A stretch of DNA of 64,000 nt. It comes from Hermatobates lingyangjiaoensis. Lineage: Eukaryota > Arthropoda > Insecta > Hemiptera > Hermatobatidae. The notes under the pieces are model-generated. The model had not been told where the DNA came from and ran no database searches. It worked only from the letters and a program-made list of their open reading frames with translations. The DNA lies in the NCBI GenBank assembly GCA_026182355.1, contig JAPFBL010000555.1:196501-260500 (forward strand), in the 5' to 3' direction. This document shows, in pieces, positions 1 to 64,000 of the stretch. The position numbers and the translations under genes are program-made. The number at the start of each line of letters is the position of its first letter. The first letter of the stretch is position 1.

Positions 1-348
1 ATGACAAAAATATTTTTGTTATTGACCAGTGTAATGGATTATATAGACTGAACAGTGGTATCAGCGATACATTTCCTCATGAGTTGTGAAGCCACTGTTC
101 TTTGGCACATATAAAACAACCCTAAAAGAAAACAAAAGAAAGTGTTGACCTTTTTAAAGGAATCAAAACTTACCAGTGTGCTATAAATAACACTCTTGAG
201 GAACACAGTCCCTTGTGGCCTGTATTTATCATACCCCTGAAGTAAAAAATATTTTCATATTAATGTATTGAATTATATAAGAGTTGTATCAAGATATGTC
301 CGTTTTAAATGGGATATTAAAAATATTGAAATAACTGAAATGTCATAA

Positions 349-402
349 AGAAAGTGGAGCACAGATGGCTCGGTCTTTCGTATTGTTAGTCTGAAAGAAC
401 AG
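349..402 (+). other. Possible penultimate exon end of the upstream gene
   Basis: A strong donor (ACAG|GTGAGT, exon end at 402) follows an open stretch reading WSTDGSVFRIVSLKEQ in the frame ending on a full codon (phase 0). The terminal exon at 2011 also starts in phase 0, so a join would read ...SLKEQ-LIEMYK.... Against it, no pyrimidine-rich acceptor is visible upstream, and TAA at 346-348 closes the frame. No homology recognised. Weak candidate only. Confidence 0.2.
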
Positions 403-784
403 GTGAGTAAACATTTACTTCTCTCTTTGTTGATTATAGTCTGCAATCCATTCCCTTGGCAGTTTAAAACACGTCAAGCTCTTTTAAAGTTCTTTAACTT
501 TCTTATCATCATTTCTATACGTCTATATGAACCAACCAACGCTTAAACCACAGTAAAAAATTATGATTTGGGACTAAGATCTTTTCATTTAGTAGTTGGT
601 CATTCCCAATAATGTAACCATGGTTGAATTACAGAACCAAATAACAGACTTGTTGTTGTTGTATGTTTGTTTTCCAACGCCCAGACTTATAAAGGCTTTC
701 TCCTTTTAGTGCTTTTCTAGAGGCGGACATTGTGGCTCATTTATTATCTGCCACCCATTTTTAGTAATGAGCGAGCCATATAAC
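403..784. other. AT-rich intronic or intergenic sequence
   Basis: No gene, RNA or clear repeat recognised. A short segment near 734-760 (GGCTCATTTATTATCTGCCACC) resembles 63260-63283 (GGCTCATTTGTTATTTGGCACC), so a weak dispersed repeat may lie here. Confidence 0.3.
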
Positions 785-1033
785 CTGTTGATTCTACATT
801 GGGAGTCCTAAATTTTTACCAGACTCAAGTGTATTTAGAATAGGGATTTTTAACGAGTAACTGACATCGTGCAGGCTCGGAACTGACGGTTTAATTAACG
901 TCCTCTCCGAGCGACGACGTGCTCAGATTTATACACTTCCTACGTGAATAAATTGATGACCAGGTGCGTATATTGAACCTTGGACCTACCAGTTCAGAGG
1001 CGAGTATGATAGCCACCGAGCTAACCTTGCCCC
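785..1033 (-). repeat. tRNA-derived SINE copy (minus strand)
   Basis: Read on the minus strand it follows the full copy at 17290-17610: degenerate tRNA-like head, then GAGCACGTCGTC, GGACGTTAA, a GAGCCTGCACGATGTCAG-like block and the CTCCCAATGTAGAATC block. The B box is eroded and the CCTAA tail is missing. About 20% diverged by eye, so an old copy. Confidence 0.8.
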
Positions 1034-1164
1034 TAAAATAACAAAGTGAAACACATTAAACTGTATGCCGATGTTTTTAACCATTCGAAATTTTGAGTGA
1101 ACTATACATACATATATATATATATATATAAACTCAAAAATTGTTATTGACCTCTTCTATTCTA

Positions 1165-1381
1165 TTCACTGTTTCGTTATTGAGGGCTAGGTCAAATAAA
1201 AGAAAATAAACTCCTTTCTAGGCCGACGTTTCGATGTATTTGTACATCATCTTCAGGGCTAAAATTAGAGTAAGACTATAATTTTAGCCCTGAAGATGAT
1301 GTACAAATACATCGAAACGTCGGCCTAGAAAGGAGTTTATTTTCTTTTATTTGACCTAGCCCTCAATAACGAAACAGTGAA
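1165..1381. repeat. Inverted-repeat element with paired hammerhead-like cores
   Basis: Two arms of about 100 bp, nearly perfect reverse complements (1165-1267 and 1279-1381), surround a 11-12 base centre and are flanked on both sides by (TA)n. The right arm carries CTGAAGA (1290-1296), one T, a 6-bp hairpin GATGTA/TACATC with loop CAAA, GAA (1314-1316), the palindrome ACGT and C1321. The left arm has the mirror copy (1225-1256). Flanks TAGCC and GGCCTA can pair as stem I with one bulge. This is the cleanest three-helix copy in the window. Confidence 0.85.
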
Positions 1382-1394
1382 TATATATATATGA

Positions 1395-1870
1395 ATTAAA
1401 AATCATACTTATTTTAAACTGCTGTATTAGTTCTAGACTTCTATGCTATTATATTCTAGATGTATACGTATACAGTCATCATCAAAGAAAACCAAAGATT
1501 TTTCAAAACAAAAACATGTAATACAAATTATAAAAAAAAAAAAAAGTTGAATTAACTGGCTACTCAAACAAATATAATAAACTTTCAACGACTTTTAAAA
1601 AAAAATAGTTTTGAAAAATTTAAAATATTTAATATTTAATTTTCAAATATTACAGTTGAAAAATCCGTTTAAAATAGTAATTGCGCATATAAAACATAAA
1701 AACAATTACGACCTTAAAACTCATTTCGGTATAAAATGTCAGATTTTTTTGTTAGCTTTTTGAGATTTTCCTTTTTTTTTGAGATTAGCTTCCTGTTTTC
1801 TGTTTTTCCACCTGCAAAATGCCGCCTCCGGAGCAGATATCCCCCCCCCTAGCATACACCGACCCGGTGA
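1395..1870. mobile_element. hAT-type miniature element fragment
   Basis: Shares long blocks with 11330-11760, 10463-10863 (reversed) and 32345-33001 (reversed): a Cn/Gn-rich end, ATCCGTTTAAAAT, AAAAACAATTACGACCTTAA and a GTCATCATC-like block. The other copies have CAGTG ends and 8-bp target duplications. I did not find both ends here, so it is probably truncated. Confidence 0.55.
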
Positions 1871-2010
1871 GGATGCCCCCTCCCTTGCTGTGCAACTGTT
1901 TAACCAGAAGTTCTCCTTTGTTTCTTTAAATGTATCTTTGACACCGTGGACTTTCACAATGTCTTGATTTATTTGTTTGACCTTGTTTCTTTTTCTTTTC
2001 CTTTTATCAG

Positions 2011-2079
2011 CTGATCGAGATGTACAAGAACCAAGAAATCGAATACGAGCTGTCCAGCAAGGTTGAGTTCTGTGCCTGA
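2011..2079 (+). CDS. Terminal coding exon of an upstream gene (3' partial)
   Basis: A pyrimidine-rich tract and acceptor (TTTTCCTTTTATCAG, ending at 2010) precede an open frame LIEMYKNQEIEYELSSKVEFCA followed by TGA at 2077-2079. Codons are G/C-rich at third positions (GAG, CTG, TCC, AGC, AAG), unlike the surrounding AT-rich DNA, which is the main reason to call it coding. The first codon begins right at the splice site if the intron is phase 0. The product is charged and helix-prone; I do not recognise the protein. The rest of the gene lies to the left, beyond or near the window edge. The alternative +2 frame (ending GTTGA) is also open but less protein-like. Confidence 0.5.
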   Translation: MIEMYKNQEIEYELSSKVEFCA

Positions 2080-3290
2080 ACGCCGGAGGATTGTCTTCTT
2101 GGCCCATATTCTTTCCCGTCATCGTCCACTTTCTTCGTGTTTTCTTTTTTTTTTATTCTAGTCAATGTGTTCTGGTCTGTAGTCCTAATTTCAATTGTTA
2201 TTAGACACTGTTTTTTTCATTCTCTTTTATTAATGTTTGCCATTGTCAACATTGTTTAACCTTTTATTTTTTTTTTTTAGATATAAATATTTATTTTACA
2301 TGTTATAAATGATGTCTATAACAGTATATAATTGTTGGGGGAGGGTTCATTTATAATAACTAATTCTGAACCCTGCCATTTAGTTGAATATAAAGTTACA
2401 GAAAAAAAATAATGACCAAAAAAGTTATAATTCCATGTTAAAAAAAAATGTGTTGAGTGATTTTTAGAATATAAAATGAAAAAGAAAAAGACTTAAAAGA
2501 ATGAGTTGTATTTTGTGTGATATTTAATGTTTTGGGCCAATCCTCCCAGTGGAGGAAGATTTTTTTTCGGTACACCAACTGTTTGTTAAGAGGAGGGAGG
2601 AATCAGTATTCAAACGATGCCAAACAAATAATGACTTGCCAAAACTTTCATAGCTTTTAAAATCAGAAGCAGAGTTGTGATTCTTTATCTCTTTCTGCTT
2701 GAGTATCCTTTTTTTTTTTTTTTTTGTTACACTATTGTATTTTGTTATTTAATATAGATAAATATATTTAAATATCTCAGTAAGAGCAACATAAATTATA
2801 TTAACTGTTGGCATTTTTTTTTTACTTTTAAAAATTTTAAAAGAACAGTATGTTTTTAAGAATAAGAGGTCTTTAAGATTGTTGTAGTATGTTTCAAGAA
2901 AATATTTATATATTCATTTATAACTGACCACATATCTTCTCTTTCAATAGATATTTGAAAAAAAAAAACAAAAAAAAAGATTTTAATCTCAGATTTTTTA
3001 ATAATTAGATCTGAAGGTAATTCTAGATCGTCAACTGTAAAACTGTGCCTACTTTAAAAAAAAAAACATAGTAATTATTATATTGTTTTGGGTTAGCAGT
3101 TTTTAACACTGCCTTCTCTTGAACTTTGTTACATTCCAAGAACATTGTAAAAAATAATAATAATAATTTCTTTTTATTGATGTTTTAGACAATTCAATTC
3201 CAGTTCAAAGGAAAATCTATATTCTGTATTGATTCTTCTAGTGCAATAAAAATTGAATTTATTAATGTTGTTTATACGACGTGATTTCTT
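2080..3290 (+). other. Probable 3'UTR of the upstream gene
   Basis: AT-rich sequence from the TGA at 2077 to AATAAA at 3245-3250, followed by a T/GT-rich stretch (TTGTTTATACGACGTG) suited to cleavage. It holds several poly-T and poly-A runs but no recognisable interspersed repeat, in contrast with the regions on either side. That supports a transcribed UTR. Confidence 0.4.
3245..3250 (+). terminator. Polyadenylation signal AATAAA
   Basis: Canonical hexamer about 1.17 kb after the stop codon at 2079, with a GT/T-rich element 15-45 bases downstream. Proposed 3' end of the upstream transcript; no transcript data. Confidence 0.4.
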
Positions 3291-4734
3291 GTCTTTATCA
3301 TTTACAGGTATTGCCACTTTTTTTTCCTTTTAACATCGAAACATATGTTGTATTTTTATTATATTTCTAATCCGTTTGTGTGGAGCAGATACTTCCTTTG
3401 CATAGATTAATAGTTATTAAGCTAAATTCAACTTCTATATTGAGTTCTTAGTTATTACTTTTTATTTGATTAAAACTATTCCTTAGTACAGCTCCTTTCG
3501 CAGCCTTGCTTGGTCCATGCACCCCTCCTGCCATTTGTTACAATGTCATTTCCCCCCCCCCCCCTTTCTTTCCAAGATCGTCTTTAACAAAAAGTCCATT
3601 CTAAATTATATACAAATATTACAAAAAATTCTTTAGTAATTTTTTTTTCTTTATTATGTCTCAATTATTAAATGCTAATTAAATACAATTAAAATAGTAT
3701 TTTTTTTTATTTGTAATTAAGAGGTTAGAATCTATAATTGATTTCCTCTCTCTGTAAACTTACTGTGGAAACGCATCACTCCTTGAAACCCATTATTCAT
3801 CACTGGGGGTGAATTTCACCCCAATTGAGAACCCCTGCCTTAGGTAATTCTCTTATTCGTTGAAGTGTCTTGCAATATTTTACCGGGAAGAGCAACCAGA
3901 GATGAAGTAGTTCTCAGGTACTAGTGGAAATTTTTGTATTTTAACTACTCCGTCCATAATCAATATTTGCACCTATAATAATCTTATTTTTTTCTTTTTT
4001 TTTAAATAGGGTAATCATGGTTAGACAATTTGGTCTCTTAATTTTTATTTTTCTCTTTCATCATTTCTGCTTATGATGGTTTAAATAACTTGCAAAATGT
4101 TATTTGTAACTTAACTAATAAAAATTCAAACTGGGCTTCTTGAGTATTTGCTCCAGTTCATGGACCTAATTCTCAAGAAACCCATTTTGAATTTTAAAAA
4201 TCATTGGTTGAGAAGCTATACCAATATTAACTAATTAATTACTAACTTAATTAACTGATTATCTTAGCTATAATTCTTGTTATTAACCGATAATTAATTA
4301 TTAAAATAATTCTTTTTCTATATTTTAACGAATATACGCAAATTCTTTTGAGTCCATTTTTGAAGTTTTTGTTTTTTTATTGTGTTTTTTTTATTGTTGG
4401 GTGTGTATCCAAAAGTTTGTGGAGATGCTGCAAGTTACGCCGTTTTGATGGATCCAATTTATACAAAAAAAAAAAACAATCCCTTATGGTCAAGATGAGC
4501 CTATAGTTTTTGGGTATTTTTGCATCAAAAGAAGCCAACTTTATTGTCTATTAATTGAATTTAGATCTAATTTTTCATCGTGGTTTACTAACTTATAGAG
4601 TACTGGAAAAAGTCAACCTCCCAGCGTTCCCGAGCTTCATCCATGCCATAAATAGGGTTAAATCACCCTAGGACATTACTTATAGTTTCAAAAATGTATA
4701 ATGTATAAGACAACGTCTTACCTAGTTATGTTAC
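3291..4734. other. AT-rich intergenic sequence
   Basis: No gene seen. Poly-C/T near 3553, and a hAT-like right end at about 3795-3832 (GGGGTGAATTTCACCCC then GAGAACCCCTG); no matching left end was found. Otherwise low-complexity A/T. Confidence 0.35.
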
Positions 4735-4910
4735 ATGGGATCTTCCTTTTGCTCCGAAATATCATTCGTACCAAGTGTAACCGTTTCGCGATGTAAATAT
4801 ACTGTTGCGCGAATAGTATCGAGTTGCCCGCCTCCGCGTGGTCCACCTTGGGCGTCGCCATGTGAATATGCGACAGCTAAAGGGCAAATCGTAAAAAGAC
4901 AACCTGACTT
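4735..4910. other. GC-richer segment of unknown nature
   Basis: A CpG-containing block in AT-rich DNA. Both strands have short open frames of about 60 codons that show no family I recognise; the minus strand starts MATPKVDHAEAGNSILF. It could be a remnant of a retrogene or transposon. Confidence 0.3.
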
Positions 4911-5355
4911 GATTTAAAAACGATATGGCCTGAAATATTGGCTTGGTGCATATAAAGGTCAACACAGGTTTACTAACTTAAAAAGTTGTTATTTTGTAAT
5001 AAGCGTTGAACTGATATTCGCAAGAACCGAAAACAAAAATCATAATTTTTTGACAAAAGAATAGGACTTTTAGCTGAAGATTTGATCTGAAGGTTTGCTA
5101 ACACGTTACTGGTCACTCCATTTACCTGATCTTAATGAGGCTAAACATATGAAAAATAGCTCATTCAGGAGAATGAGGTATATAGTATTTTGTGAATTCG
5201 GATCTTAGAAAAGATACACTACAATACATTTATTTTTCGCAAAACTAAATTCCATTCCATTAAATTTTGCCACTGAAAGGTTTATCTAAAATTCTGTGCT
5301 ACAGCAAATATTTGAAGAACTTGGGCCTCTGAGGGGAAACAGTAGGGTATTATAA
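4911..5355. other. AT-rich intergenic sequence
   Basis: No gene, RNA or clear repeat recognised. Confidence 0.3.
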
Positions 5356-6052
5356 ACGCAATACTAATCTTTGAATAATGAAATTGTTTTGTTATATATA
5401 AAATGATTGTTCAATTCTTGTGCAGACTTATAGTGTGGTAAATAATGTGGTAACACATATTAAGGGATCAAGAATTACGTCTCCACACAAAAAAAGAGTT
5501 TAATAAGAAACTAACAACGCGTTTCCAACAGTTATTGATCTTCTTCAGGTTAACATCTACACTGTTGAGAGTCGATTTACGGAAAAGACTTCAGGAACGG
5601 CAAAGCAGATGTTATCCAGAAGAAGAACACCAAGAGTTCGAAACGCGTTGTTAGTTTCATATTGAACTTTTTTTTTGTATGTGTAATCGTAATTCTTGAA
5701 GTTCCTCAAAAAAATTATTGACAAAATATAAAGTGTTTAAAACTAGTTTAAAAGCGAATACCAAACGGTCGTATGGTATGGTATAAATGTGAGTGTTGTA
5801 CTCGTGATTCCATGAGTTGTTTGAACTGGGGGGGACATTACATGGCCTCATAACTGTCGTTCCAATTTGATTAAATAATTGTTGAATGAAGATAATGTTA
5901 TGATTGGTACCATAGAGGTTATTAGAGATAAACTAAGAATAATAATTGGATAACAAGGACTTGAAGGTCGACTGGGGAAGAAAAAGTATACAAGGTAAGG
6001 TGGTACATTCTACTTCTTTAATTGTAGAACAATTTAAATATGTTTGATATAC
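5356..6052 (-). repeat. Penelope-like derived repeat, copy 1 (inverted partner of 17755-18429)
   Basis: This segment is the reverse complement of 17755-18429 over almost its whole length, with small indels. It contains two facing hammerhead-like cores: minus at about 5518-5547 and plus at 5617-5649 (CAGAAGA, A, GAAC/GTTC hairpin, GAA, ACGCGT, T). The stretch 5700-6050 beyond the cores is unique to this family. Confidence 0.75.
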
Positions 6053-6504
6053 AGGGCTGGTGAAAAGTCACCCAACAGTAAATCAAAACCATTTTATTAC
6101 AAGAAGTATTTATTTTTAACAACTGAATGAATTTAATAAAACAAGTAAATTTGAAACATCTTTGAAATTGTTTGAATTGAAATCCTTTTTACTTATGTTA
6201 CTATGAAAAATCCTTAAAATTGTTCAAATTGACATGAATGAGCGATACATTTCCTATTGGAGTCAATACAGAGTGACAGATTTGACGACACAGTTCCTTA
6301 TTAGTACTGTTTGTTAGAACTGAGATATTGTTGCAGCTAGAGTCCTTGTTTCTCCTCTATAAACTTTATCTTTCATCATTCCACCTCTAACCACCTTTGA
6401 CTCAGAGTATTTAATCAATAAAAAATCATATTTGGTATGAATAAAAAAAAAACTGAATTTTATGTTGTTTATGTAAGTTTTTAGCCAACTCGATATACTT
6501 AATG
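6053..6504. other. Sequence between two shared blocks of the inverted duplication
   Basis: Not found at the matching position on the right arm, so either inserted here or lost there. AT-rich; no coding signal. Confidence 0.3.
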
Positions 6505-7012
6505 GTGATTAAATTGAGGGAAAGAAACACGCAAATCTCAACAAGAAAGATTTTATACAATGTCGACGCGTTTCCAACACTTAGTATTCATCCACAGGCG
6601 ATGTAATTTGATGATGAACACTAAATATTTGAAACGATTTTGTAAAATCTTTTGTGTGGAGCCTTTGTTTTTCTTTCCCTCATTCTAATCATCAAAAAAT
6701 AACTTGTAAATCCACATTTATAAGCCGTAACATACTGAATTTCAAATTTTTTAGTGTATATATCATGCATTTTTATAATTATTTATCCTTTAACTTAATC
6801 ATTACTATACACCATGAGAACTGTGTTATGTCTCCGTCTAAAGTTTGTATCCAAAAAAAAAAACTAAAAATTATTTCTTTTATTTAGTCTTCTACAATAT
6901 CGTTTAAAAATTTACACAATTTAGATATCGAATTAACTAATTAGTAAAACTACTTTTGATTTTCGAAAAAAAAAATTAATTTTGGTAAATACCTTTGATA
7001 TAATTGTGATAA
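6505..7012 (+). repeat. Dispersed repeat copy with eroded hammerhead-like pair
   Basis: Matches the reverse complement of 14990-15248 plus 16163-16330. A minus core (GACGCGTTTCCAACAC) at about 6563 faces a plus core (GATGATGAACACTAAATATTTGAAACG) at about 6610. The GTGTTATGTCTCCGTCTAA and TTTAGTCTTCTACA blocks are shared with the right copy. Confidence 0.65.
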
Positions 7013-7570
7013 AAATGTGACAGATTAATGAAAGGAAAGACTGAAGAAAATGGAAATTATTTTGAAAGAAGTAATGAAAAAGAACGAACTGAAACAGGAG
7101 AAATGTCTGATTGAGTAGAGTAAAGGAAGCCTGGAATATAGACTCTTCCATAGCCATATATATTGCATGAATAGTGGTTTTTGTTCAAAGCCGAATCCCT
7201 CCAGTGCCTTTTGTATCTGTGTTGCTAGTCAATATTTACTGCCTTCCACGAGTACATTGTCAGCATAACTGCTACTTCAATTCATCGCTTTACACTAGCA
7301 ACGCTTTAAAACTTGAGATATATCATGCATACTGTTAGGATCAATTCTTTTATACAGGGTATTATTATTCAACTTTCTTCAATAGGAAAACTATTACAAA
7401 ACAAGTTCAAATACGACGAAAACTATCAAAACAGAATAAAGAAAACTCCTTAACCTTTGGAATATCCGTTTTCAATAAAATTCCCCCTGAGAAGGAGATG
7501 TTATGGATGTTAACCCTTTCTCTTTTTTTTTCCAAAAATTAGAATTAGTAATTGTGTTTGTTTACTCTGT
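7013..7570. other. AT-rich intergenic sequence
   Basis: No gene or clear repeat recognised. Confidence 0.3.
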
Positions 7571-7579
7571 GTATGGGTT

Positions 7580-7642
7580 TTTTGTATATATATATATATA
7601 TAAAACAATGTATATATATGTTTATATATATATATATATAAC
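7580..7642. repeat. (TA)n tract
   Basis: Interrupted TA dinucleotide repeat, left flank of the repeat pieces at 7655-7801. Short YIYIY-type open frames across it are artefacts. Confidence 0.85.
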
Positions 7643-7791
7643 ATATTCAATAATATGTCAACCGTTTGATAGAATAGGTGTATTATGTAAACTGGTTTAG
7701 TCAATTTTCGGGATTCAAAATCGAATTATCGGTGCCTAACGAGATTATATATATATATACATATAGTATTAACAATCAATGATCAAACCAC

Positions 7792-8559
7792 AATATGAAA
7801 TTCCGCCCCTAGTGGGGCCATGCAGCTATACCACAGGTTGCATTGGCTTAATTTTCCACGTGGTTCTTTGAACCGGGGGGCTATAAGGCCACTGACCCTA
7901 CCTGCAGCTGAGCAGGTTCAGTAGGACCATTGGTCTGGAGTTTGATCCGAAACTCTTAAAATAAGTCGGTGGTACGGGCGGCGGGGGCCCATGGAGGGGT
8001 TCTCTTTCCATGCCGCCAATCTGAGGATGGACTCGTAGTGGCTGTTGGTTCTCACGGATAGACCCTTGTGGTCGCTGTGTGAGAAGCAGTAACTTCTTGG
8101 GAGGATGCCTGCTTATCATACCGGGGAGCTAGAGCCCCAAACCTTGACCAGTAGGAACGCACCACGATCTCAGCTAAATGGGCTGGAATACTGGTAGTTG
8201 TTTTAATAGACGCTTTGGCTTTTGATGGGCTACTCAGAGTGGGGAAGAATGAATACTTATCTCGTGCCCTTGTATATTCGAAAGAGAGACCTATGGATCT
8301 ACTCTGTCTGGAACTTACACCGTCCAGGTCGCTTTTAGCCAACGAGAGACTTTTAATCTCTCCATTCTCAGTCTTACTATGATACCAGGACGCCCCATAA
8401 TGAGGCCCTGATAGGCCAAATTAACTATCATTGCAACCCCTGATCCCGGGGTAACGGGAATTCCCCCCTCGGAGGGGGACGACCCAACTCCTAAGAGTCG
8501 TATGGTAGTCCATAAACTATCAGAATAGGTAGTGCTGTTCATTAATAATAATATGAAAT
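7792..8559 (+). mobile_element. LINE-like insertion with 10-bp target-site duplication
   Basis: The 10-base sequence AATATGAAAT stands at 7792-7801 and again at 8550-8559. Between them is a 748-bp GC-rich block that is absent from other copies of the surrounding ATGATCAAACCACAATA repeat, so this is a clear insertion. The right end is a TAA-type tail (CATTAATAATA), suggesting + orientation and target-primed insertion of a 5'-truncated or non-autonomous non-LTR element. No reverse transcriptase sequence is present. Minus-strand open frames of 75 and 96 codons occur but I do not recognise a product. Confidence 0.7.
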
Positions 8560-8645
8560 AGGGAAAAAAAGACTAAGCGGTCATCGTCGGAGTCAAAAAC
8601 CCAACTGATATTAGTCTTTTTTTTTCATTTCTTATTGTACAAACG
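8560..8645. repeat. Right part of ATGATCAAACC-family repeat
   Basis: Continues the element begun at about 7776 and split by the insertion above. It has an eroded minus hammerhead-like core (AAGCGGTCATCGTCGGAGTC) and the mirror block TTAGTCTTTTTTTTTCATTTC. Confidence 0.7.
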
Positions 8646-9240
8646 TTTCAAGGTAAAACTATGGGTACACAGTAAATAGAAAAAGATTAGTCTGTTTTTC
8701 TATTTCTGTATACCTGTAGTTTCCTTTTAAACATATATATATACGTTTGAGTATGTGTATTATTGAATAATTAATAGCTAGAATATAATTATGAATAAAT
8801 CATGATTGTGAAGTTTAAAAACAAGTCTTATATCTTTCTCTTCTTTATAAATAACTTAATGAAATATTCAGTGTTTACTTGCATATTTTAAATCTATTTG
8901 CATATAGTGAAGTAATATCCCTGACTGGGGGACTTGAGGTGATTAAGCATAGATTAGTAGGTATTGCAACATTTGTTCTCATTTTGTTTTCAATGCTATC
9001 ATAACAGAGTTTAACGCTCTGCAGGAAATGAAATGTTGCCTTTATTATGGACTTAAACAAGGTTGGTAGGAAAGTTATAGCAACAGAAGTAATCAAAGTA
9101 CTGCGTAGGTTGTAGTGGCGCAAGAGAACACACATTTCGGTGAAAATTTGGAAGTAAATGTTCATTTTGTTGTAACTCAGTACTATTGTTCTTCTTGTTT
9201 TTGAGTCTAACAAATAGCAATGATTGCTTAGAATTTGTTA
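8646..9240. other. AT-rich intergenic sequence
   Basis: Nothing recognisable. A minus-strand open frame of 112 codons (8875-9213) lacks codon bias and homology I can name. Confidence 0.3.
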
Positions 9241-9243
9241 TAC

Positions 9244-9482
9244 TTAACCTGGTTGATTGAAGTCTTCAGGATTGCTGGCATCCCTGTCTGAATTTAATGT
9301 TCCTAAAATTGAAGGAGTCTTGATCTGCTTGTTAAAAGGATCAATCAATTTTAGGAACATTAAATTCAGATAGGGATGCCAGCAGTCCTGAAGACTTCAA
9401 TCAACCAGGTTAACTTGTTATTATATGTTTTTGTTTAGTTCCTTTAGCTCTCTGATGATGTTGTAACCAAAGGCCTTAGAAC
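9244..9482 (+). repeat. Inverted repeat followed by hammerhead-like core
   Basis: Arms 9244-9312 and 9345-9413 are near-perfect reverse complements. The right arm runs on into CTGATGA (9452-9458) and the palindrome AGGCCT; the GAA is mutated to CAA. The same right arm recurs at 45534-45690, where GAAAGGCCTT is intact. Confidence 0.75.
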
Positions 9483-9535
9483 ATTGTAACTAATATATAT
9501 TTGTTGATTGTGCTGTTTAATTTATATATATATAT

Positions 9536-9937
9536 ATGATCAGATGCCAAACCTGTCTTATCATAAACCCTAATCCCTTTTTTACTTCCCCCCATAGCAA
9601 TATTAACTACCCTTGTCCTCCCCACACCTCATGCACCTCGGTTAATTGCGTTTACCGTTTGGACTGCACCCAGTGTGATGCATTCTACGTTGGTATGGCC
9701 TCTACGCAGCTCAACTTACGTATGAATGGTCACAGGGCTTCCGTTGGTCAACGCAAAAACCTTCCTATTGCTATCCACTCTAATTCCCATGGACTGGATT
9801 TTAATCACTGCTTCCGGGTCCAAGTCCTTAATCATATCCCTGTTCAGTCTTCTCGGGTTACTTTAAGAGCTTCAGAGGAGGCAATTATCTGTCTTCTCAA
9901 AGCTCGCTCTCCTCCTGGCCTTAACTTGTACCGTTAA
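9536..9937 (+). CDS. GIY-YIG-like C-terminal part of a Penelope-like retroelement
   Basis: An open frame of 133 codons. The centre reads NCVYRLDCTQCDAFYVGMAS...LRMNGHRAS. CVYxLxCxxCxxxYVG followed by a conserved R and H is the signature of the GIY-YIG endonuclease at the C-terminus of Penelope-like elements, which nicks the target for reverse transcription. The N-terminal reverse transcriptase is absent: upstream is (TA)n and a different repeat, so this is a 5'-truncated copy. The start codon shown is simply the first ATG; the real frame would continue from the lost RT. Stop TAA at 9935-9937. About 290 bp downstream lies a hammerhead-like core. Confidence 0.7.
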   Translation: MIRCQTCLIINPNPFFTSPHSNINYPCPPHTSCTSVNCVYRLDCTQCDAFYVGMASTQLNLRMNGHRASVGQRKNLPIAIHSNSHGLDFNHCFRVQVLNHIPVQSSRVTLRASEEAIICLLKARSPPGLNLYR

Positions 9938-10310
9938 TTTAAGTATTTATTTATTTTTTTTTTTTTTTAAGAATTTATTTATTTATTATTTTTTAATTTT
10001 AATTTTTATTTTTTTATCTATTTTTATTTTTTAATTTTTTAATTGTTTATTGCTTCATTTACTAGTCTTCTCCTTCTGTTATTTTTATTTGCTTTTATTT
10101 GTTCTTTTTAGTTATTATTCTCTCTGTAGTTAGTAGCTTACCTGGGGCGGCAGGCAGAGTGCGCGCGTGTTCGTTGCATTTGGCCTACCACTCAGTTAGC
10201 TTCAGCTACTCAAAGGGACTACTTCTACCCGATGACGACGACTGTCGAAATATCGTTGTGAGTCTTTTGTGAGTGTCTTTTATTTGTGTTTTCTCTTTCC
10301 TGTGTGAACT
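9938..10310 (+). mobile_element. 3' terminal region of the Penelope-like element with hammerhead-like core
   Basis: A T-rich stretch, then a GC-richer block, then CCGATGA (10229-10235), one C, GAC/GTC hairpin with loop GACT (10237-10246), GAA (10247-10249), ATAT and C10254, ending in GTTGTGAGTCTTTTGTG and (TA)n. The same tail occurs at 20166-20191. The link between a Penelope-type ORF and the core is physical here. Confidence 0.6.
10229..10254 (+). ncRNA. Hammerhead-ribozyme-like motif downstream of the GIY-YIG ORF
   Basis: Core CCGATGA (consensus CTGANGA with U4 changed to C), hairpin GAC-GACT-GTC, GAA, ATAT palindrome as stem III, C at the would-be cleavage site. One extra base between the core and the hairpin departs from the textbook fold. 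Activity unknown. Confidence 0.45.
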
Positions 10311-10364
10311 ATATATATATATATATATTGATAAAAGTATCGACTGTGGAATAGAAACAAAACT

Positions 10365-10440
10365 AAAGTTTATCAGAACTCGGTCAGTTCTTCTGGTTCA
10401 AAGTAAACTCTCATTGCCAACGTTTCGGTTTTTATTTAAA
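10365..10440 (-). repeat. Fragment of the GAAACGTCGGC repeat family
   Basis: ACTCTCATTGCCAACGTTTC followed by a TTATTT block matches 45980-46010 and 50622-50665. Half copy next to (TA)n. Confidence 0.65.
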
Positions 10441-11052
10441 TTTTGACTAACTTAAGTTTATTCAGTGATGTATCAAGGGGGGGGGGGGGGCGGCTATATA
10501 TAGAATTTAAAAAAAAATTATTAAAAGCCAAGAAATCTGAAATATATACCAATCTGAGTTTTTAAGGTCGTAATTGTTTTTATGTTTTATGTGTATAATA
10601 CTGTTTTAAACGGATTCTTTAACTGTAATATTTACAAAATAAATTTATTTTAAATTTTTCAAAAGTAAATTTAATTTAACAATCTTTTTTTTTTCATGAT
10701 TTGAATTATAAGTTTTTGTTTTGAAAAAACTTTGGTTTTCTTTCTTCATGACTTGAATTCTATAATTCTAAGAAAATAAATATTTTTATGACTTTCCGGT
10801 AGCGGCAGAGGGGGGGGGGGGTGCGAATCTGAAGGGCACCTCCTAAATCTTTCTTCGCCACTGAGTGTATTTAGTGTAGGGATCTTATAATGAGTAGTTT
10901 TGGATTGATGGTTTAACGTTCTCTCTGAGGGAAGACGTACAGAAAGTTTTCTTCACCTCTCCCGTGTGAATAAATCGAAAGCCAGAGTGCGTATCGAACC
11001 CAAGATCCACCATTCAATAGGCGAGCAAGTAAGGTACTGGGCTATCCTTCTA
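10441..11052 (-). repeat. SINE copy (minus strand) split by a hAT insertion
   Basis: The pieces 10441-10462 and 10864-11052 join to give the expected minus-strand SINE order (CTAACT..AAGT.TATT, TAGTGTAGGGATC, GACGTT-like block, eroded B box). The 401 bp between them is a separate element. Confidence 0.7.
10463..10863. mobile_element. hAT-type miniature element with 8-bp duplication
   Basis: Ends CAGTGATGTATC and GCGAAGAAA rc (..CTTCGCCACTG) are inverted. The 8 bases before it (AGTTTATT) and after it (AGTGTATT) match at 7 of 8 positions, the duplication length typical of hAT elements. It contains poly-G, an AT-rich core shared with 1395-1870 and 32345-33001, and no transposase. Confidence 0.75.
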
Positions 11053-11169
11053 TTTTACCCTATGTATATTTGAAAATAACATAAGGTTATGAAAGCACAG
11101 AATTGTTTATACTCTCATCTCGGCTTAAGCGTAGATGTTGAAGTATTAAATAAGCCTATGGCATTGTCA

Positions 11170-11760
11170 CCCCGAATGGTGTAGCAACTAGCTGCATATA
11201 GCGGTTCGGGACGGTCCTAGAATTTACCCCCCCCCCCTCCCTCCCTCCAACTGGCCGTTGATGATAATCCGCTAACCTTCAAAAATCCAGAAAGTCCCCA
11301 TATATTTATTTTCATGGAATTACAGTCAAGGATCTAATTTTAGACTGCTTGTTAATTAGTCCCAGACTTCAATCTTTTTACAGTACTCCTATCCACATAT
11401 AGTCGTCATCGAAAACAAACCAAATATTTTTCCAAACAGAAAAGTATAATTCAAATCATAAAAAAAAATTGTTAAGTTAACTGGCTACGTAAACAAATAT
11501 AATAAACTTTCAATCTCATTAAAAAAATAATTTTAAAATAAATTTATTTTTAATTTCCAAATATTGCAGTTTAAAACGGTATTACATATATAACACATAA
11601 AAAAAAATATCGACCTTAAAAACTATTTCGGTATAAAATTTGAGATTTGTGTTAGCTTTTTATAATTTTTTCTATTCCCCCTCCCCCCCCTTGAAATGCC
11701 GCCCTCTGGCACGTCCCCCTCCTTTTTGTTTTAAAGTGTAAGGCACCAACACTTTAAAAC
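11170..11760. mobile_element. hAT-type miniature element fragment
   Basis: Shares with 1395-1870 and 32345-33001 the blocks GTCGTCATCGAAAAC, GTTAACTGGCTACGTAAACA, ATCGACCTTAAAAAC and a C-rich end with TGCCGCCCTCTGGCACG. Left edge near GGTGTAGCAACTAG. Ends not resolved. Confidence 0.5.
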
Positions 11761-12228
11761 AAAAGAAAAAGCCTCAGTATAAAGACCTTTGGAGTTTGAT
11801 GTGGTATCTTTATTTGGATGTGAGTGAGGGGGGGGGGGAGCGTAAATATTAGAAAGGATGATTAGAAAGTAATTGAAATGGTGTAAACGGCCTGTGCAAA
11901 GGCCAGGTTATCTGAAACCACGGCGATATATTTTTATCTGGCTAACCAGCTCAAATGAACGAGATAACCTTTAATGCATTACAGTTCTTCTTACTTGCGA
12001 ACGTATTACAGCTCACATTACAATTCATATACCTCTATAAAAAAAAATATTATAACCTCTATTTCTTTCCTTTTAAGGATATAAACTGTAAGGTTTACTT
12101 GCGTAATCGTGTGTTTCAAGTATTTGTGACTTGGAATGACAGCCAGATTGCTGTCTGCAGTATTCTGTCAAAATCAATAGTCATTGTTAACAATTACTGA
12201 ATATATTTATTCAAAACATAAAACAGTC
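11761..12228. other. AT-rich intergenic sequence
   Basis: Poly-G at 11829; otherwise nothing recognisable. Confidence 0.3.
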
Positions 12229-12365
12229 CGTCAGGACAACATATCAAACGATTACAAGAAAAGAACACGTTGAAATAACACACAACTCACTTCAATATTA
12301 TTTTAGCCTATTCGTCATCAGGAGAAGGAAAATAAGAAGAAGAGTAGTTCTGCTCGACTATTATA
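12229..12365 (-). repeat. Eroded hammerhead-family repeat
   Basis: ATCAAACGATTACAAGAAAA, then ACACACAACTCACTTCAATA and CGTCATCAGGAGAAGG, match 38510-38585 in the same order. The core hairpin is degraded. Confidence 0.6.
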
Positions 12366-12950
12366 TTAGCAGCAGCTACTGCTCTCACCTGCTAGCAGTC
12401 AAGTGAAGTGTCAACTTGCCAGATATCTTTATAGTAACCAACCCGGTGTACTTGGAGGGCAGGCTTTCTCATCTACCTGCAGTGCAAGTGGACATACACT
12501 GAAGCTCCGGGGAGTCCTAATTCGGAGTGTTTATTCTATTCGGAAGAACTAGAATCATATCGGAATCAATGTATTGTTAGGAATCAAAATTGTAACACAT
12601 CAGGGAATTTGGATGGAATCATTTCATGTTGAATTGAGGTATTGAGAGAATCATAAACGTATTGGAATCGGGATATTGAGGGAATCAGAGTTGTATCGGA
12701 GGAATAAGAAAAAAAAACTGGTATCCTCACATTATTATTATTAAAAAGTAGTATTAATTTAAATATTATTAGTTGATTTACTAATATGAATTAGTATTCG
12801 TTTACTTATACTATAATTTTTCATTTTAGTATTCATTATTATTTATTAATAGGAATATGAAATAATATTTTAATAATATATACTACAGACAATAAAAGAT
12901 TTCCACTAATGACACTTAAAAGAAATCAATAAACAACAGTATGAAATAGT
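12366..12950. other. Mixed intergenic sequence
   Basis: 12370-12530 is GC-richer with no recognised content. 12540-12700 contains a degenerate GGAATC-rich repeat of roughly 25 bp. The rest is AT-rich. Confidence 0.3.
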
Positions 12951-12955
12951 ACTAA

Positions 12956-12985
12956 GAATTTTCGACCAGTAGCAGTCATCCTCAG
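12956..12985 (-). ncRNA. Hammerhead-like motif (minus)
   Basis: On the minus strand: CTGAGGA, T, GAC...GTC hairpin, GAA, AATT, C. All core positions fit. Single copy, no facing partner. Confidence 0.4.
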
Positions 12986-13125
12986 AGTCTATAAATGAAT
13001 GAAACTCTAATAAAACCTATTACTAGTTAGAGATCTTAGTCCGTGTTTTGGACTTTTATAGTCTGGTTGCTTAGGTATAGACATATCGTAATATTTTATT
13101 AGTAAATATTATTTTCTTTAGTGTA

Positions 13126-13441
13126 CACTCATACCTCGATTGACTGGACCTCACTTTAACGGATTTCGGAAGCAACGGACTTACAGCTGTGCCGGAATCC
13201 GTGTATCTGTTTGGTCGGTGTTTTTCGACCTTTTTTTGGCCCTGCTTTGCGAGTTGTTTGTGAAATATTCAACATTTTTTTTAACCGTGGCACCTTGTGA
13301 AGAAAAACCCTGTAGAAAAGCGGAAAAGAACCAACAGTATCACAGAAGGTTTAGTTGATTAAAAAGTTAAATACAGTAGTATCAGAAACTTCGGATGATC
13401 GGTGTTCCACCCTTTTAGTCCGTTAAACCGTGGCGTGACTG
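13126..13441. mobile_element. pogo/Tigger-like miniature element
   Basis: Flanked by TA on both sides (13124-13125 and 13442-13443). The ends are inverted: CACTCATACCTCGATTGACT on the left and CAGTCACGCCACGGTTTAAC read inward from the right (about 15 of 23 match). The CCTCGnTTnACGGA style is typical of pogo-group terminal repeats. The 72-codon frame inside has no transposase motifs. Confidence 0.6.
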
Positions 13442-13519
13442 TATTTAGAATCTGTGGAATTATTTTTAAAAAATTATAGTTTTCAGCATGAGTGTGATAT
13501 CGTATATCACAGCATATAT

Positions 13520-13925
13520 GAGTTCAATGTAGATAAAGAAATATGGAGAAATTAAAAATACACAGTCTATAATTTTAGGTTTGAACCGTCTTTAGGAGAA
13601 ATAAGAGAGGGAAACCAAGAACACTGGTTCCCAGAGAGGCCAGACGAGTCTCTATATCAGTGCACTTGCTTTTTTTTCTCTTCTCCTGAAGATGGTTCAA
13701 AACGAAAATTGGAGACTGTGTGTTTTTAATTTCTTTATCTAGATTGAAAGCGCACTGGTACAGAGACGTTTGGAGACCATCTCTGTACCAAACGGGTCTC
13801 CAACAATCTCTGTAACAGTGTGCTTGGTTTCCTTCCCTAATCCTGAAGACTGTTGAAACCGAAAATTACAGACTATGTATTTTTAATGTCTCTATGTTTC
13901 TTTATCTACATTAAACTTTATTTGT
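13520..13925. repeat. Double inverted repeat of the TTCAATGTA family
   Basis: Left end GAGTTCAATGTAGATAAAG, right end CTTTATCTACATTAAAC. It contains one minus core (near 13580) and two plus cores: CTGAAGA at about 13684 and about 13850, each followed by a GGTTC-type hairpin and GAAAATT. An older, more diverged relative of 48349-48645. Confidence 0.75.
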
Positions 13926-14989
13926 CCCTTTAGGATCGTATTTTCATCGAAAAAGTGTTTTACAGCATACATCATAGAGTACGATAGCTCAAATATTCAT
14001 TTTGTTAATCGTATTAGTCAGTTTGGAGTTAAAGCATTTCGGTTTGACCCTCATAAACTTTATGATTCTCGTTAAAAAGACTTTTCGATATTAAAAAAGA
14101 AAAAAAAAAGAGATAATAAAATTAAGATATATATTAAAAGTTTTGCCTGAAAGCTGGGGATGTATACAACAGTAACAAAGATGAAAAGACAGTGATTAAG
14201 CTGAAGTGAGCTGTAAAAAAGGTGTCTTTTTTTTATTGAACAAGTGCGTCTATAGAATGAGGTGAACGTCCCGCCTCCCCCCTCCACGAAAACAATAAGG
14301 CAAGCCAGACCAACCGTCTTTACTTTATCTGTCATTCCAGATTAATGGACCAACAGATGGCAACAACAGTCATACAGCTCTTAAAGATAAAAACCCCTGA
14401 ACAAAACCTCAATTTACTTGTTTTCAATTAAGCATCTAATAAAACTGATGCCTTCTTTTTCTTTTTTTTTAAGAAAGAAGAAAAAAATACTCGTTTTATA
14501 AGAAACAATAATCGAAATTTAGTTATACAGATGTGCAGCTTTTATAATTGTATCTAATGAATTCACAAGATGAACTTGTGATAACAAGCGTAATGATGAT
14601 ACTTGAGTGACCTACTCTGGTAACCTTATTGCAACCTCTTTACCGATTTATCAATAGAATTAATACAAAACTAGCACCTTTTTTGTATTAATAAGTATAA
14701 GTAAAAAGGAAAATATGTTATATGGTTTTTTGGTGTAATTACATTGAACGGAAAGGGATAATACGTTATATTATGTAAATTCTGAAAACAATTTTTTTTA
14801 ACTGTTAAAACTAATCACTTAACATTTTGTTTATAGCATTCACCGAAAATTGTTTATTATAAGAAAGAAATGTAGAATTTCCAAGTATGTTAAGAGGCAA
14901 TATAACCATAAAGAAAAATAACCAGAATAACGGCAACCTACTACTTTTCATGGAATTGTTTACATTCATCTAGAAATATTTTTATCAGA
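13926..14989. other. AT-rich intergenic sequence
   Basis: No gene recognised. A (TTTTTTCTTTTT) run makes chance open frames. Confidence 0.3.
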
Positions 14990-15248
14990 ATCAGATCAAA
15001 GGTATTTATCAAACTTAATTTTTTCTTTTTTAGAAAATGAAAAGTGTTTTTACTAATCAGTTAATTCGATGTCTAAAATGTGTAAACTTTTAAACGATTC
15101 TGTAGAAGACTAAATGAAATAAATACTTTTTAGAGTATTTTTCCTTTTGATAAAACTTTAGACGGAGACATAACACAGTTCTTTTCTCTATAGTAATGAT
15201 TAAGTTAAAGTATAAATTGAAATAAAATAATTATAGAAGTATATGATT
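14990..15248 (-). repeat. Right arm, block D of the inverted duplication
   Basis: Reverse complement of about 6760-7012, including TTAGACGGAGACATAACACA and TGTAGAAGACTAAATGAAA. Confidence 0.7.
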
Positions 15249-16162
15249 ACAGAAATATCTGTATAAAACTCTGATGTTCTTGTTTAAATGTTTGCACACA
15301 GGTGAAAATTGGAATATTTGTTAATTCCAGTTTATGACGAATTATTCAAATAAATATTAAAGAAAACAGTGAGTAGTATATTCTTTCAAAATAATGGCAT
15401 TAAAATGAAAGAATAATTACAAATAAATTCTCCCAACTCAAGTCAAGTAAAATTAACGACTCCAGATGTGAAATCTATGTTATAAACCTGACGAGTTTTT
15501 CTACGAAAGATGTCAGTCCCATTTTGGAAATCTTATTATTGTTTAGACGGATGTTTCTTTTTAGTTCACGTATTTACTGTTAATTCTTGTTTTATATCAG
15601 GAATCTGTCAGTTTTCCTGGTTCTAATTAATTCTAAGCCAACATTTTGATTTAACAATCGTATTTAGAAGTTAAGCATTAAACAGATGTAAGAAATTCCA
15701 AAAATATATATAATAAACTATTACATTAGAAGTTTAAAATGAATAATTGTAGGAATATAAACTTGAACACCAATGTCAGCTTAAATACGAAAGTTGTAAG
15801 GTAATATTAAGGACACATTCCTTTCATTAATGTTATTTTATCTTGAGTAAAATAAATGAAATGTTTCAATTTGAAGTTTTTGTTAGTTTTAAATATGCTT
15901 GATTGTGTATATACCTTGAATTGATGTTTCATTTATGTATGTAATAAAATAATTGAAATTTTTTGCTTTTAATTTTTTTGTTTTATTACATATACTTATT
16001 GTGTATAGATCTTAATCTAATGTTAAGAATCTTTGTTTCATGGCTTAATAACAAGAAATAGCAATACCAGTTATTCCTGTCAATCACAATCAGTGAATGC
16101 ATATTATTAAATGTTGCTATCATTTCTTGACACTGAGTGACACAAGAGGTCACGGGCCATCT
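15249..16162. other. About 0.9 kb present only in the right arm
   Basis: It interrupts a block that is continuous at 6505-7012, so probably an insertion here. AT-rich; no ends or coding signal recognised. Confidence 0.35.
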
Positions 16163-16335
16163 AGTACACTTTAAATTTGAAACTTTAAGTATATTATGGC
16201 TTATAAACATGGATTTACAAGTTATTTTTTCGTAATTAGAATGAGGAAAAGATAAAGCATGTCTTCGCACAAAAGATTTTATACAACGACAGGTTTCGAG
16301 TATTTAGTGTTCATCATGAAAGTTACATTTCCTTA
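16163..16335 (-). repeat. Right arm, block C of the inverted duplication
   Basis: Reverse complement of about 6600-6760: AACACTAAATA..CGAAAC core remnant, AAAATCTTTTGTG, CCTCATTCTAAT and AACTTGTAAATCCA. Confidence 0.7.
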
Positions 16336-17275
16336 CTAAAGCAGATGTACCCGGCAAGGATGCCTGAAGATTTTTTTAAAACTTGCTAAGATTAATAGCC
16401 GAAAAGGATTAAATCAGAAAGATATTTAACAAACCCTTCTAAAATGTGACCGTCTCTTCCACCTGATGCTTCATATGAATTCAAGATTCCATATTGTGCA
16501 ATCAGTATTTTCAAAAAAGCCTTTGATCCGCCATACGGTCCACTGACCGCATCAGTTTTCAAATAAGATCGAATTTTTGCTTTTTTTTTTATTATTCAAC
16601 AATGAAAAATCCTTTTATATCAAGCTAAAGAATGAGTTAATTCAAACAAACTCAGTGTTAGTTTTGATAAGGGTTTTAAAAACTTAAAATGCAGTAAACC
16701 TGCATCAGGAAAGTATATTTGCAATATGATCCCTTATAGATTACCCATAAAAGGTTTCTTGTTTCATCATTGCCTTTCTCTTGATAAATAATATACCAAA
16801 ACTTATCTGGTTCCCCTTTTCATTAAAAAAATCATTGTTTTCCAAAGTTAGTTTTCTTCATTCTGGTTTCTGTTTTTCATGCTCCTCTTCTAATATGATG
16901 GGATTAAATTTTAAAACTAATGGGACAATTAATAGGGGTTTTCCCTTCTGCTATATTGTTGGGGTCCAATAATTTGAGTAAATCCAGTGTTTCAGAAGTA
17001 TTATTAGACAAAAATCTGCTCGTAAACTGTACATAAGAATTAAGAATTTTAGTTCTGTGGGGGAACACTTTGATTCCATCAAACACTTATTACAAGCAGA
17101 TATATAATATTTCTGCAGAAAAACTTATGAGCAATTATAAGAATGCATTAGAATATAAACTAAACTATTTATTAATGGGTTGTTTTAAATGGTACTAAAT
17201 AATTCATGTTTAAGTGAAAGTGGTGTCAAACATAGCAAAGCCTTCATTCCAAAGCGAAATGGACCAAGTTTGGTA
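16336..17275. other. AT-rich intergenic sequence
   Basis: No gene or repeat recognised. Confidence 0.3.
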
Positions 17276-17289
17276 CTAATGTATCCATT

Positions 17290-17610
17290 GGGGCCAGGCT
17301 AGCTCAGAGGTTACGTGCTCGCCTCTGAACTGATAAGACCGGGGTTCGATCCCCACCTGGCCCTCGATTTATTCACGCGGGAGGTGAATAAATCTGAGCA
17401 CGTCGTCCCTCGGAGAAGGACGTTAAACTGTCGGTCCCGAGCCTGTACGATGTCAGGTACTCGTTAAAGATCCCTACTCTAATACATTTGAGTTAGGCAA
17501 AATTTAGGACTCCCAATGTAGAATCAATCTTCATTGTGTGGTATCACAAAGGGCCAATGCTCAGCCTACGTGTGTTCCCTTGTGGAACTGCCACTGCAAC
17601 CTAACATAAC
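17290..17610 (+). repeat. Full-length tRNA-derived SINE with 14-bp target-site duplication
   Basis: The tRNA-like head has GGGCCAGG (17291) pairing with CCTGGCCC (17356-17363) as an intact acceptor stem, A box TAGCTCAGAGG and B box GGTTCGATCC. The body has GAGCACGTCGTCCC, GGACGTTAAACTG and TCCCAATGTAGAATC blocks. The tail is AACCTAACATAACCTAA. CTAATGTATCCATT stands at both 17276-17289 and 17611-17624. This is the reference copy for the family; the body resembles a conserved SINE central domain but I cannot name which one. Confidence 0.92.
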
Positions 17611-17635
17611 CTAATGTATCCATTATAGCAGCCCC

Positions 17636-17754
17636 TTGTACCCTGTGGAAGAACACCAAGCATTTGAAACGTGTCGAAATTGTGTCAAATCTTTCGTGTG
17701 GAGACTTGGCGTTTCTTTTCCTTATTCTAATCACCACAGATACATGTTATATCA
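17636..17754 (+). repeat. Half copy of block C type repeat
   Basis: AAGAACACCAAGCATTTGAAACGTGTC is an eroded core; TTTCGTGTGGAGACTTGGCG and CTTATTCTAATCACCA match 6505-6540 and 6650-6690. Confidence 0.6.
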
Positions 17755-18429
17755 AACATATTTAAACTGTTCTACAATTAAAGAAGTAGAATGTACCACC
17801 TTACCTTGTATACTTTTTCTTCCCCAGTCGACCTTCAAGTCCTTGTTATCCAATTATTCTTCTTAGTTTATCTCTAATAACCTCTATGGTACCAATCATA
17901 ACATTATCTTCATTCAACAATTATTTAATCAAATTGGAACGACAGTTATGAGGCCATGTAATGTCCCCCCCAGTTCAAACAACACATGGAATCACGAGTA
18001 CAACACTCACATTTATACCATACCATACGACCGTTTGGTATTCGCTTTTAAATACTTTATATTTTGTCAATAATTTTATTGAGGGATTTCAAGAATTACG
18101 TCTACACTCAAAAAAAAAAAAGTTCAATATGAAACTAACAACGCGTTTCGAACTCTTGGTGTTCTTCTTCAGGATAACATCTGCAAGTCGTTCCGAAAGT
18201 CTTTTCCGTAAATTGACCCACAACAATGTAGATTTTAACCTGAAGAAGATCACTAAGTGTTGGAAACGCGATGTTAGTTTCATATTAAACTCTTTTTTTT
18301 TTGTGTGGAGACGTAATTCTTGAAATTCCTTAATATGAGTAAATACCGTACTATAGCAGGTTGCACAAGAATTGATCAATCATTTTACATATAACAAAAC
18401 AATTTTATTATTCAAAGATTAGTATTGCG
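17755..18429 (+). repeat. Penelope-like derived repeat, copy 2
   Basis: Inverted partner of 5356-6052. Minus core at 18140-18172; plus core at 18240-18271 (CTGAAGA, A, GATCACTAAGTGTTG, GAA, ACGCGA, T). Flanks TTAAC and GTTAG can pair as stem I. The long open frames across it on both strands are by-products of the inverted structure. Confidence 0.75.
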
Positions 18430-18520
18430 ATTCGGCTTCGTCAGAGTCTAAAACCCAACCCAACCAGCAATAGTTGGGTTTTTGACTCTGACGAAGACTC
18501 TTGTTATGGTTGATTTTATA
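18430..18520. repeat. Short inverted repeat of the ATGATCAAACC family core
   Basis: CTTCGTCAGAGTCTAAAACCC and GGGTTTTTGACTCTGACGAAG face each other. Only the centre of the element is kept. Confidence 0.7.
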
Positions 18521-18841
18521 CTTTATATATTTACGCATCTACAGCTCTGTTCATGATCCTATATTTTTCAATATAATAGAGAAGAGATCAGGTGCACGCC
18601 GTCGGGCATATTCTCTTAAAGGTTTGACAATATGCTAATTGATTCCTTATTTAATCAGCTGACAACGTTTAGGACCCGCGATACATTCGACAAACATGTT
18701 AAGTGTCTATTGAACCCATTTTGAACTGAATGCTCTGTCAAAACAAGAAAAATTAAAACTTCAGTCATACATAAACTAGCACTAGCTAACGGAGAAAACA
18801 GCTATTCTGGTATATATAAGGAATATATTGGTATGTATTGA
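18521..18841. other. AT-rich intergenic sequence
   Basis: Nothing recognisable. Confidence 0.3.
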
Positions 18842-19597
18842 AATTAGGGACAAGGATAGCCCATTGACTTATATACTCGCCTCTGGACTTGTAACCGGGG
18901 TTCGACACACTCTGACTCTCGATTTATTCATATTGGGAGTAAAAAAAAAATTTCTGAGCACGTCGTCCTTTGGAGAGGACGTTGTGTTTGTTTTGATTTT
19001 GTCGTGTAACTAGGAATACGGCTATGCTATGATAGAGCAGAATAGGCTCATGCTTTTTACTGTGGAGTCCTTCACGAGTCACGAGAAACCAACCGCTTCC
19101 TCACAGATGAGGAAACAAGACAGTTCACGTCGACAAGGTACATTGGTGTTTTGGTTAAGCCTGTTTGGATTTGTACTCATGTCTCTCGACCTTTCGGCGG
19201 AGAACAGATCGATGATTTTTTACGTGAGACCCTTTAGCCACATCGAAAGATCTACTATATCGTCAACAAGAAGGGATGCGACTGAGCCCGCCGATCTGCC
19301 TAAGATGGACCTCGTGGAGGCAGGTCCCACGACAACGTATCAAACAAAGAAAAAGAAAGAGAACAGTAGGAAGAATAAGCAAAAAAAAAAAAAATTCTTA
19401 CTCCACTGAGTTCAGAGCGTCGATTTCAGGCTCGATATCCAGAAATCCGAACATAAACGAGTCAGGTACTCGTTAAAGATGGTTGGACAAAGTTTATGAC
19501 TCCCCAATGTAGAATACTCATTGTGTGATATCACAAAGGGCTAATGCTCGACCTATGTGTGTTCTCTTGTGCGTCTGCCACTGCAACATAACCTAAC
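18842..19597 (+). repeat. SINE copy split by a 0.48-kb insertion
   Basis: The head and body (18842-18983, to GGACGTT) and tail (19461-19597, from GTCAGGTACTCG to CCTAACC) are separated by 18984-19460. About 27 bases of consensus are missing at the junction. Confidence 0.75.
18984..19460. mobile_element. Unclassified insertion inside the SINE
   Basis: GC content is higher than the surroundings. A 126-codon frame (19029-19409) ends in a lysine-rich tract and contains no motif I recognise. No duplication at the edges was found, so the mechanism is unknown. Confidence 0.4.
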
Positions 19598-20085
19598 CAT
19601 CAAGCAATATCCCCCCCACCTTCCCAAACAATATAGGACACATCAACACATAACGCATATTTTTGATAAAATATTACAGTTCAAACTGCAATCCATATAA
19701 ACGTCTACCACATCTGCTACTCCCCAACTTTGTTTTTGTCTTTTACATCCCTTGAAATTACTTCAGTAAGCAAAGTTAGTTTCAAAAAAAAGTTTTATTT
19801 TGTTAAGTATTCTGAAAAAAAAATTGGGACATTATTTAGAAAATATTGTATGATGACTTGAAAATTAAAAAGTACCGTTTAATCTCTCAAGTATGGAGAG
19901 TGGGGGAGTAGAAGTTGAATTATTAGTTTAAGTGTGACTTGTAGGTGTACTCGGTCTACTTTAGGTGTGCCTTAGATCTGCCTGGTGTACGCCTTTGGCT
20001 GCTTGGTTAACTTACTTTCTAGGATAAACATATGCAATATAATCATAGAGAACAAACAAAACGGAAGATAAACATAAAACTTACA
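19598..20085. other. AT-rich intergenic sequence
   Basis: Nothing recognisable. Confidence 0.3.
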
Positions 20086-20205
20086 AAGATATTTCAACAT
20101 CTGTCGTCGTGGGAGCCATTCTGGATCATACTTTGAAAACAGAATCTTGACTCACTTCATCCTCCCTGATGACAACAGATGTCGAAATATCGTTGTGAAT
20201 TTTAA
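20086..20205. repeat. Facing hammerhead-like pair of the GAAATATCG family
   Basis: Minus copy at about 20090-20116 and plus copy at 20166-20191 (CTGATGA, C, ACAGATGT region, C, GAA, ATAT, C). The plus copy ends in the same GTTGTGA as the tail of the Penelope-like element at 10255. Confidence 0.65.
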
Positions 20206-20384
20206 AAAATGGAAAAAAAACGATGATAATGGCCCTGAAAATACTAGATGTTCACAAACAATAGAAAAACACCCTATAGGTTCAACTTTTGACCAGGAAT
20301 GACACGGATACCAAACTTATGTTACGATAATGGCTACTATTACAGTATGGGTACTATTACAGTACCTACCTTCGATTTCCTACT

Positions 20385-21005
20385 CTAGTATGCTATCTAC
20401 CACCCATTCTAGTATCTACCGTAAATAACAAAACAGTTTTTAGGTGATAGATTTATTTGAAATTATTCACAATTCATTACACAAAAATTTTACAACTTAT
20501 TCAAAATATAAAGTTTACAACATTAAAAAAAGTAACATATACAATATATCCCGTCAAAATTTATTCTAATGCAGGCAATCAGTTATTATATGGCATTTAC
20601 TCACTGTAGAGTAAAAAGTTAACGAAGTATTCTCCACATATAGAAGTTTAATCATATAAACAATGCGTTTCGAACACGTCGTGTTCTTCCGCGTAAACTT
20701 TTTACCCTATGAAATTTATTCTATTACTGTTTGTAAACAAATCTTACATTGTTCAAGAAAGCTGTCAATACATCATGGTGCTTTCTCAGAATTTTCCCAC
20801 AGTAATGGTCTAAATGAGATTGCCAATGCTGTTGAGGTACTTCTGTTTTCTTTCTCAGTATGTTAATCTCTGCGATGTATAATCACAGGAAATGTTGAAT
20901 TTTTCTAAATAAATACATTTTAAAAGGATATTTTTTTTCTTAGCATACTTTTGATGAATTTCAAGTTCTGTACTATGAAATAATATCGTAAGTGGTAGAT
21001 AACAC
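20385..21005 (+). repeat. Dispersed repeat, copy 1 (interrupted)
   Basis: Matches 37960-38405 in the same orientation: ACCGTAAATAA, GAAATTATTCACAATT, GTTCAAGAAAG, CAGTAATGGTCTAAATG and ATATCGTAAGT blocks. Possible inverted ends CTATCTACCAC. It carries the insertion described next. Confidence 0.75.
20569..20711 (-). mobile_element. 143-bp insertion carrying a hammerhead-like core, with target-site duplication
   Basis: AAATTTATTCTA occurs at about 20558-20568 (plus adjoining base) and at 20712-20723. The homologous repeat at 38100 lacks the 143 bp, giving an empty site. The insert holds a minus core (CAATGCGTTTCGAACACGTC..GTTC) and ends in GTAAACTTTTTACCC. The same unit occurs at 29645-29790 and 34215-34400. 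Confidence 0.7.
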
Positions 21006-21540
21006 ATAGCAACTATAGTAGCACCCAATAATACTTGCTAATTTTGAAGACTAGCTATTATTCAAAATATGATAACCTAAAAAGTTAAAGTAAACTATTT
21101 TTCAATATTTTAATCTTGTAATAATTAATACATAATAAGTTAAAGTTAATATTCCAATTTGTTTAATCTATTTTTTTATTTGGGATTAGAACTGGAGAGT
21201 TGAACTCTGTTGTGGGATTTTAACTTTGCATTTTTTTTTTCAGAATTGATGCGAAGGTATACTTCAATGATTAACAGAAGGTATTCGGAATATCAGTAAA
21301 TATATATTTCCTTACAACAAAATAAGTAAACAGATATTGCGAAGATGCTATAGTAAGAGAGAGGTTACAGGATGACATTAATTCCTTGATTCCTCCACAG
21401 AAACAGGGATATGTTAGCTCATAACATATATATTCATCACTCATGAATTATGGAGGACACAAATAAGTGCAACCAATGTCATTTATCTCTGGTTTTGAAC
21501 GTAACATAAAAAAAAAAGGAAAGGAATAAGACTCCTAATA
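21006..21540. other. AT-rich upstream sequence
   Basis: No repeat recognised; upstream region of the TIS11 gene. Confidence 0.3.
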
Positions 21541-21867
21541 GGGAAGTGTTACAAACGAAGCAGGAACAGGAGATTCAAGCAAGTCATCTTAGATAATAAA
21601 ATGAGGAAAGTCGTTGTAGGAGCTGGGGCAGAGTCCTTCCAGTTGCGTAATCGTGGCCAGGAAGAGAGTGAAACCGGTAAACGAAACGAAAAGTGTGGTA
21701 TGGTGGGGGGTAGTGGGGTGTCCTTGGACGGAGGAGGGAGAGGACTGCAGCGAGCAGTGTTGCCAGTGGCTGCCTGCCTGTGCTTGGGGAAGTGTCAGTG
21801 AACAGTCCCCCCAGGAGCGCGTGAGTACTGTGTCCTGTGCCCCGCTGGATTTACACTGACTGCAGCC
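21541..21867 (+). promoter_or_regulatory. Tis11: Probable promoter and 5'UTR of the TIS11 gene
   Basis: A GC-rich, G-run-containing stretch just upstream of the start codon, in otherwise AT-rich DNA. Candidate features: an AT-rich AGATAATAAAAT near 21591 and a strong start context GCAGCCATG. A GCGTGAGTACTG sequence at about 21819 could act as a 5'UTR donor, with CTGCAG just before the ATG as acceptor; unproven. Short open frames here have no homology. Confidence 0.45.
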
Positions 21868-21921
21868 ATGTCCGCCGCCGTCATGCCACAGACTCTCTTT
21901 GACTTCAGCGATTTAATTAAG
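21868..21921 (+). CDS. Tis11: TIS11/ZFP36-family protein, coding exon 1
   Basis: Encodes MSAAVMPQTLFDFSDLIK (residues 1-18), donor AAG|GTACAA at 21921/21922, phase 0. The TLFDFSDLIK part matches the conserved N-terminal peptide of ZFP36L proteins (TxFDLSEVLCK-like), which is a short conserved N-terminal motif encoded by a separate small exon in that family. The ATG sits in GCAGCCATG, the first good start in the exon; a second in-frame ATG is codon 6. Preceded by a GC-rich 5' region. Confidence 0.8.
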
Positions 21922-24900
21922 GTACAATGCTTTAACAAAGCCATCCTTTTATTGTACATCCTTATATTTCATCTTCACCTGTTGATCTGAGTGCGGCACT
22001 GGCTTGTTATCACTAAAATTACTGAATTGTTTGATTTTGAGTTCTTGGCTTTTTACTTCTTTTGGTAAGTTTACTATATTTTAGAATATTTAAATTGATC
22101 AACTGAAAGTCTAAAGTTAAATCTTTCGAATTGCTGGCTATGGCAATGTGAAGTGTAAGAATCAGAACTACAAAGTTGCTATCATTATAATGTTCATGTC
22201 ATAGTAACTACTGACGGGAGTTTTTTTTTTCTTTCTTTAAATAATTATTAACAACATATCATGTTTTCATAAAGTTTAATTTTAAGTAATTAATATATTA
22301 GAAGGTAAAAGATAGAAATTTCTAATAATGTAATTTTAGTTTATTTTTTTGTTTCACTAACATCAGACATAGTCAGATTCAGACGTCTCTTATAAACTTC
22401 TTAAAATCAGTAGCCATATTTCATAGTTTCTCAAGTTTCTACTAAAGATTTGAGGTGATATTTATTATTGAATTTGCGTGTATGTAACGTCCTCAGTTTC
22501 TTTCTTGAGCCAATATCAATAATTCAGTAGTGCTATTCTTGTTTTAACTCTGCTTATTTATTATTGATTGATTTGTTTGTCTACGAGTAACCAAGAAAGT
22601 AAGTTTACCTGAAATACATGCAATGAATCAATGTTTATTGTTCAGCGATTGTACTAGTGTATTTGTAATAATAATAGTGACTAACTAACGATCTTACTCT
22701 GTATTATCATAGTTCGACCTTAGCTATGTTTTTGTTGGAATTCAAAATTATTGTTAGTTTACTAATTTTAAAAGAGAACTTAAATATTCTTTTTACATTT
22801 TAGTATACTCTCTGTAAGTGATTAATTAATTTTAGTACCCCGTTGAATATTTGCTCCATAAAGGATTATCATTTTCAAAGCAAAATAGTGTAACCTTAAC
22901 TTTTTTTTTGCTTGAATTGTCAACATTGGTTTTGTTTTTCTTATTTAGCTGCTGCTTGATGCCTTTTATTTTTCGTCCTTGAATATTAAACGTCGTTATA
23001 ATTGAAGAAACGTGACCGGGAGCTCTGAGTGGTCCTCTGTTCTATCTGTAAATGTGACTCCTCTAGATTTCGTTTAACAAACTTGAAAGGTAGTTTAAGT
23101 GATTTAGTAATATTTAATCAGCTTCTTGAGTTGCCTATTCAATGTAGTTGTGAGCAATAAAGTGGAAATGCTTTTAATCAAGTATGAGGGCGTCCTAAGG
23201 TCCAAAGAGATTAATATCTCAGCCTCGCTGACCCTTGTATGTGGGTGCCCTTATCTCGTAAGCATTAGCTTTCTTTACATCAAATACTTCTATTCAATCA
23301 TATTAAATATAATTATTGTCCTTTTATTTTAGTTTCTGTATTCATGTTTAGAGTAATGCATTAAGCGCCCTGATCTCAAAAACCCTTTGTTTCGTATTGG
23401 AATGTGTTAATTATGTGAATAGCATTGTTAAAACGGCGATAATGTATTATTTCTAAGGAATTGTTTATTGAGAATTAATTCAAGGCTGCAATGATAGATT
23501 TGAATTTCATTATTCTTTTGCAGATATTTATAAACATGACTTTTCCTTTTTTCGTTACATGTGTCTGCAGTAAACTACGACCGGTTATGTTAATTAATAG
23601 TTTCAACAACTATAATTCATTTAAGAAAGTGGTTCATTTATCCAAATCTTGGAACAGGGCTTAAATAAACCTTAATAATATAATAGTGTTAATGGAGTTT
23701 GATGAATTTATGCTTTAAAGTTCATATTAAATCAACTTGGATTTCGTTTTTAAGAATTATTTATTATGTTAGAACGTTTTATATTTTCTTGTGAAATTTA
23801 TAATGTTATTACATTTCATTCTTCGAGCAATGTTCGAACATAAAGTATTATTGAATTAATTTGATTAAATTAAGTTTTTAGAGCTGGTATGGGCGGTGAA
23901 GGGATATTCTGGTTATAAAGTCCAGTGTGATTGTATTCGAGGAAAGCATTGATAGGACAGCTATCATTATATCTTCTTCCATTCTGAGAAGCAGCTTTGT
24001 TTTTCTTTCAAATTGTTTGAATTGAAGTTTATTCATACCAACGTTTATTAGAGAGTCTGTATTTGAAAGATAGTTCTGTGTAAATGCTACTCATAAATAG
24101 TAACTTTAGTTTATATGCATATAAAGAATGAAATGTTTTCATAGAGTTTACTGGATTACACAAGTGCACTATTGTTGTTTTGTCTCGGTTTCCACTTGTT
24201 CATCTTTATTGTGGTAATGCCAAGGTTGACCTAATGAAACTTGGTGACATACGATAAAATAGTATTGTTTATTTATTGAGTAAAACTGACAACAGAAAAA
24301 GAAAAGTTCTCATATTCCAATATTTATTTAAAGAAATATATCTGTGCTAGTATTTGTTCTAAAGCAACATTTTCGTTTAGTATTCATCAAACTAAATATA
24401 TTAACAAGAAACTGGTATTACATCTGCTGCACGGGAATAACCTATTTACCAGTTTTCTTTATGTAATAACAAGAGTATTAATTTCAAGTTTCCACTTAGG
24501 TATTCTATTTTTTGTTTAATTAGAAAATGTATATGATTTCATTTTCCTTTTTCCCCAAAAATGAGTTTGTTAGACACAACGACTGTTTTTGGTCGGGAGG
24601 CAAAATAACGAATAACTATTAGGATAGGATTACAAGTCAGTAAAAATAATTGAAAGATGAAATTTAACACTCGATTTCTTTTCATTTTCCATATGCCCAA
24701 CATTGTGTTGCTTTTTTTTTTTTAAATAAGGGCTTTTCCATTCAGTCAATAGCGCTAATATTGTCATTACACAATAAATTACGGTTTTGAGGTTTCTTAA
24801 TAACATTTCTGACTTTATGTTCACCAATACTCGAAATACATTTTATTTTTGAGCTTTTTATAATGATCTATAATTTGTTGCGTAAACTATTGTTTTCACG

Positions 24901-26150
24901 TATCCTCGTCAAATATAATCACACACTGTTTTAGATTTGCTTCATTGTGAACAAGTATTTATGACATTTTGACAAATCCTTGTCGCAGAGGCCTTTACCT
25001 TTTGAACGTGTCCCGTTGCAGTACGAGAATTTATAGTTTATGATCTAAGATTGTCCATTAAATTAAACTTCATATTTTTTTTTACATTTGTCTAGTCCTA
25101 AAAAAATGGAATTAGTTAAGAATATTTAAAAAAAAAAAGTTTTGTCCTTGATTTATTTAAAATATAATTTATTTAATTTTAAATATTCTAAGATTTTAAA
25201 AAAAAAAATTTTTTAAATTCATTAACAATGTGGGAAAAAACTTTTTTGGTTGTTGTGTTTTGGACTGTGATAACAAAATCGTTGATACGTTTTGATGTTA
25301 TCATTGTGTTACCTTGACAGATCTTCAGAGTGACGGGAAGAATTAATAAATATTCCAGAATATTCATTTAAGCACATTCATCGTCTGGTTTGTTTATGGA
25401 AAGAACAGGTCAGCAATAAATTTCTGTAGAACTCTTATTATTATATATCAACTTTAATCGCATTGTCTATTTATAAAATTTATGGTTTATACTAACGTTT
25501 GTATAAATTTCAATCTTTGCAGTAAGATGAAATCTAATGAAATAGAATTGATTATATAATGACATAGTTTGTTGCCTGTAAATTTACAATTCATAATCGA
25601 AATTACGAATTTTTTGGCCTATCGTGGTTCTATTCGAACTGAAAAGTTACTACTCGCTTGTTAGATTAGCAAAATTATAAAATAAGATGTGTTTTTACTT
25701 AATCTTGTGCAATTTGTTTACTGCTTATTTAACTTGGCATTTCTTATTGATTTTTTTTTTAAAAAAATAAATTTTATGAATTAATAAGTTGAAATACAAA
25801 AAAAGTGTCATTTTGAAAAAATCATCATGTTACTGTAGAAAAAATAAAAGTAAAAGCATGTTTGAATAACTTTTTTAGTTTATTTTTTAAAATAAATATT
25901 AATCCAAAATTAAAATAACTTATTATTTCGTCGTTATTATTTAACTAGAAGAAAAATCATCTTCCATAGAAATTATAATTTGTAAATAATAAAAAAAAAT
26001 TCCTAGGATATGTTTATCTTTGAGAAAGAGCTTTTAATGTCAGAGGAAGTCAGTGAAGAGTTTTGGCTTGTGATTAGCACGCTTTCCTCTAGTATTTGAA
26101 CGTTTTAATCTAGTACTTAATATTGAATTATTTCGTATGCTTAGAAAATC
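21922..26150. other. Intron 1, left part: mostly unique AT-rich sequence
   Basis: No interspersed repeat, inverted repeat or exon recognised over 4.2 kb. The contrast with the repeat-dense remainder of the intron may mark conserved or regulatory intronic DNA near the promoter, but nothing specific is identified. Confidence 0.4.
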
Positions 26151-26171
26151 TTGCCCGACCAATTCTCGGAG

Positions 26172-26228
26172 AAAGGATTAGGAAGCCGTCGGTCTCAAGC
26201 CTGTACGATGTCAATTATTCGTTATAAT
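26172..26228 (+). repeat. SINE fragment
   Basis: GCCGTCGGTCTCAAGCCTGT and ACGATGTCA match the SINE body (17435-17455). Confidence 0.6.
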
Positions 26229-26434
26229 ACGCAAGGACGTGGTGTAGGACTTACAAGGGAAGTAAAAAATATCTCGGTTAGGTTGTGTCATCACCAGTGT
26301 TCTACTGTTAAACAACGATCTTTGGTAAATTACTACCTAACGGTAAAATGTTTCGTTTTGGTAAAATAGAAACATTTTGCCAAATACTTTTCGATTAATA
26401 GTTATCCAATACTAAATTCAAGAATATATATGTT

Positions 26435-26640
26435 CAAACCACAATATGAAATAGGGAAAGAAAAGATAAGATATTTCAACCACAACAAATGGTCTTCTTC
26501 AGAGTCAAAAAACCCAACATATTGTGGTTTGATCATTGATTGTTATTTCACGATCAACTTTTCTTTCCTGAGGACGCTGTTAAAAGGGTCGAAATATTGA
26601 ATGTGAGTCATAGAATGTTTTTTCACTCGTGTTTTTCAAA
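26435..26640. repeat. Two adjoining hammerhead-family half elements
   Basis: 26435-26550 is an ATGATCAAACC-family hairpin with minus core (AGATATTTCAACCACAACAA..CTTCTTCAG). 26551-26640 has a plus core: CTGAGGA (26568), GCTGTTAAAAGGGTC, GAA (26591), ATAT, T; this core type recurs in minus at 56386-56416. Confidence 0.7.
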
Positions 26641-26800
26641 TTGAAGAAGAGTAACTCTCAGAGTAAAGAAACACACGAACTGAAATTTTCTCCTTAAGAT
26701 GGATTTTGCGATAAATAGAGTTAGTAAGTGTGTTTCATTACTCTGTGTGTTTTCTCTTCTCCGATTTTGAACTTATGTATGTCCAGTTTGGATCGTCTTT
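26641..26800 (+). repeat. GTCCAGTTTGGATCGTC-family inverted repeat, eroded
   Basis: AAGAAGAGTAACTCTCAGAG and CTCTGTGTGTTTTCTCTTC face each other; the core CTTAAGATGGATTTTGCGAT is mutated. A better copy is 36430-36730. Confidence 0.65.
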
Positions 26801-26812
26801 TCGAATTATAGT

Positions 26813-26950
26813 ATATATATATATATATAAATCGGCCTTTGGAGCGATTCACATCTATTCCTGACGTCGAGGACATCGTCATATAGTAGTGAGTTAAGTG
26901 ATTTCTTTTCTGTGTGTTCTTTTGAAAATTCTAGTTTGTATATATATATA
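26813..26950 (+). repeat. (TA)n plus CTTTGGAGCGATT-family half element
   Basis: CTTTGGAGCGATTCACATC, CTGACGT (26861), GGACATC, then TATAGTAGTGAGTTAAGTGA and GAAAATTCTAGTTTG. The GAA of the core is mutated (GTC). Confidence 0.7.
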
Positions 26951-28375
26951 CTAAACGTTTTCTTATAACGACCATATATATTGAGCACTATTTTTCTTTG
27001 GTCCATTAACTCTGGATCAAACCTCGATCAAGAAAAATAGTGATATATATAACAAGATTTCATAATAACCACGTGAAATAAAAATGGATGTTTAAATCAC
27101 AGTAAGAAATCAGAAAAGAGACTGGATCTTAGTCTATTGATATACATATATCTATAACAAAATTATGTTTGTATAAACAAAAATTTACTTTTTTTTTGGT
27201 GGGAATCAGAAATATGAGAATACTTTTGCGGGGAAGGTAATATGCTGTGGCATTAGCGATGGGTCAAAGGTGTTACGTCACAGCTGGCAGTCGGCAGATC
27301 GTGTTACTACCTGGCACTCAAGGTAATACCTGCCCCCTTCAGAGTCCCACTGGACAATTATGCTCTAATCAAAACACTAGCAAAAAAAAACGGAGGTGGG
27401 GTGCAAAATAACCCAATAATATTGTATTGCTATCCAGTGGATATCTATTACTATGTAAATTGAAAAATTTCTTTTAGAAAGTCTGCATGTATATTCTATA
27501 ATACAACAAACTAATCCTCTTTAATATTAATATGCTATATAAAACTCGAAAAGACGAAACAAACTGGACATAATACGAGTTCGAGTTCAAAATCGAAGAA
27601 GAGTACGCACAGAATAAGGAAACATTAATATAAGGTTGTGATTGTCTTATGTTCGCATTTTTTGGGTCAAATAGCTGCGAAGTCATTTGATTTGGAATTG
27701 AATTACGCATTGGTAGTATGGGTATTATCATATTATGTGTATAATAGATTGTGTTGCAACCAGTTGTTCCTTATCCATATATGAATGATAGCAGAACTTG
27801 ATTGAAATTTGAATGCGTTAATAAGGTATTCATAGTAACGCTTGTGTAAGTTTTAATCATTACAATATGATGGATTTTAATGAAATAGAATCAATTAGTT
27901 TGTTGGTTGTAAATTTCGAATTACATTCAACATCGAAATTTCCAATTTTTTTGTCCTGTACAGGTTCTATTCGAACTTAAATGTTACAACTCCCTTGCTA
28001 AATTTGTAATATTATAAAGTAACATGTGGTTTTTACTTAATCTTGTGCTTTTTTTTCTTTTCTACTGATTTGAACTTCGCGTTTGTTCGTTAATTTTAAA
28101 AAATATATATTTTATGGATTAATAAGTTTAAATAGAGAAAAGAACTATCTTTTTAAATGCTTTTTTTTTAATAATTTAAGTTCTAATAAAAGTTGATTGG
28201 TAAGATTAATTTTATAACCTTCAATGACGCAGGAAACTCGCCTTACATATTCAATGTTTTTTGGTGAAGGGTTTTCATTGAAATGCCTTGGTGTTGTAGT
28301 TTTTAATTTTAGTTTCAAGCGTGTTAGTTCTTACTCTGCCGTTCCTGCCTTCCAATTTCTATAGAACTGTAGTTA
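26951..28375. other. Intron 1 sequence
   Basis: 27185-27370 has a GC-richer unknown block. 27555-27640 is a fragment of the GTCCAGTTTGGATC family (AAACTGGACATAATACGAG, minus). 27860-28140 resembles 25500-25790 in places (GATGxATTTTAATGAAATAGAAT; TTTTACTTAATCTTGTGC), suggesting a diverged local duplication. No exon recognised. Confidence 0.4.
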
Positions 28376-28683
28376 AGCAAATATATATATATATTTATAT
28401 ATGTGGATATATAACATACGGAGAATGCAATATTTTTTTTTACAAAATAAATACAATTTTCGAATGTTGTATGCATATTTAATAAAATAAAATTAATGAA
28501 AACCTTTTCTAAACTTAATATTTTTTTAATTTTTCTTTTTTCTGATTATTCTTGTATTTCTATCGTTATGATGATTTATACGTATTATAGGATTCTTGAG
28601 ATTTTAGATCTTATGTTTTAAACTACATCTCTCGCCGACTATTACACTAGTAATTGTGTTAATTGCAAAAACATGTTTTAGCC

Positions 28684-28713
28684 CTGAAGAAGACAAATAA
28701 ATGTCGAAACGTC
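28684..28713 (+). ncRNA. Hammerhead-like motif
   Basis: CTGAAGA (28684-28690), A, GAC/GTC hairpin with an 8-base loop, GAA (28706-28708), ACGT, C28713, then GGCGAG. GCC before and GGC after can pair as stem I. Same family as 1290-1321 with a shorter stem II. Confidence 0.5.
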
Positions 28714-29640
28714 GGCGAGAAAAATATTTTAAATTATAAGACCTAAACGGTCAAAAATCTTATAATATATGAATATTGGACCAAGAAAAGAAATGACTTG
28801 GTCCACTTATTACTCTCAACTTCTGGTACTGTAAAGAGTTTTATTATTTAATTAAATATAATTGCTTAAGATAGCATAAGAAGTCAGGTTAGTTGTGGAT
28901 ATGATAAGATCGCGGATTCATGATAAGTAGATGATATACGAAAGAATGGCCTTTTCGAGTGTTCAAGTTGTGGCGATATCAGGATGATCAAATGTGACTG
29001 TTTATTGGGAATCCAACTTATTCTTTATTTAAAAGGCTTGCTAAAATGAAATGGACGATTGGCGTGCCCTTGGGTGATGATACCTTCCATGAACTGCCCT
29101 AATGCAGTGCCTGTATTTCAAAATCGAATTCTCATCAAGTCCCCTCCGAACGGCATTATTCATTCATTCCTTTGAAGATGGCTTGTTTTTATTAAATCTG
29201 GGGGGGAAAGAAAAAAAAAAAAACATTTCTTCTGGCAGAAGTACACGTTTGTATTGTCCTTGTGGTGGGAGCAGTAACCTTCTAATTTATTCGTGTATAG
29301 TAACAGCAGGGATTAGTTTTCAAACCCTTGGTCTCCATCCAAACTCAGTGGGCGGAATGGTTTTCATTTCGTTGCCGATCGATTTTCAATAAGATAATAT
29401 GTTATGAGTACTAAATATAAAGCAGAGCATAACGTAACATATATAACCTGCCGTCGTAAACCTCAAATATTAAAAATAAAACCATCAAAACATTTTTCTT
29501 GAAATAACATTCTTTTCCTAACAAATGTAACATGGAAAATGAAACCTTCAGAAATTTATTTCTCAATATTATTTCATGGTTAATAATTTGCATACTGAGT
29601 TTGTTGAAGATCCAATTTAGTAAGTTTATGTTATGGTTAC
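28714..29640. other. Intron 1 sequence
   Basis: No repeat recognised. An open frame of 96 codons at 29102-29392 has no family signature. Confidence 0.3.
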
Positions 29641-29644
29641 TTAT

Positions 29645-29795
29645 TTTAGGGTAAAAAGCTAATGAAATAGTCTCCACGTATAGAAATTTAATGTGGAAGT
29701 AGTGACGAAGAACACTACGTTTTCGAAACACGTTGTTTATACTATTAAATTTCTATATGTGGAGACTATTTCATTAGCTTTTTACACTACTATTA
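29645..29795. repeat. Inverted repeat with hammerhead-like core
   Basis: GGTAAAAAGCTAATGAAAT...CATTAGCTTTTTACAC arms surround a plus core (GACGAAGAACACTACGTTTTCGAAACACGTT) at 29704-29735. Same family as 20569-20711 and 34215-34400. Confidence 0.75.
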
Positions 29796-32160
29796 TTTCA
29801 TGGTTAATGATTTTCATACTTTTTTTGAATTTCTAATTTAGTAACTTAAGGATATTTGCGCATTATATTCGCAGTTCTGCTAATTTGTCCTGGTTTTGAT
29901 ATATTGCTCGAAATACTAGTAACGAACAGCATTTTACCCAAATTCTTCTCATCAGAAGTAAGAAGTACTTAAGTTAAACTTGTATGAAGAAAATAGTGTG
30001 CCATATTAATACAGTTCAGCACAGTTAGACCTTTACACCTATTTAAAACTATAACTACATAAAATTGATATCGTAAGAAAAAGTTTTTATACAATTGTAA
30101 TAATATAATAATACATTATTCATCCATAGTGGTGACATTCGTACTTCATTCATTATAAATGTCATAGAAATCTTACTTATTTTTTTTTTTAGTTATTGGT
30201 TCGTCATTGGTTCATGATTGGGAACTTCTCGATTAGTTCAAGATAACGTAGACGTTCTTTTGGTTTGGTTTATTAGCCTGACTAGTGGTAGTGCATGGAA
30301 AGGGACGTTTTCGTAACGATCCATGAACTCATGGTGTCATATCGTCTCCAAAACTTACTCATTATATACCTAGGTTGTGTAATTCCTATGTAAGATATAG
30401 TAAATAGTTTTTTTCTTTTTCTTGGATAGACCTTGTCGAGTATACCGAAAAGATTATTCTACTTTAAGTACCATTGCGCTAGATGACTTAACATATTCAA
30501 GGACACTCAATCAAAACTGTTACATTTCTTTTTTTAATTAGTTACAAAAATGGATATGAAAGAACATTGCAAAGTGTTCTACCGGAATCAAGGGAACTGA
30601 CACACATCGGAGACCAGTTTCCTTTTAAACTAGGCCTCATTATTATCTGACTGTAAGATTTGCAATACCTCTTACATTTTAATGTAGTCATTGAAATAGT
30701 TAATAAGTTGTTGGTATCATACGTCACATAATAATAATGTCATGCATTATACTTACCTATAGTTTAGGGATAGCCTGCATGTCTCCAGCACAAAAGACTG
30801 GAGTACCGAATCTTGACCTGGATATTACATTTAGAAGTTGTGAAAATCTTGTGCACGCCATCCTCCAGAGAAGACGTAAAGTAGTAAATGACCGTGAGAT
30901 TGACAGTATCAATAACCTTGAGTAAAAGACAGCGTTTTAGTCTCCTTATGTATATTTTGATAAAAAATGGGTGACAAATAATAAATGAGGCAAACTTTTA
31001 TCTCTAGAAAATATCACCTTCTATTCACCCAATAGATTACTTCTTCATGATGACAACCACAGTCGAGTTCGACATTCCTTTCAAATAGTTCTAAAACCTA
31101 GTTCAGATTGAACTTGGAAAACCGGAAATTTGATTATTTCTTCTCTGAAGACCTTCAGACCCTTGTGTTCCTTGAATGTGTCGTGTCATTACTGAAATTA
31201 AATGAAACCTTGAAACCCATTACTGTTTCATTCAATCAGTGTAACATTTAAAAAATATCTTTAGAGTTCTTTGAATTAAAGCAATTTTAATTTCTAACTG
31301 TTTTAAGTGGACGAATAAAGTCATGAACTCTCTCACAATGATAGTCGTTTCTAACGCCTTATAGGTATAATTTTAACTATAGTAAAAAAAAATTAGAATA
31401 GATTTCATATATAGGTATTTTGTTGGGTAACCTACTAAGGCTCTGTGATATCTACCGTTTGACATACCATTAATTTAATTTAATTTTTTTTTTAAATGCA
31501 AGAAGTTGAAAAAGGTTTCATAATAAGTTAACACTCCTAAATTGTTGAACTCTACGGAGGTAGAAGCAGCATAGTTAAAGAAACCCAGGTATTAAAAACA
31601 TTTCAATAATGTCTTGGAAAGGTTATTTTACATTAAGTTGATCCATGGTCTAAAAGCATTGAGACACCTTTGTCTTGAAAAAAGTAAAAAAGTGTGTAAA
31701 GATTTTTTTTATAAACTTTTTTTAAATGCAGCGTGATGTAAGAGTAATAACTGCGATTTTTTTTTTCATGGCAATACTTTTATCTTGGCTTGCTGTGTGA
31801 TTAGACATTTTTCCTTTCAGAGGATGCGTGTTTTGCAACTGGCTTATCATGGTTGATAAATGAGACATCGAACAATAGAAGGGGATGTGAGGCAGAGTTG
31901 TTAGTGTGATGAGTGGAAAATTCCACAAGGCCGATCTGATTGGAAGTAGAAACTGCTGAATAATATATATATGTATATTGTTATGGGAAAAAACTTGGAA
32001 ACTAGATGGCTGGTGAATGAATGGCGGAAGAAGAGGACTTTGGGTAGGCGAACTCAGGTCAGGTGGTGTGTGGAGTTGAACTTAAGAATTGAGGAAGGAC
32101 ACCAAATCAGTCGTATCCTCGATTACTTATATATCAGTCAGTCCTCTTAGAACAGGTCGA
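29796..32160. other. Intron 1 sequence, mostly unique
   Basis: No exon or interspersed repeat recognised over about 2.3 kb. (TA)n at about 31962. Confidence 0.35.
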
Positions 32161-32289
32161 TAAATATATATATATATAAAGATTTCACATAAACACGTGA
32201 AATAACAATCAATGATCAAACCACAATAAGAAAATGGGAAAGCAAGACTAAGATCTTTCAACCGTAACAAGCGGTCTTCGTCAAAGTCA

Positions 32290-32325
<36 letters not shown>

Positions 32326-32326
32326 T
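32161..32326 (-). repeat. (TA)n-flanked ATGATCAAACC-family half element
   Basis: (TA)n, TTCACATAAACACGTGAAA, ATGATCAAACCACAATAAG, minus core at 32250-32284 (AGATCTTTCAACCGTAACAA..CTTCGTCA), then (TA)n again. Single arm. Confidence 0.8.
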
Positions 32327-32344
32327 TCTGTATTGATATATGAA

Positions 32345-33001
32345 CAGTGGTGTAGCATGGAGGGAGAGGTGGCATTTTGATTGAATGGGTAAAAATAAAA
32401 AAAAATTAAAAAATCATAAAAGACTAAAAAAAATCTGAATTTTGTTATATTTGTTTATTTGAGTAGGAAGGGGAGAGGCGGGGACCGCCCCGGGTGGCAC
32501 GTGCCAGGGGGTTGCATTTGCTGGGGTAAAATTAGAAGAAAGAAAAAATGATAAAATGCTAACAAAAAAGAAAACTGAAATTTTAAACCAAAATGATTTT
32601 TTATCGTCGTAATTGTTTTTATGTTTGTAATACTGTTTTTTTTTTGTAAAACGGATTTTTCAATTGTGATATTTGCTAATTAAAAATAAATTTATTTTAA
32701 ATTTCTCAAAACTATTTTGTTTTTAAAGTATTTGTTTGCGTAGCTAGTTAATTTAATTTAACGAATTTATTTTATGATTTAAATTATACGTTTTTGTTTT
32801 GAAAAATCTTTTGATGACGACTATATATGTATTCTAGTACTGCAATAAGATGAAAGTCTGGGACTAATAACAACAGTCTAAAATTGGATCCTTGATTCTA
32901 ATTCCATGAAAATAATGTTTTGAGGGTTTTCTGGAATTTCTGGAGATTATGTGAGCGGTCAGTGGAGGGGAGGAGGACAGAATTGTTTTACTACGTCACT
33001 G
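32345..33001. mobile_element. hAT-type miniature element with 8-bp duplication
   Basis: Left end CAGTGGTGTAGCATGG, right end TTTTACTACGTCACTG. Flanks TATATGAA (32337-32344) and TATATCAA (33002-33009) match 7 of 8. The longest member (657 bp) of the family also at 1395, 10463 and 11170. No transposase. Confidence 0.8.
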
Positions 33002-33009
33002 TATATCAA

Positions 33010-33800
33010 CGAATTTCTTAGTAGTATACAGATTTTGGATCATGAAGGATTTCCGTTTAGTTCGAAAAGTCGCCTTTGTAATTTCTCTGTATTTTTATTT
33101 ATTGTCATCCTCATTGAACAACAGCTAATTTGATTTTTATCCTGTCATCTGTTTATTTTAGTTAGCCATATGACTTTACAATATCTACTAATTAAATTAG
33201 TAATTTGTTTAATTGCAACAAAAATGTTAATAATTAAATAGTTGATTTATATAAATATTTAATTTAGCAACATAATTGAGTTTAATTATAATTTAATGAC
33301 GTGACAAGCAGTTGTTATTTAATTATCTTGTTTCGTGAAGGAATGGTTAGTTTTGTTGTATTTTTTGTTAAAAGGAGTTAGTTCTCCGATTCCATGATAA
33401 CTAACGTGGAAATGAGTTAGGGTTTATTAGATTTGAATAGTAGCATGTCATCTAAACCGTTACAATTAGCTTCCATTTTCTTTTAATAGATCAAATAACT
33501 TATTCTATATAATGAATTCATTGTTACTTTTTCTTCTTCATTTTTTATTACTTCTTGATAAGAAGTTCATCATAATTGAAAAGCAAAGAGGGTGTTGTTT
33601 AGAGATATTTTAATTCAAGTACGAATTATTGAGTTTTTATAATGAATGGCTTAGTTTTCCATCCGTGACAATGTTTCAACGTATTCATTATGGCTTCAAT
33701 TATGTATTACATCAGTCCTTATTAACGAATACTAGAATTATTAAAAACTGTGGGTTAATTAGGCAGAACAAGGGGTCCCCCACCATCTTGCCACATTAAG
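33010..33800. other. Intron 1 sequence
   Basis: Nothing recognisable. Confidence 0.3.
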
Positions 33801-33807
33801 TGTTCAG

Positions 33808-33948
33808 TTATAATATATATATATAAATGATCAAACCACAATAAGAAATGGGAAAACAAGACTAAGATCTTAGTCTTGTTTTCCCATTTCTTGATTCTAT
33901 TAACAATTCTCAATTATCATTGATTGTTGTTTCACGTGTTTATGTGAA

Positions 33949-33997
<49 letters not shown>
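33808..33997. repeat. Collapsed palindrome of the ATGATCAAACC family between (TA)n tracts
   Basis: 33844-33893 is a 50-base perfect palindrome with no loop, centred on AGATCT. That AGATCT is the stem III palindrome of the core in full copies (48038-48043), so the element has lost everything between the two AGATCT sites. Confidence 0.85.
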
Positions 33998-34000
<3 letters not shown>

Positions 34001-34019
34001 CAGAGTTATAACTAGAAAA

Positions 34020-34400
34020 CACAAAAAAAGAGACTAACACTGACAGTTCTCGAACATCCTGGCTGACTTGCCGTCTTCAGGAGAAAAAGGAAAAGAAGGA
34101 ACACAAAAGTCATAGTATATATACAATATATTTATACTATGTATTAATAAAATATTAACACAGAAAAAAAATTCTAACGTAGTGCAATCACTTATTATGT
34201 GGTATTTACTCATTGTAGGGTAAAAAGTTATTGAAATGGTCCCCACATATAAAAATTTAATGGTATAAACAACGCGTTTCGAACACTTAGTGTTCTTCCT
34301 CAGGCATTAACTAAGGGTGAGTAACGACACTCACACTTAGTTAATACCTGAGGGCACACACTACGTATATATGTTATACCATTTCAGTAACTTTTGACCC
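34020..34400. repeat. Hammerhead-family repeats
   Basis: 34030-34100 is a diverged minus core (CCGTCTTCAGGAG). 34215-34400 has the GGTAAAAAG arms and a very clean minus core at 34271-34303: CTGAGGA, A, GAACAC/GTGTTC hairpin, GAA, ACGCGT, T. Confidence 0.75.
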
Positions 34401-36429
34401 TACAATGACGTAAAAAAATATTTTATTACATGTAAAACCATTTTATACAGACGGTTATGATACTAATATTATATATCGATACCCAGACGCCATGACAGGG
34501 ACCTCTTATTCTGCATATTAACCAAACTGTGAATTATTAAAAAAAAAAAAAAAGTACTTCCAACAGAGTTACTCTGATGAAAGTGTAAAATATCTCAAAA
34601 CTTTGTCATTTAAAAGTGGATTAGTTGATTGAACTAAACAAATATAGATCATTTAAGCTATAGAGGTAAAGGAAGAAGAGGATTCTGTTGATGGTACATG
34701 AACACAATGAAACGTTGGCTCTGAATTTGCTAAAGTTGTACTGCAGTAGATATTGGTTAATACAGTTGTTAATGAAATATTTGTCTTTGATTAATCAATT
34801 GTATTGTATTTGTGCAATTCCTGCCTGAGTAGTAGTGGACTGTTTGTGTTAGTGCACGACGTGCATTAGATTTAGACGGCTGACTGAAATCAAGTGCATT
34901 GATGGGACATTGGGTGCGTGGAGGGAGGAGCTCTTTACTTGTAAGCCAGAGAGAGAGAGAGAAAATGAGTGGGTGAGGTTGCTTTGTTGAAGGCTCTCTT
35001 TTTTTTCCCCACCTTCTCTAGTACCTGCTACAAAGGACCAGGCCCTTTACCTGCCCTAGGGTCTCTCTACCTGCTACCTGCTTCTCTCTACCTGCTACAG
35101 CTGTCCCAACCAATCTCTCTTCTTCCATCTCCCTTTATATGTACCTATAATAGTGCTCGGCAGTCCCTGGCGTGTCAAATAAAACCTTCACTAAACAATT
35201 GTTCCATCACCTAGGGATCATAAGAACATCAAAAAAAAAAATCACTTTCTTTTATTCATAATGATTTTAAAACTGTTATTAGCTCTGTGATTCACGAGTT
35301 CATTTTAATTTCTTTTACATACAATGAATAATATTCATACTCTTTCTCAATACTAAATAATTAGCATGCCATCCCACTTGTAAAAATGAAAAGCAATGTA
35401 GGTAGGTTGAAATTTATCATTTTGCTTTTAAGTATAGTAATCAAGGGAAGAATAATCTTCCACTTCCCTGGAGGATTTCTGTTTTATGGTCCCAAGAAAC
35501 CCTCTCACCCCGCCTTCAGCCGTTTCGTTTATCTTAATCAAGTTCGGTATATAAGTAGTCCTTGGGTTTTTTTTTATAATATTGAACTAAACAGTTTTAG
35601 CATATATTATTAAATAGTACAGTTTTCACTTCACGGACAATCTTACCTTACAGATAGCCCTCGACTTAACGCACAATTCGCTATTTGGCACATTTTAAAA
35701 ATTCAACTTTTTAATGTTTTCTGGTTAACATATATCTCAAATACATGAGCCATAGAGAAAGACACAGCGGTGTGATACAAATGATATTCAACTAACTGTT
35801 GACAAATTTATAATAGAAACACCCCAAAGCACTTGATACGTCTCTTTTAACTTCATTATGTATACATATTGATAAACAACTACTTTAAAACAGGGTGTTG
35901 GAGCATATTTTTTTTAGATCTGTCTACTTTTGAGATCATTCAACATTCGCGCACTTTCAGTAGCTAATTATCTGCGAAAACTTGAGAACAACCACTGTGC
36001 AATATTGAACATTATAGTTTTTTTAGCTAATTTGAAAACTCTACTACAGATATGAGACAAATTTAAAATGTACAATCATCATTGAATAGTACAATTTCAG
36101 ACAATGTTAAACTTTTCAGTTTTTGAACGATATTATTTCTGTATAATACTTGACCATACTGTATTTTTTTTTCTTGTTGATAATATCGAATTTTACAGTT
36201 TTTCGCCAATATAGAACTGTACTGTTTTTATGCATTGTTGATCGGTACAGTTTTTGGGTTGTATTGAATTGTACAAATTTGTACTGTACTATTTTTTAGT
36301 AGTAAGAACTATACTGGTTTTAGTTGACCGATATTGGAAAGTTATTTCTTTCACTTTATATGTATCCTTACTATTCCTATGGTCCTTCATATATTTTGTA
36401 TATATTTATATATATATATATATATATTT
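34401..36429. other. Intron 1 sequence
   Basis: 34930-35215 is C/T-rich with repeated TACCTGCTAC; no acceptor or exon assigned. A pogo-like end (TACAGATAGCCCTCGACTTA) stands at about 35651 without a partner. Otherwise AT-rich. Confidence 0.35.
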
Positions 36430-36730
36430 TTCACTTAATTAAACGAAACACGATCCAAACTGGACACAATACGAGTTGAAAATTCAAGAAGAGTAACACA
36501 AAGAGTAAGGTAACAAACACACTTACAGACTCAAATTTTCGGGTAATGGGTTACTTGCTGTTGCATCTACAACGTGCTTGGTCTCCCTCCCTTTCTCTTT
36601 TCTCCTGAGGACGGATTACCCGAAAATTTAAGTCTGTAAGTGTGTTTCCTTTCTCTGTATGTTACTCTTCTTGAATTTTGAACTCGTATTGTGTCCAGTT
36701 TGGATCGTCTTTCGTTTAATTAAGTGAAAT
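36430..36730. repeat. Long inverted repeat, GTCCAGTTTGGATCGTC family
   Basis: Arms about 36432-36545 and 36610-36729 are near-perfect. Plus core: CTGAGGA (36605-36611), C, GG..CC hairpin, GAA (36622-36624), AATT, T. Flanked by (TA)n on both sides. Confidence 0.85.
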
Positions 36731-37053
36731 ATATATATATTTAATTTTTTTCTTACCGAAACCGAAAGGACTAAAAAAATCATACAGAAAAAATACTGAA
36801 AAACTTACGACAATGAACGAATCGTCATCAGGAGTAGAATATATTACGAATATTCGAAAATTAAGAAAGTTTCTGCAAAAAATGTTTAACCGTGACAGGT
36901 TGTAACGTAATTTTTTTTAATTTACTAAATTATTGTTGAAAAATTAAAATTTGTGTAAATCTCCTGAAAGTTCCCGTTTGTGTCATTATATATTAATCTG
37001 GATGTTGTACAGTATGCTTTTGTTTTTGCTCCAGTAAAAAGTATTGACTTATA

Positions 37054-37272
37054 CAGAGGGGTGCAAAAGTATGTATACAATAGTATAATTGATGACATTA
37101 TATTGAAGTGTGCGTTCTCGATTAGGAGAGTGTGTCAGGTAATTTCAATACTTTAGGGATTACATGTGTTATACATGATTCTTGATTTTGTACATTCGCT
37201 TGTTTGCATAGTAAGCATAATATACAGTTTATCACTGTATACTTACTTTTGCGCCCCCTCCCCCCCCCCCCT
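37054..37272. mobile_element. Tc1/mariner-like miniature element
   Basis: Inverted ends GAGGGGTGCAAAAGTATGTA and GGGGCGCAAAAGTAAGTATA (read inward from the right), each bordered by TA. 219 bp, no transposase. Confidence 0.65.
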
Positions 37273-37279
37273 TATCTAT

Positions 37280-37645
37280 ATTAGAGGTGTGTGGCTGCAA
37301 GTGTTCAGCCAAGTGCACTGTCAGAGAGCTGCATAGGACTCGATATACCAGACAAGGCTACAGCACGGGTGCAGTCGCACCTGCACAAAAGACTACTCTG
37401 GGAGAGTTCAGCAGGTTTGGGTCAGGTGGGCCGAAGGAAAAGCCTTGGTTGTCTGTGTGTATTTCACAACTGACTCGCGAAGAGAGTTGGGCAAAGCCAA
37501 ACCAGACTTGACTGGCCGGTCTCTTCTCCCTCCACCAACACACACCGTCGCCGCACTCTTGCACCAATCCTTCTCGTATTCCCCTCGCATCATGTGTCAC
37601 ACTCGCAGGCCCACTCCTCCTCCAGTCAACACCAAGCCGTCCACT
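37280..37645. other. GC-rich island in intron 1, unknown
   Basis: About 360 bp with several CpGs and overlapping open frames on both strands, none with a family signature I recognise. It could be an alternative first exon, an enhancer, or an old retroelement remnant. Confidence 0.35.
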
Positions 37646-37959
37646 TCAAGTCTTTTAATTCAAACTATTATCCTTATAAATTCAGTCCTGCAAATCTCTA
37701 TATATAAAGTTCGTGAGTTTGTGGAGATAAAGACCTGAAATTATAATATATATTACTTACTACCTGAATAATGTTAAATAAAAGAAAATTATTATTTAAT
37801 TTAAAAAATTAGAGCCAAGGTAGCCAACGTAGCTTGCGTGCTCGTGTTATATATTTTGGTGATATTATACTATGCTTTCTACGACCAGTTAAGCAAACTA
37901 TGGTCGGTCAGTAATAACCACTGCATTGGTTACTATCTACAGTTCTAGTAAATTAGATA

Positions 37960-38405
37960 ATACCGTAAATAAAAAACCGATTTTAGGGATAGTTTCTTCG
38001 AAATTATTCACAATTTATTACACAACATTTTTTACACTTTATTATTCAAAAAATAATAAAAGTTTACAAAATTAAAAGAAGTAACATATATGATATATCC
38101 CATCAAATTTTTTTCTATTTCTGTTTTTTATTATTATTTTATTATTATTTCTGTTTTTAAATATCGTTCAAGAAAGTTGTAAATATATCAAGGTGTTTTT
38201 TTAGAATTTCCCTACAGTAATGGTCTAAATGTAAAAGCTGTTGAGGTACTCCTCTTTTCTTTCTCACTATGTCAATCTTTTCGATATATAATCACAGTAA
38301 AGGTTGAATTTTCTAAATCAATATATTTTTATTTCTTCTTAGCATACTTGTGATGAATTTTGCTTTGTTTACTATGAAGTGATATCGTAAGTCATCGATA
38401 AAAAA
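37960..38405 (+). repeat. Dispersed repeat, copy 2 (uninterrupted)
   Basis: Homologue of 20385-21005. It lacks the 143-bp hammerhead-bearing insertion and so supplies the empty target site. Confidence 0.75.
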
Positions 38406-38504
38406 ATCGTTGGTAGGTAGCTTACTGTTTTGTATTAACCCTTTTGACTGACAACACTGGTGAATACGTAAATGTTTCAATTAAAAACAGGAAACAGTTC
38501 GTTT

Positions 38505-38705
38505 GGATAACTTATCAAACGATTACAAGAAAACACTTAAAAACACACAACTTGAAAATTTCGACCTCGTCGTCATCAGGAGAAAAAGATCTGTTTCTGT
38601 TTGCCAGCTGAGCAGAACTCATCTTTCTCTTCCTGATGATGGAGAGGTCGAAATATTGAAATCAGTTGTGTGTTGTTTCTGCGTGTTCTTTTCGTTAAAT
38701 CATTA
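38505..38705. repeat. Inverted hammerhead-like pair
   Basis: Minus core at about 38556-38579 (CTGATGA, C, GAC-GAG-GTC, GAA) faces a plus core at 38633-38657 (CTGATGA, T, GGAGAGGTC, GAA, ATAT, T). Outer arms ACACACAACTT and AGTTGTGTGT. Confidence 0.75.
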
Positions 38706-39278
38706 GATAAATATTTAAATTATTACTATTATAAATGACTGCAATACAGCTGTGGTAATTCATCGAGTAGAGGTGCTGTCAGAGTGTGACAAAGTGAATA
38801 GAAAGTTGTGACGTTATTGTTGAATGGCCTTAAGTAATTCCATTTCAGTATTATAAGTTGATTTCTATTTGGAGAGTTTATGGTGAAATGTTCTCTTGCC
38901 GCATACTGTTTACATCAGTTCCTCAGTGGCATTAAGCATGAGAGGGCATCACTGGTGTTCACAAACACAGAAAACACTTTACGAGATGTCAGCCCCTTTA
39001 TAGCCCGGCTTAAAGTACATTTCATTTCGTCATTATATCTTACTACATCACTTTTAGGCAATCCTTTTTTAGTGTTTGTTGCTCAGTTGATGTGTGCCCG
39101 TTTATTTTTTACTCATTTTCTTGACTAATCAATAAAATTGTAGTTTTTTTTGTCATAAGTATAATCATATCGTATTTAAAACATGGATGCTGTAATGTTG
39201 TACACCTGGTGGGGTACACCTTTGACAAGTCAATTAAATAGCACGACATCATTTTGGTTACATTTCGCTAAAATAGGT

Positions 39279-39810
39279 CAGTGATGGCGATCCTACGACA
39301 CGCGTGTCAGTTCTGACACGCAACCTCTTTTATGGTAGCATTCATCTTGAAACATCAAAAATGTCATAATTGAAATATTTGTCTCTCATAACAGTCAGAG
39401 TTTGTTATTAATGATAATATTACTTACATAAATAATAATTAGAAATTTAATTTTGAAACCAGATGTAATGTTACAACATTTAATTATATTGTTTCAGTTT
39501 TGATATTAATATAAAACTGTATCAAGTAAATTATATATATTATTTTATTCTCTTTGTTTGTGTCAATGAAATGTGAAAAACAAGTCCCTAAATGTAAATC
39601 ATTGGATCCATAAGTTTGGTTTCATGCATTTTAAATGCCTTTAAACAAATAATTAACTTCCAAAAATTGCAAATATTGCTATTTTCTTTTAGTCTTTTTA
39701 CTTTTACTTTTGTTTAAAAAGTAAAATACTTTTTACTTTTATGATGTGTGGCACATTACAAATATTATGTTTTGATTTTTTTCAAAGTATCAAAAGGTTC
39801 GCCATGACTG
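39279..39810. mobile_element. hAT-type miniature element
   Basis: Ends CAGTGATGGCGATCCT and AGGTTCGCCATGACTG are inverted. Flanks AAATAGGT and GAGTAGAT agree at 5 of 8, all differences transitions, consistent with an old duplication. The GACACGCGTGTC motif next to the left end is typical of one hAT lineage. Confidence 0.65.
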
Positions 39811-40189
39811 GAGTAGATGGTCAAGTGACCTTGATGTAGTGTGACCTTGAACTCATCAAGGACAAAGTGCTCTTGTCAACTGTTTTTTTTTATACCGGTC
39901 TTACTTTGCACTGGCTTAACGTGTTTCTCTTAAAGTATGGATGGATTAAGATAGATTTTTGTTTTCAGTTAGACAAACTGAATTTTTTAGCACAATTTTC
40001 TCTTGACGGGTTGCTCATTTGCTTGGAGATTGTTCCTTTTGGTTGTTAGCTAGGAATGATGCCCTGGGTAGAGCATTGTCAAATGTAGGTAGCTTTGACT
40101 ATGATTCCACTATAAGGACAATGAAGAATTCTTAAGAAATTCATATATTATCTGCTTATGGAAACATTATAAACTATTAGTTTGTTGGG

Positions 40190-40690
40190 GGGATTTCAAA
40201 AATTACGTCTCCACAGAAAAAAAGTTAAATATGAAAACTAACAACGCGTTTCGAACACTTCCCGTTCTTCTTCAGGTTTCATCTAATATATATATATTTT
40301 TTTTTTTTTTTCAATCAAAATTTGGTTGCCGGGACGGTTTCCTGCCGTTGTGTTTCCGGCGTGCTTGGTCGCCCTTTCTATTTTCTCCTGAAGACGGATC
40401 ATCCGAAAATTTGCGTTTGTAAATGTGTCTCATTCTCTGTGTGTTGCTTTTCTTCGTTTTTGAGCTAATGGCTTTCAGAACGTTCTTTTTATTTAAAAAC
40501 ATTGTTCTTAAGCAGACAAGCTCAAAGATATTAAATAAAAATATACAAGTTCACAGGTATGTATATTTTTTTCAGACATAAACCTGAAGAAGAAAACTAA
40601 GTGTTCGAAACGTGTTCTTAGTTTTCATATTAAACTGTTTATTGTGTAGAGACGTAATTTTTGAAATTCCCCAATATGAGTAAATACCAC
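40190..40690. repeat. Hammerhead-family pair with a nested half element
   Basis: Minus core 40243-40275 and plus core 40584-40618 belong to the GAACAC family and share the outer arms AATTACGTCTCCACA. Between them 40310-40480 is a half copy of the GTCCAGTTTGGATC family with its own plus core (CTGAAGA 40388, GGA/TCC, GAA, AATT). Confidence 0.75.
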
Positions 40691-40854
40691 ACTATAACAG
40701 ACTGCACAAGTATGTAATTGTTTTAATTTGTTGCTAATTGTGACTGTTGATTTGTTAAATGAATGCAGAAGTTTCACTTGTCTTTTTAGTATTCATTTTC
40801 AAGTTTGATTTTTGTTAAGAAGTTGTGTGGCTTTTAATATTGGATATTGTTTAG

Positions 40855-41240
40855 ACCATCCGTGGGGAACTTGCACCCTTAAGGCTGTAAGTGGGCTTTT
40901 GGATCATGAATTGCGGCCTTCTGTGGTTTGTTGCGAAAAATGTTTCAAAATATAAAGAATTACAATTATAACAATAAAGACAAAAGATTCTGGCATTTAG
41001 GAAGAACACTATTTATCAGTCATTACTTGAAAAGTCTAAGCTTTTAGAAAATGATTTTCCCGAGTTTACAAAGGTGATGAACGAAGGCAGTGAGAACACT
41101 GCTGAGTCTTTTGAGAAATGTCAAACAGGTTTAGAAGCACTGATCGAGTAATATAATGTTAGATTCAAGGATTTTACAGTGTAACTAAACATATAAGAAT
41201 TTGCTTATGCATTCGTGGTGGCTTTTTGGGGAAGTGAATG
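40855..41240 (+). pseudogene. Decayed hAT transposase fragment
   Basis: In one frame from 41039 it reads FPEFTKVMNEGSENTAESFEKCQ...LEALIE*YNVRFKDFTV with in-frame stops. An L-x-x-x-x-x-Y-x-x-R-F-x-D-F pattern is seen in the ZBED5/Buster group of hAT-derived transposases. GGACCATCCGTGGGGAA-like sequence at 40856 could be an end. Not functional. Confidence 0.4.
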
Positions 41241-41488
41241 GGCTAAAATGGCCTTTCGTCCAAGAAAGGTTCCTTCCCCACGTCTGGTTTAGACATAGCT
41301 AATCCCAAAACAACATATGTAAATGAATTTTGATGTTTGTTGTATGGCTTGATGATAAACTTTATCATTGTTATTTGAGAATCAGTTTTAAAGGTCGAGA
41401 TACATTGTTATTGACGCTTTGAATTACCTTTGTACTCGCAGTGTTTCTTGTGTTAAAGCAAAACACTGTGGGTTGTTAGACCTGCGTA

Positions 41489-41869
41489 GGCTTTGTACCA
41501 TGGCCTCGCAACGCAACAATCTCTGTCTCTCCGACCTTCTCTTTGTCTGCGCTCTCTATCTTACTTGATTGAATGCCTTCCAACTCTTGTCTCCACTAAA
41601 CTGGATATAACCAACAACTCCTATTGAAAAGTCAACTTTCCTGTGCTCCAGGGAAACGTGCTCAAATATATAATATCCCTAACAAGATTTCACAATAAAC
41701 ACTTCAAATAACAATCAATGGTTAAACCACAATATGGAATAGAAGTTAGAGAAATTAAATGTAAGTACAGCGTAAATGGTGTATCAACACTTTGAAAAAA
41801 TCAAAACATATTTTCAATCAAAGAGAAGGTCGGAGAGAGAGTTGCATTGCGAGGCCATAGTACAAAGCC
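41489..41869. repeat. Inverted repeat with 270-bp centre
   Basis: 41489-41545 (GGCTTTGTACCATGGCCTCG...) and 41819-41869 are reverse complements with few differences. The centre includes an ATGATCAAACC-family fragment at 41685-41745. No core here. Confidence 0.6.
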
Positions 41870-41984
41870 ACACATCACAAATTGTATTAACGGATTTCCA
41901 GTTTTCTCAGTAGTCAAAATATGAACATTTTCTCAGAATTAATAAAGTCTGACATTTATAATTATTAATTATCACTATAAAATG

Positions 41985-42090
41985 CCAACGTGCTTCATCT
42001 CCCTTTCTCTTTTCTCTTGAAAATGGATTTCCCGAAAATTTGAGTTTGATTACTCTGTGTTAATCTATTTCGACTTTAAACTCGTCATTA
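41985..42090 (+). repeat. Half copy, GTCCAGTTTGGATC family
   Basis: CCAACGTGCTTCATCTCCC, CTTGAAAATGGATTTCCCGA, AAATTTGAG. Core eroded. Confidence 0.6.
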
Positions 42091-42908
42091 TTCATTAATC
42101 ATAAGTAATTAAAAATAAAACTGTTAACACCAAGGTTGAAATGATATCATTGTGTCAGTATCTCGCGAAATATTTTGTTTTTTTTTTTTTAAATTAATAA
42201 ACAACAGCAATATTAAAATTTGATGAATTCTTGTGAAACATTCTGTGTGGAAGGCAATATTGAATTAGCCATTTAATATGACGAAATAATTGAATGAAAT
42301 AGCGTGCGTGAAATCGCTATGTTCCTCAAAGGGTTAACCTTAGTCAAAGATGAGGCTTCTTGCTTAAGAACTTGAGTATTACAATGCCACGTGTTTAAAA
42401 TATCGTAAATCGTGCACATGGTTAGCGTTGTTTATTGAATTCATCTTGGCTTTTTTTGTGAATAATCTCTATTAAAGTGAATTGTTAGCAATATGTTGTT
42501 GTTCTCGGAGTTTTGTGGATACTGACATTGCTAAATGATGAAATCATAATATGCCAGAGGTAACATGCTAAGCCCGGTCCCGACCCGACCCGAAATTCGG
42601 GCTGGGTTGGACCCAGGCTTCTTTCTCGCTAATTTTTCTTTAATAAATATATATTTCTCTATTATGTATACTAAAATGACGTATGGATGTTAAACTCAGG
42701 AATATTTGTTATAAAATAAATAAGATAAAACAGACCGATCGAGATTTTCTTGGCTGGTGGAAAATAAACTCCATTGTATATACCCGATATATGTCGGGCT
42801 CGGGCGGGGTCGAGTTAATCTGGCCATCTAGAAGGAGACAGAGTGAGAGCGATGTATTCTTTGGAGGCCTGTTATTGGTCAACAGATCCGTCCATTTTAG
42901 AATGTTGC

Positions 42909-43240
42909 AGGGGTCAGGTTCTAGTGGTAACGTGCTATGGCTGGAAAGCTGGGTACACGGTTTAATATCAAAACAGGTAACGTGCTGGCCTTTGGACTGG
43001 TAGATCCGTGGTTCAATATCCACTGCGGCCCTCGATTTATTCACACGAGATGTAAATAACTATGAGCACATCGTCCCTTGTATTGGACGTTAAAACCGTC
43101 GGTCCTGAGCCTGTTCAATATATTTGAGTTAATCAAATTTAAGGGTCCCAATACAGAATGTTGATTGTGTGGTATCACAAAGAGCCAATGTTGAGCCTAC
43201 ATATGTTCACTTGTGAGGCGGCCACTGAAACCTAACCTAA
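42909..43240 (+). repeat. SINE copy with doubled head
   Basis: GGTAACGTGCT occurs at 42926 and 42975, so the A-box region seems duplicated. B box TGGTTCAATATCC, then GAGCACATCGTCCC, GGACGTTAAAACCGTCGGTC and the tail AACCTAACCTAA. Confidence 0.75.
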
Positions 43241-43245
43241 TGTCT

Positions 43246-43629
43246 CAGTAGTCCGAGTGCCTCTTTGTACGAGCAATTCACTTGACGATCTGCTTCTCGT
43301 AAGAGTTTTTGTCTCGGACGATTACGAATTCGAGCGACTGTCTTCCTCACGTCTATATCGTCTCCATTTTAAGTTTATTAGATCAATAAAACAGGATTAT
43401 TTTTTGCATGTATTTTTATTATTCATATTACATATATAGTATTGTTTATTTTTTACGAATTGACCTTTTCTATTTAAAAAATAAACTTAAAAACTATCAT
43501 CTTGGGAAATGGAACGTATTATTTATTTTAATATTAATTCCAATGCGAAAAATTGCATCTTAATACGAGTTAATCGGAATACGAGCTCTGTCTCGGAACG
43601 AATGAAACTCATACTGCGAGGTTCTACTG
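43246..43629. mobile_element. pogo/Tc1-like miniature element
   Basis: Right end CGAGGTTCTACTG followed by TA; left end CAGTAGTCCGAGTGCC. It directly abuts the SINE tail. Internal ACGAG/CTCGT-rich subterminal repeats. 384 bp. Confidence 0.5.
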
Positions 43630-43734
43630 TATAATGATTTATTTTATATGTTTATTCCAAAATGTGAGGATTTTTGTAACATAAAAATTCCTCACGAGCT
43701 ATGCAAGTAGTTATTGTGTGGTATTTACTCTTGA

Positions 43735-43905
43735 TAGTGAGAAAAATATATTACGTCTTCACCAAAAGTTCATCAAAATCGCTGAACAACGCCCCCTTCT
43801 GAGGCAGGTATACCTGATGATGAACACTTAGCGTTCTAAATGTGTCGTAAAATAAATTCCTTGGGGTGAAGACGTAATATTTTTTCCTCATTATTATAAA
43901 CATAT
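43735..43905. repeat. Hammerhead-family inverted repeat, eroded
   Basis: TATTACGTCTTCACC...GGTGAAGACGTAATA arms; plus core CTGATGA (43814), T, GAACACTTAGCGTTC hairpin, then TAA instead of GAA. Confidence 0.7.
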
Positions 43906-44830
43906 CTATTTGTACATTAATATTAATTTTGCTTGAATTTAGATGGAATTAAGAAGAGTTGGTATTGTGAATTAGTTACGTATGTATGTTCAGCACTTTC
44001 TAGTCAATGGTGAAGAAGGTTTTGCTGGACTAAGTGTGACTGGTTCCATTGAGACTGTGTAGGGACAACTCAGTTTTAGACTGAGTACTCCTCTTTTGAG
44101 GAGGGTGCAGCGCAGAGCTCAGATAGAGTGGGATAGAGAAGTTTCAAAACTGGTTCCTCCGGTTTTACATTGTTGCATACTTCGCTTTATCGCTTCAAGA
44201 AGAGAGTAGATAGCTGTGCTGGTGCTAAGTTTTTTTTTCTTTTTTTTTTTTTCTTTAAATTTGTGTAATCCTCTTTCACATTGAGGTTATTGAACTCGTT
44301 TAGTAATTCTTTTGCAATTGTTTATTTAAATATGAATTGAATGTAACATAATGAGTCTTTTACAATAAAATTATCTGTTGTTGTGTTTTTATTAATAGAG
44401 TATTACGTAAGTTTCCATACTGAGGGCAAAAAATAACCCTTTTATATTGGCTAGCCATATTTCTTGTATTTTTATTGGTAGTTACGGGCGACTAAACTAC
44501 TGTACAAAAAACCATGGTTAAAAGCAAAGAAAAATGTTTTGATGTTTCAAAATGCTGACGATCAAGTTGAGACCGCTTTGGATGATGAGGGTTGTTTCTG
44601 GAATTCCTTCTGGAATGTCTGCTGTTGTTATGTAGTTGTAAAGGATTATTTTATCTGCTACTAGCTCTTCGGGTAGTTTAGTCGTTTTTTTTTATTGCAA
44701 TGTTACATTAACCATGCCTCATTAAACGAATTTAACTAAAATGTTTGAAGCATATTTCAAGTTTACTTCAAGTTTTGGATCTGTAGTTATCTCCCAGTCG
44801 GCAGCTCCTGTAGTTATCTCATTGTTGTAG
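43906..44830. other. Intron 1 sequence
   Basis: 44000-44200 is a GC-richer block of unknown content. No exon assigned. Confidence 0.3.
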
Positions 44831-45094
44831 AGTTTCTGAAACCCTGTTACTTGATTTGTTATGTTCTCTCTAGTTCTACATGAAGAGGAATCCCCTGTTA
44901 CTTGATTTGTTACTCTGTAGCTCTACATGAAGAGTTTCTGAAACCCTGTTACTTGATTTGTTATGTTACTCTCTAGTTCTACAAGAAGAGGAATCCCCTG
45001 TTACTTGATTTGTTACTCTGTAGCTCCACATGAAGAGTTTCTGAAACCCTGTTACTTGATTTGTTACTCTGTAGCTCTACATGAAGAGTTTCTG
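44831..45094 (+). repeat. Minisatellite with CTGTTACTTGATTTGTTA units
   Basis: Alternating units of about 50 bp: GTTTCTGAAACCCTGTTACT..., then AAGAGGAATCCCCTGTTACT..., each with TGTAGCTCTACATGAAGAG or CTCTAGTTCTACATGAAGAG. Five to six units. A reversed single unit lies at 52690-52735. Confidence 0.8.
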
Positions 45095-45377
45095 AAGCCC
45101 TCTTTCTGGACACCATCACAGTAAGCTGTTAGTGTGATTTCTTGTCGAGACTGTATCTCTATTATAAATGAGGGATTCCCGAGCGTAACACCGGCTTGAA
45201 CGTCATAATTGACATTTTAGGCATGACCTGGCCCGAATTCGGGTTGGCTCGGGCAAGGGGCTTAGGGTCTTAACTCTATTTTGGGCATTGTCCTTAATTG
45301 AACTCAACTAAATGTAAGTTTATATATTTCTCCCTTTTCATTATCATTTTCTAGTTTCAGTCTTTCGTTTAATTAAA

Positions 45378-45690
45378 ATGCTCTAAGGCCTTTCGTTACA
45401 ACATCATCAGAGATCTAAATGAAACAAAAGAGTCCACTTATAAAGAATTTATATGGAAATTTAATGAACAATAGTCTGGGACTTTACAAACTGGATGAAA
45501 TATTAATAAAAGAAATAAGTAAGCAGATCAAGACTCCTTCAATTTTAGAAAAAAATAAATTCAGACAGGGATGCCCAGCAATCCTGAAGACTTCAATCAA
45601 CCAGGTTAACTTGTTAATATATATTTTTTGTTTGTTTCTTTTAGCTCTCTGATGATGTAACGAAAGGCCTTAGAGCATTTTAACTAATAT
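45378..45690 (+). repeat. Penelope-like derived element with facing hammerhead-like cores
   Basis: Minus core 45387-45417 and plus core 45649-45671 (CTGATGA, T, short hairpin, GAA, AGGCCT, T) enclose a 78-codon frame (45419-45652; MKQKSPLIKNLYGNL...) of unknown nature. The right half repeats at 9345-9482. Confidence 0.65.
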
Positions 45691-45761
45691 ATAATTGTTT
45701 ATTGTGGTATTCAATTCATATATTATATCAAGAGTTATTGTTGATTATTAATTTATATATA

Positions 45762-45890
45762 CTAGAATTTTCAAAAGAACACATAGAAAAGAAATCATTG
45801 AACTCACTACTATATTTCGATGTCCTCGTCGTCAGGAATAGACGTGAATCGCTCCAAAGGTTGATAATGACTCAACTTTTGATATATATA
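45762..45890 (-). repeat. CTTTGGAGCGATT-family half element
   Basis: CTAGAATTTTCAAAAGAACA to CGCTCCAAAGG with minus core at 45812-45837 (CTGACGACGAGGACATCGAA, ATAT, A). Confidence 0.8.
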
Positions 45891-45928
45891 TTCAACAGAT
45901 TCAATAATATATCGACCGTTTGATAGAA

Positions 45929-46304
45929 TAGGTGTGTTATCTAATCGGGATTCAGTCAAATTTTCTAGGTTCAAAAATCAAACTCTCATTGCCGACGTTT
46001 CGGTTTTATTTTAAAACCTTTTTCATAGGCAGAAGTAAGAATTTTTTTAAACTAAGAAAATGAATTTTACATTATTTAAAGGAATAACAATCTTAACCGG
46101 ACTAGACTGAAGGTCTAGTCGAAGGTTTTGTCCGGTTAAGATTATTATTCCTTTAAATAATGTAAAATTCATTTTCTTAGTTTAAAAAAATTCTTACTTC
46201 TGCCTAAGAAAAAGGTTTTAAAATAAAACCGAAACGTCGGCAATGAGAGTTTGATTTTTGAACCTAGAAAATTTGACCGAATCCGATTAGATAACACACC
46301 TATA
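45929..46304. repeat. Near-perfect 376-bp inverted repeat, GAAACGTCGGC family
   Basis: Arms about 45929-46105 and 46128-46304. The core half is CTAAGAAAAAGGTTTT..AAAACCGAAACGTC: GGTTTT/AAAACC hairpin, GAA, ACGT, C, but the CTGANGA box is eroded. Flanked by (TA)n on the right. Confidence 0.85.
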
Positions 46305-46669
46305 TATATATATATATATATAAATAAATATTGATAAAAGTATCGGCAGTGAAATAGAAACTATATATGTATATAGTGTACACATATGCCAACATATGCA
46401 GTCTGTGTTTGAAGAATATAAGGTTTAATGATAGAGGTTTATTTGTCTTGAGAGTCAAAGATAAGTGTAAACAAAAACCAAGATAGTGTTATCTGTAATT
46501 CTAAGAAGTTCATACATGTTTCATTTGGTTGGCATATTTCAATGTGGCACGGTGTTAATATTAAGCAGTACGGGAGAGATTGAGGCGGCGACCGTGTGCA
46601 CCTCCTCCTCCTTCGCCTTCTGTTATTCAAACTCAACTTCATCCAATCTTTTCCCTTTGCTCCTCTCTA

Positions 46670-46682
46670 TATATATTATATA

Positions 46683-46727
<45 letters not shown>
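46670..46727. repeat. (TA)n tract
   Basis: Long TA run; causes the YIYIYI open frames here. Confidence 0.9.
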
Positions 46728-47040
46728 GTGTATATACAAAAAATAACCGTAGTTACTGTGAAAACAGTAAATATTAAGTCTAAGAGTGTGTGAGCCATTA
46801 ACTAAAACATGACTTTAGTATTCTGAAGACGGTTACAACGAAAAAAGAAACTGTGTTTTATTAAGTTGCATTTGTCCAGTGTTTGTGATAGTGCACTTTA
46901 TTGTCTCTCTGCTGTTATTGATTGGGGATATTCTTATGGAATTTATATTTACAGACAATAACTGATAGTACGCAACTGAAATTAATACTTACTCTAATCG
47001 ATATTTCGAACCTTACGTTTGTCATCAGGAGATGTTGAGA
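46728..47040. repeat. Two eroded hammerhead-family fragments
   Basis: 46815-46860 has CTGAAGACGGTTACAACGAA (TTCAATGTA family). 46955-47040 has a minus core 47000-47038: CTGATGA, long hairpin, GAA, ATAT, C. Confidence 0.55.
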
Positions 47041-47725
47041 AGAAAAATTGGAAACCTTCTGATGATGAACAGCTGATGCTATCGTAATATAATGATCGTG
47101 GGAAATTTTTTAATCTATATAAACGATACAAAGGTTTTGTCTTAGAACTGATTCAATTCAAGTTATGTTTACGTTTTATACATTCCAAAGGGCGAATCTA
47201 CCTTTAGAAAAATTTCTGTCTGTTTAACCAAAAATTTTGTCAGAAGTAAATTCAAGCATCATAAGTCATAGCGAGCTGACATTTTAACGATAGATTTGTG
47301 TGTGTCTAACTTAAAAGGGAAGATTTGAATAGATTGGAAATTCTATACGTAGCCATAACTAATTGATTATAAAAGTTCATCATCAGTATGTAACACTCGT
47401 AGAAAAATGAAGAAGAACTATGCATAAAGGTCAGAATGAAGAAGAAAACTGAAAGGCTTCATCGGAATTTTTCTGAAAAGCCGACGAGCTTTAGACATTC
47501 ATTCTAAGACCTTCTTACTGTATGCGGTTTATGTATTGTTTTTTCATACAAATGTAGAAAGTAATATGAAAGGCACGTGACTCTACAATCAAATCAGTTC
47601 TTACGAGGAGCTGCAATCGAAAGGCCTTGGATCACGCTTTCCCTATTCGTCATTTAGTTCACTTTATTCGCTGATTCACAGCATATCTTGCATTCAACAG
47701 TCACGTCCAAATATTGTGCAACATT

Positions 47726-47730
<5 letters not shown>
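47041..47730. other. Intron 1 sequence
   Basis: Nothing recognisable. Confidence 0.3.
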
Positions 47731-47769
<39 letters not shown>

Positions 47770-48271
47770 ATTTAACAAAAACACGTGAAATAAACAATGA
47801 ATGATCAAACTACAATAACAAATTGGAAACAAGACTCTTGTTTTCCCATTTCTTATTGTGGTTTGATCATTGATATATATATATATATAAAGCTTTCACA
47901 TAAACACGTGAAATAACAATCAATGATCAAACCACAATAAGAAATGGGAAAACAAGACTAAGATCTTTCAACCGTAACAAGCGGTCTTCGCTCAGTTGGG
48001 TTTTTGACTCTGACGAAGACCGCTTGTTACGGTTGAAAGATCTTAGTCTTGTTTTCCCATTTCTTATTGTGGTTTGATCATTGATATATATACATATATA
48101 TATATAAAGCTTTCACATAAACACGTGAAATAACAATCAATGATCAAACCACAATAAGAAATGGGAAAACAAGACCAAGATCCCCCAACCGCAACAAGCG
48201 GTCTCCGTCAGAGTCAAAAACCCAACTGACTCTTGGTCTTGTTTTCCCATTTCTTATTGTGGTTTGATCAT

Positions 48272-48312
<41 letters not shown>
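47731..48312. repeat. Cluster of three ATGATCAAACC-family hairpins separated by (TA)n
   Basis: Hairpins at about 47765-47872, 47885-48085 and 48105-48272. The middle one is complete: plus core CTGACGA (48010-48016), A, GACCG/CGGTT hairpin with 7-base loop, GAA (48035-48037), AGATCT, T48044; GACT before and AGTC after pair as stem I. The third has a run of C-for-T changes in its left arm only. Confidence 0.88.
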
Positions 48313-48313
<1 letters not shown>

Positions 48314-48348
48314 TTTTTCGATGAAAATACGATCCGAAATGAACATAT

Positions 48349-48640
48349 ACAGTTCAATGTACATAAAGAAACATAGAGAAATTAAAAACACACACTTACA
48401 GTCTCTAATTTTCAGTTAAACCGTCTTCAGGAGAGATAAGAGAGGGAAACCAAGCGCACTGGTACAGAGACGGTTGGAGTTGGTTGGTACATACTCCAAC
48501 CGTCTCTGTACCAGTGTGCTTGGTTTCCCTCTCTTATCTCTCCTAAAGACGGTTCAACCGAAAATTAGAGACTGTAAGTGTCTCTATACTTCTATATGAA
48601 GTGTGTGTTTTTAATTTCTCTATGTTTCTTTAGTACATTG

Positions 48641-48645
<5 letters not shown>
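48349..48645. repeat. Near-perfect inverted repeat, TTCAATGTA family
   Basis: Arms from GTTCAATGTACATAAAGAAAC and its mirror to a short centre. Plus core at 48543-48565 (CTAAAGA, C, GGT-TCA-ACC, GAA, AATT, A); minus core 48407-48430. Confidence 0.85.
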
Positions 48646-48682
<37 letters not shown>

Positions 48683-48710
48683 ATATATATATATTATATA
48701 TATATACGTT
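48646..48710. repeat. (TA)n tract
   Basis: TA repeat with TATTATATA interruptions. Confidence 0.9.
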
Positions 48711-49304
48711 TCACTGTAAACTATAGACACATGGACAGGTAGTAGCAAATAAAGACAAATGTTGTAATTATTTGCTTGTTATAGTGAACAACTCATTCAC
48801 CTCTACAATGTCATGCTTTTTATTTGTTGAAAGGTTTACGTATATTTTCAAGATATATATTGCACTTCAAAAAGGGTGATGAAGATGAAGTGAATTTTTG
48901 GGGGGATTTAAATTATGTCTTCACACAGAAAAGAGTTTAATATTAAAACTAATAACGCATTTCGAGACATATTTTTTGAAATAACCCAGATAATTTGATT
49001 GTATGGAAATATATTACATTTCAAAAAAAAAAAAAAATGTTTTAAACAACAAGGTCGTTAGAGTTGTTAAAAAGCATTGAATTGTATTGTTGGGTCCCGC
49101 ATATCAGGTTTTTTCATGTTGAGGCAGAAAAGTCAAGTGTATTCTGTCTGTGTGACTTGAGGCAGTAGCTAAGCACTCCTCTTGTAAGCAAACAAGACCC
49201 CAATGAATGTTGGTCACCTGTTGTGTAGAGTATTTCTAATGACTAGTAGTTAATGTTGTTGAACTCGTGAATCTTATTATTAAGAAATTAACAGTATATA
49301 GAGA
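48711..49304. other. Intron 1 end sequence
   Basis: 48900-48965 is a fragment of the GAACAC family (TAATAACGCATTTCGA). The rest is unrecognised. Confidence 0.35.
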
Positions 49305-49557
49305 TGTATTACTGACGATAGATTCATTACTGATGATAGTTGTGTTAGTGACGATGGATGTATTGTAGACTATAGATATGTTTCTGACGATAAATGTATT
49401 TCTGACGATAGATGTATTACTGATGTTAGATATATTACTGATGATAGATGTATTACTGACGATAGATATATTACTGATGATAGATCTGTTACTGACAATA
49501 GATGTATTATGAAGATAGATGTATTACTGATGATAGATATATTACTGACGATAGATG
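49305..49557 (+). repeat. Minisatellite next to the exon 2 acceptor
   Basis: About 13 units of an 18-19 bp repeat (GATAGATGTATTACTGAC with T/C and GAT/GAC variants). It runs to within about 12 bases of the acceptor and so replaces a normal long pyrimidine tract. Confidence 0.85.
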
Positions 49558-49569
49558 TTTGTTTTGCAG

Positions 49570-49841
49570 CAGCATCAGTCCCAGCAGCAACAGCAACAGC
49601 AGATGGCTTTGCAACAACAGCTGGGCTCCTCTGCTTCCTCCGTGAGTTCATCGAGTTCCTCCTCGGCAGACCTTTCCAAGATGGACTCGGACCCATTGCA
49701 CGGCTCGTCGCAGGCCTGCAGACTGGCAGACCTCCTCCAGGGAGTGCTTATCGTCTCCAGCCACCGAAAGCTCGAGCGCACCCAGTCCGAGCCTGCCCAC
49801 CCCTCCAAGGCGTCTCCGCCGCTCAACGTTAACACCTCCAG
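49570..49841 (+). CDS. Tis11: TIS11/ZFP36-family protein, coding exon 2
   Basis: Residues 19-108 plus two bases of codon 109. Acceptor TTTTGCAG ends at 49569; the next three bases are CAG again, so a one-codon-shorter form is possible. It encodes a Q-rich stretch (19-35), a serine run (38-50), a middle part with DSDPLHGSSQACRLADLLQG, and LERTQSEP at 86-93, which fits the MK2 pattern (hydrophobic-x-R-x-x-S) and a 14-3-3 mode-1 site at S91. It ends NVNTS-R, donor CAG|GTTAGC at 49841/49842, phase 2. The N-terminal region of this family is low in conservation, and the sequence is recognised mainly by the junction to the first finger. Confidence 0.88.
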
Positions 49842-50085
49842 GTTAGCTTCACCTCCTTTTTTTCCATGGATTTAATAATTCAACCCTTTGAGTTTTTTTC
49901 TTCGTTGGCAACAAAAACGTGTTTGTTCATTTTAAGAGAAACGCATTACCACGTTTTTCACTTGATATGTATTAACTTAAATGAAAGCAATTTAAAAAAA
50001 AAGAAGAATATTTTAGCCTCAATGTGCTCTATAAATAAATCTCGGTAAGTTAAAATAAATAAATCAATCAACCAAGAAGTCCTTT
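49842..50085. other. Intron 2, first part
   Basis: No repeat recognised. Confidence 0.3.
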
Positions 50086-50089
50086 AGAT

Positions 50090-50330
50090 TGATATATATA
50101 TATTATATATATATATATATATAAAGATTTCACATAAACACGTGAAATAACAATGATCAAACCACAATAAGAAATGGGAAAACAAGACTAAGATCTTTCA
50201 ACCGTTGGGTTGAACCAAGTTGGGTTTTTGACTCTGACGAAGACCGCTTGTTACGGTTGAAAGATCTTAGTCTTGTTTTCCCATTTCTTATTGTGGTTTG
50301 ATTATTGATATATATATATATATATATATC
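50090..50330. repeat. ATGATCAAACC-family hairpin between (TA)n tracts
   Basis: Plus core at 50234-50268: CTGACGA, A, GACCG/CGGTT, GAA, AGATCT, T. The left arm's core is cut short (AACCGTTGGGTTGAACC). Confidence 0.85.
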
Positions 50331-50450
50331 AGTGTTATCAGCCTTTGGAGCGATTCACATCTATTCCTGACGACGAGGACATCGAAATTTTGTAGTGAGT
50401 TCAGTGATTTCTTTTGAAAATTCTAGTTTATATATATATATATAAATTGA
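50331..50450 (+). repeat. CTTTGGAGCGATT-family half element
   Basis: CTGACGA (50367-50373), CGAGGACATC, GAAATTTTGTAGTGAG, then a GAAAATTCTAG end and (TA)n. Confidence 0.8.
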
Positions 50451-50499
50451 ACCTGAAGAACTGACCTAGATCGATAAACTTTAGTTTTGTATATATAGT

Positions 50500-50532
50500 C
50501 AATGTATATTATATGTATATTATATATATATG

Positions 50533-50579
<47 letters not shown>

Positions 50580-50913
50580 AGGTGTGTTCTCTAATCGGGG
50601 TTCGGTCAATTTTCCAGGATAAAAAATCAAACTCTCGTTGCCAACGTTTCGGTTTTATTTAAAACCTTTTTCATAGGCCTACAAACAAAGGATAATAAGA
50701 AATCACATATCAACATCAAACATATACACAATATGAAAATGGATTGTTACAACTCATGAATATTACAAGCAGAAATATTTCAGAGATACATAAAACAATA
50801 TTACTTACAGAAGTAAGAATTTTTTAACTAAGAAAATGAAATTTACATTATTGAAAGGAACAACAATGTTAGCCGGACAAAACCTTCGACTAGACTGAAT
50901 TGAATTGAATCTG

Positions 50914-50915
<2 letters not shown>
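50500..50915 (-). repeat. (TA)n and GAAACGTCGGC-family half element
   Basis: GGTGTGTTCTCTAATCGGGG, CTCTCGTTGCCAACGTTTCG and CCTTTTTCATAGG match 45929-46030. An extra 135 bp (about 50680-50815) not in the 45929 copy follows, then ACTAGACTGAA. Confidence 0.75.

Positions 50916-50978
<63 letters not shown>
50916..50978. repeat. (TA)n tract
   Basis: Pure TA run; followed to 51040 by an ATGATCAAACC-family remnant. Confidence 0.9.
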
Positions 50979-50980
<2 letters not shown>

Positions 50981-51394
50981 CAGACCACAATATCAAATGG
51001 GGAAAAAAAGACTAAAAAATCTTTGATTGTTATTTCAGTTGTGAAACCCTCATAAACAGGAGCTGGTTTTGTTCAGAATATAGGACAATTGCTTTCTAAA
51101 TAATTCAAACTAAGGAGTATCCTAATGGTTTTGTTATATTTAATCATAGAAATGATGATGCGATATGAATTGTATTGTCGTTTTATTCTAAATGTATTTA
51201 AAATGTATCACTTAGAGTTTTGTAATATGTGGCTGGCCTGGTGTTGTCGATACTCGTGTTATCATCCATCACTGAGTGGCTGGCCTTATCAGTACTAGAG
51301 CTTCTTATCATCGTGTCATTGAACGTAATCAGTTCATCCAGCAATATTGTGCCGCCTGGCTCTCTCTTGTGAGCCAGTCAAACAATCTTTTCAA

Positions 51395-51805
51395 CCTCTC
51401 TCCCATCACTCTCTCTCTCCCATCACTCTCTCTCTCTCTCCTCACTCTCTCTCTCCTCTCACTCTCTCTCCCCTCTCACTCTCTCTCCTCTCTCTCTCTC
51501 CCACCTCTTTCTCTCTCTCCCTCCTATCACTCTCTCTTCCTCCTATCACTCTCTCTCACTCTCTCTCCTCTCTCTCTCCCACCTCTTTCTCTCTCTCCCT
51601 CCTATCACTCTCTCTTCCTCCTATCACTCTCTCTCCCTCCTATCACTCTCTCTCTCCCTCTCTTTCTCTCCTCTCTCTCTCTCTCAGTCTCTCTCTCTCT
51701 CTCTCTCCCCTCCTCTTTCTCTCTCTCAGTCTTTCTCTCTCCCCCTCCTCTCTCTCTCTCCCCCTCCTCTCTCTCTCTCCTCTCTCTCTCTCTCCTCTCC
51801 CCTCC

Positions 51806-51866
<61 letters not shown>
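51395..51866. repeat. (CT)n-rich low-complexity tract
   Basis: About 470 bases of C/T with CTCTCTCTCC-type units, including TCCTATCACTCTCTCT higher-order repeats. It makes long S/L-repeat open frames that are not genes. Confidence 0.9.
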
Positions 51867-51870
<4 letters not shown>

Positions 51871-52022
51871 GTACTAACAGTACTATAAGCCGCTGATAAG
51901 TTGTACCAACTTCCAGCCTTTATGCTGTATTAAGATGATCTTACAACATTTAAAGCAAAACTTTGAATTATTCCACAACTATCCAGCTACTTATCATTAT
52001 TGTAAACGATAAACTTTAGTTT

Positions 52023-52062
<40 letters not shown>

Positions 52063-53562
52063 ATTTAGGTTGGGTCATTTGTCTGTTCGCCACGAGTTCG
52101 ATTCCTTTAACGTTTGTTTGTCTTACTGTGCAAAGAGGTGGTAACTGTGACCGTTGATAAGCCTTTATCAGTTGAAAAATATGAATAATAATAGACTTAG
52201 TTAGCGATCATCTGTATGCTGTGAAAACAAGAAATGAAAATGAAAGCCTTGATTATAAAGAAGAGAGACCGTTAGTTTATAGCGTGATATCAAATAAAAG
52301 AGCTTGAGAAACAACTATTTATGACTTGACTATATGATAAGGAATACAAAGCAGCAGCGAGGAGATATCGAAATGAAAGGAAACGTTCAATGTGCAATTG
52401 ATATAACATTGCAAGTTACAAAAACTTATCTATCAGGGCTCCCAGGTACCTCAGCTGTTGTGAAATATTTACTACACAGCTGGTGTACCAAGGGAACGTA
52501 CATATTGAAATAATAGAAAAAACAAGTTTACATATTAAACAAAAAATACCTCATCACTTGCATTAGTATTGGTATTTCCTATTCATATTTAGAGAGTTTT
52601 CTTGTTGATATTTTCTTCTTTAATGTATTATGAAAGAAATATATATTTAAAATAGCGCTTTCAAAATACAGAAATATGACTAGCAATTAATAAGTAGCTC
52701 TTCTAGAGCTACAGAGTAACAAATGAAGGTAGAGCTGTCTAGATAGCTGATAACAACTAGTAAGACTTCAATTACACACTTGGAGAACTGCCACCCATAT
52801 TATATAAAACCTTAAGGCATGAGTGATTTATCAGCGTAAGTTATAAAACTGAACTATGTTAGGAAAGTGGAGCCCATTTCTACATAGGATGAGCATTTGA
52901 CGTGTTGGTATTCTCGCTGCATTAAGTATGACATTCCCATGCCTGTCGCATTCCTGTATCATTCCTTGAATCTCAAAGTCAAATGCCCCTCAGCCTTTGG
53001 TATTAAAGGAAATATAACATCGAAATGCTTTCTTGGCCTAAATCCATTCTATTTCTGGAAACTACTAACATTTACTCAAGTGCAGTAGGTACGAGTGATG
53101 TTTTAGATGGTGTTCAGCTACAAAGAGACTATTTTAGAATTGTTTACTGTTTGAATGATTCAGAGCCTTGTTTTGATTGGAATCGATTTCATTTGAACTT
53201 AAATTAGCTTCAGTGTTTGTATAGAATGATAGCCTCGGAGTTCAAGTGCATTTATCCGGAGTGTCATGTGTTGTTCACGGATATATGCAGTCGTGTGCGG
53301 AAGTGAAATTATTGTTATGGTGTAAGGAGTCGGTCTGTATTCATGGAAAGAGTTGAGTGGTGACCGGATATTGCTTATCAGTTGTTTTAATGTCTTTCTG
53401 TGTTTATCTTTGACACAGAAAAATTGTTTGCCTGCATGTCTGTTACCGCCATTGCCGAACTGGACAAATAGTCTTGGACATGGGATGGGTACAGCAGAAT
53501 ATAGGTAAGATCAAGGACCCAACCCAGACCCGTGGGTATTAAACCCCAAATCCTATAAACCC
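51867..53562. other. Intron 2 sequence
   Basis: (TA)n at 52027-52060. 52065-52110 has a B-box-like GAGTTCGATTCC, perhaps a SINE fragment. 52690-52735 carries one reversed unit of the 44831 minisatellite. No exon recognised. Confidence 0.35.
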
Positions 53563-53632
53563 GTTGTACATTCCATTTCTCATTACCTTACCAGACCGAG
53601 CTAACGGCAGGGGGCCAAACCAAGTGCCTTAA
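53563..53632 (+). repeat. 70-bp direct repeat, intronic copy
   Basis: GTTGTACATTCCATTTCTCA to AAGTGCCTTAA; the same sequence, with a 2-base gain, is at 54829-54900 in the 3'UTR of the gene. Confidence 0.9.
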
Positions 53633-53734
53633 CCAAGCCAAGCATATCTCGGCCATCTGTTTTACCTAAATTATTTATTTCATAACAAATATTCCTTAGT
53701 TTAATATCCATACATCGTTTTAGTATACATCATG

Positions 53735-54130
53735 CGTTCTAACCGGGGTCTACATGTACCCTGAGGGTCCACAGGCAAAATATAATCAATTGGGGGCCCA
53801 CAAGGATATTTTGGTGGTATATGAAGAAAACCAACTCTTATTAGTTTTTATTATTCAAAATTTAATTTATACTAAAATTTTGGTTTGACTTGAAAAAGAG
53901 TCTGAAGTAGATATTCAAATAAGTTTAAATATATTACCTAGATTTCAATAAATTTCCATAAAACTTACTTGAAAGCAATAAAAAAGAAAAAGGATACTAT
54001 TATTATTTTTAAAACCTCAGAATTTATATTAGTGAAAAATAGAATATTGTTTTATGATCAATTCTTATGAGGGGGTCCAAAAGGAAAGAAAGAAGGGATA
54101 AGAAGTCCGTGGGTAAAAAAGGTTGAGAAA
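53735..54130. mobile_element. Possible hAT-like remnant
   Basis: GTTCTAACCGGGGTC at the left and GGTTGAGAA at the right, with GGGTCCAC / GGGGTCC subterminal motifs; no duplication resolved. Confidence 0.35.
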
Positions 54131-54190
54131 TCTCTGTGATATATAATACATATATATATATTTATTAAAAAAAAAAAAAAAGCAGGATAG

Positions 54191-54246
54191 AAGCTTGGGT
54201 CCGACCCGAATTTCGGGTGTGGTCGGGCTCGGCCTTAGGGTCTTAC
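54191..54246 (-). repeat. CCCGACCCGAA-type terminal repeat
   Basis: Similar to 42568-42624 (both contain GACCC A/G AGCTTC-like and CGAAATTCGGG). It lies about 100 bp upstream of exon 3. Confidence 0.5.
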
Positions 54247-54350
54247 CTATAAAACAGAGTGGATCGCGAATGAGTTGTCATTCAAGGATATAGCTTTTAT
54301 AACTTGCTCTCGTCTGTGACAGATTGTAACCGTGGCGCTTTGTGTTGCAG

Positions 54351-54654
54351 GTACAAGACGGAACTGTGTCGACCCTTCGAAGAGAGCGGCAGCTGTAAGT
54401 ACGGCGACAAGTGCCAGTTCGCTCACGGAGAAGGAGAACTGCGCGGCCTGGTACGCCACCCCAAGTACAAGACAGAGTTGTGCCGCACCTTCCACACGGT
54501 CGGCTTCTGCCCCTACGGTCCCCGCTGCCACTTCATCCACAACGCCGTCGAGGCGCGTCGCTGTAGTCCCCCGCCTTCGCCTCTGTCGTCCCCTCCTCCA
54601 GACCCCCGTCAGATACCCAGGATCTCTCGCTTCCCCTCCCGCCTTATCGTCTAA
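54351..54654 (+). CDS. Tis11: TIS11/ZFP36-family protein, terminal coding exon with tandem CCCH zinc fingers
   Basis: Acceptor TGTGTTGCAG ends at 54350; first base completes R109. Finger 1: YKTELC115-x8-C124-x5-C130-x3-H134, with [19 protein letters not shown]. Linker of exactly 18 residues. Finger 2: C153-x8-C162-x5-C168-x3-H172 with [20 protein letters not shown]. These match the family almost residue for residue, including both YKTEL leads that contact the UAUU half-sites of AU-rich RNA. The C-terminal tail is only 37 residues (S/P-rich, then [15 protein letters not shown]) before TAA at 54652, far shorter than the 130-150 residues usual in vertebrates. The last residues only loosely recall the conserved NOT1-binding end (RLPIFxRxS). 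GC-rich, codon-biased; function as an mRNA-decay factor is inferred from the family. Confidence 0.97.
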
Positions 54655-55409
54655 CCCTCGACCATACCCACCCCTCCCTCCCCCTCCCCCCCCACTACAC
54701 AGTTTCTCGGTTTTCATCCCTCTCCACCATATAAGAACCTAAGACATGAAGCCTTCGCTCGCTTTAACTGACTGCTCCCCCCCAAGTCTCCATGAGACGC
54801 CCCTCCCCTGATTTGATCTTTGTGTACAGTTGTACATTCCATTTCTCATTACCTTTTACCAGACCGAGCTAACGGCAGGGGGCCAAACCAAGTGCCTTAA
54901 GTCGATTTTCCAAGTCTGTTTTCATTTATCTTCTTCTTTTTTCTTTTTTTTTTTTTTTTACAAGAAGTAAAAAAAAAGCCAAGGAACGAAACTGAGTCTT
55001 TATATATGTGATTTTGTAGAATAACTCGACTTTGTCCATATTGTATTGTTGTTATTTGAGATTTTATATTATAAGGAAGTATAATTAAGTGTTTTGATTA
55101 CCAACATGAATATAGTCAAATGTATTTTGGGAAAAAAAAATTCATTGGTATCAGGCTCAATTTGGTTTTAAGCTGGAACGGGTGGTACAAGGTGGGAGGA
55201 CCAGGTACTACTGTGGTGGCCTTGGGTACAGGTACCTGTACAGTGTCCCAGGCACCGCCCAACTCATTACCCTAAACCACTCTCCCACCCCGTCGGAGGA
55301 GCAAAACATATATATATATTTATACATTGTGATGCAGACCCCTGCAAACTTTTTTTTAAAAGCGTGATAACTCCTCTACAGCATTGCTTATTGTATATCT
55401 TCAGGAATA

Positions 55410-55474
55410 TTATTTATTTGTATTTTTATATAAGTTGTTAATTATTTTTTTATTGTCATTTAAGTTTATTTATT
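55410..55474 (+). promoter_or_regulatory. AU-rich element with two TTATTTATT nonamers
   Basis: TTATTTATT at 55410-55418 and at 55466-55474. UUAUUUAUU is the preferred site of TIS11/TTP proteins, so the transcript probably binds its own product. Both are upstream of the poly(A) signal. Confidence 0.65.
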
Positions 55475-55517
55475 ATACCCGTCTGGATTAAGGGGTGCCC
55501 GGTTGATACCTTGTACA

Positions 55518-55523
55518 AATAAA
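55518..55523 (+). terminator. Polyadenylation signal AATAAA
   Basis: Canonical hexamer about 0.86 kb past the stop codon; TCTGTTCTTTC about 30 bases on is a suitable downstream element. A later ATTAAA at about 55997 is an alternative. Confidence 0.55.
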
Positions 55524-55540
55524 TCATTTTATTTCCAAAT

Positions 55541-56250
55541 GGAAAACAAGTCTGTTCTTTCGGCTGACTCCAGACCAATGTTGTTTTTTGTTCAAGAATT
55601 TTCTATCATTATTTAAAGAATTAATTTATTTCTATTTTAGTTTTCCTGTTCTCTTTTAGAATGGATTCAGGATTTTTTTCAGTTGGTTTTTTTACCCGAA
55701 ATTCTCTTTTTTTGTACCATTATGAGAGAAAATTGATTTCAATACTATATGAATAAATATCTATATATATCAAGTCCATTCTGGAAGTGCTTTAGGATAT
55801 CTATTGTACAGTCCGTATGGAAAAAAAATTGTATTTTATACATTATTATAATATCTTATGTCGGATAAGCTGCATCTTTTTTATTTGTATTTATATAATT
55901 TATTATATTTACATCGTTTTTTTATTATTGCATACAATTTTTTTCTGGTTTACAGCACAATTTTTAACACCTGTGCATAATGTGTAAGAAACCGATTATT
56001 AAAAAAAAATTGTTTCAAAAAAATAACAAATGTTTATTTTCCCTTTTTTTCTATGGATAGCAGCTAAGAACAATTTGGAACTATAAACGTTAGGTGTGAG
56101 ATGGCAAACCTGAGGCATACTGTTGAGGTGGAGGCATGAACTATGATGTTGCCAGATTCTCAACTCCATTGAACACTGCTCTTCTGACAACTGATATGTT
56201 TATGTTGCAGTTGCTGTAGTGACTTTCTCAGTTCTTTTCTATGTTTTAAT
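55541..56250. other. AT-rich downstream sequence
   Basis: No repeat family recognised; may be part of a longer alternative 3'UTR. Confidence 0.3.
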
Positions 56251-56251
56251 G

Positions 56252-56252
56252 C

Positions 56253-56285
<33 letters not shown>

Positions 56286-56425
56286 CACCGTCAAGTGAAT
56301 TGACGGAGGAACGACAGTCAACTAAAAAATTAATTAATATATATATATAAACACGAATGAAAAACAGAAACTAGGATTCACATTCGATATTTCGACCCTT
56401 TTAACTGTCGTCTTCAGAAAAGTAC
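56252..56425 (-). repeat. (TA)n and hammerhead-family half element
   Basis: Minus core 56386-56416: CTGAAGA, C, GACAGTTAAAAGGGTC, GAA, ATAT, C. Same core type as 26568-26598. Confidence 0.7.
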
Positions 56426-56800
56426 GTTGGGTGGGGAGAAGACGAAAGCCAACTGGACAGCTTCACAGATATGTACAGGTTGGTGTCACAACGAAAAAGC
56501 AAAGTGGTAGGAATAGCTGAAGAAGAAGAATTCCAATGAAAAAAAAAAACAAATATAATAATAAAAAATTGAAACTTCATTAATATAAAATTCAAAAGAA
56601 CAGAAAATTAACAATTAATAACATAAATAAAAAAAAATTAAATTTAGGGAAAATTCACCTTTAAAAATACGACTTAAGGGTTCAGGTTGATGCCTGGACC
56701 TGAACCAGCTCCTAGGAGGAGCCATATATCACCTTCTTCATAAGCTCTTAAAGTGGCTGATCTATTGTGTCGAGGGACTGTTTTAAGTATCTGAACTCTG

Positions 56801-56815
<15 letters not shown>
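56426..56815. other. Intergenic sequence
   Basis: 56690-56790 is GC-richer, unrecognised. (CA)n at 56801. Confidence 0.3.
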
Positions 56816-56832
<17 letters not shown>

Positions 56833-57165
56833 TATATATATATATAAAATATATATATATCAATGATCAAACTACAATAAGAAATGGGAAAACAAGACTA
56901 AGATCTTTCAACCGTAACAAGTGGTCTTCGTCAGAGTCAAAAACCCAACTGAAACACTAGATGCAGAAAACATCTGGTGAGGGGTTGAGAAGAGTGGGAG
57001 GGAAGAGTGGTATTTTAAATACCACTAAAATATATATACTATATATAAACTAAGATTTCACAATAAATGCGTAAATAGAAATGAACATCCCAAAACACAT
57101 GAAACATAAAAATGAGTAAGATCTTTCAACCAAAACAAGCGGTCTTCGTCTTTCTTGGAATGTTC
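56816..57165 (-). repeat. (TA)n and two ATGATCAAACC-family half elements
   Basis: Minus cores at 56900-56934 (AGATCTTTCAACCGTAACAA) and at about 57118-57152 (AAGATCTTTCAACCAAAACA). The second is more diverged. Confidence 0.75.
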
Positions 57166-57665
57166 ATTAGGTGAGATTTGATTCACTTGAGGAGTAACCC
57201 CCCTAAAATTGACCATCAGTTTTCCTGGATCAAATCAAACTGTCAAATTCGGTTTATATTTTAAACCTTTTTCACAGATAGAAGCAAAAATTTATTGAAT
57301 AAGGAAAACTAAGATCTTTTCATTATCGCAGAATTAAACAAAGTGTTAATAACTAAATAAAACCTTCCAGTAGACTGTTTAAATATAACCACGGTATATA
57401 CTGTTATAAAGGGTGTTGTTAACAATATCCTTTTACTTTTAATACAGAAGGGTTACTGTAACCTTTATGTCTTAAACGTGCCAATATCTCCAACAGACTA
57501 TACTATTGGAGATATTAGTTTTTAATTTTGAACTGTTATAGTGTTAGTCCTGCAGTTTACAGGTTTTTTGCAATCAATAAATTCTTACGTCTACCTTTGA
57601 ATATGGTTTTAAATGAAAAAAACGAAACGTTGACATTTGAGACTTCGATTTAATTCGTTACTTGT
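57166..57665. repeat. Diverged GAAACGTCGGC-family element
   Basis: TTTTCCTGGATCAAATCAAA, CCTTTTTCACAGATAGAAGC on the left; AACGAAACGTTGACATTTGA on the right in mirror orientation. An old copy of the 45929 type. Confidence 0.6.
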
Positions 57666-57689
57666 GCAATCGGTTATAGTGTCGTGTTT

Positions 57690-57835
57690 GCTGATATTGG
57701 GGATTTAAAAAATTACGTCTCCACACAATTAAAGAGTTTAATATCATTGCTAATAATGCGTTTCGAACACTTAGTGTTTGTTTTGATATTAAACTGTTTT
57801 TTTTTTTTGTAGAGACGTAATTTTTGAAATACCGT
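57690..57835. repeat. GAACAC-family inverted repeat, partial
   Basis: AAAATTACGTCTCCACACA ... TAGAGACGTAATTTTTGAAA arms, one minus half core (AATGCGTTTCGAACACTTAG). The opposite core is deleted. Confidence 0.7.
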
Positions 57836-58221
57836 AAGACTCTAGAACCCGATTTTATTTAAGTGTCCTTGTATCAAACAGTCAATATGTTTCAAGTTAT
57901 AATTTATATATATGTTAATTAAAAACTAAAACTCAGAAACACAAAACACAGTCAGAAAGAATGTTGATCTTAAAATTGTGGCCCTCATAGTGTACAGGAG
58001 AACTGATGAATAGAGATTAGTAAAAAGTCGAAGTAGTTCACAGACAGTTGCAAAGTTACACAGAGTTTATACTGTGATCGCCGCTTTGTGAACACCAAAA
58101 GTGATAACATTTTATCGTTAATGAGGATAAAACTGCAGGTGCAGAAAAAAAATTCAAATAAATGAAATATGTATGTAATAAATAGTAAAATTTAATACAG
58201 ATGTAACACAATAAGTCGTTT
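57836..58221. other. AT-rich intergenic sequence
   Basis: Nothing recognisable. Confidence 0.3.
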
Positions 58222-58229
58222 GTTTAAGA

Positions 58230-58675
58230 CAGTGTTTCCCAAACTTTTTCGACTGACCGCCCCCTTGGGTCCATAAACCTATAACTCAACACCCTTGAAT
58301 AATAATCAGATTCCTAGACTAAATAACCAAATGAGTGACATTTTAATAATTCAATTAAAATAATTACTAATTGAATATTTATTTAGAATCCAATAGGTGT
58401 ATTGTTTCACAGCATATTTATGCAAAAGAATACACCATAAAAGAAACTTAGGCGAGAATATACTTTTAACATAAAAATGAATTACCAAAACAAATAATTT
58501 TAAGAAACTGTTTCCTAGAAGTTTACATGTTGTGTTTTCACTTAAATTAAAAATTATATTGCATGAACATTTTCAATTTATGAAAATAGAATCCCCGCTC
58601 CTTTTTGCATTACCGCCCCCCGATATCAAAGCATCGCCCTCAGGGGGGCGGTACCGCCCACTTTGGGAAACACTG
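58230..58675. mobile_element. hAT-type miniature element with perfect 8-bp duplication
   Basis: Inverted ends CAGTGTTTCCCAAACTTT and AAGTGGGCGGTACC side (read ..ACTTTGGGAAACACTG). GTTTAAGA stands at 58222-58229 and 58676-58683. Subterminal GACCGCCCCC / GGGGGGCGGT. 446 bp, AT-rich middle, no transposase. Confidence 0.92.
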
Positions 58676-58683
58676 GTTTAAGA

Positions 58684-59735
58684 AATCGTTTACCTTTATC
58701 TCTTTCACGTCTTTTCGCACTTAATTATATATAAAGAAAACGTATTTTAATGAAGTTCAAATTGAGATCTATTTTGCACGTAACAGTACGTGAATACCTT
58801 CCCATATTTCGTTATTCGTTGGAATGCGCACTGCTGGTTGATCATCGTCTGCTTCATAGTCACTGCCTACTTTATTCTCCCCAGTCTGTGTAAACAGCAT
58901 AGCAGACGTCACCCTCTGTTTACTTTGCAGCCACCTGCAGGTTACTGTCTACTCCTCGAAGTCTATTAGCGTCAGGTCACTTGGTTTTTTTCAGTCACAT
59001 GATTTGCTTGGTCATCCTCAGGGTGGGTACATATACCTCAGTAACAAGATGTGTAAAGTATTCAAGGAGTCAGAGGGCACTTATTATTGCCGGGGTTGTA
59101 ATGCTACACGAGAAACCAACGTTCTTGAAACAATTTTAATTATTTCTTCCGAGTCACCTTTTCTGACATTTGTAAACCACATTTTCAAAGTGAATTCGAT
59201 TTAGTGTCTTTTCCAGTCTGTCTTCTTTTGCCCAACAAATTTTTGGTTTCCTTTGATAATTTTTTTTTTTGAAATAATATTTAATGTAAATTTATTGTTA
59301 TAAATTAATTTATACTTATTTTGTAATATTTCGATCATTTGTATATATTTATGAAAAAAGCAAAAATTAGTAGCGGTGGTGTGACCTTGGACGATCCATC
59401 CTAGAAAGCTGATGTAATCATATCGCGCGTGACCGCCATGTCAACGGACATGGCCCTCATGAATATACCAGCCTCAATAGATAAACAGTATTACGCCTAA
59501 CTGCTTCTTTGACTTTAAACTTATATGGGCATTCAACCAACTTGGATCGCCTTCTGCTAAATTACACAGACTTTAATGACATGACCGAAGCTAAACAGTA
59601 TTAGGCATGGCTTGCACTTGGATGGGTGAAAACACCCATTAAATGTAGACTTTCAACAAAAAAAAGTTCACGAACTTTGTAAAACTGGGCTGGTTCTTCA
59701 TTGAGAGCCTTGCATTTTGTCATATTCATAGTCAT
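58684..59735. other. Intergenic sequence
   Basis: No gene recognised; 58880-59130 and 59380-59470 are GC-richer but without a signature. Confidence 0.3.
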
Positions 59736-59737
59736 AT

Positions 59738-60000
59738 AGTTGGAGACCCTCTCCAACCGTCTCTGAACCAGGGCGCTTGGTTTCCCTCTCTTATCTCTCC
59801 TGAAGACGGTTCAAACCGAAAATTAGAGACTGTAAGCGAGTTCTTTTGATTTCTCTACGTTTCTTTATGTACATTGAACTATATATATATATAGGTGTGT
59901 TCTCTAATCGGGGTTCGGTCAATTTTCCAGGATAAAAAATTGACCGAACCCCGATAGAGAACACACCTATTCTATCAAACGGTCGATATATTATTGAATC
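59738..60000. repeat. TTCAATGTA-family half element and a short GGTGTGTTCTCTAATCGG hairpin
   Basis: Plus core 59800-59825: CTGAAGA, C, GGT-TCAA-ACC, GAA, AATT, A, with CTCTC before and GAGA after able to pair as stem I. Then (TA)n and a collapsed hairpin of the GAAACGTCGGC family (59893-59970) that has lost its core. Confidence 0.8.
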
Positions 60001-60001
60001 T

Positions 60002-60401
60002 GTTATATATATAAATATTCTATATATAATATATACTATATATTATATATATACTAGAATTTTCAAAAGAACACACAGAAAAGAAATTACTGAACTCACT
60101 ACTATATTCAATGTCCTCGTCGTCATATATATAAAACCTATGCAGAATTATATATATATATATATATGCAAACTAGAATTTAAAAAGAACACATAGAAAG
60201 GAAATCACTGAACTCACTACTATATTTCGATGTCCTCGTCTTCAGGAAAAGAAGTAAATCGCTCCAAAGGCTGATAACGACTCAGTTGGAGCGATTTACT
60301 TCTTTTCCTGAAGACGAGGACATCGAAATATAGTAGTGAGTTCAGTGATTTCCTTTCTATGTGTTCTAGTTTATTCAGTTCGAAGAATCGTTTCATCTAA
60401 T

Positions 60402-60443
<42 letters not shown>

Positions 60444-60465
60444 TTATATATATTATATTGCTTAA
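60002..60465. repeat. (TA)n tracts and CTTTGGAGCGATT-family inverted repeat
   Basis: 60173-60372 is a near-perfect inverted repeat with minus core 60220-60246 and plus core 60308-60332 (CTGAAGA, C, GAGGACATC, GAA, ATAT, A). A half copy precedes at 60052-60125. TA runs on both sides. Confidence 0.85.
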
Positions 60466-61200
60466 TACTATTCAGTTTAAAGTTAAAAAGTGAATATTTT
60501 TTGTAAAATTTGGTTTTATTTTAAGTAAAGAAAGTGTAAAGATCAAAATTTCTCTTCGCTCAATATTCCCAAGCAGAGAGAATATACAATAAAATAAGCT
60601 ACTTCCATACTTTCATAGAAATTAAAGTTTTGTATAAGAAAAATTCAATTAATCTATTTTCACATAGTGTTGCCAAATGATGAACGGAAAAATCTCTCTT
60701 TACTCTATATTACCAAGTAGAATACACTTATAATAAAAAAAGAAAAAAAAAGTTATTTCCTCTCTGTTGCCTGTAGACTGACCTTTGTGGTTAACTCTTT
60801 TTTTTTGGTTTCAGTGTTGCCAATATCAGAATTTCAGTTACCATTCATTGTGTTACCAACCTCAATATAAAAAAGTTACTGAAATTATAAGACTTATTTT
60901 ATTTTCCTAGAAGCTTTAACTTTTCAACATTTCCAGTTACACAATACAGTTGTCACCAACAAAATGATAAAAAACTATCGAAATTAAATAACCAATTTTC
61001 TTACAAATTGTTATAACTTTTAATGCTCAACTTTAATATTGTTAGATGTATGACTCATTTGTTGTTTTGCATCCATTTTCGGCTTGAACGATAAAGTAAG
61101 ATTTCTTACGAATTGTTATGACTTTTAAAGCACATGCTTATACTTTTTCAACTTTAATATTTCGATTATAATTGAATTTAATATTACATTCACCAAAGGG
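60466..61200. other. AT-rich intergenic sequence
   Basis: ACTCTnTATTnCCAAGyAGA and GTGTTGCCAA motifs recur loosely at 60560-60590 and 60700-60725, so an old local duplication is possible. No gene. Confidence 0.3.
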
Positions 61201-61207
61201 ACCGTTC

Positions 61208-61300
61208 AGTGTATATACATAATATGATATACCCTTGAAGTATGATATTATGTTTACTTATATTAAAGTTAAGTGTAGGCCACTCCAAATTTTTTTTATT
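61208..61300 (+). repeat. Direct repeat partner of 63460-63550
   Basis: AAGTATGATATTATGTTTAC and AGTGTAGGCCA-TCCAA blocks are shared in order. Confidence 0.75.
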
Positions 61301-61449
61301 GTAGTTGTTTGATAGCTTCGTCTTTGCATTTCTCAGTCTTTTTCTTTATTACTTTTGTACCATTTACTGGTATATGGCTTGTTAGTTTTGTATTACGTTA
61401 CTGTTTCATGTACCTGGGTCTGATGATCTCTAAATGTTTGTTTACTTTT

Positions 61450-61830
61450 TAAACAGATACAGGGTGTGTTTGAAGAGGGCAAAGCGATTGTTTCTTTGGC
61501 AAAAAAAGGAAAACAAGGCGAATGCAAGGAGCGAGCGATTGGAAGCAAGCGCAAGAAGGGGAAGGGGCCGATTACCCGACACCGGGTGTTCTCCGGACCC
61601 CCGCCGAGTCAGACCACCTTTTCCGAGAACTGGCTAGCGATGCGGCTTGCACATTAATCAGACCTTCTTCTGCCGGGCTAATCCTCTCTCTCTATCTCTG
61701 CTTAAGGCCTGCCCTCGTCTCTGCTCCAACACTCCTGCCTCTCTCATTCACTGCCGCAAAACTTGACACCAAACCATCTTCAGTAATAAATCCAAACTCT
61801 TCAAGCAAACCCAAAAATATTTAATTCACA
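61450..61830. other. GC-rich island, unknown
   Basis: A block with open frames of 60-100 codons in all three + frames and AAACAG before it. One frame reads FEEGKAIVSLAKKGKQGECK and is lysine-rich. No family recognised; it could be an exon of an unseen gene or an old insertion. Confidence 0.35.
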
Positions 61831-61909
61831 CTTATACATTAACTAGACTACTTGTCACCCTTAGTGTCATTCAGAAATTATAGCAATAGTTATTGAAATA
61901 AATTTACTA

Positions 61910-61975
61910 AACATGATTGACAAGGATAATTTTATTTGTTTCTTGTCCCACGTCGAAAGAAAGAGCGCGAGTCTA
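61910..61975 (+). repeat. Inverted partner of 63347-63400
   Basis: GATTGACAAGGATAATTTTA, TTGTCCCACGTCGAAAGAAA here; TTCGACGTGGGACAAGAAAC at 63360. They bracket the tandem cluster. Confidence 0.65.
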
Positions 61976-61995
61976 TATATATATATATATAGAGA

Positions 61996-62530
61996 CCTAC
62001 TATATTATTGTTCACGCCTTGACTTCAGTTTTACCAAATCCATGAAAATGGAGAATTTTATCAAATTAAGCAAATTTTCTGTATTAGTCTTGTCGTTTTG
62101 ACTATTCTAACACGACTACTATGAAAAAATAAAAAAATTAACAATTTCACCAAACCTACAATAATATTGCTCACGCCTTGACTTCAGTTTTACCAAATAC
62201 ATGAAAATGGTAATCTTTTTCAAATTAAGCAAATTTTCTGCATTAGTCTTGTCGTTTTGACTGTTCTAAGACGACTACTATGAAAATATAAAAAAATAAC
62301 AAATTCACTACACCTAGAATATTATTGTTACGCCTTGAATAATTCTGTTACACCAATTTTATGAAAATTCAAACCTTTATCAAAAAGCATATTTTCTGCA
62401 TCAGTCTCTTCGTTTTGACTATTTTAACACAACTACTATGAAAGTAAAAAAAAATAACAAATTTACCACACCTACTATATTATTGTTCACGCCTTGACTT
62501 CAGTTTTACCAAATACATGAAAATGGAAAA
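61996..62530 (+). repeat. 158-bp tandem repeat, about 3.4 units
   Basis: Units start at 61996, 62155, 62313 and 62471 (CCTAC/GA..ATATTATTG). Each holds CACGCCTTGACTTCAGTTTT, an ATGAAAATGG block and TCGTTTTGACT...CGACTACTATGAAA. Units 1, 2 and 4 are alike; unit 3 is diverged. Confidence 0.9.
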
Positions 62531-62559
62531 CTTCTCCTGATAACGAACAACAGTTCGTT

Positions 62560-62930
62560 ATATTAAATTTAGTAAGTGTCTTTTTTATCCTTTTTTCTTT
62601 ACTATAAGTTAAGTATAGTGATCGTAAAAAAAATAGATCTCGAGATTTTGATGGAATTTCATGTATCCGGGAGGAAGTACGCAAGCTTTTGGGCTACCCT
62701 GGCCGGTATAAGTAAATATCACATAGTGATATTTAACACTATTTATGCACAACAAATGAAATAAATCACTTCTTAAACATTAATTCCATTATGTAAGACT
62801 TTTTTTTTCCTTTTCACTTTACTATTAGTAAAGTATAGTGATTGTGAAAAAAATCGATCTGGAGATATTGACAGAATTACATGTTTGAGGTCTCAGAAGT
62901 CTTATGAAGTTTTTTCGATAATGTCTGTGC
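62560..62930 (+). repeat. Two diverged copies of a 110-bp segment
   Basis: 62570-62680 and 62792-62900 share TTTACTATnAGTnAAGTATA, TAGTGATnGT and AAAAAATnGATCTnGAGAT. Distance about 221 bp. Confidence 0.7.
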
Positions 62931-63346
62931 GTGTGTGGAATGGGTATGTATTCAAAGTTTGTGGGCACGCTATGGTCCAGAATCTTTGATGGATCAACTT
63001 TGATGTCCTCAATTGAAACAGGATGTCATTGTGATAGACTGACTATTGGAACAAAAGCCACTCCTGTAAGAGATTATATAGTAACACGAAATCTACGTTT
63101 TCGATTTCAAAAATATTATTACTGCTGTAGTTATACTAATAATATTAAATACATTATTCTTAGTATACATCATCCAATTTACAATTGCAATATCAATATA
63201 TATACAAAAATAAGCATTTATCCTTTTCTGTTGTTTATGTGATTAAAGAACAACATAGTTTCGGCTCATTTGTTATTTGGCACCCACACATGATGGTTTA
63301 AACGAAGATGACTATATACTCGTATATATATATCTATATATATATA
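62931..63346. other. AT-rich sequence
   Basis: A 103-codon open frame (62931-63242) has no family signature. (TA)n at 63325. Confidence 0.3.
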
Positions 63347-63550
63347 AAGCTCTCTTTCCTTCGACGTGGGACAAGAAACAAAATTAAAGTTTGATTGATA
63401 AGTGGACCAATCCGTACTACCTCCAGGAATGAAAGGCTAATAAATATCTCCCATTTATGGAACATTGTATATTATATACCCAAGAAGTATGATATTATGT
63501 TTACTTATAGTAAAGTTGAGTGTAGGCCAATCCAATTTTTTTTTTATTTT
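63347..63550. repeat. Right border repeats of the tandem cluster
   Basis: 63347-63400 is inverted relative to 61910-61975; 63460-63550 repeats 61208-61300 directly. Confidence 0.65.
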
Positions 63551-64000
63551 TAAGAATGATAGATCGAATAAAACAAAAAAAATACGGTATACTTATATTT
63601 TATTAGTATATAGGCGTTAATAGCGATGACTGCTAATTCAGTAATAGATGAAATGGTGGGGTTGAAATCTTGCAAGTCAAAGAGCAGACGCTCTGGAAGG
63701 GAGGACAATTGACCCCAGTTAGGAGACATGGCTGCCTATGATTTAACCGTTTGTACCAATTTAGACGGTGACAGCGCAGTGGACTGGCACGGCCGGCGCT
63801 TCCCAGTTGCTTCTCAACTCTAATTACTTCTCTTCTGCTCCTCTTTGGCACCACATATATATATATATATATATATAAACATAAAAAAAAACGTCATTAT
63901 TTCTTTAAAGCATTTATCTTTTAAAGAAAACTCTATCCCAAAGAACGAACTGAAATGAACCTGAAACAAAAAGAAGTATATTCCAATATTTAAGAATTTA
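63551..64000. other. Right edge
   Basis: 63640-63855 is GC-richer, followed by (TA)n at 63855. No signature recognised; minus-strand frame of 73 codons is not convincing. Confidence 0.3.

Follow-up and report, generated by a model that had tools for sequence, protein, structure and literature searches.

A 64,000-nt window of Hermatobates lingyangjiaoensis DNA (JAPFBL010000555.1, positions 196,501-260,500; "the window" means this whole stretch) was noted in a preliminary description to hold about 30 sites with a hammerhead ribozyme-like core, which raises the question of what these sites are and which elements carry them. We scanned both strands with a strict pattern: CTGANGA, a fixed number of extra bases, stem II, GAA and a palindrome running from A to T. 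The pattern matched 16 window sites with one extra base, 0 with none and 1 with two, whereas 40 Markov-1 simulations gave 0 matches with zero or one extra base and a mean of 0.025 with two; there were also 0 matches in the reversed window and 0 with 11 scrambled cores. Chance origin of the strict motif sites is excluded, and the described order of CTGANGA, constant extra base, hairpin, GAA and palindrome stands. Of the 73 CTGANGA strings listed, 40 were picked by eye as window sites bearing a hammerhead, whole or partial, so the figure of about 30 was fair, but some of the sites are decayed. The motif sites discussed here are as follows:

1110..1390 (approximate limits), no strand assigned: head-to-head inverted terminal-repeat pair
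1225..1256, minus: hammerhead motif, ACGT stem III, extra T; head-to-head with 1290 (strict scan)
1290..1321, plus: hammerhead motif, 6-bp stem II GATGTA/TACATC, ACGT, H17 = C, extra T (strict scan)
5516..5548, minus: decayed motif, ACGCGT, mismatched stem II
9452..9477, plus: hammerhead motif, AGGCCT, CAA in place of GAA
12956..12985, minus: hammerhead motif, AATT, extra T (strict scan)
13686..13711, plus: decayed motif, AATT, H17 = G
13843..13868, plus: decayed motif, AATT
18140..18172, minus: hammerhead motif, ACGCGT, extra A (strict scan)
18240..18272, plus: partly decayed motif, ACGCGA, 5-bp stem I; head-to-head with 18172
20166..20191, plus: decayed motif, ATAT, extra C
26470..26502, minus: hammerhead motif, ATAT, extra A (strict scan)
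26568..26598, plus: decayed motif, ATAT, extra C
28684..28713, plus: hammerhead motif, ACGT, H17 = C, extra A (strict scan)
34271..34303, minus: hammerhead motif, 6-bp stem II GAACAC/GTGTTC, ACGCGT, extra A (strict scan)
36605..36629, plus: hammerhead-like motif, AATT, 2-bp stem II
38555..38579, minus: hammerhead-like motif, ATTT
38633..38657, plus: hammerhead-like motif, ATAT; head-to-head with 38579
40243..40275, minus: hammerhead motif, ACGCGT, extra A (strict scan)
40388..40412, plus: hammerhead motif, AATT, extra C (strict scan)
40584..40614, plus: partly decayed motif, ACGT, H17 = G (strict scan)
45385..45410, minus: hammerhead motif, AGGCCT, extra T
45811..45835, minus: hammerhead motif, ATAT, extra C
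47000..47028, minus: decayed motif, ATAT, extra C
48010..48044, plus: hammerhead motif, 5-bp stem II, AGATCT, 4-bp stem I, extra A (strict scan)
48406..48430, minus: hammerhead motif, AATT, 4-bp stem I, extra C; tail-bearing arm (strict scan)
48543..48567, plus: decayed partner arm of 48430, core CTAAAGA, tailless, stops at (TA)n
50234..50268, plus: hammerhead motif, AGATCT family (strict scan)
56386..56417, minus: hammerhead motif, ATAT, H17 = C, extra C (strict scan)
56900..56934, minus: hammerhead motif, AGATCT family (strict scan)
59800..59825, plus: hammerhead motif, AATT, 4-bp stem I, extra C (strict scan)
60221..60245, minus: hammerhead-like motif, ATAT, 2-bp stem II; head-to-head with 60308
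60308..60332, plus: hammerhead-like motif, ATAT, 2-bp stem II, extra C

All six palindromes reported earlier (ACGT, ACGCGT, AGATCT, AATT, ATAT, AGGCCT) occur in the window, and ACATGT was found in a 200-kb genome sample. Window and sample together gave 38 sites whose stem II has 3 bp, and there the base 3' of the palindrome was T in 23, C in 11, A in 3 and G in 1; the claim that it is never G holds for 37 of these 38. Among the 16 strict sites it fails at 40584. A fixed-length pattern run on the genome was useless (27 matches vs 26 in the reversed control).

Whether the sites share a fold was judged from a pairing-blind count over 59 sites with core, GAA and palindrome, pooled from the window and the sample. 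Stem II was fully paired at offsets 0, 1, 2, 3 and 4 in 0, 38, 2, 0 and 4 sites, respectively, and at 21 of the 59 the first three stem II positions were not all paired. Stem II covariation was 0.325 versus 0.156 when shuffled (reached by 0 of 500 shuffles) and at most 0.138 in slid alignments; the 44 rows used were chosen partly by their pairing, and two of five covariation measures (both-side changes and further pair types) fell inside the shuffled range. Core columns were more conserved than near flanks in five seeds from four families (0.951/0.837, 0.976/0.855, 0.964/0.793, 0.928/0.855 and 0.967/0.948; Fisher p = 3e-6, 7e-9, 3e-10, 0.03 and 0.03, in the same order), and among the seven CTGANGA columns conservation was lowest at N7 in 5/5 seeds, strongly so in 3. 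The hammerhead-like core, CTGANGA and GAA around stem II, is upheld by the strict scan and by this conservation; the proposed selection on RNA structure gains from offset pairing, hairpin covariation and core conservation alike. The palindrome lay at A15.1 in 25 of 35 sites selected without using it, in keeping with a self-complementary stem III closing at U16.1, which is loopless, so that it can pair only between two strands. Flanks can pair as stem I at the four sites named earlier (1290, 3 bp; 18240, 5; 48010, 4; 59800, 4), and across 15 distinct sequences 2.8 of 4 stem I pairs formed versus 2.1 when shuffled (1 of 1000), although at many sites only 0-1 pairs were contiguous. Predicted RNA dimers had the hammerhead as minimum-energy fold in 0 of 44 sites and favored the hammerhead dimer over two separate monomers in 2 of 44; dimer folding of these 44 sites gave no support for the hammerhead dimer as a stable form. 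Rfam, suggested earlier as a check, returned no hammerhead in the window at the gathering threshold or at E<=10, and this search is uninformative because its models miss such minimal forms. At E<=10 Rfam gave 53 matches, many of them sub-threshold MIR, the best of which lie on a long palindrome (1187-1360) with similar scores on both strands.

Contrary to the textbook core, stem II never directly follows A9 in the strict sites; one base lies between, A, C or T depending on the family (C in 10 of 38 sites). The description was right that this departs from the textbook, but an extra base is tolerated in known hammerheads, as viroid and viral-contig precedents attest: the viroid hammerhead CChMVd(+) has one separating A9 from the first base pair of stem II, an A where ours varies by family (PMC3705267), and 36 of 83 viral-contig hammerhead pattern sites carry one. 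As reported in PMC3705267, C as the extra base is strongly harmful in a viroid hammerhead.

The carriers of the motif were sought among Penelope-like elements (PLEs), of which the window holds one fragment:

9533..9937, plus: PLE truncated at its 5' end; what remains is the C-terminal part of the ORF, a GIY-YIG-like endonuclease, and the stop codon

This fragment belongs to the commonest PLE family; its residues 4-134 are 100% identical in many copies, and its Pfam GIY-YIG match (E 0.0065) is under the cut-off. PLE ORFs are 948-959 aa long with RVT_1 (E 2.5e-8), and homologues were found. No GIY-YIG was reported for the whole PLE ORF at E<=0.01; among relatives, P0037 passes and P0001 is under its cut-off. 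A PDB sequence search with the PLE ORF gave no match, nor did Pfam on the endonuclease piece of a second lineage, which weakly matched the endonuclease end of PLE proteins. The Naiad type has an N-terminal endonuclease; we dropped this assignment for the window endonuclease, since full copies place it C-terminally. A guessed N-terminal motif was absent from 121 proteins. In the fetched loci of five PLE families the motif lies 200-371 nt downstream of the endonuclease (L012, L016, L019 and L270, besides the commonest PLE), and L029, L030 and L031 have direct repeats ~3.5 kb apart with the motif in each. These loci confirm the suggested link with Penelope-like retroelements. That many non-autonomous families descend from ribozyme-bearing retroelements is correct as to the PLE link, but five families are PLEs with an ORF and so not simply non-autonomous. 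In AGGCCT and other window families we saw no PLE ORF next to the motif. In the commonest PLE, CCGATGA replaces CTGATGA in 7/7 repeats seen and stem I retains 3 of 4 pairs (CTAC/GTTG); its ribozyme may be impaired because of this U4-to-C core change. CTGANGA is intact in four other PLE copies, and the L019 repeat has a changed A13 (GGAATAT).

Insertion structure bears on how the copies arose. Insertion sites are AT-rich, and (TA)n lies 30-230 nt downstream at 27 of 45 sites versus 12% at random. Of these 45 sites, 4 had a direct copy on the upstream side and 4 on the downstream side; for inverted copies the counts were 23 upstream and 7 downstream. The 1110..1390 pair has a tail on its minus arm (beyond CAGTGAATA), whereas the plus arm stops there at (TA)n. 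In the short AGATCT family, in which no ORF was seen and the copies read are mostly pairs of pseudo-LTRs (pLTRs), 20/20 countable of 25 inverted-repeat pairs have a tail on one arm but not on the other, a hallmark of PLEs; by eye, 5 of 8 further head-to-head pairs have a one-sided tail, the other 3 being unreadable. We had considered this family an independent non-autonomous element, an idea dropped in view of longer copies and the one-sided tail. All insertion ends that were read lie past the predicted cleavage site, so cleavage does not set those ends. In head-to-head copies, long hairpins would compete with the ribozyme.

Judging from sequence, the sites are very probably minimal type I hammerhead motifs in pLTRs of several PLE families, together with pLTR-only copies, which PLEs would have left at AT-rich targets. 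Each RNA would comprise CUGANGA, one unpaired base, stem II, GAAA, a self-complementary stem III of 4-6 nt and U-H, with stem I built by the flanks. A palindromic stem III without a loop implies that a form ready to cleave would need pairing through it between two RNAs, or between two tandem pLTRs of a single transcript; by analogy with published work on other PLEs, the PLE protein probably helps this dimer form. A hammerhead in PLE end repeats is a known association; here it appears in several families at once and with an extra core base. The minimal PLE hammerheads of Cervera and De la Pena 2014 and of Luense, Weinberg and Breaker 2017, as presented in PMC6155905 and PMC7761336, likewise sit in pLTRs, have almost no stem III, are thought dimeric and exist in thousands of dispersed copies. 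Poseidon PAc of Anolis carolinensis (PMC11167929) is similar in that its pLTR has a hammerhead close to where the ORF starts, its target is AT-rich, the tail lies between two RT start sites and both strands are cut and extended; unlike that work, ours compares the sequences of several families in one genome. Penelope of Adineta vaga shares direct pLTRs with an adjacent inverted, head-to-head pLTR, a 31-bp tail on one pLTR and a pLTR extending into the ORF, and the word hammerhead is absent from the searched text of PMC3846280; unlike there, AGATCT copies here are mostly ORF-less pLTR pairs. A review calls the activity and in vivo role of PLE hammerheads "still a mystery" (PMC7761336). One genome with several families, intact and changed cores, three extra-base alternatives and readable junctions allows a family comparison that can separate cleavage, folding and dimerisation roles.

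Other origins for the sites fit less of this evidence. Head-to-head inverted arms, (TA)n flanks and an AGATCT family in which no ORF was seen could mark the short palindromic units as MITE-like foldback DNA transposons inserting at TA, with an ancestral or coincidental hammerhead likeness; this is highly improbable, given the same fold after RT/endonuclease ORFs in five PLE families, stem II covariation between families and the tail on one arm in every countable pair, unexpected of transposase-cut terminal inverted repeats. Non-LTR retrozymes (non-autonomous, hammerhead-bearing retroelements that are short and have a circular RNA) would account for type I hammerheads, short units and co-existence with PLEs as described in PMC7229834, and yet are barely credible here, where tandem direct copies are rare and inverted ones common, stem III is loopless and the read insertion ends lie past the cleavage site. 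The many sub-threshold MIR matches hint at microRNA precursors, a practically negligible prospect: no MIR match reached the gathering score, and the best fall on both strands of one palindrome.

Within the reading as PLE hammerheads, it is conceivable, though unlikely, that in some families at least a former hammerhead is kept because it serves the PLE protein as a signal for binding or folding, close to where reverse transcription starts, with cleavage lost. This would suit the most expanded PLE seen, which has the U4-to-C change and C as its extra base, as well as the report that PLE insertion in vitro is independent of hammerhead cleavage and unaffected by hammerhead mutants (PMC11167929); intact CTGANGA in the four other PLE copies, the variability of N7, the near-absence of G at H17 and the largely paired stem I of the commonest PLE argue against it. 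We regard as quite improbable that the main reason for keeping the loopless palindromic stem III is pairing between two element RNAs, with dimerisation rather than cleavage selected. Each strand of a self-complementary (TA)n break would then be primed on one paired template, with one priming at each of two RT start sites, which, if true, would explain both the tail on exactly one arm in the 20/20 countable pairs and the persistence of a changed-core ribozyme in the family with the greatest expansion observed. The head-to-head pairs, whose arms are near-symmetric in L269 and unequal in L252, are compatible with double priming as well as with self-priming (snap-back).

Of the 73 CTGANGA strings in the window, 16 passed a strict test with one extra base (i.e., a single unpaired base before stem II), 3 bp or more of stem II, GAA and an A-to-T palindrome as stem III, while 0 sites passed with zero extra bases and 1 with two. 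The same test returned nothing in 40 Markov-1 simulations, the reversed window or 11 scrambled cores, except that sites with two extra bases averaged 0.025 in the simulations; GC content is 29–37% across the window (4-kb steps). In a genome sample of 20 pieces of 10 kb at round positions (195 kb without N), mostly from contigs named by a fixed-length pattern search of the genome, we found 0, 19, 0 and 0 strict sites for 0 to 3 extra bases, and ten scrambled cores combined gave 1, 2 and 1 for 0 to 2. This amounts to about 97 per Mb, on the order of 90,000 in the 910-Mb assembly if the pieces are typical, and the density in the window is about 2.6 times that of the sample. A looser test (stem of at least 4, palindrome not required) on window and sample together yielded 1, 35, 1 and 0 sites for 0 to 3 extra bases (12 altered cores: 0–2 per cell).

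The preliminary description had called a constant extra base unlike the textbook core. Its constancy held, and what is notable here is that strict sites of Hermatobates invariably carry it, as A, C or T by family (A: 19; C: 10; T: 9; n = 38 sites); precedents do exist, though. A viroid hammerhead is reported, in the available text of PMC3705267, to have one extra base at the same position, where replacing A by U sped up cleavage and C or G in its place was harmful. In viral contigs the pattern with the extra base occurred in 97 stretches; we read 83 sites in 80 loci, and 36 of these also had four or more stem I pairs together with a closing CGTH (T in 34, A in 1, C in 1), many of the other 47 repeating one gene-like sequence. 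Without the extra base, 72 of 87 sites among the matches listed were complete by the same rule. Because viroid and viral-contig hammerheads carry a base there, the position after CTGANGA tolerates one. An extra C might base-pair with G12 and in that way would disturb the core. An extra T after CTGANGA is found in hammerheads of viral contigs L034, L038, L066, L092 and others, with L092 and L066 each holding two or three copies. The literature searched, whose coverage lacks key primary papers, yielded no published statement of a constant extra base in hammerheads of Penelope-like elements (PLEs).

We evaluated pairing at 59 sites, namely all those in window and sample with core, GAA and palindrome, selected blind to pairing. 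The first three stem II positions were all paired in 0, 38, 2, 0 and 4 of them at offsets 0 to 4, many sites being copies of the same families, which makes them non-independent. Aligning 44 rows, hand-picked partly by pairing and with gaps in two pairs (15 and 14 rows), gave 91.3% standard cells at the three stem II pairs as opposed to 73.4% on shuffling; covariation was 0.325, compared with 0.156 on shuffling and no more than 0.138 for slides, but both-sided changes and further pair types fell inside the shuffled range. The proposal that the fold is conserved while its sequence changes is supported by offset-1 pairing, covariation and core conservation, and not by the latter two measures. A self-complementary stem III was confirmed: among 35 sites chosen without a palindrome criterion, 25 have a palindrome from A15.1, and counts at other shifts were 0–5, except at +1 (19), −5 (17) and −6 (10). 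Those at +1 are the inner part of the A15.1 palindrome, and we read those at −5 and −6 as centred on GAA, such as TTCGAA. Flanks had also been said to pair as stem I; across 15 distinct sequences this pairing overall exceeds that with shuffled partners, although it is short at many sites. Energy calculations did not favour the dimer.

Conservation was scored on BLAST copies from fetched loci (self excluded; N7 outside the core).

Core versus 14-nt neighbourhood, by seed (families named by stem III palindrome)
AATT: core 214/225, neighbourhood 739/883, Fisher p 3e-6
ACGCGT, first: core 242/248, neighbourhood 695/813, Fisher p 7e-9
ACGCGT, second: core 188/195, neighbourhood 562/709, Fisher p 3e-10
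ATAT: core 116/125, neighbourhood 383/448, Fisher p 0.03
AGATCT: core 766/792, neighbourhood 3491/3681, Fisher p 0.03

The core was better kept than its flanks with all five seeds, the opposite of the refuting outcome named in the preliminary description; the effect is clear in two families and weak in two. Among the seven CTGANGA columns, N7 had the lowest conservation whichever seed was used (ACGCGT and ATAT seeds: 0.25, 0.53 and 0.08, the other six columns there being 0.83–1.00; AATT: 0.86; AGATCT: 0.92). In the AATT family, 16 of the 24 rows (counting the seed) retained G12, and 6 of the 8 changes were CG to CA, the pattern expected of CpG decay.

The suggested link to Penelope retroelements was borne out by RVT_1 ORFs with motif-bearing direct repeats. 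Over 131 residues, an endonuclease fragment (window 9533–9934) matches many genomic copies at 100% identity (of 26,177 first-look candidates, 150 were scored, none below 98%), and three fetched copies of this PLE have uninterrupted frames of 948–959 residues with RVT_1 (E 2.5e-8). Homologues numbered 2,610 among 7,984 scored candidates; those named among 120 matches listed include leafhopper, turtles, tick, bivalves and lancelet. Each of the direct repeats, which lie about 3.5 kb from one another, carries CTAC CCGATGA C GAC GACT GTC GAA ATAT C GTTG, in which U4 is C in 7/7 repeats seen and stem I retains 3/4 pairs. Uninterrupted frames (L029, L030 and L031) together with many near-identical copies suggest recent expansion of this PLE. 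That it reads CCGATGA, although it is the most expanded PLE observed, suggests that cleavage may be lost or weakened. In four other PLE copies the motif follows an endonuclease:

L016: CTGANGA intact, about 371 nt downstream of the endonuclease
L019: CTGANGA intact, about 200 nt downstream of the endonuclease; A13 changed
L012: CTGANGA intact, about 226 nt beyond the last matched endonuclease base
L270: CTGANGA intact, 256 nt past the stop codon

Three pieces speak against this arrangement: a second endonuclease piece in L016 had no motif within the 300 nt read, one in L018 is followed by separate insertions, and the L009 copy had no motif in the stretch read. By their endonuclease, L270:1303–1629, L009:2811–3119 and L012:9381–9687 (43–55% identity) form a second, divergent PLE lineage that matches the listed PLE proteins only weakly. 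In L270 and L012 a conserved reading resembling an ORF start comes after the motif. ACGCGT-type hammerheads (window 34303, 40584, 18240; L020:4658, L022:4021) share, about 100 nt further on, a SKYHTITDCT-like reading that may mark the beginning of an ORF within the repeat.

Many non-autonomous families were said to descend from ribozyme-bearing retroelements. In PLEs a 31-bp tail may lengthen one of two inverted pseudo-LTRs (pLTRs; PMC3846280, available text), and in an Anolis PLE it spans two RT start sites (PMC11167929, available text). The AGATCT family (40 copies scored, 97–100% identical, of 128 first-look candidates) had no ORF in copies examined; its 20 best-scoring loci are mostly head-to-head pairs, some extending further upstream. 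Among 25 pairs found, the tail was on exactly one arm in 20/20 countable ones, some possibly of shared ancestry (L253, L261 and L263 have an identical centre); the remaining 5, diverged or cut, read as 2 one-sided and 3 without tail. By eye, 5 of 8 printed pairs had a one-sided tail (1256/1290, 48430/48543, 18172/18240, L018, L020), the other 3 being too diverged to read. Retroelement descent is supported by the one-sided tail of the AGATCT family, and the sites are not simply non-autonomous families, since five PLE families carry the motif after their endonuclease. An inverted copy lies upstream of 23/45 motif sites and downstream of 7/45, and a (TA)n run 30–230 nt downstream of 27/45 (random places: 12%). 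Head-to-head copies with the tail on one arm were observed at L249–L270 and window 47830–48086, 48311–48670 and 1110–1390, the shorter arm often ending where AT/TA of the element matches the (TA)n target.

Minimal hammerheads in PLE pLTRs are already known and widespread in animals (PMC6155905, PMC7229834, PMC7761336); in other PLEs they are described as acting as dimers (PMC7761336) or as needing the PLE protein (PMC11167929), as far as the available texts go. Fold, location and insertion signature are established here, and cleavage is the predicted ribozyme activity. The palindromic stem III would bring together a pair of RNAs or of pLTRs. The insertion ends that we read fall some 20–80 nt beyond the predicted cleavage site, so cleavage is not what sets them, in line with unprocessed RNA as the main substrate reported in the available text of PMC11167929.

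The window also contains an 18-bp tandem repeat at 49302–49558 (AGATGTATTACTGACGAT; 14.3 copies), whose CTGANGA strings failed the hammerhead scan, a tandem repeat with a 159-bp unit at 61995–62533 (3.4 copies), and a long CT-rich stretch at 51396–51870.
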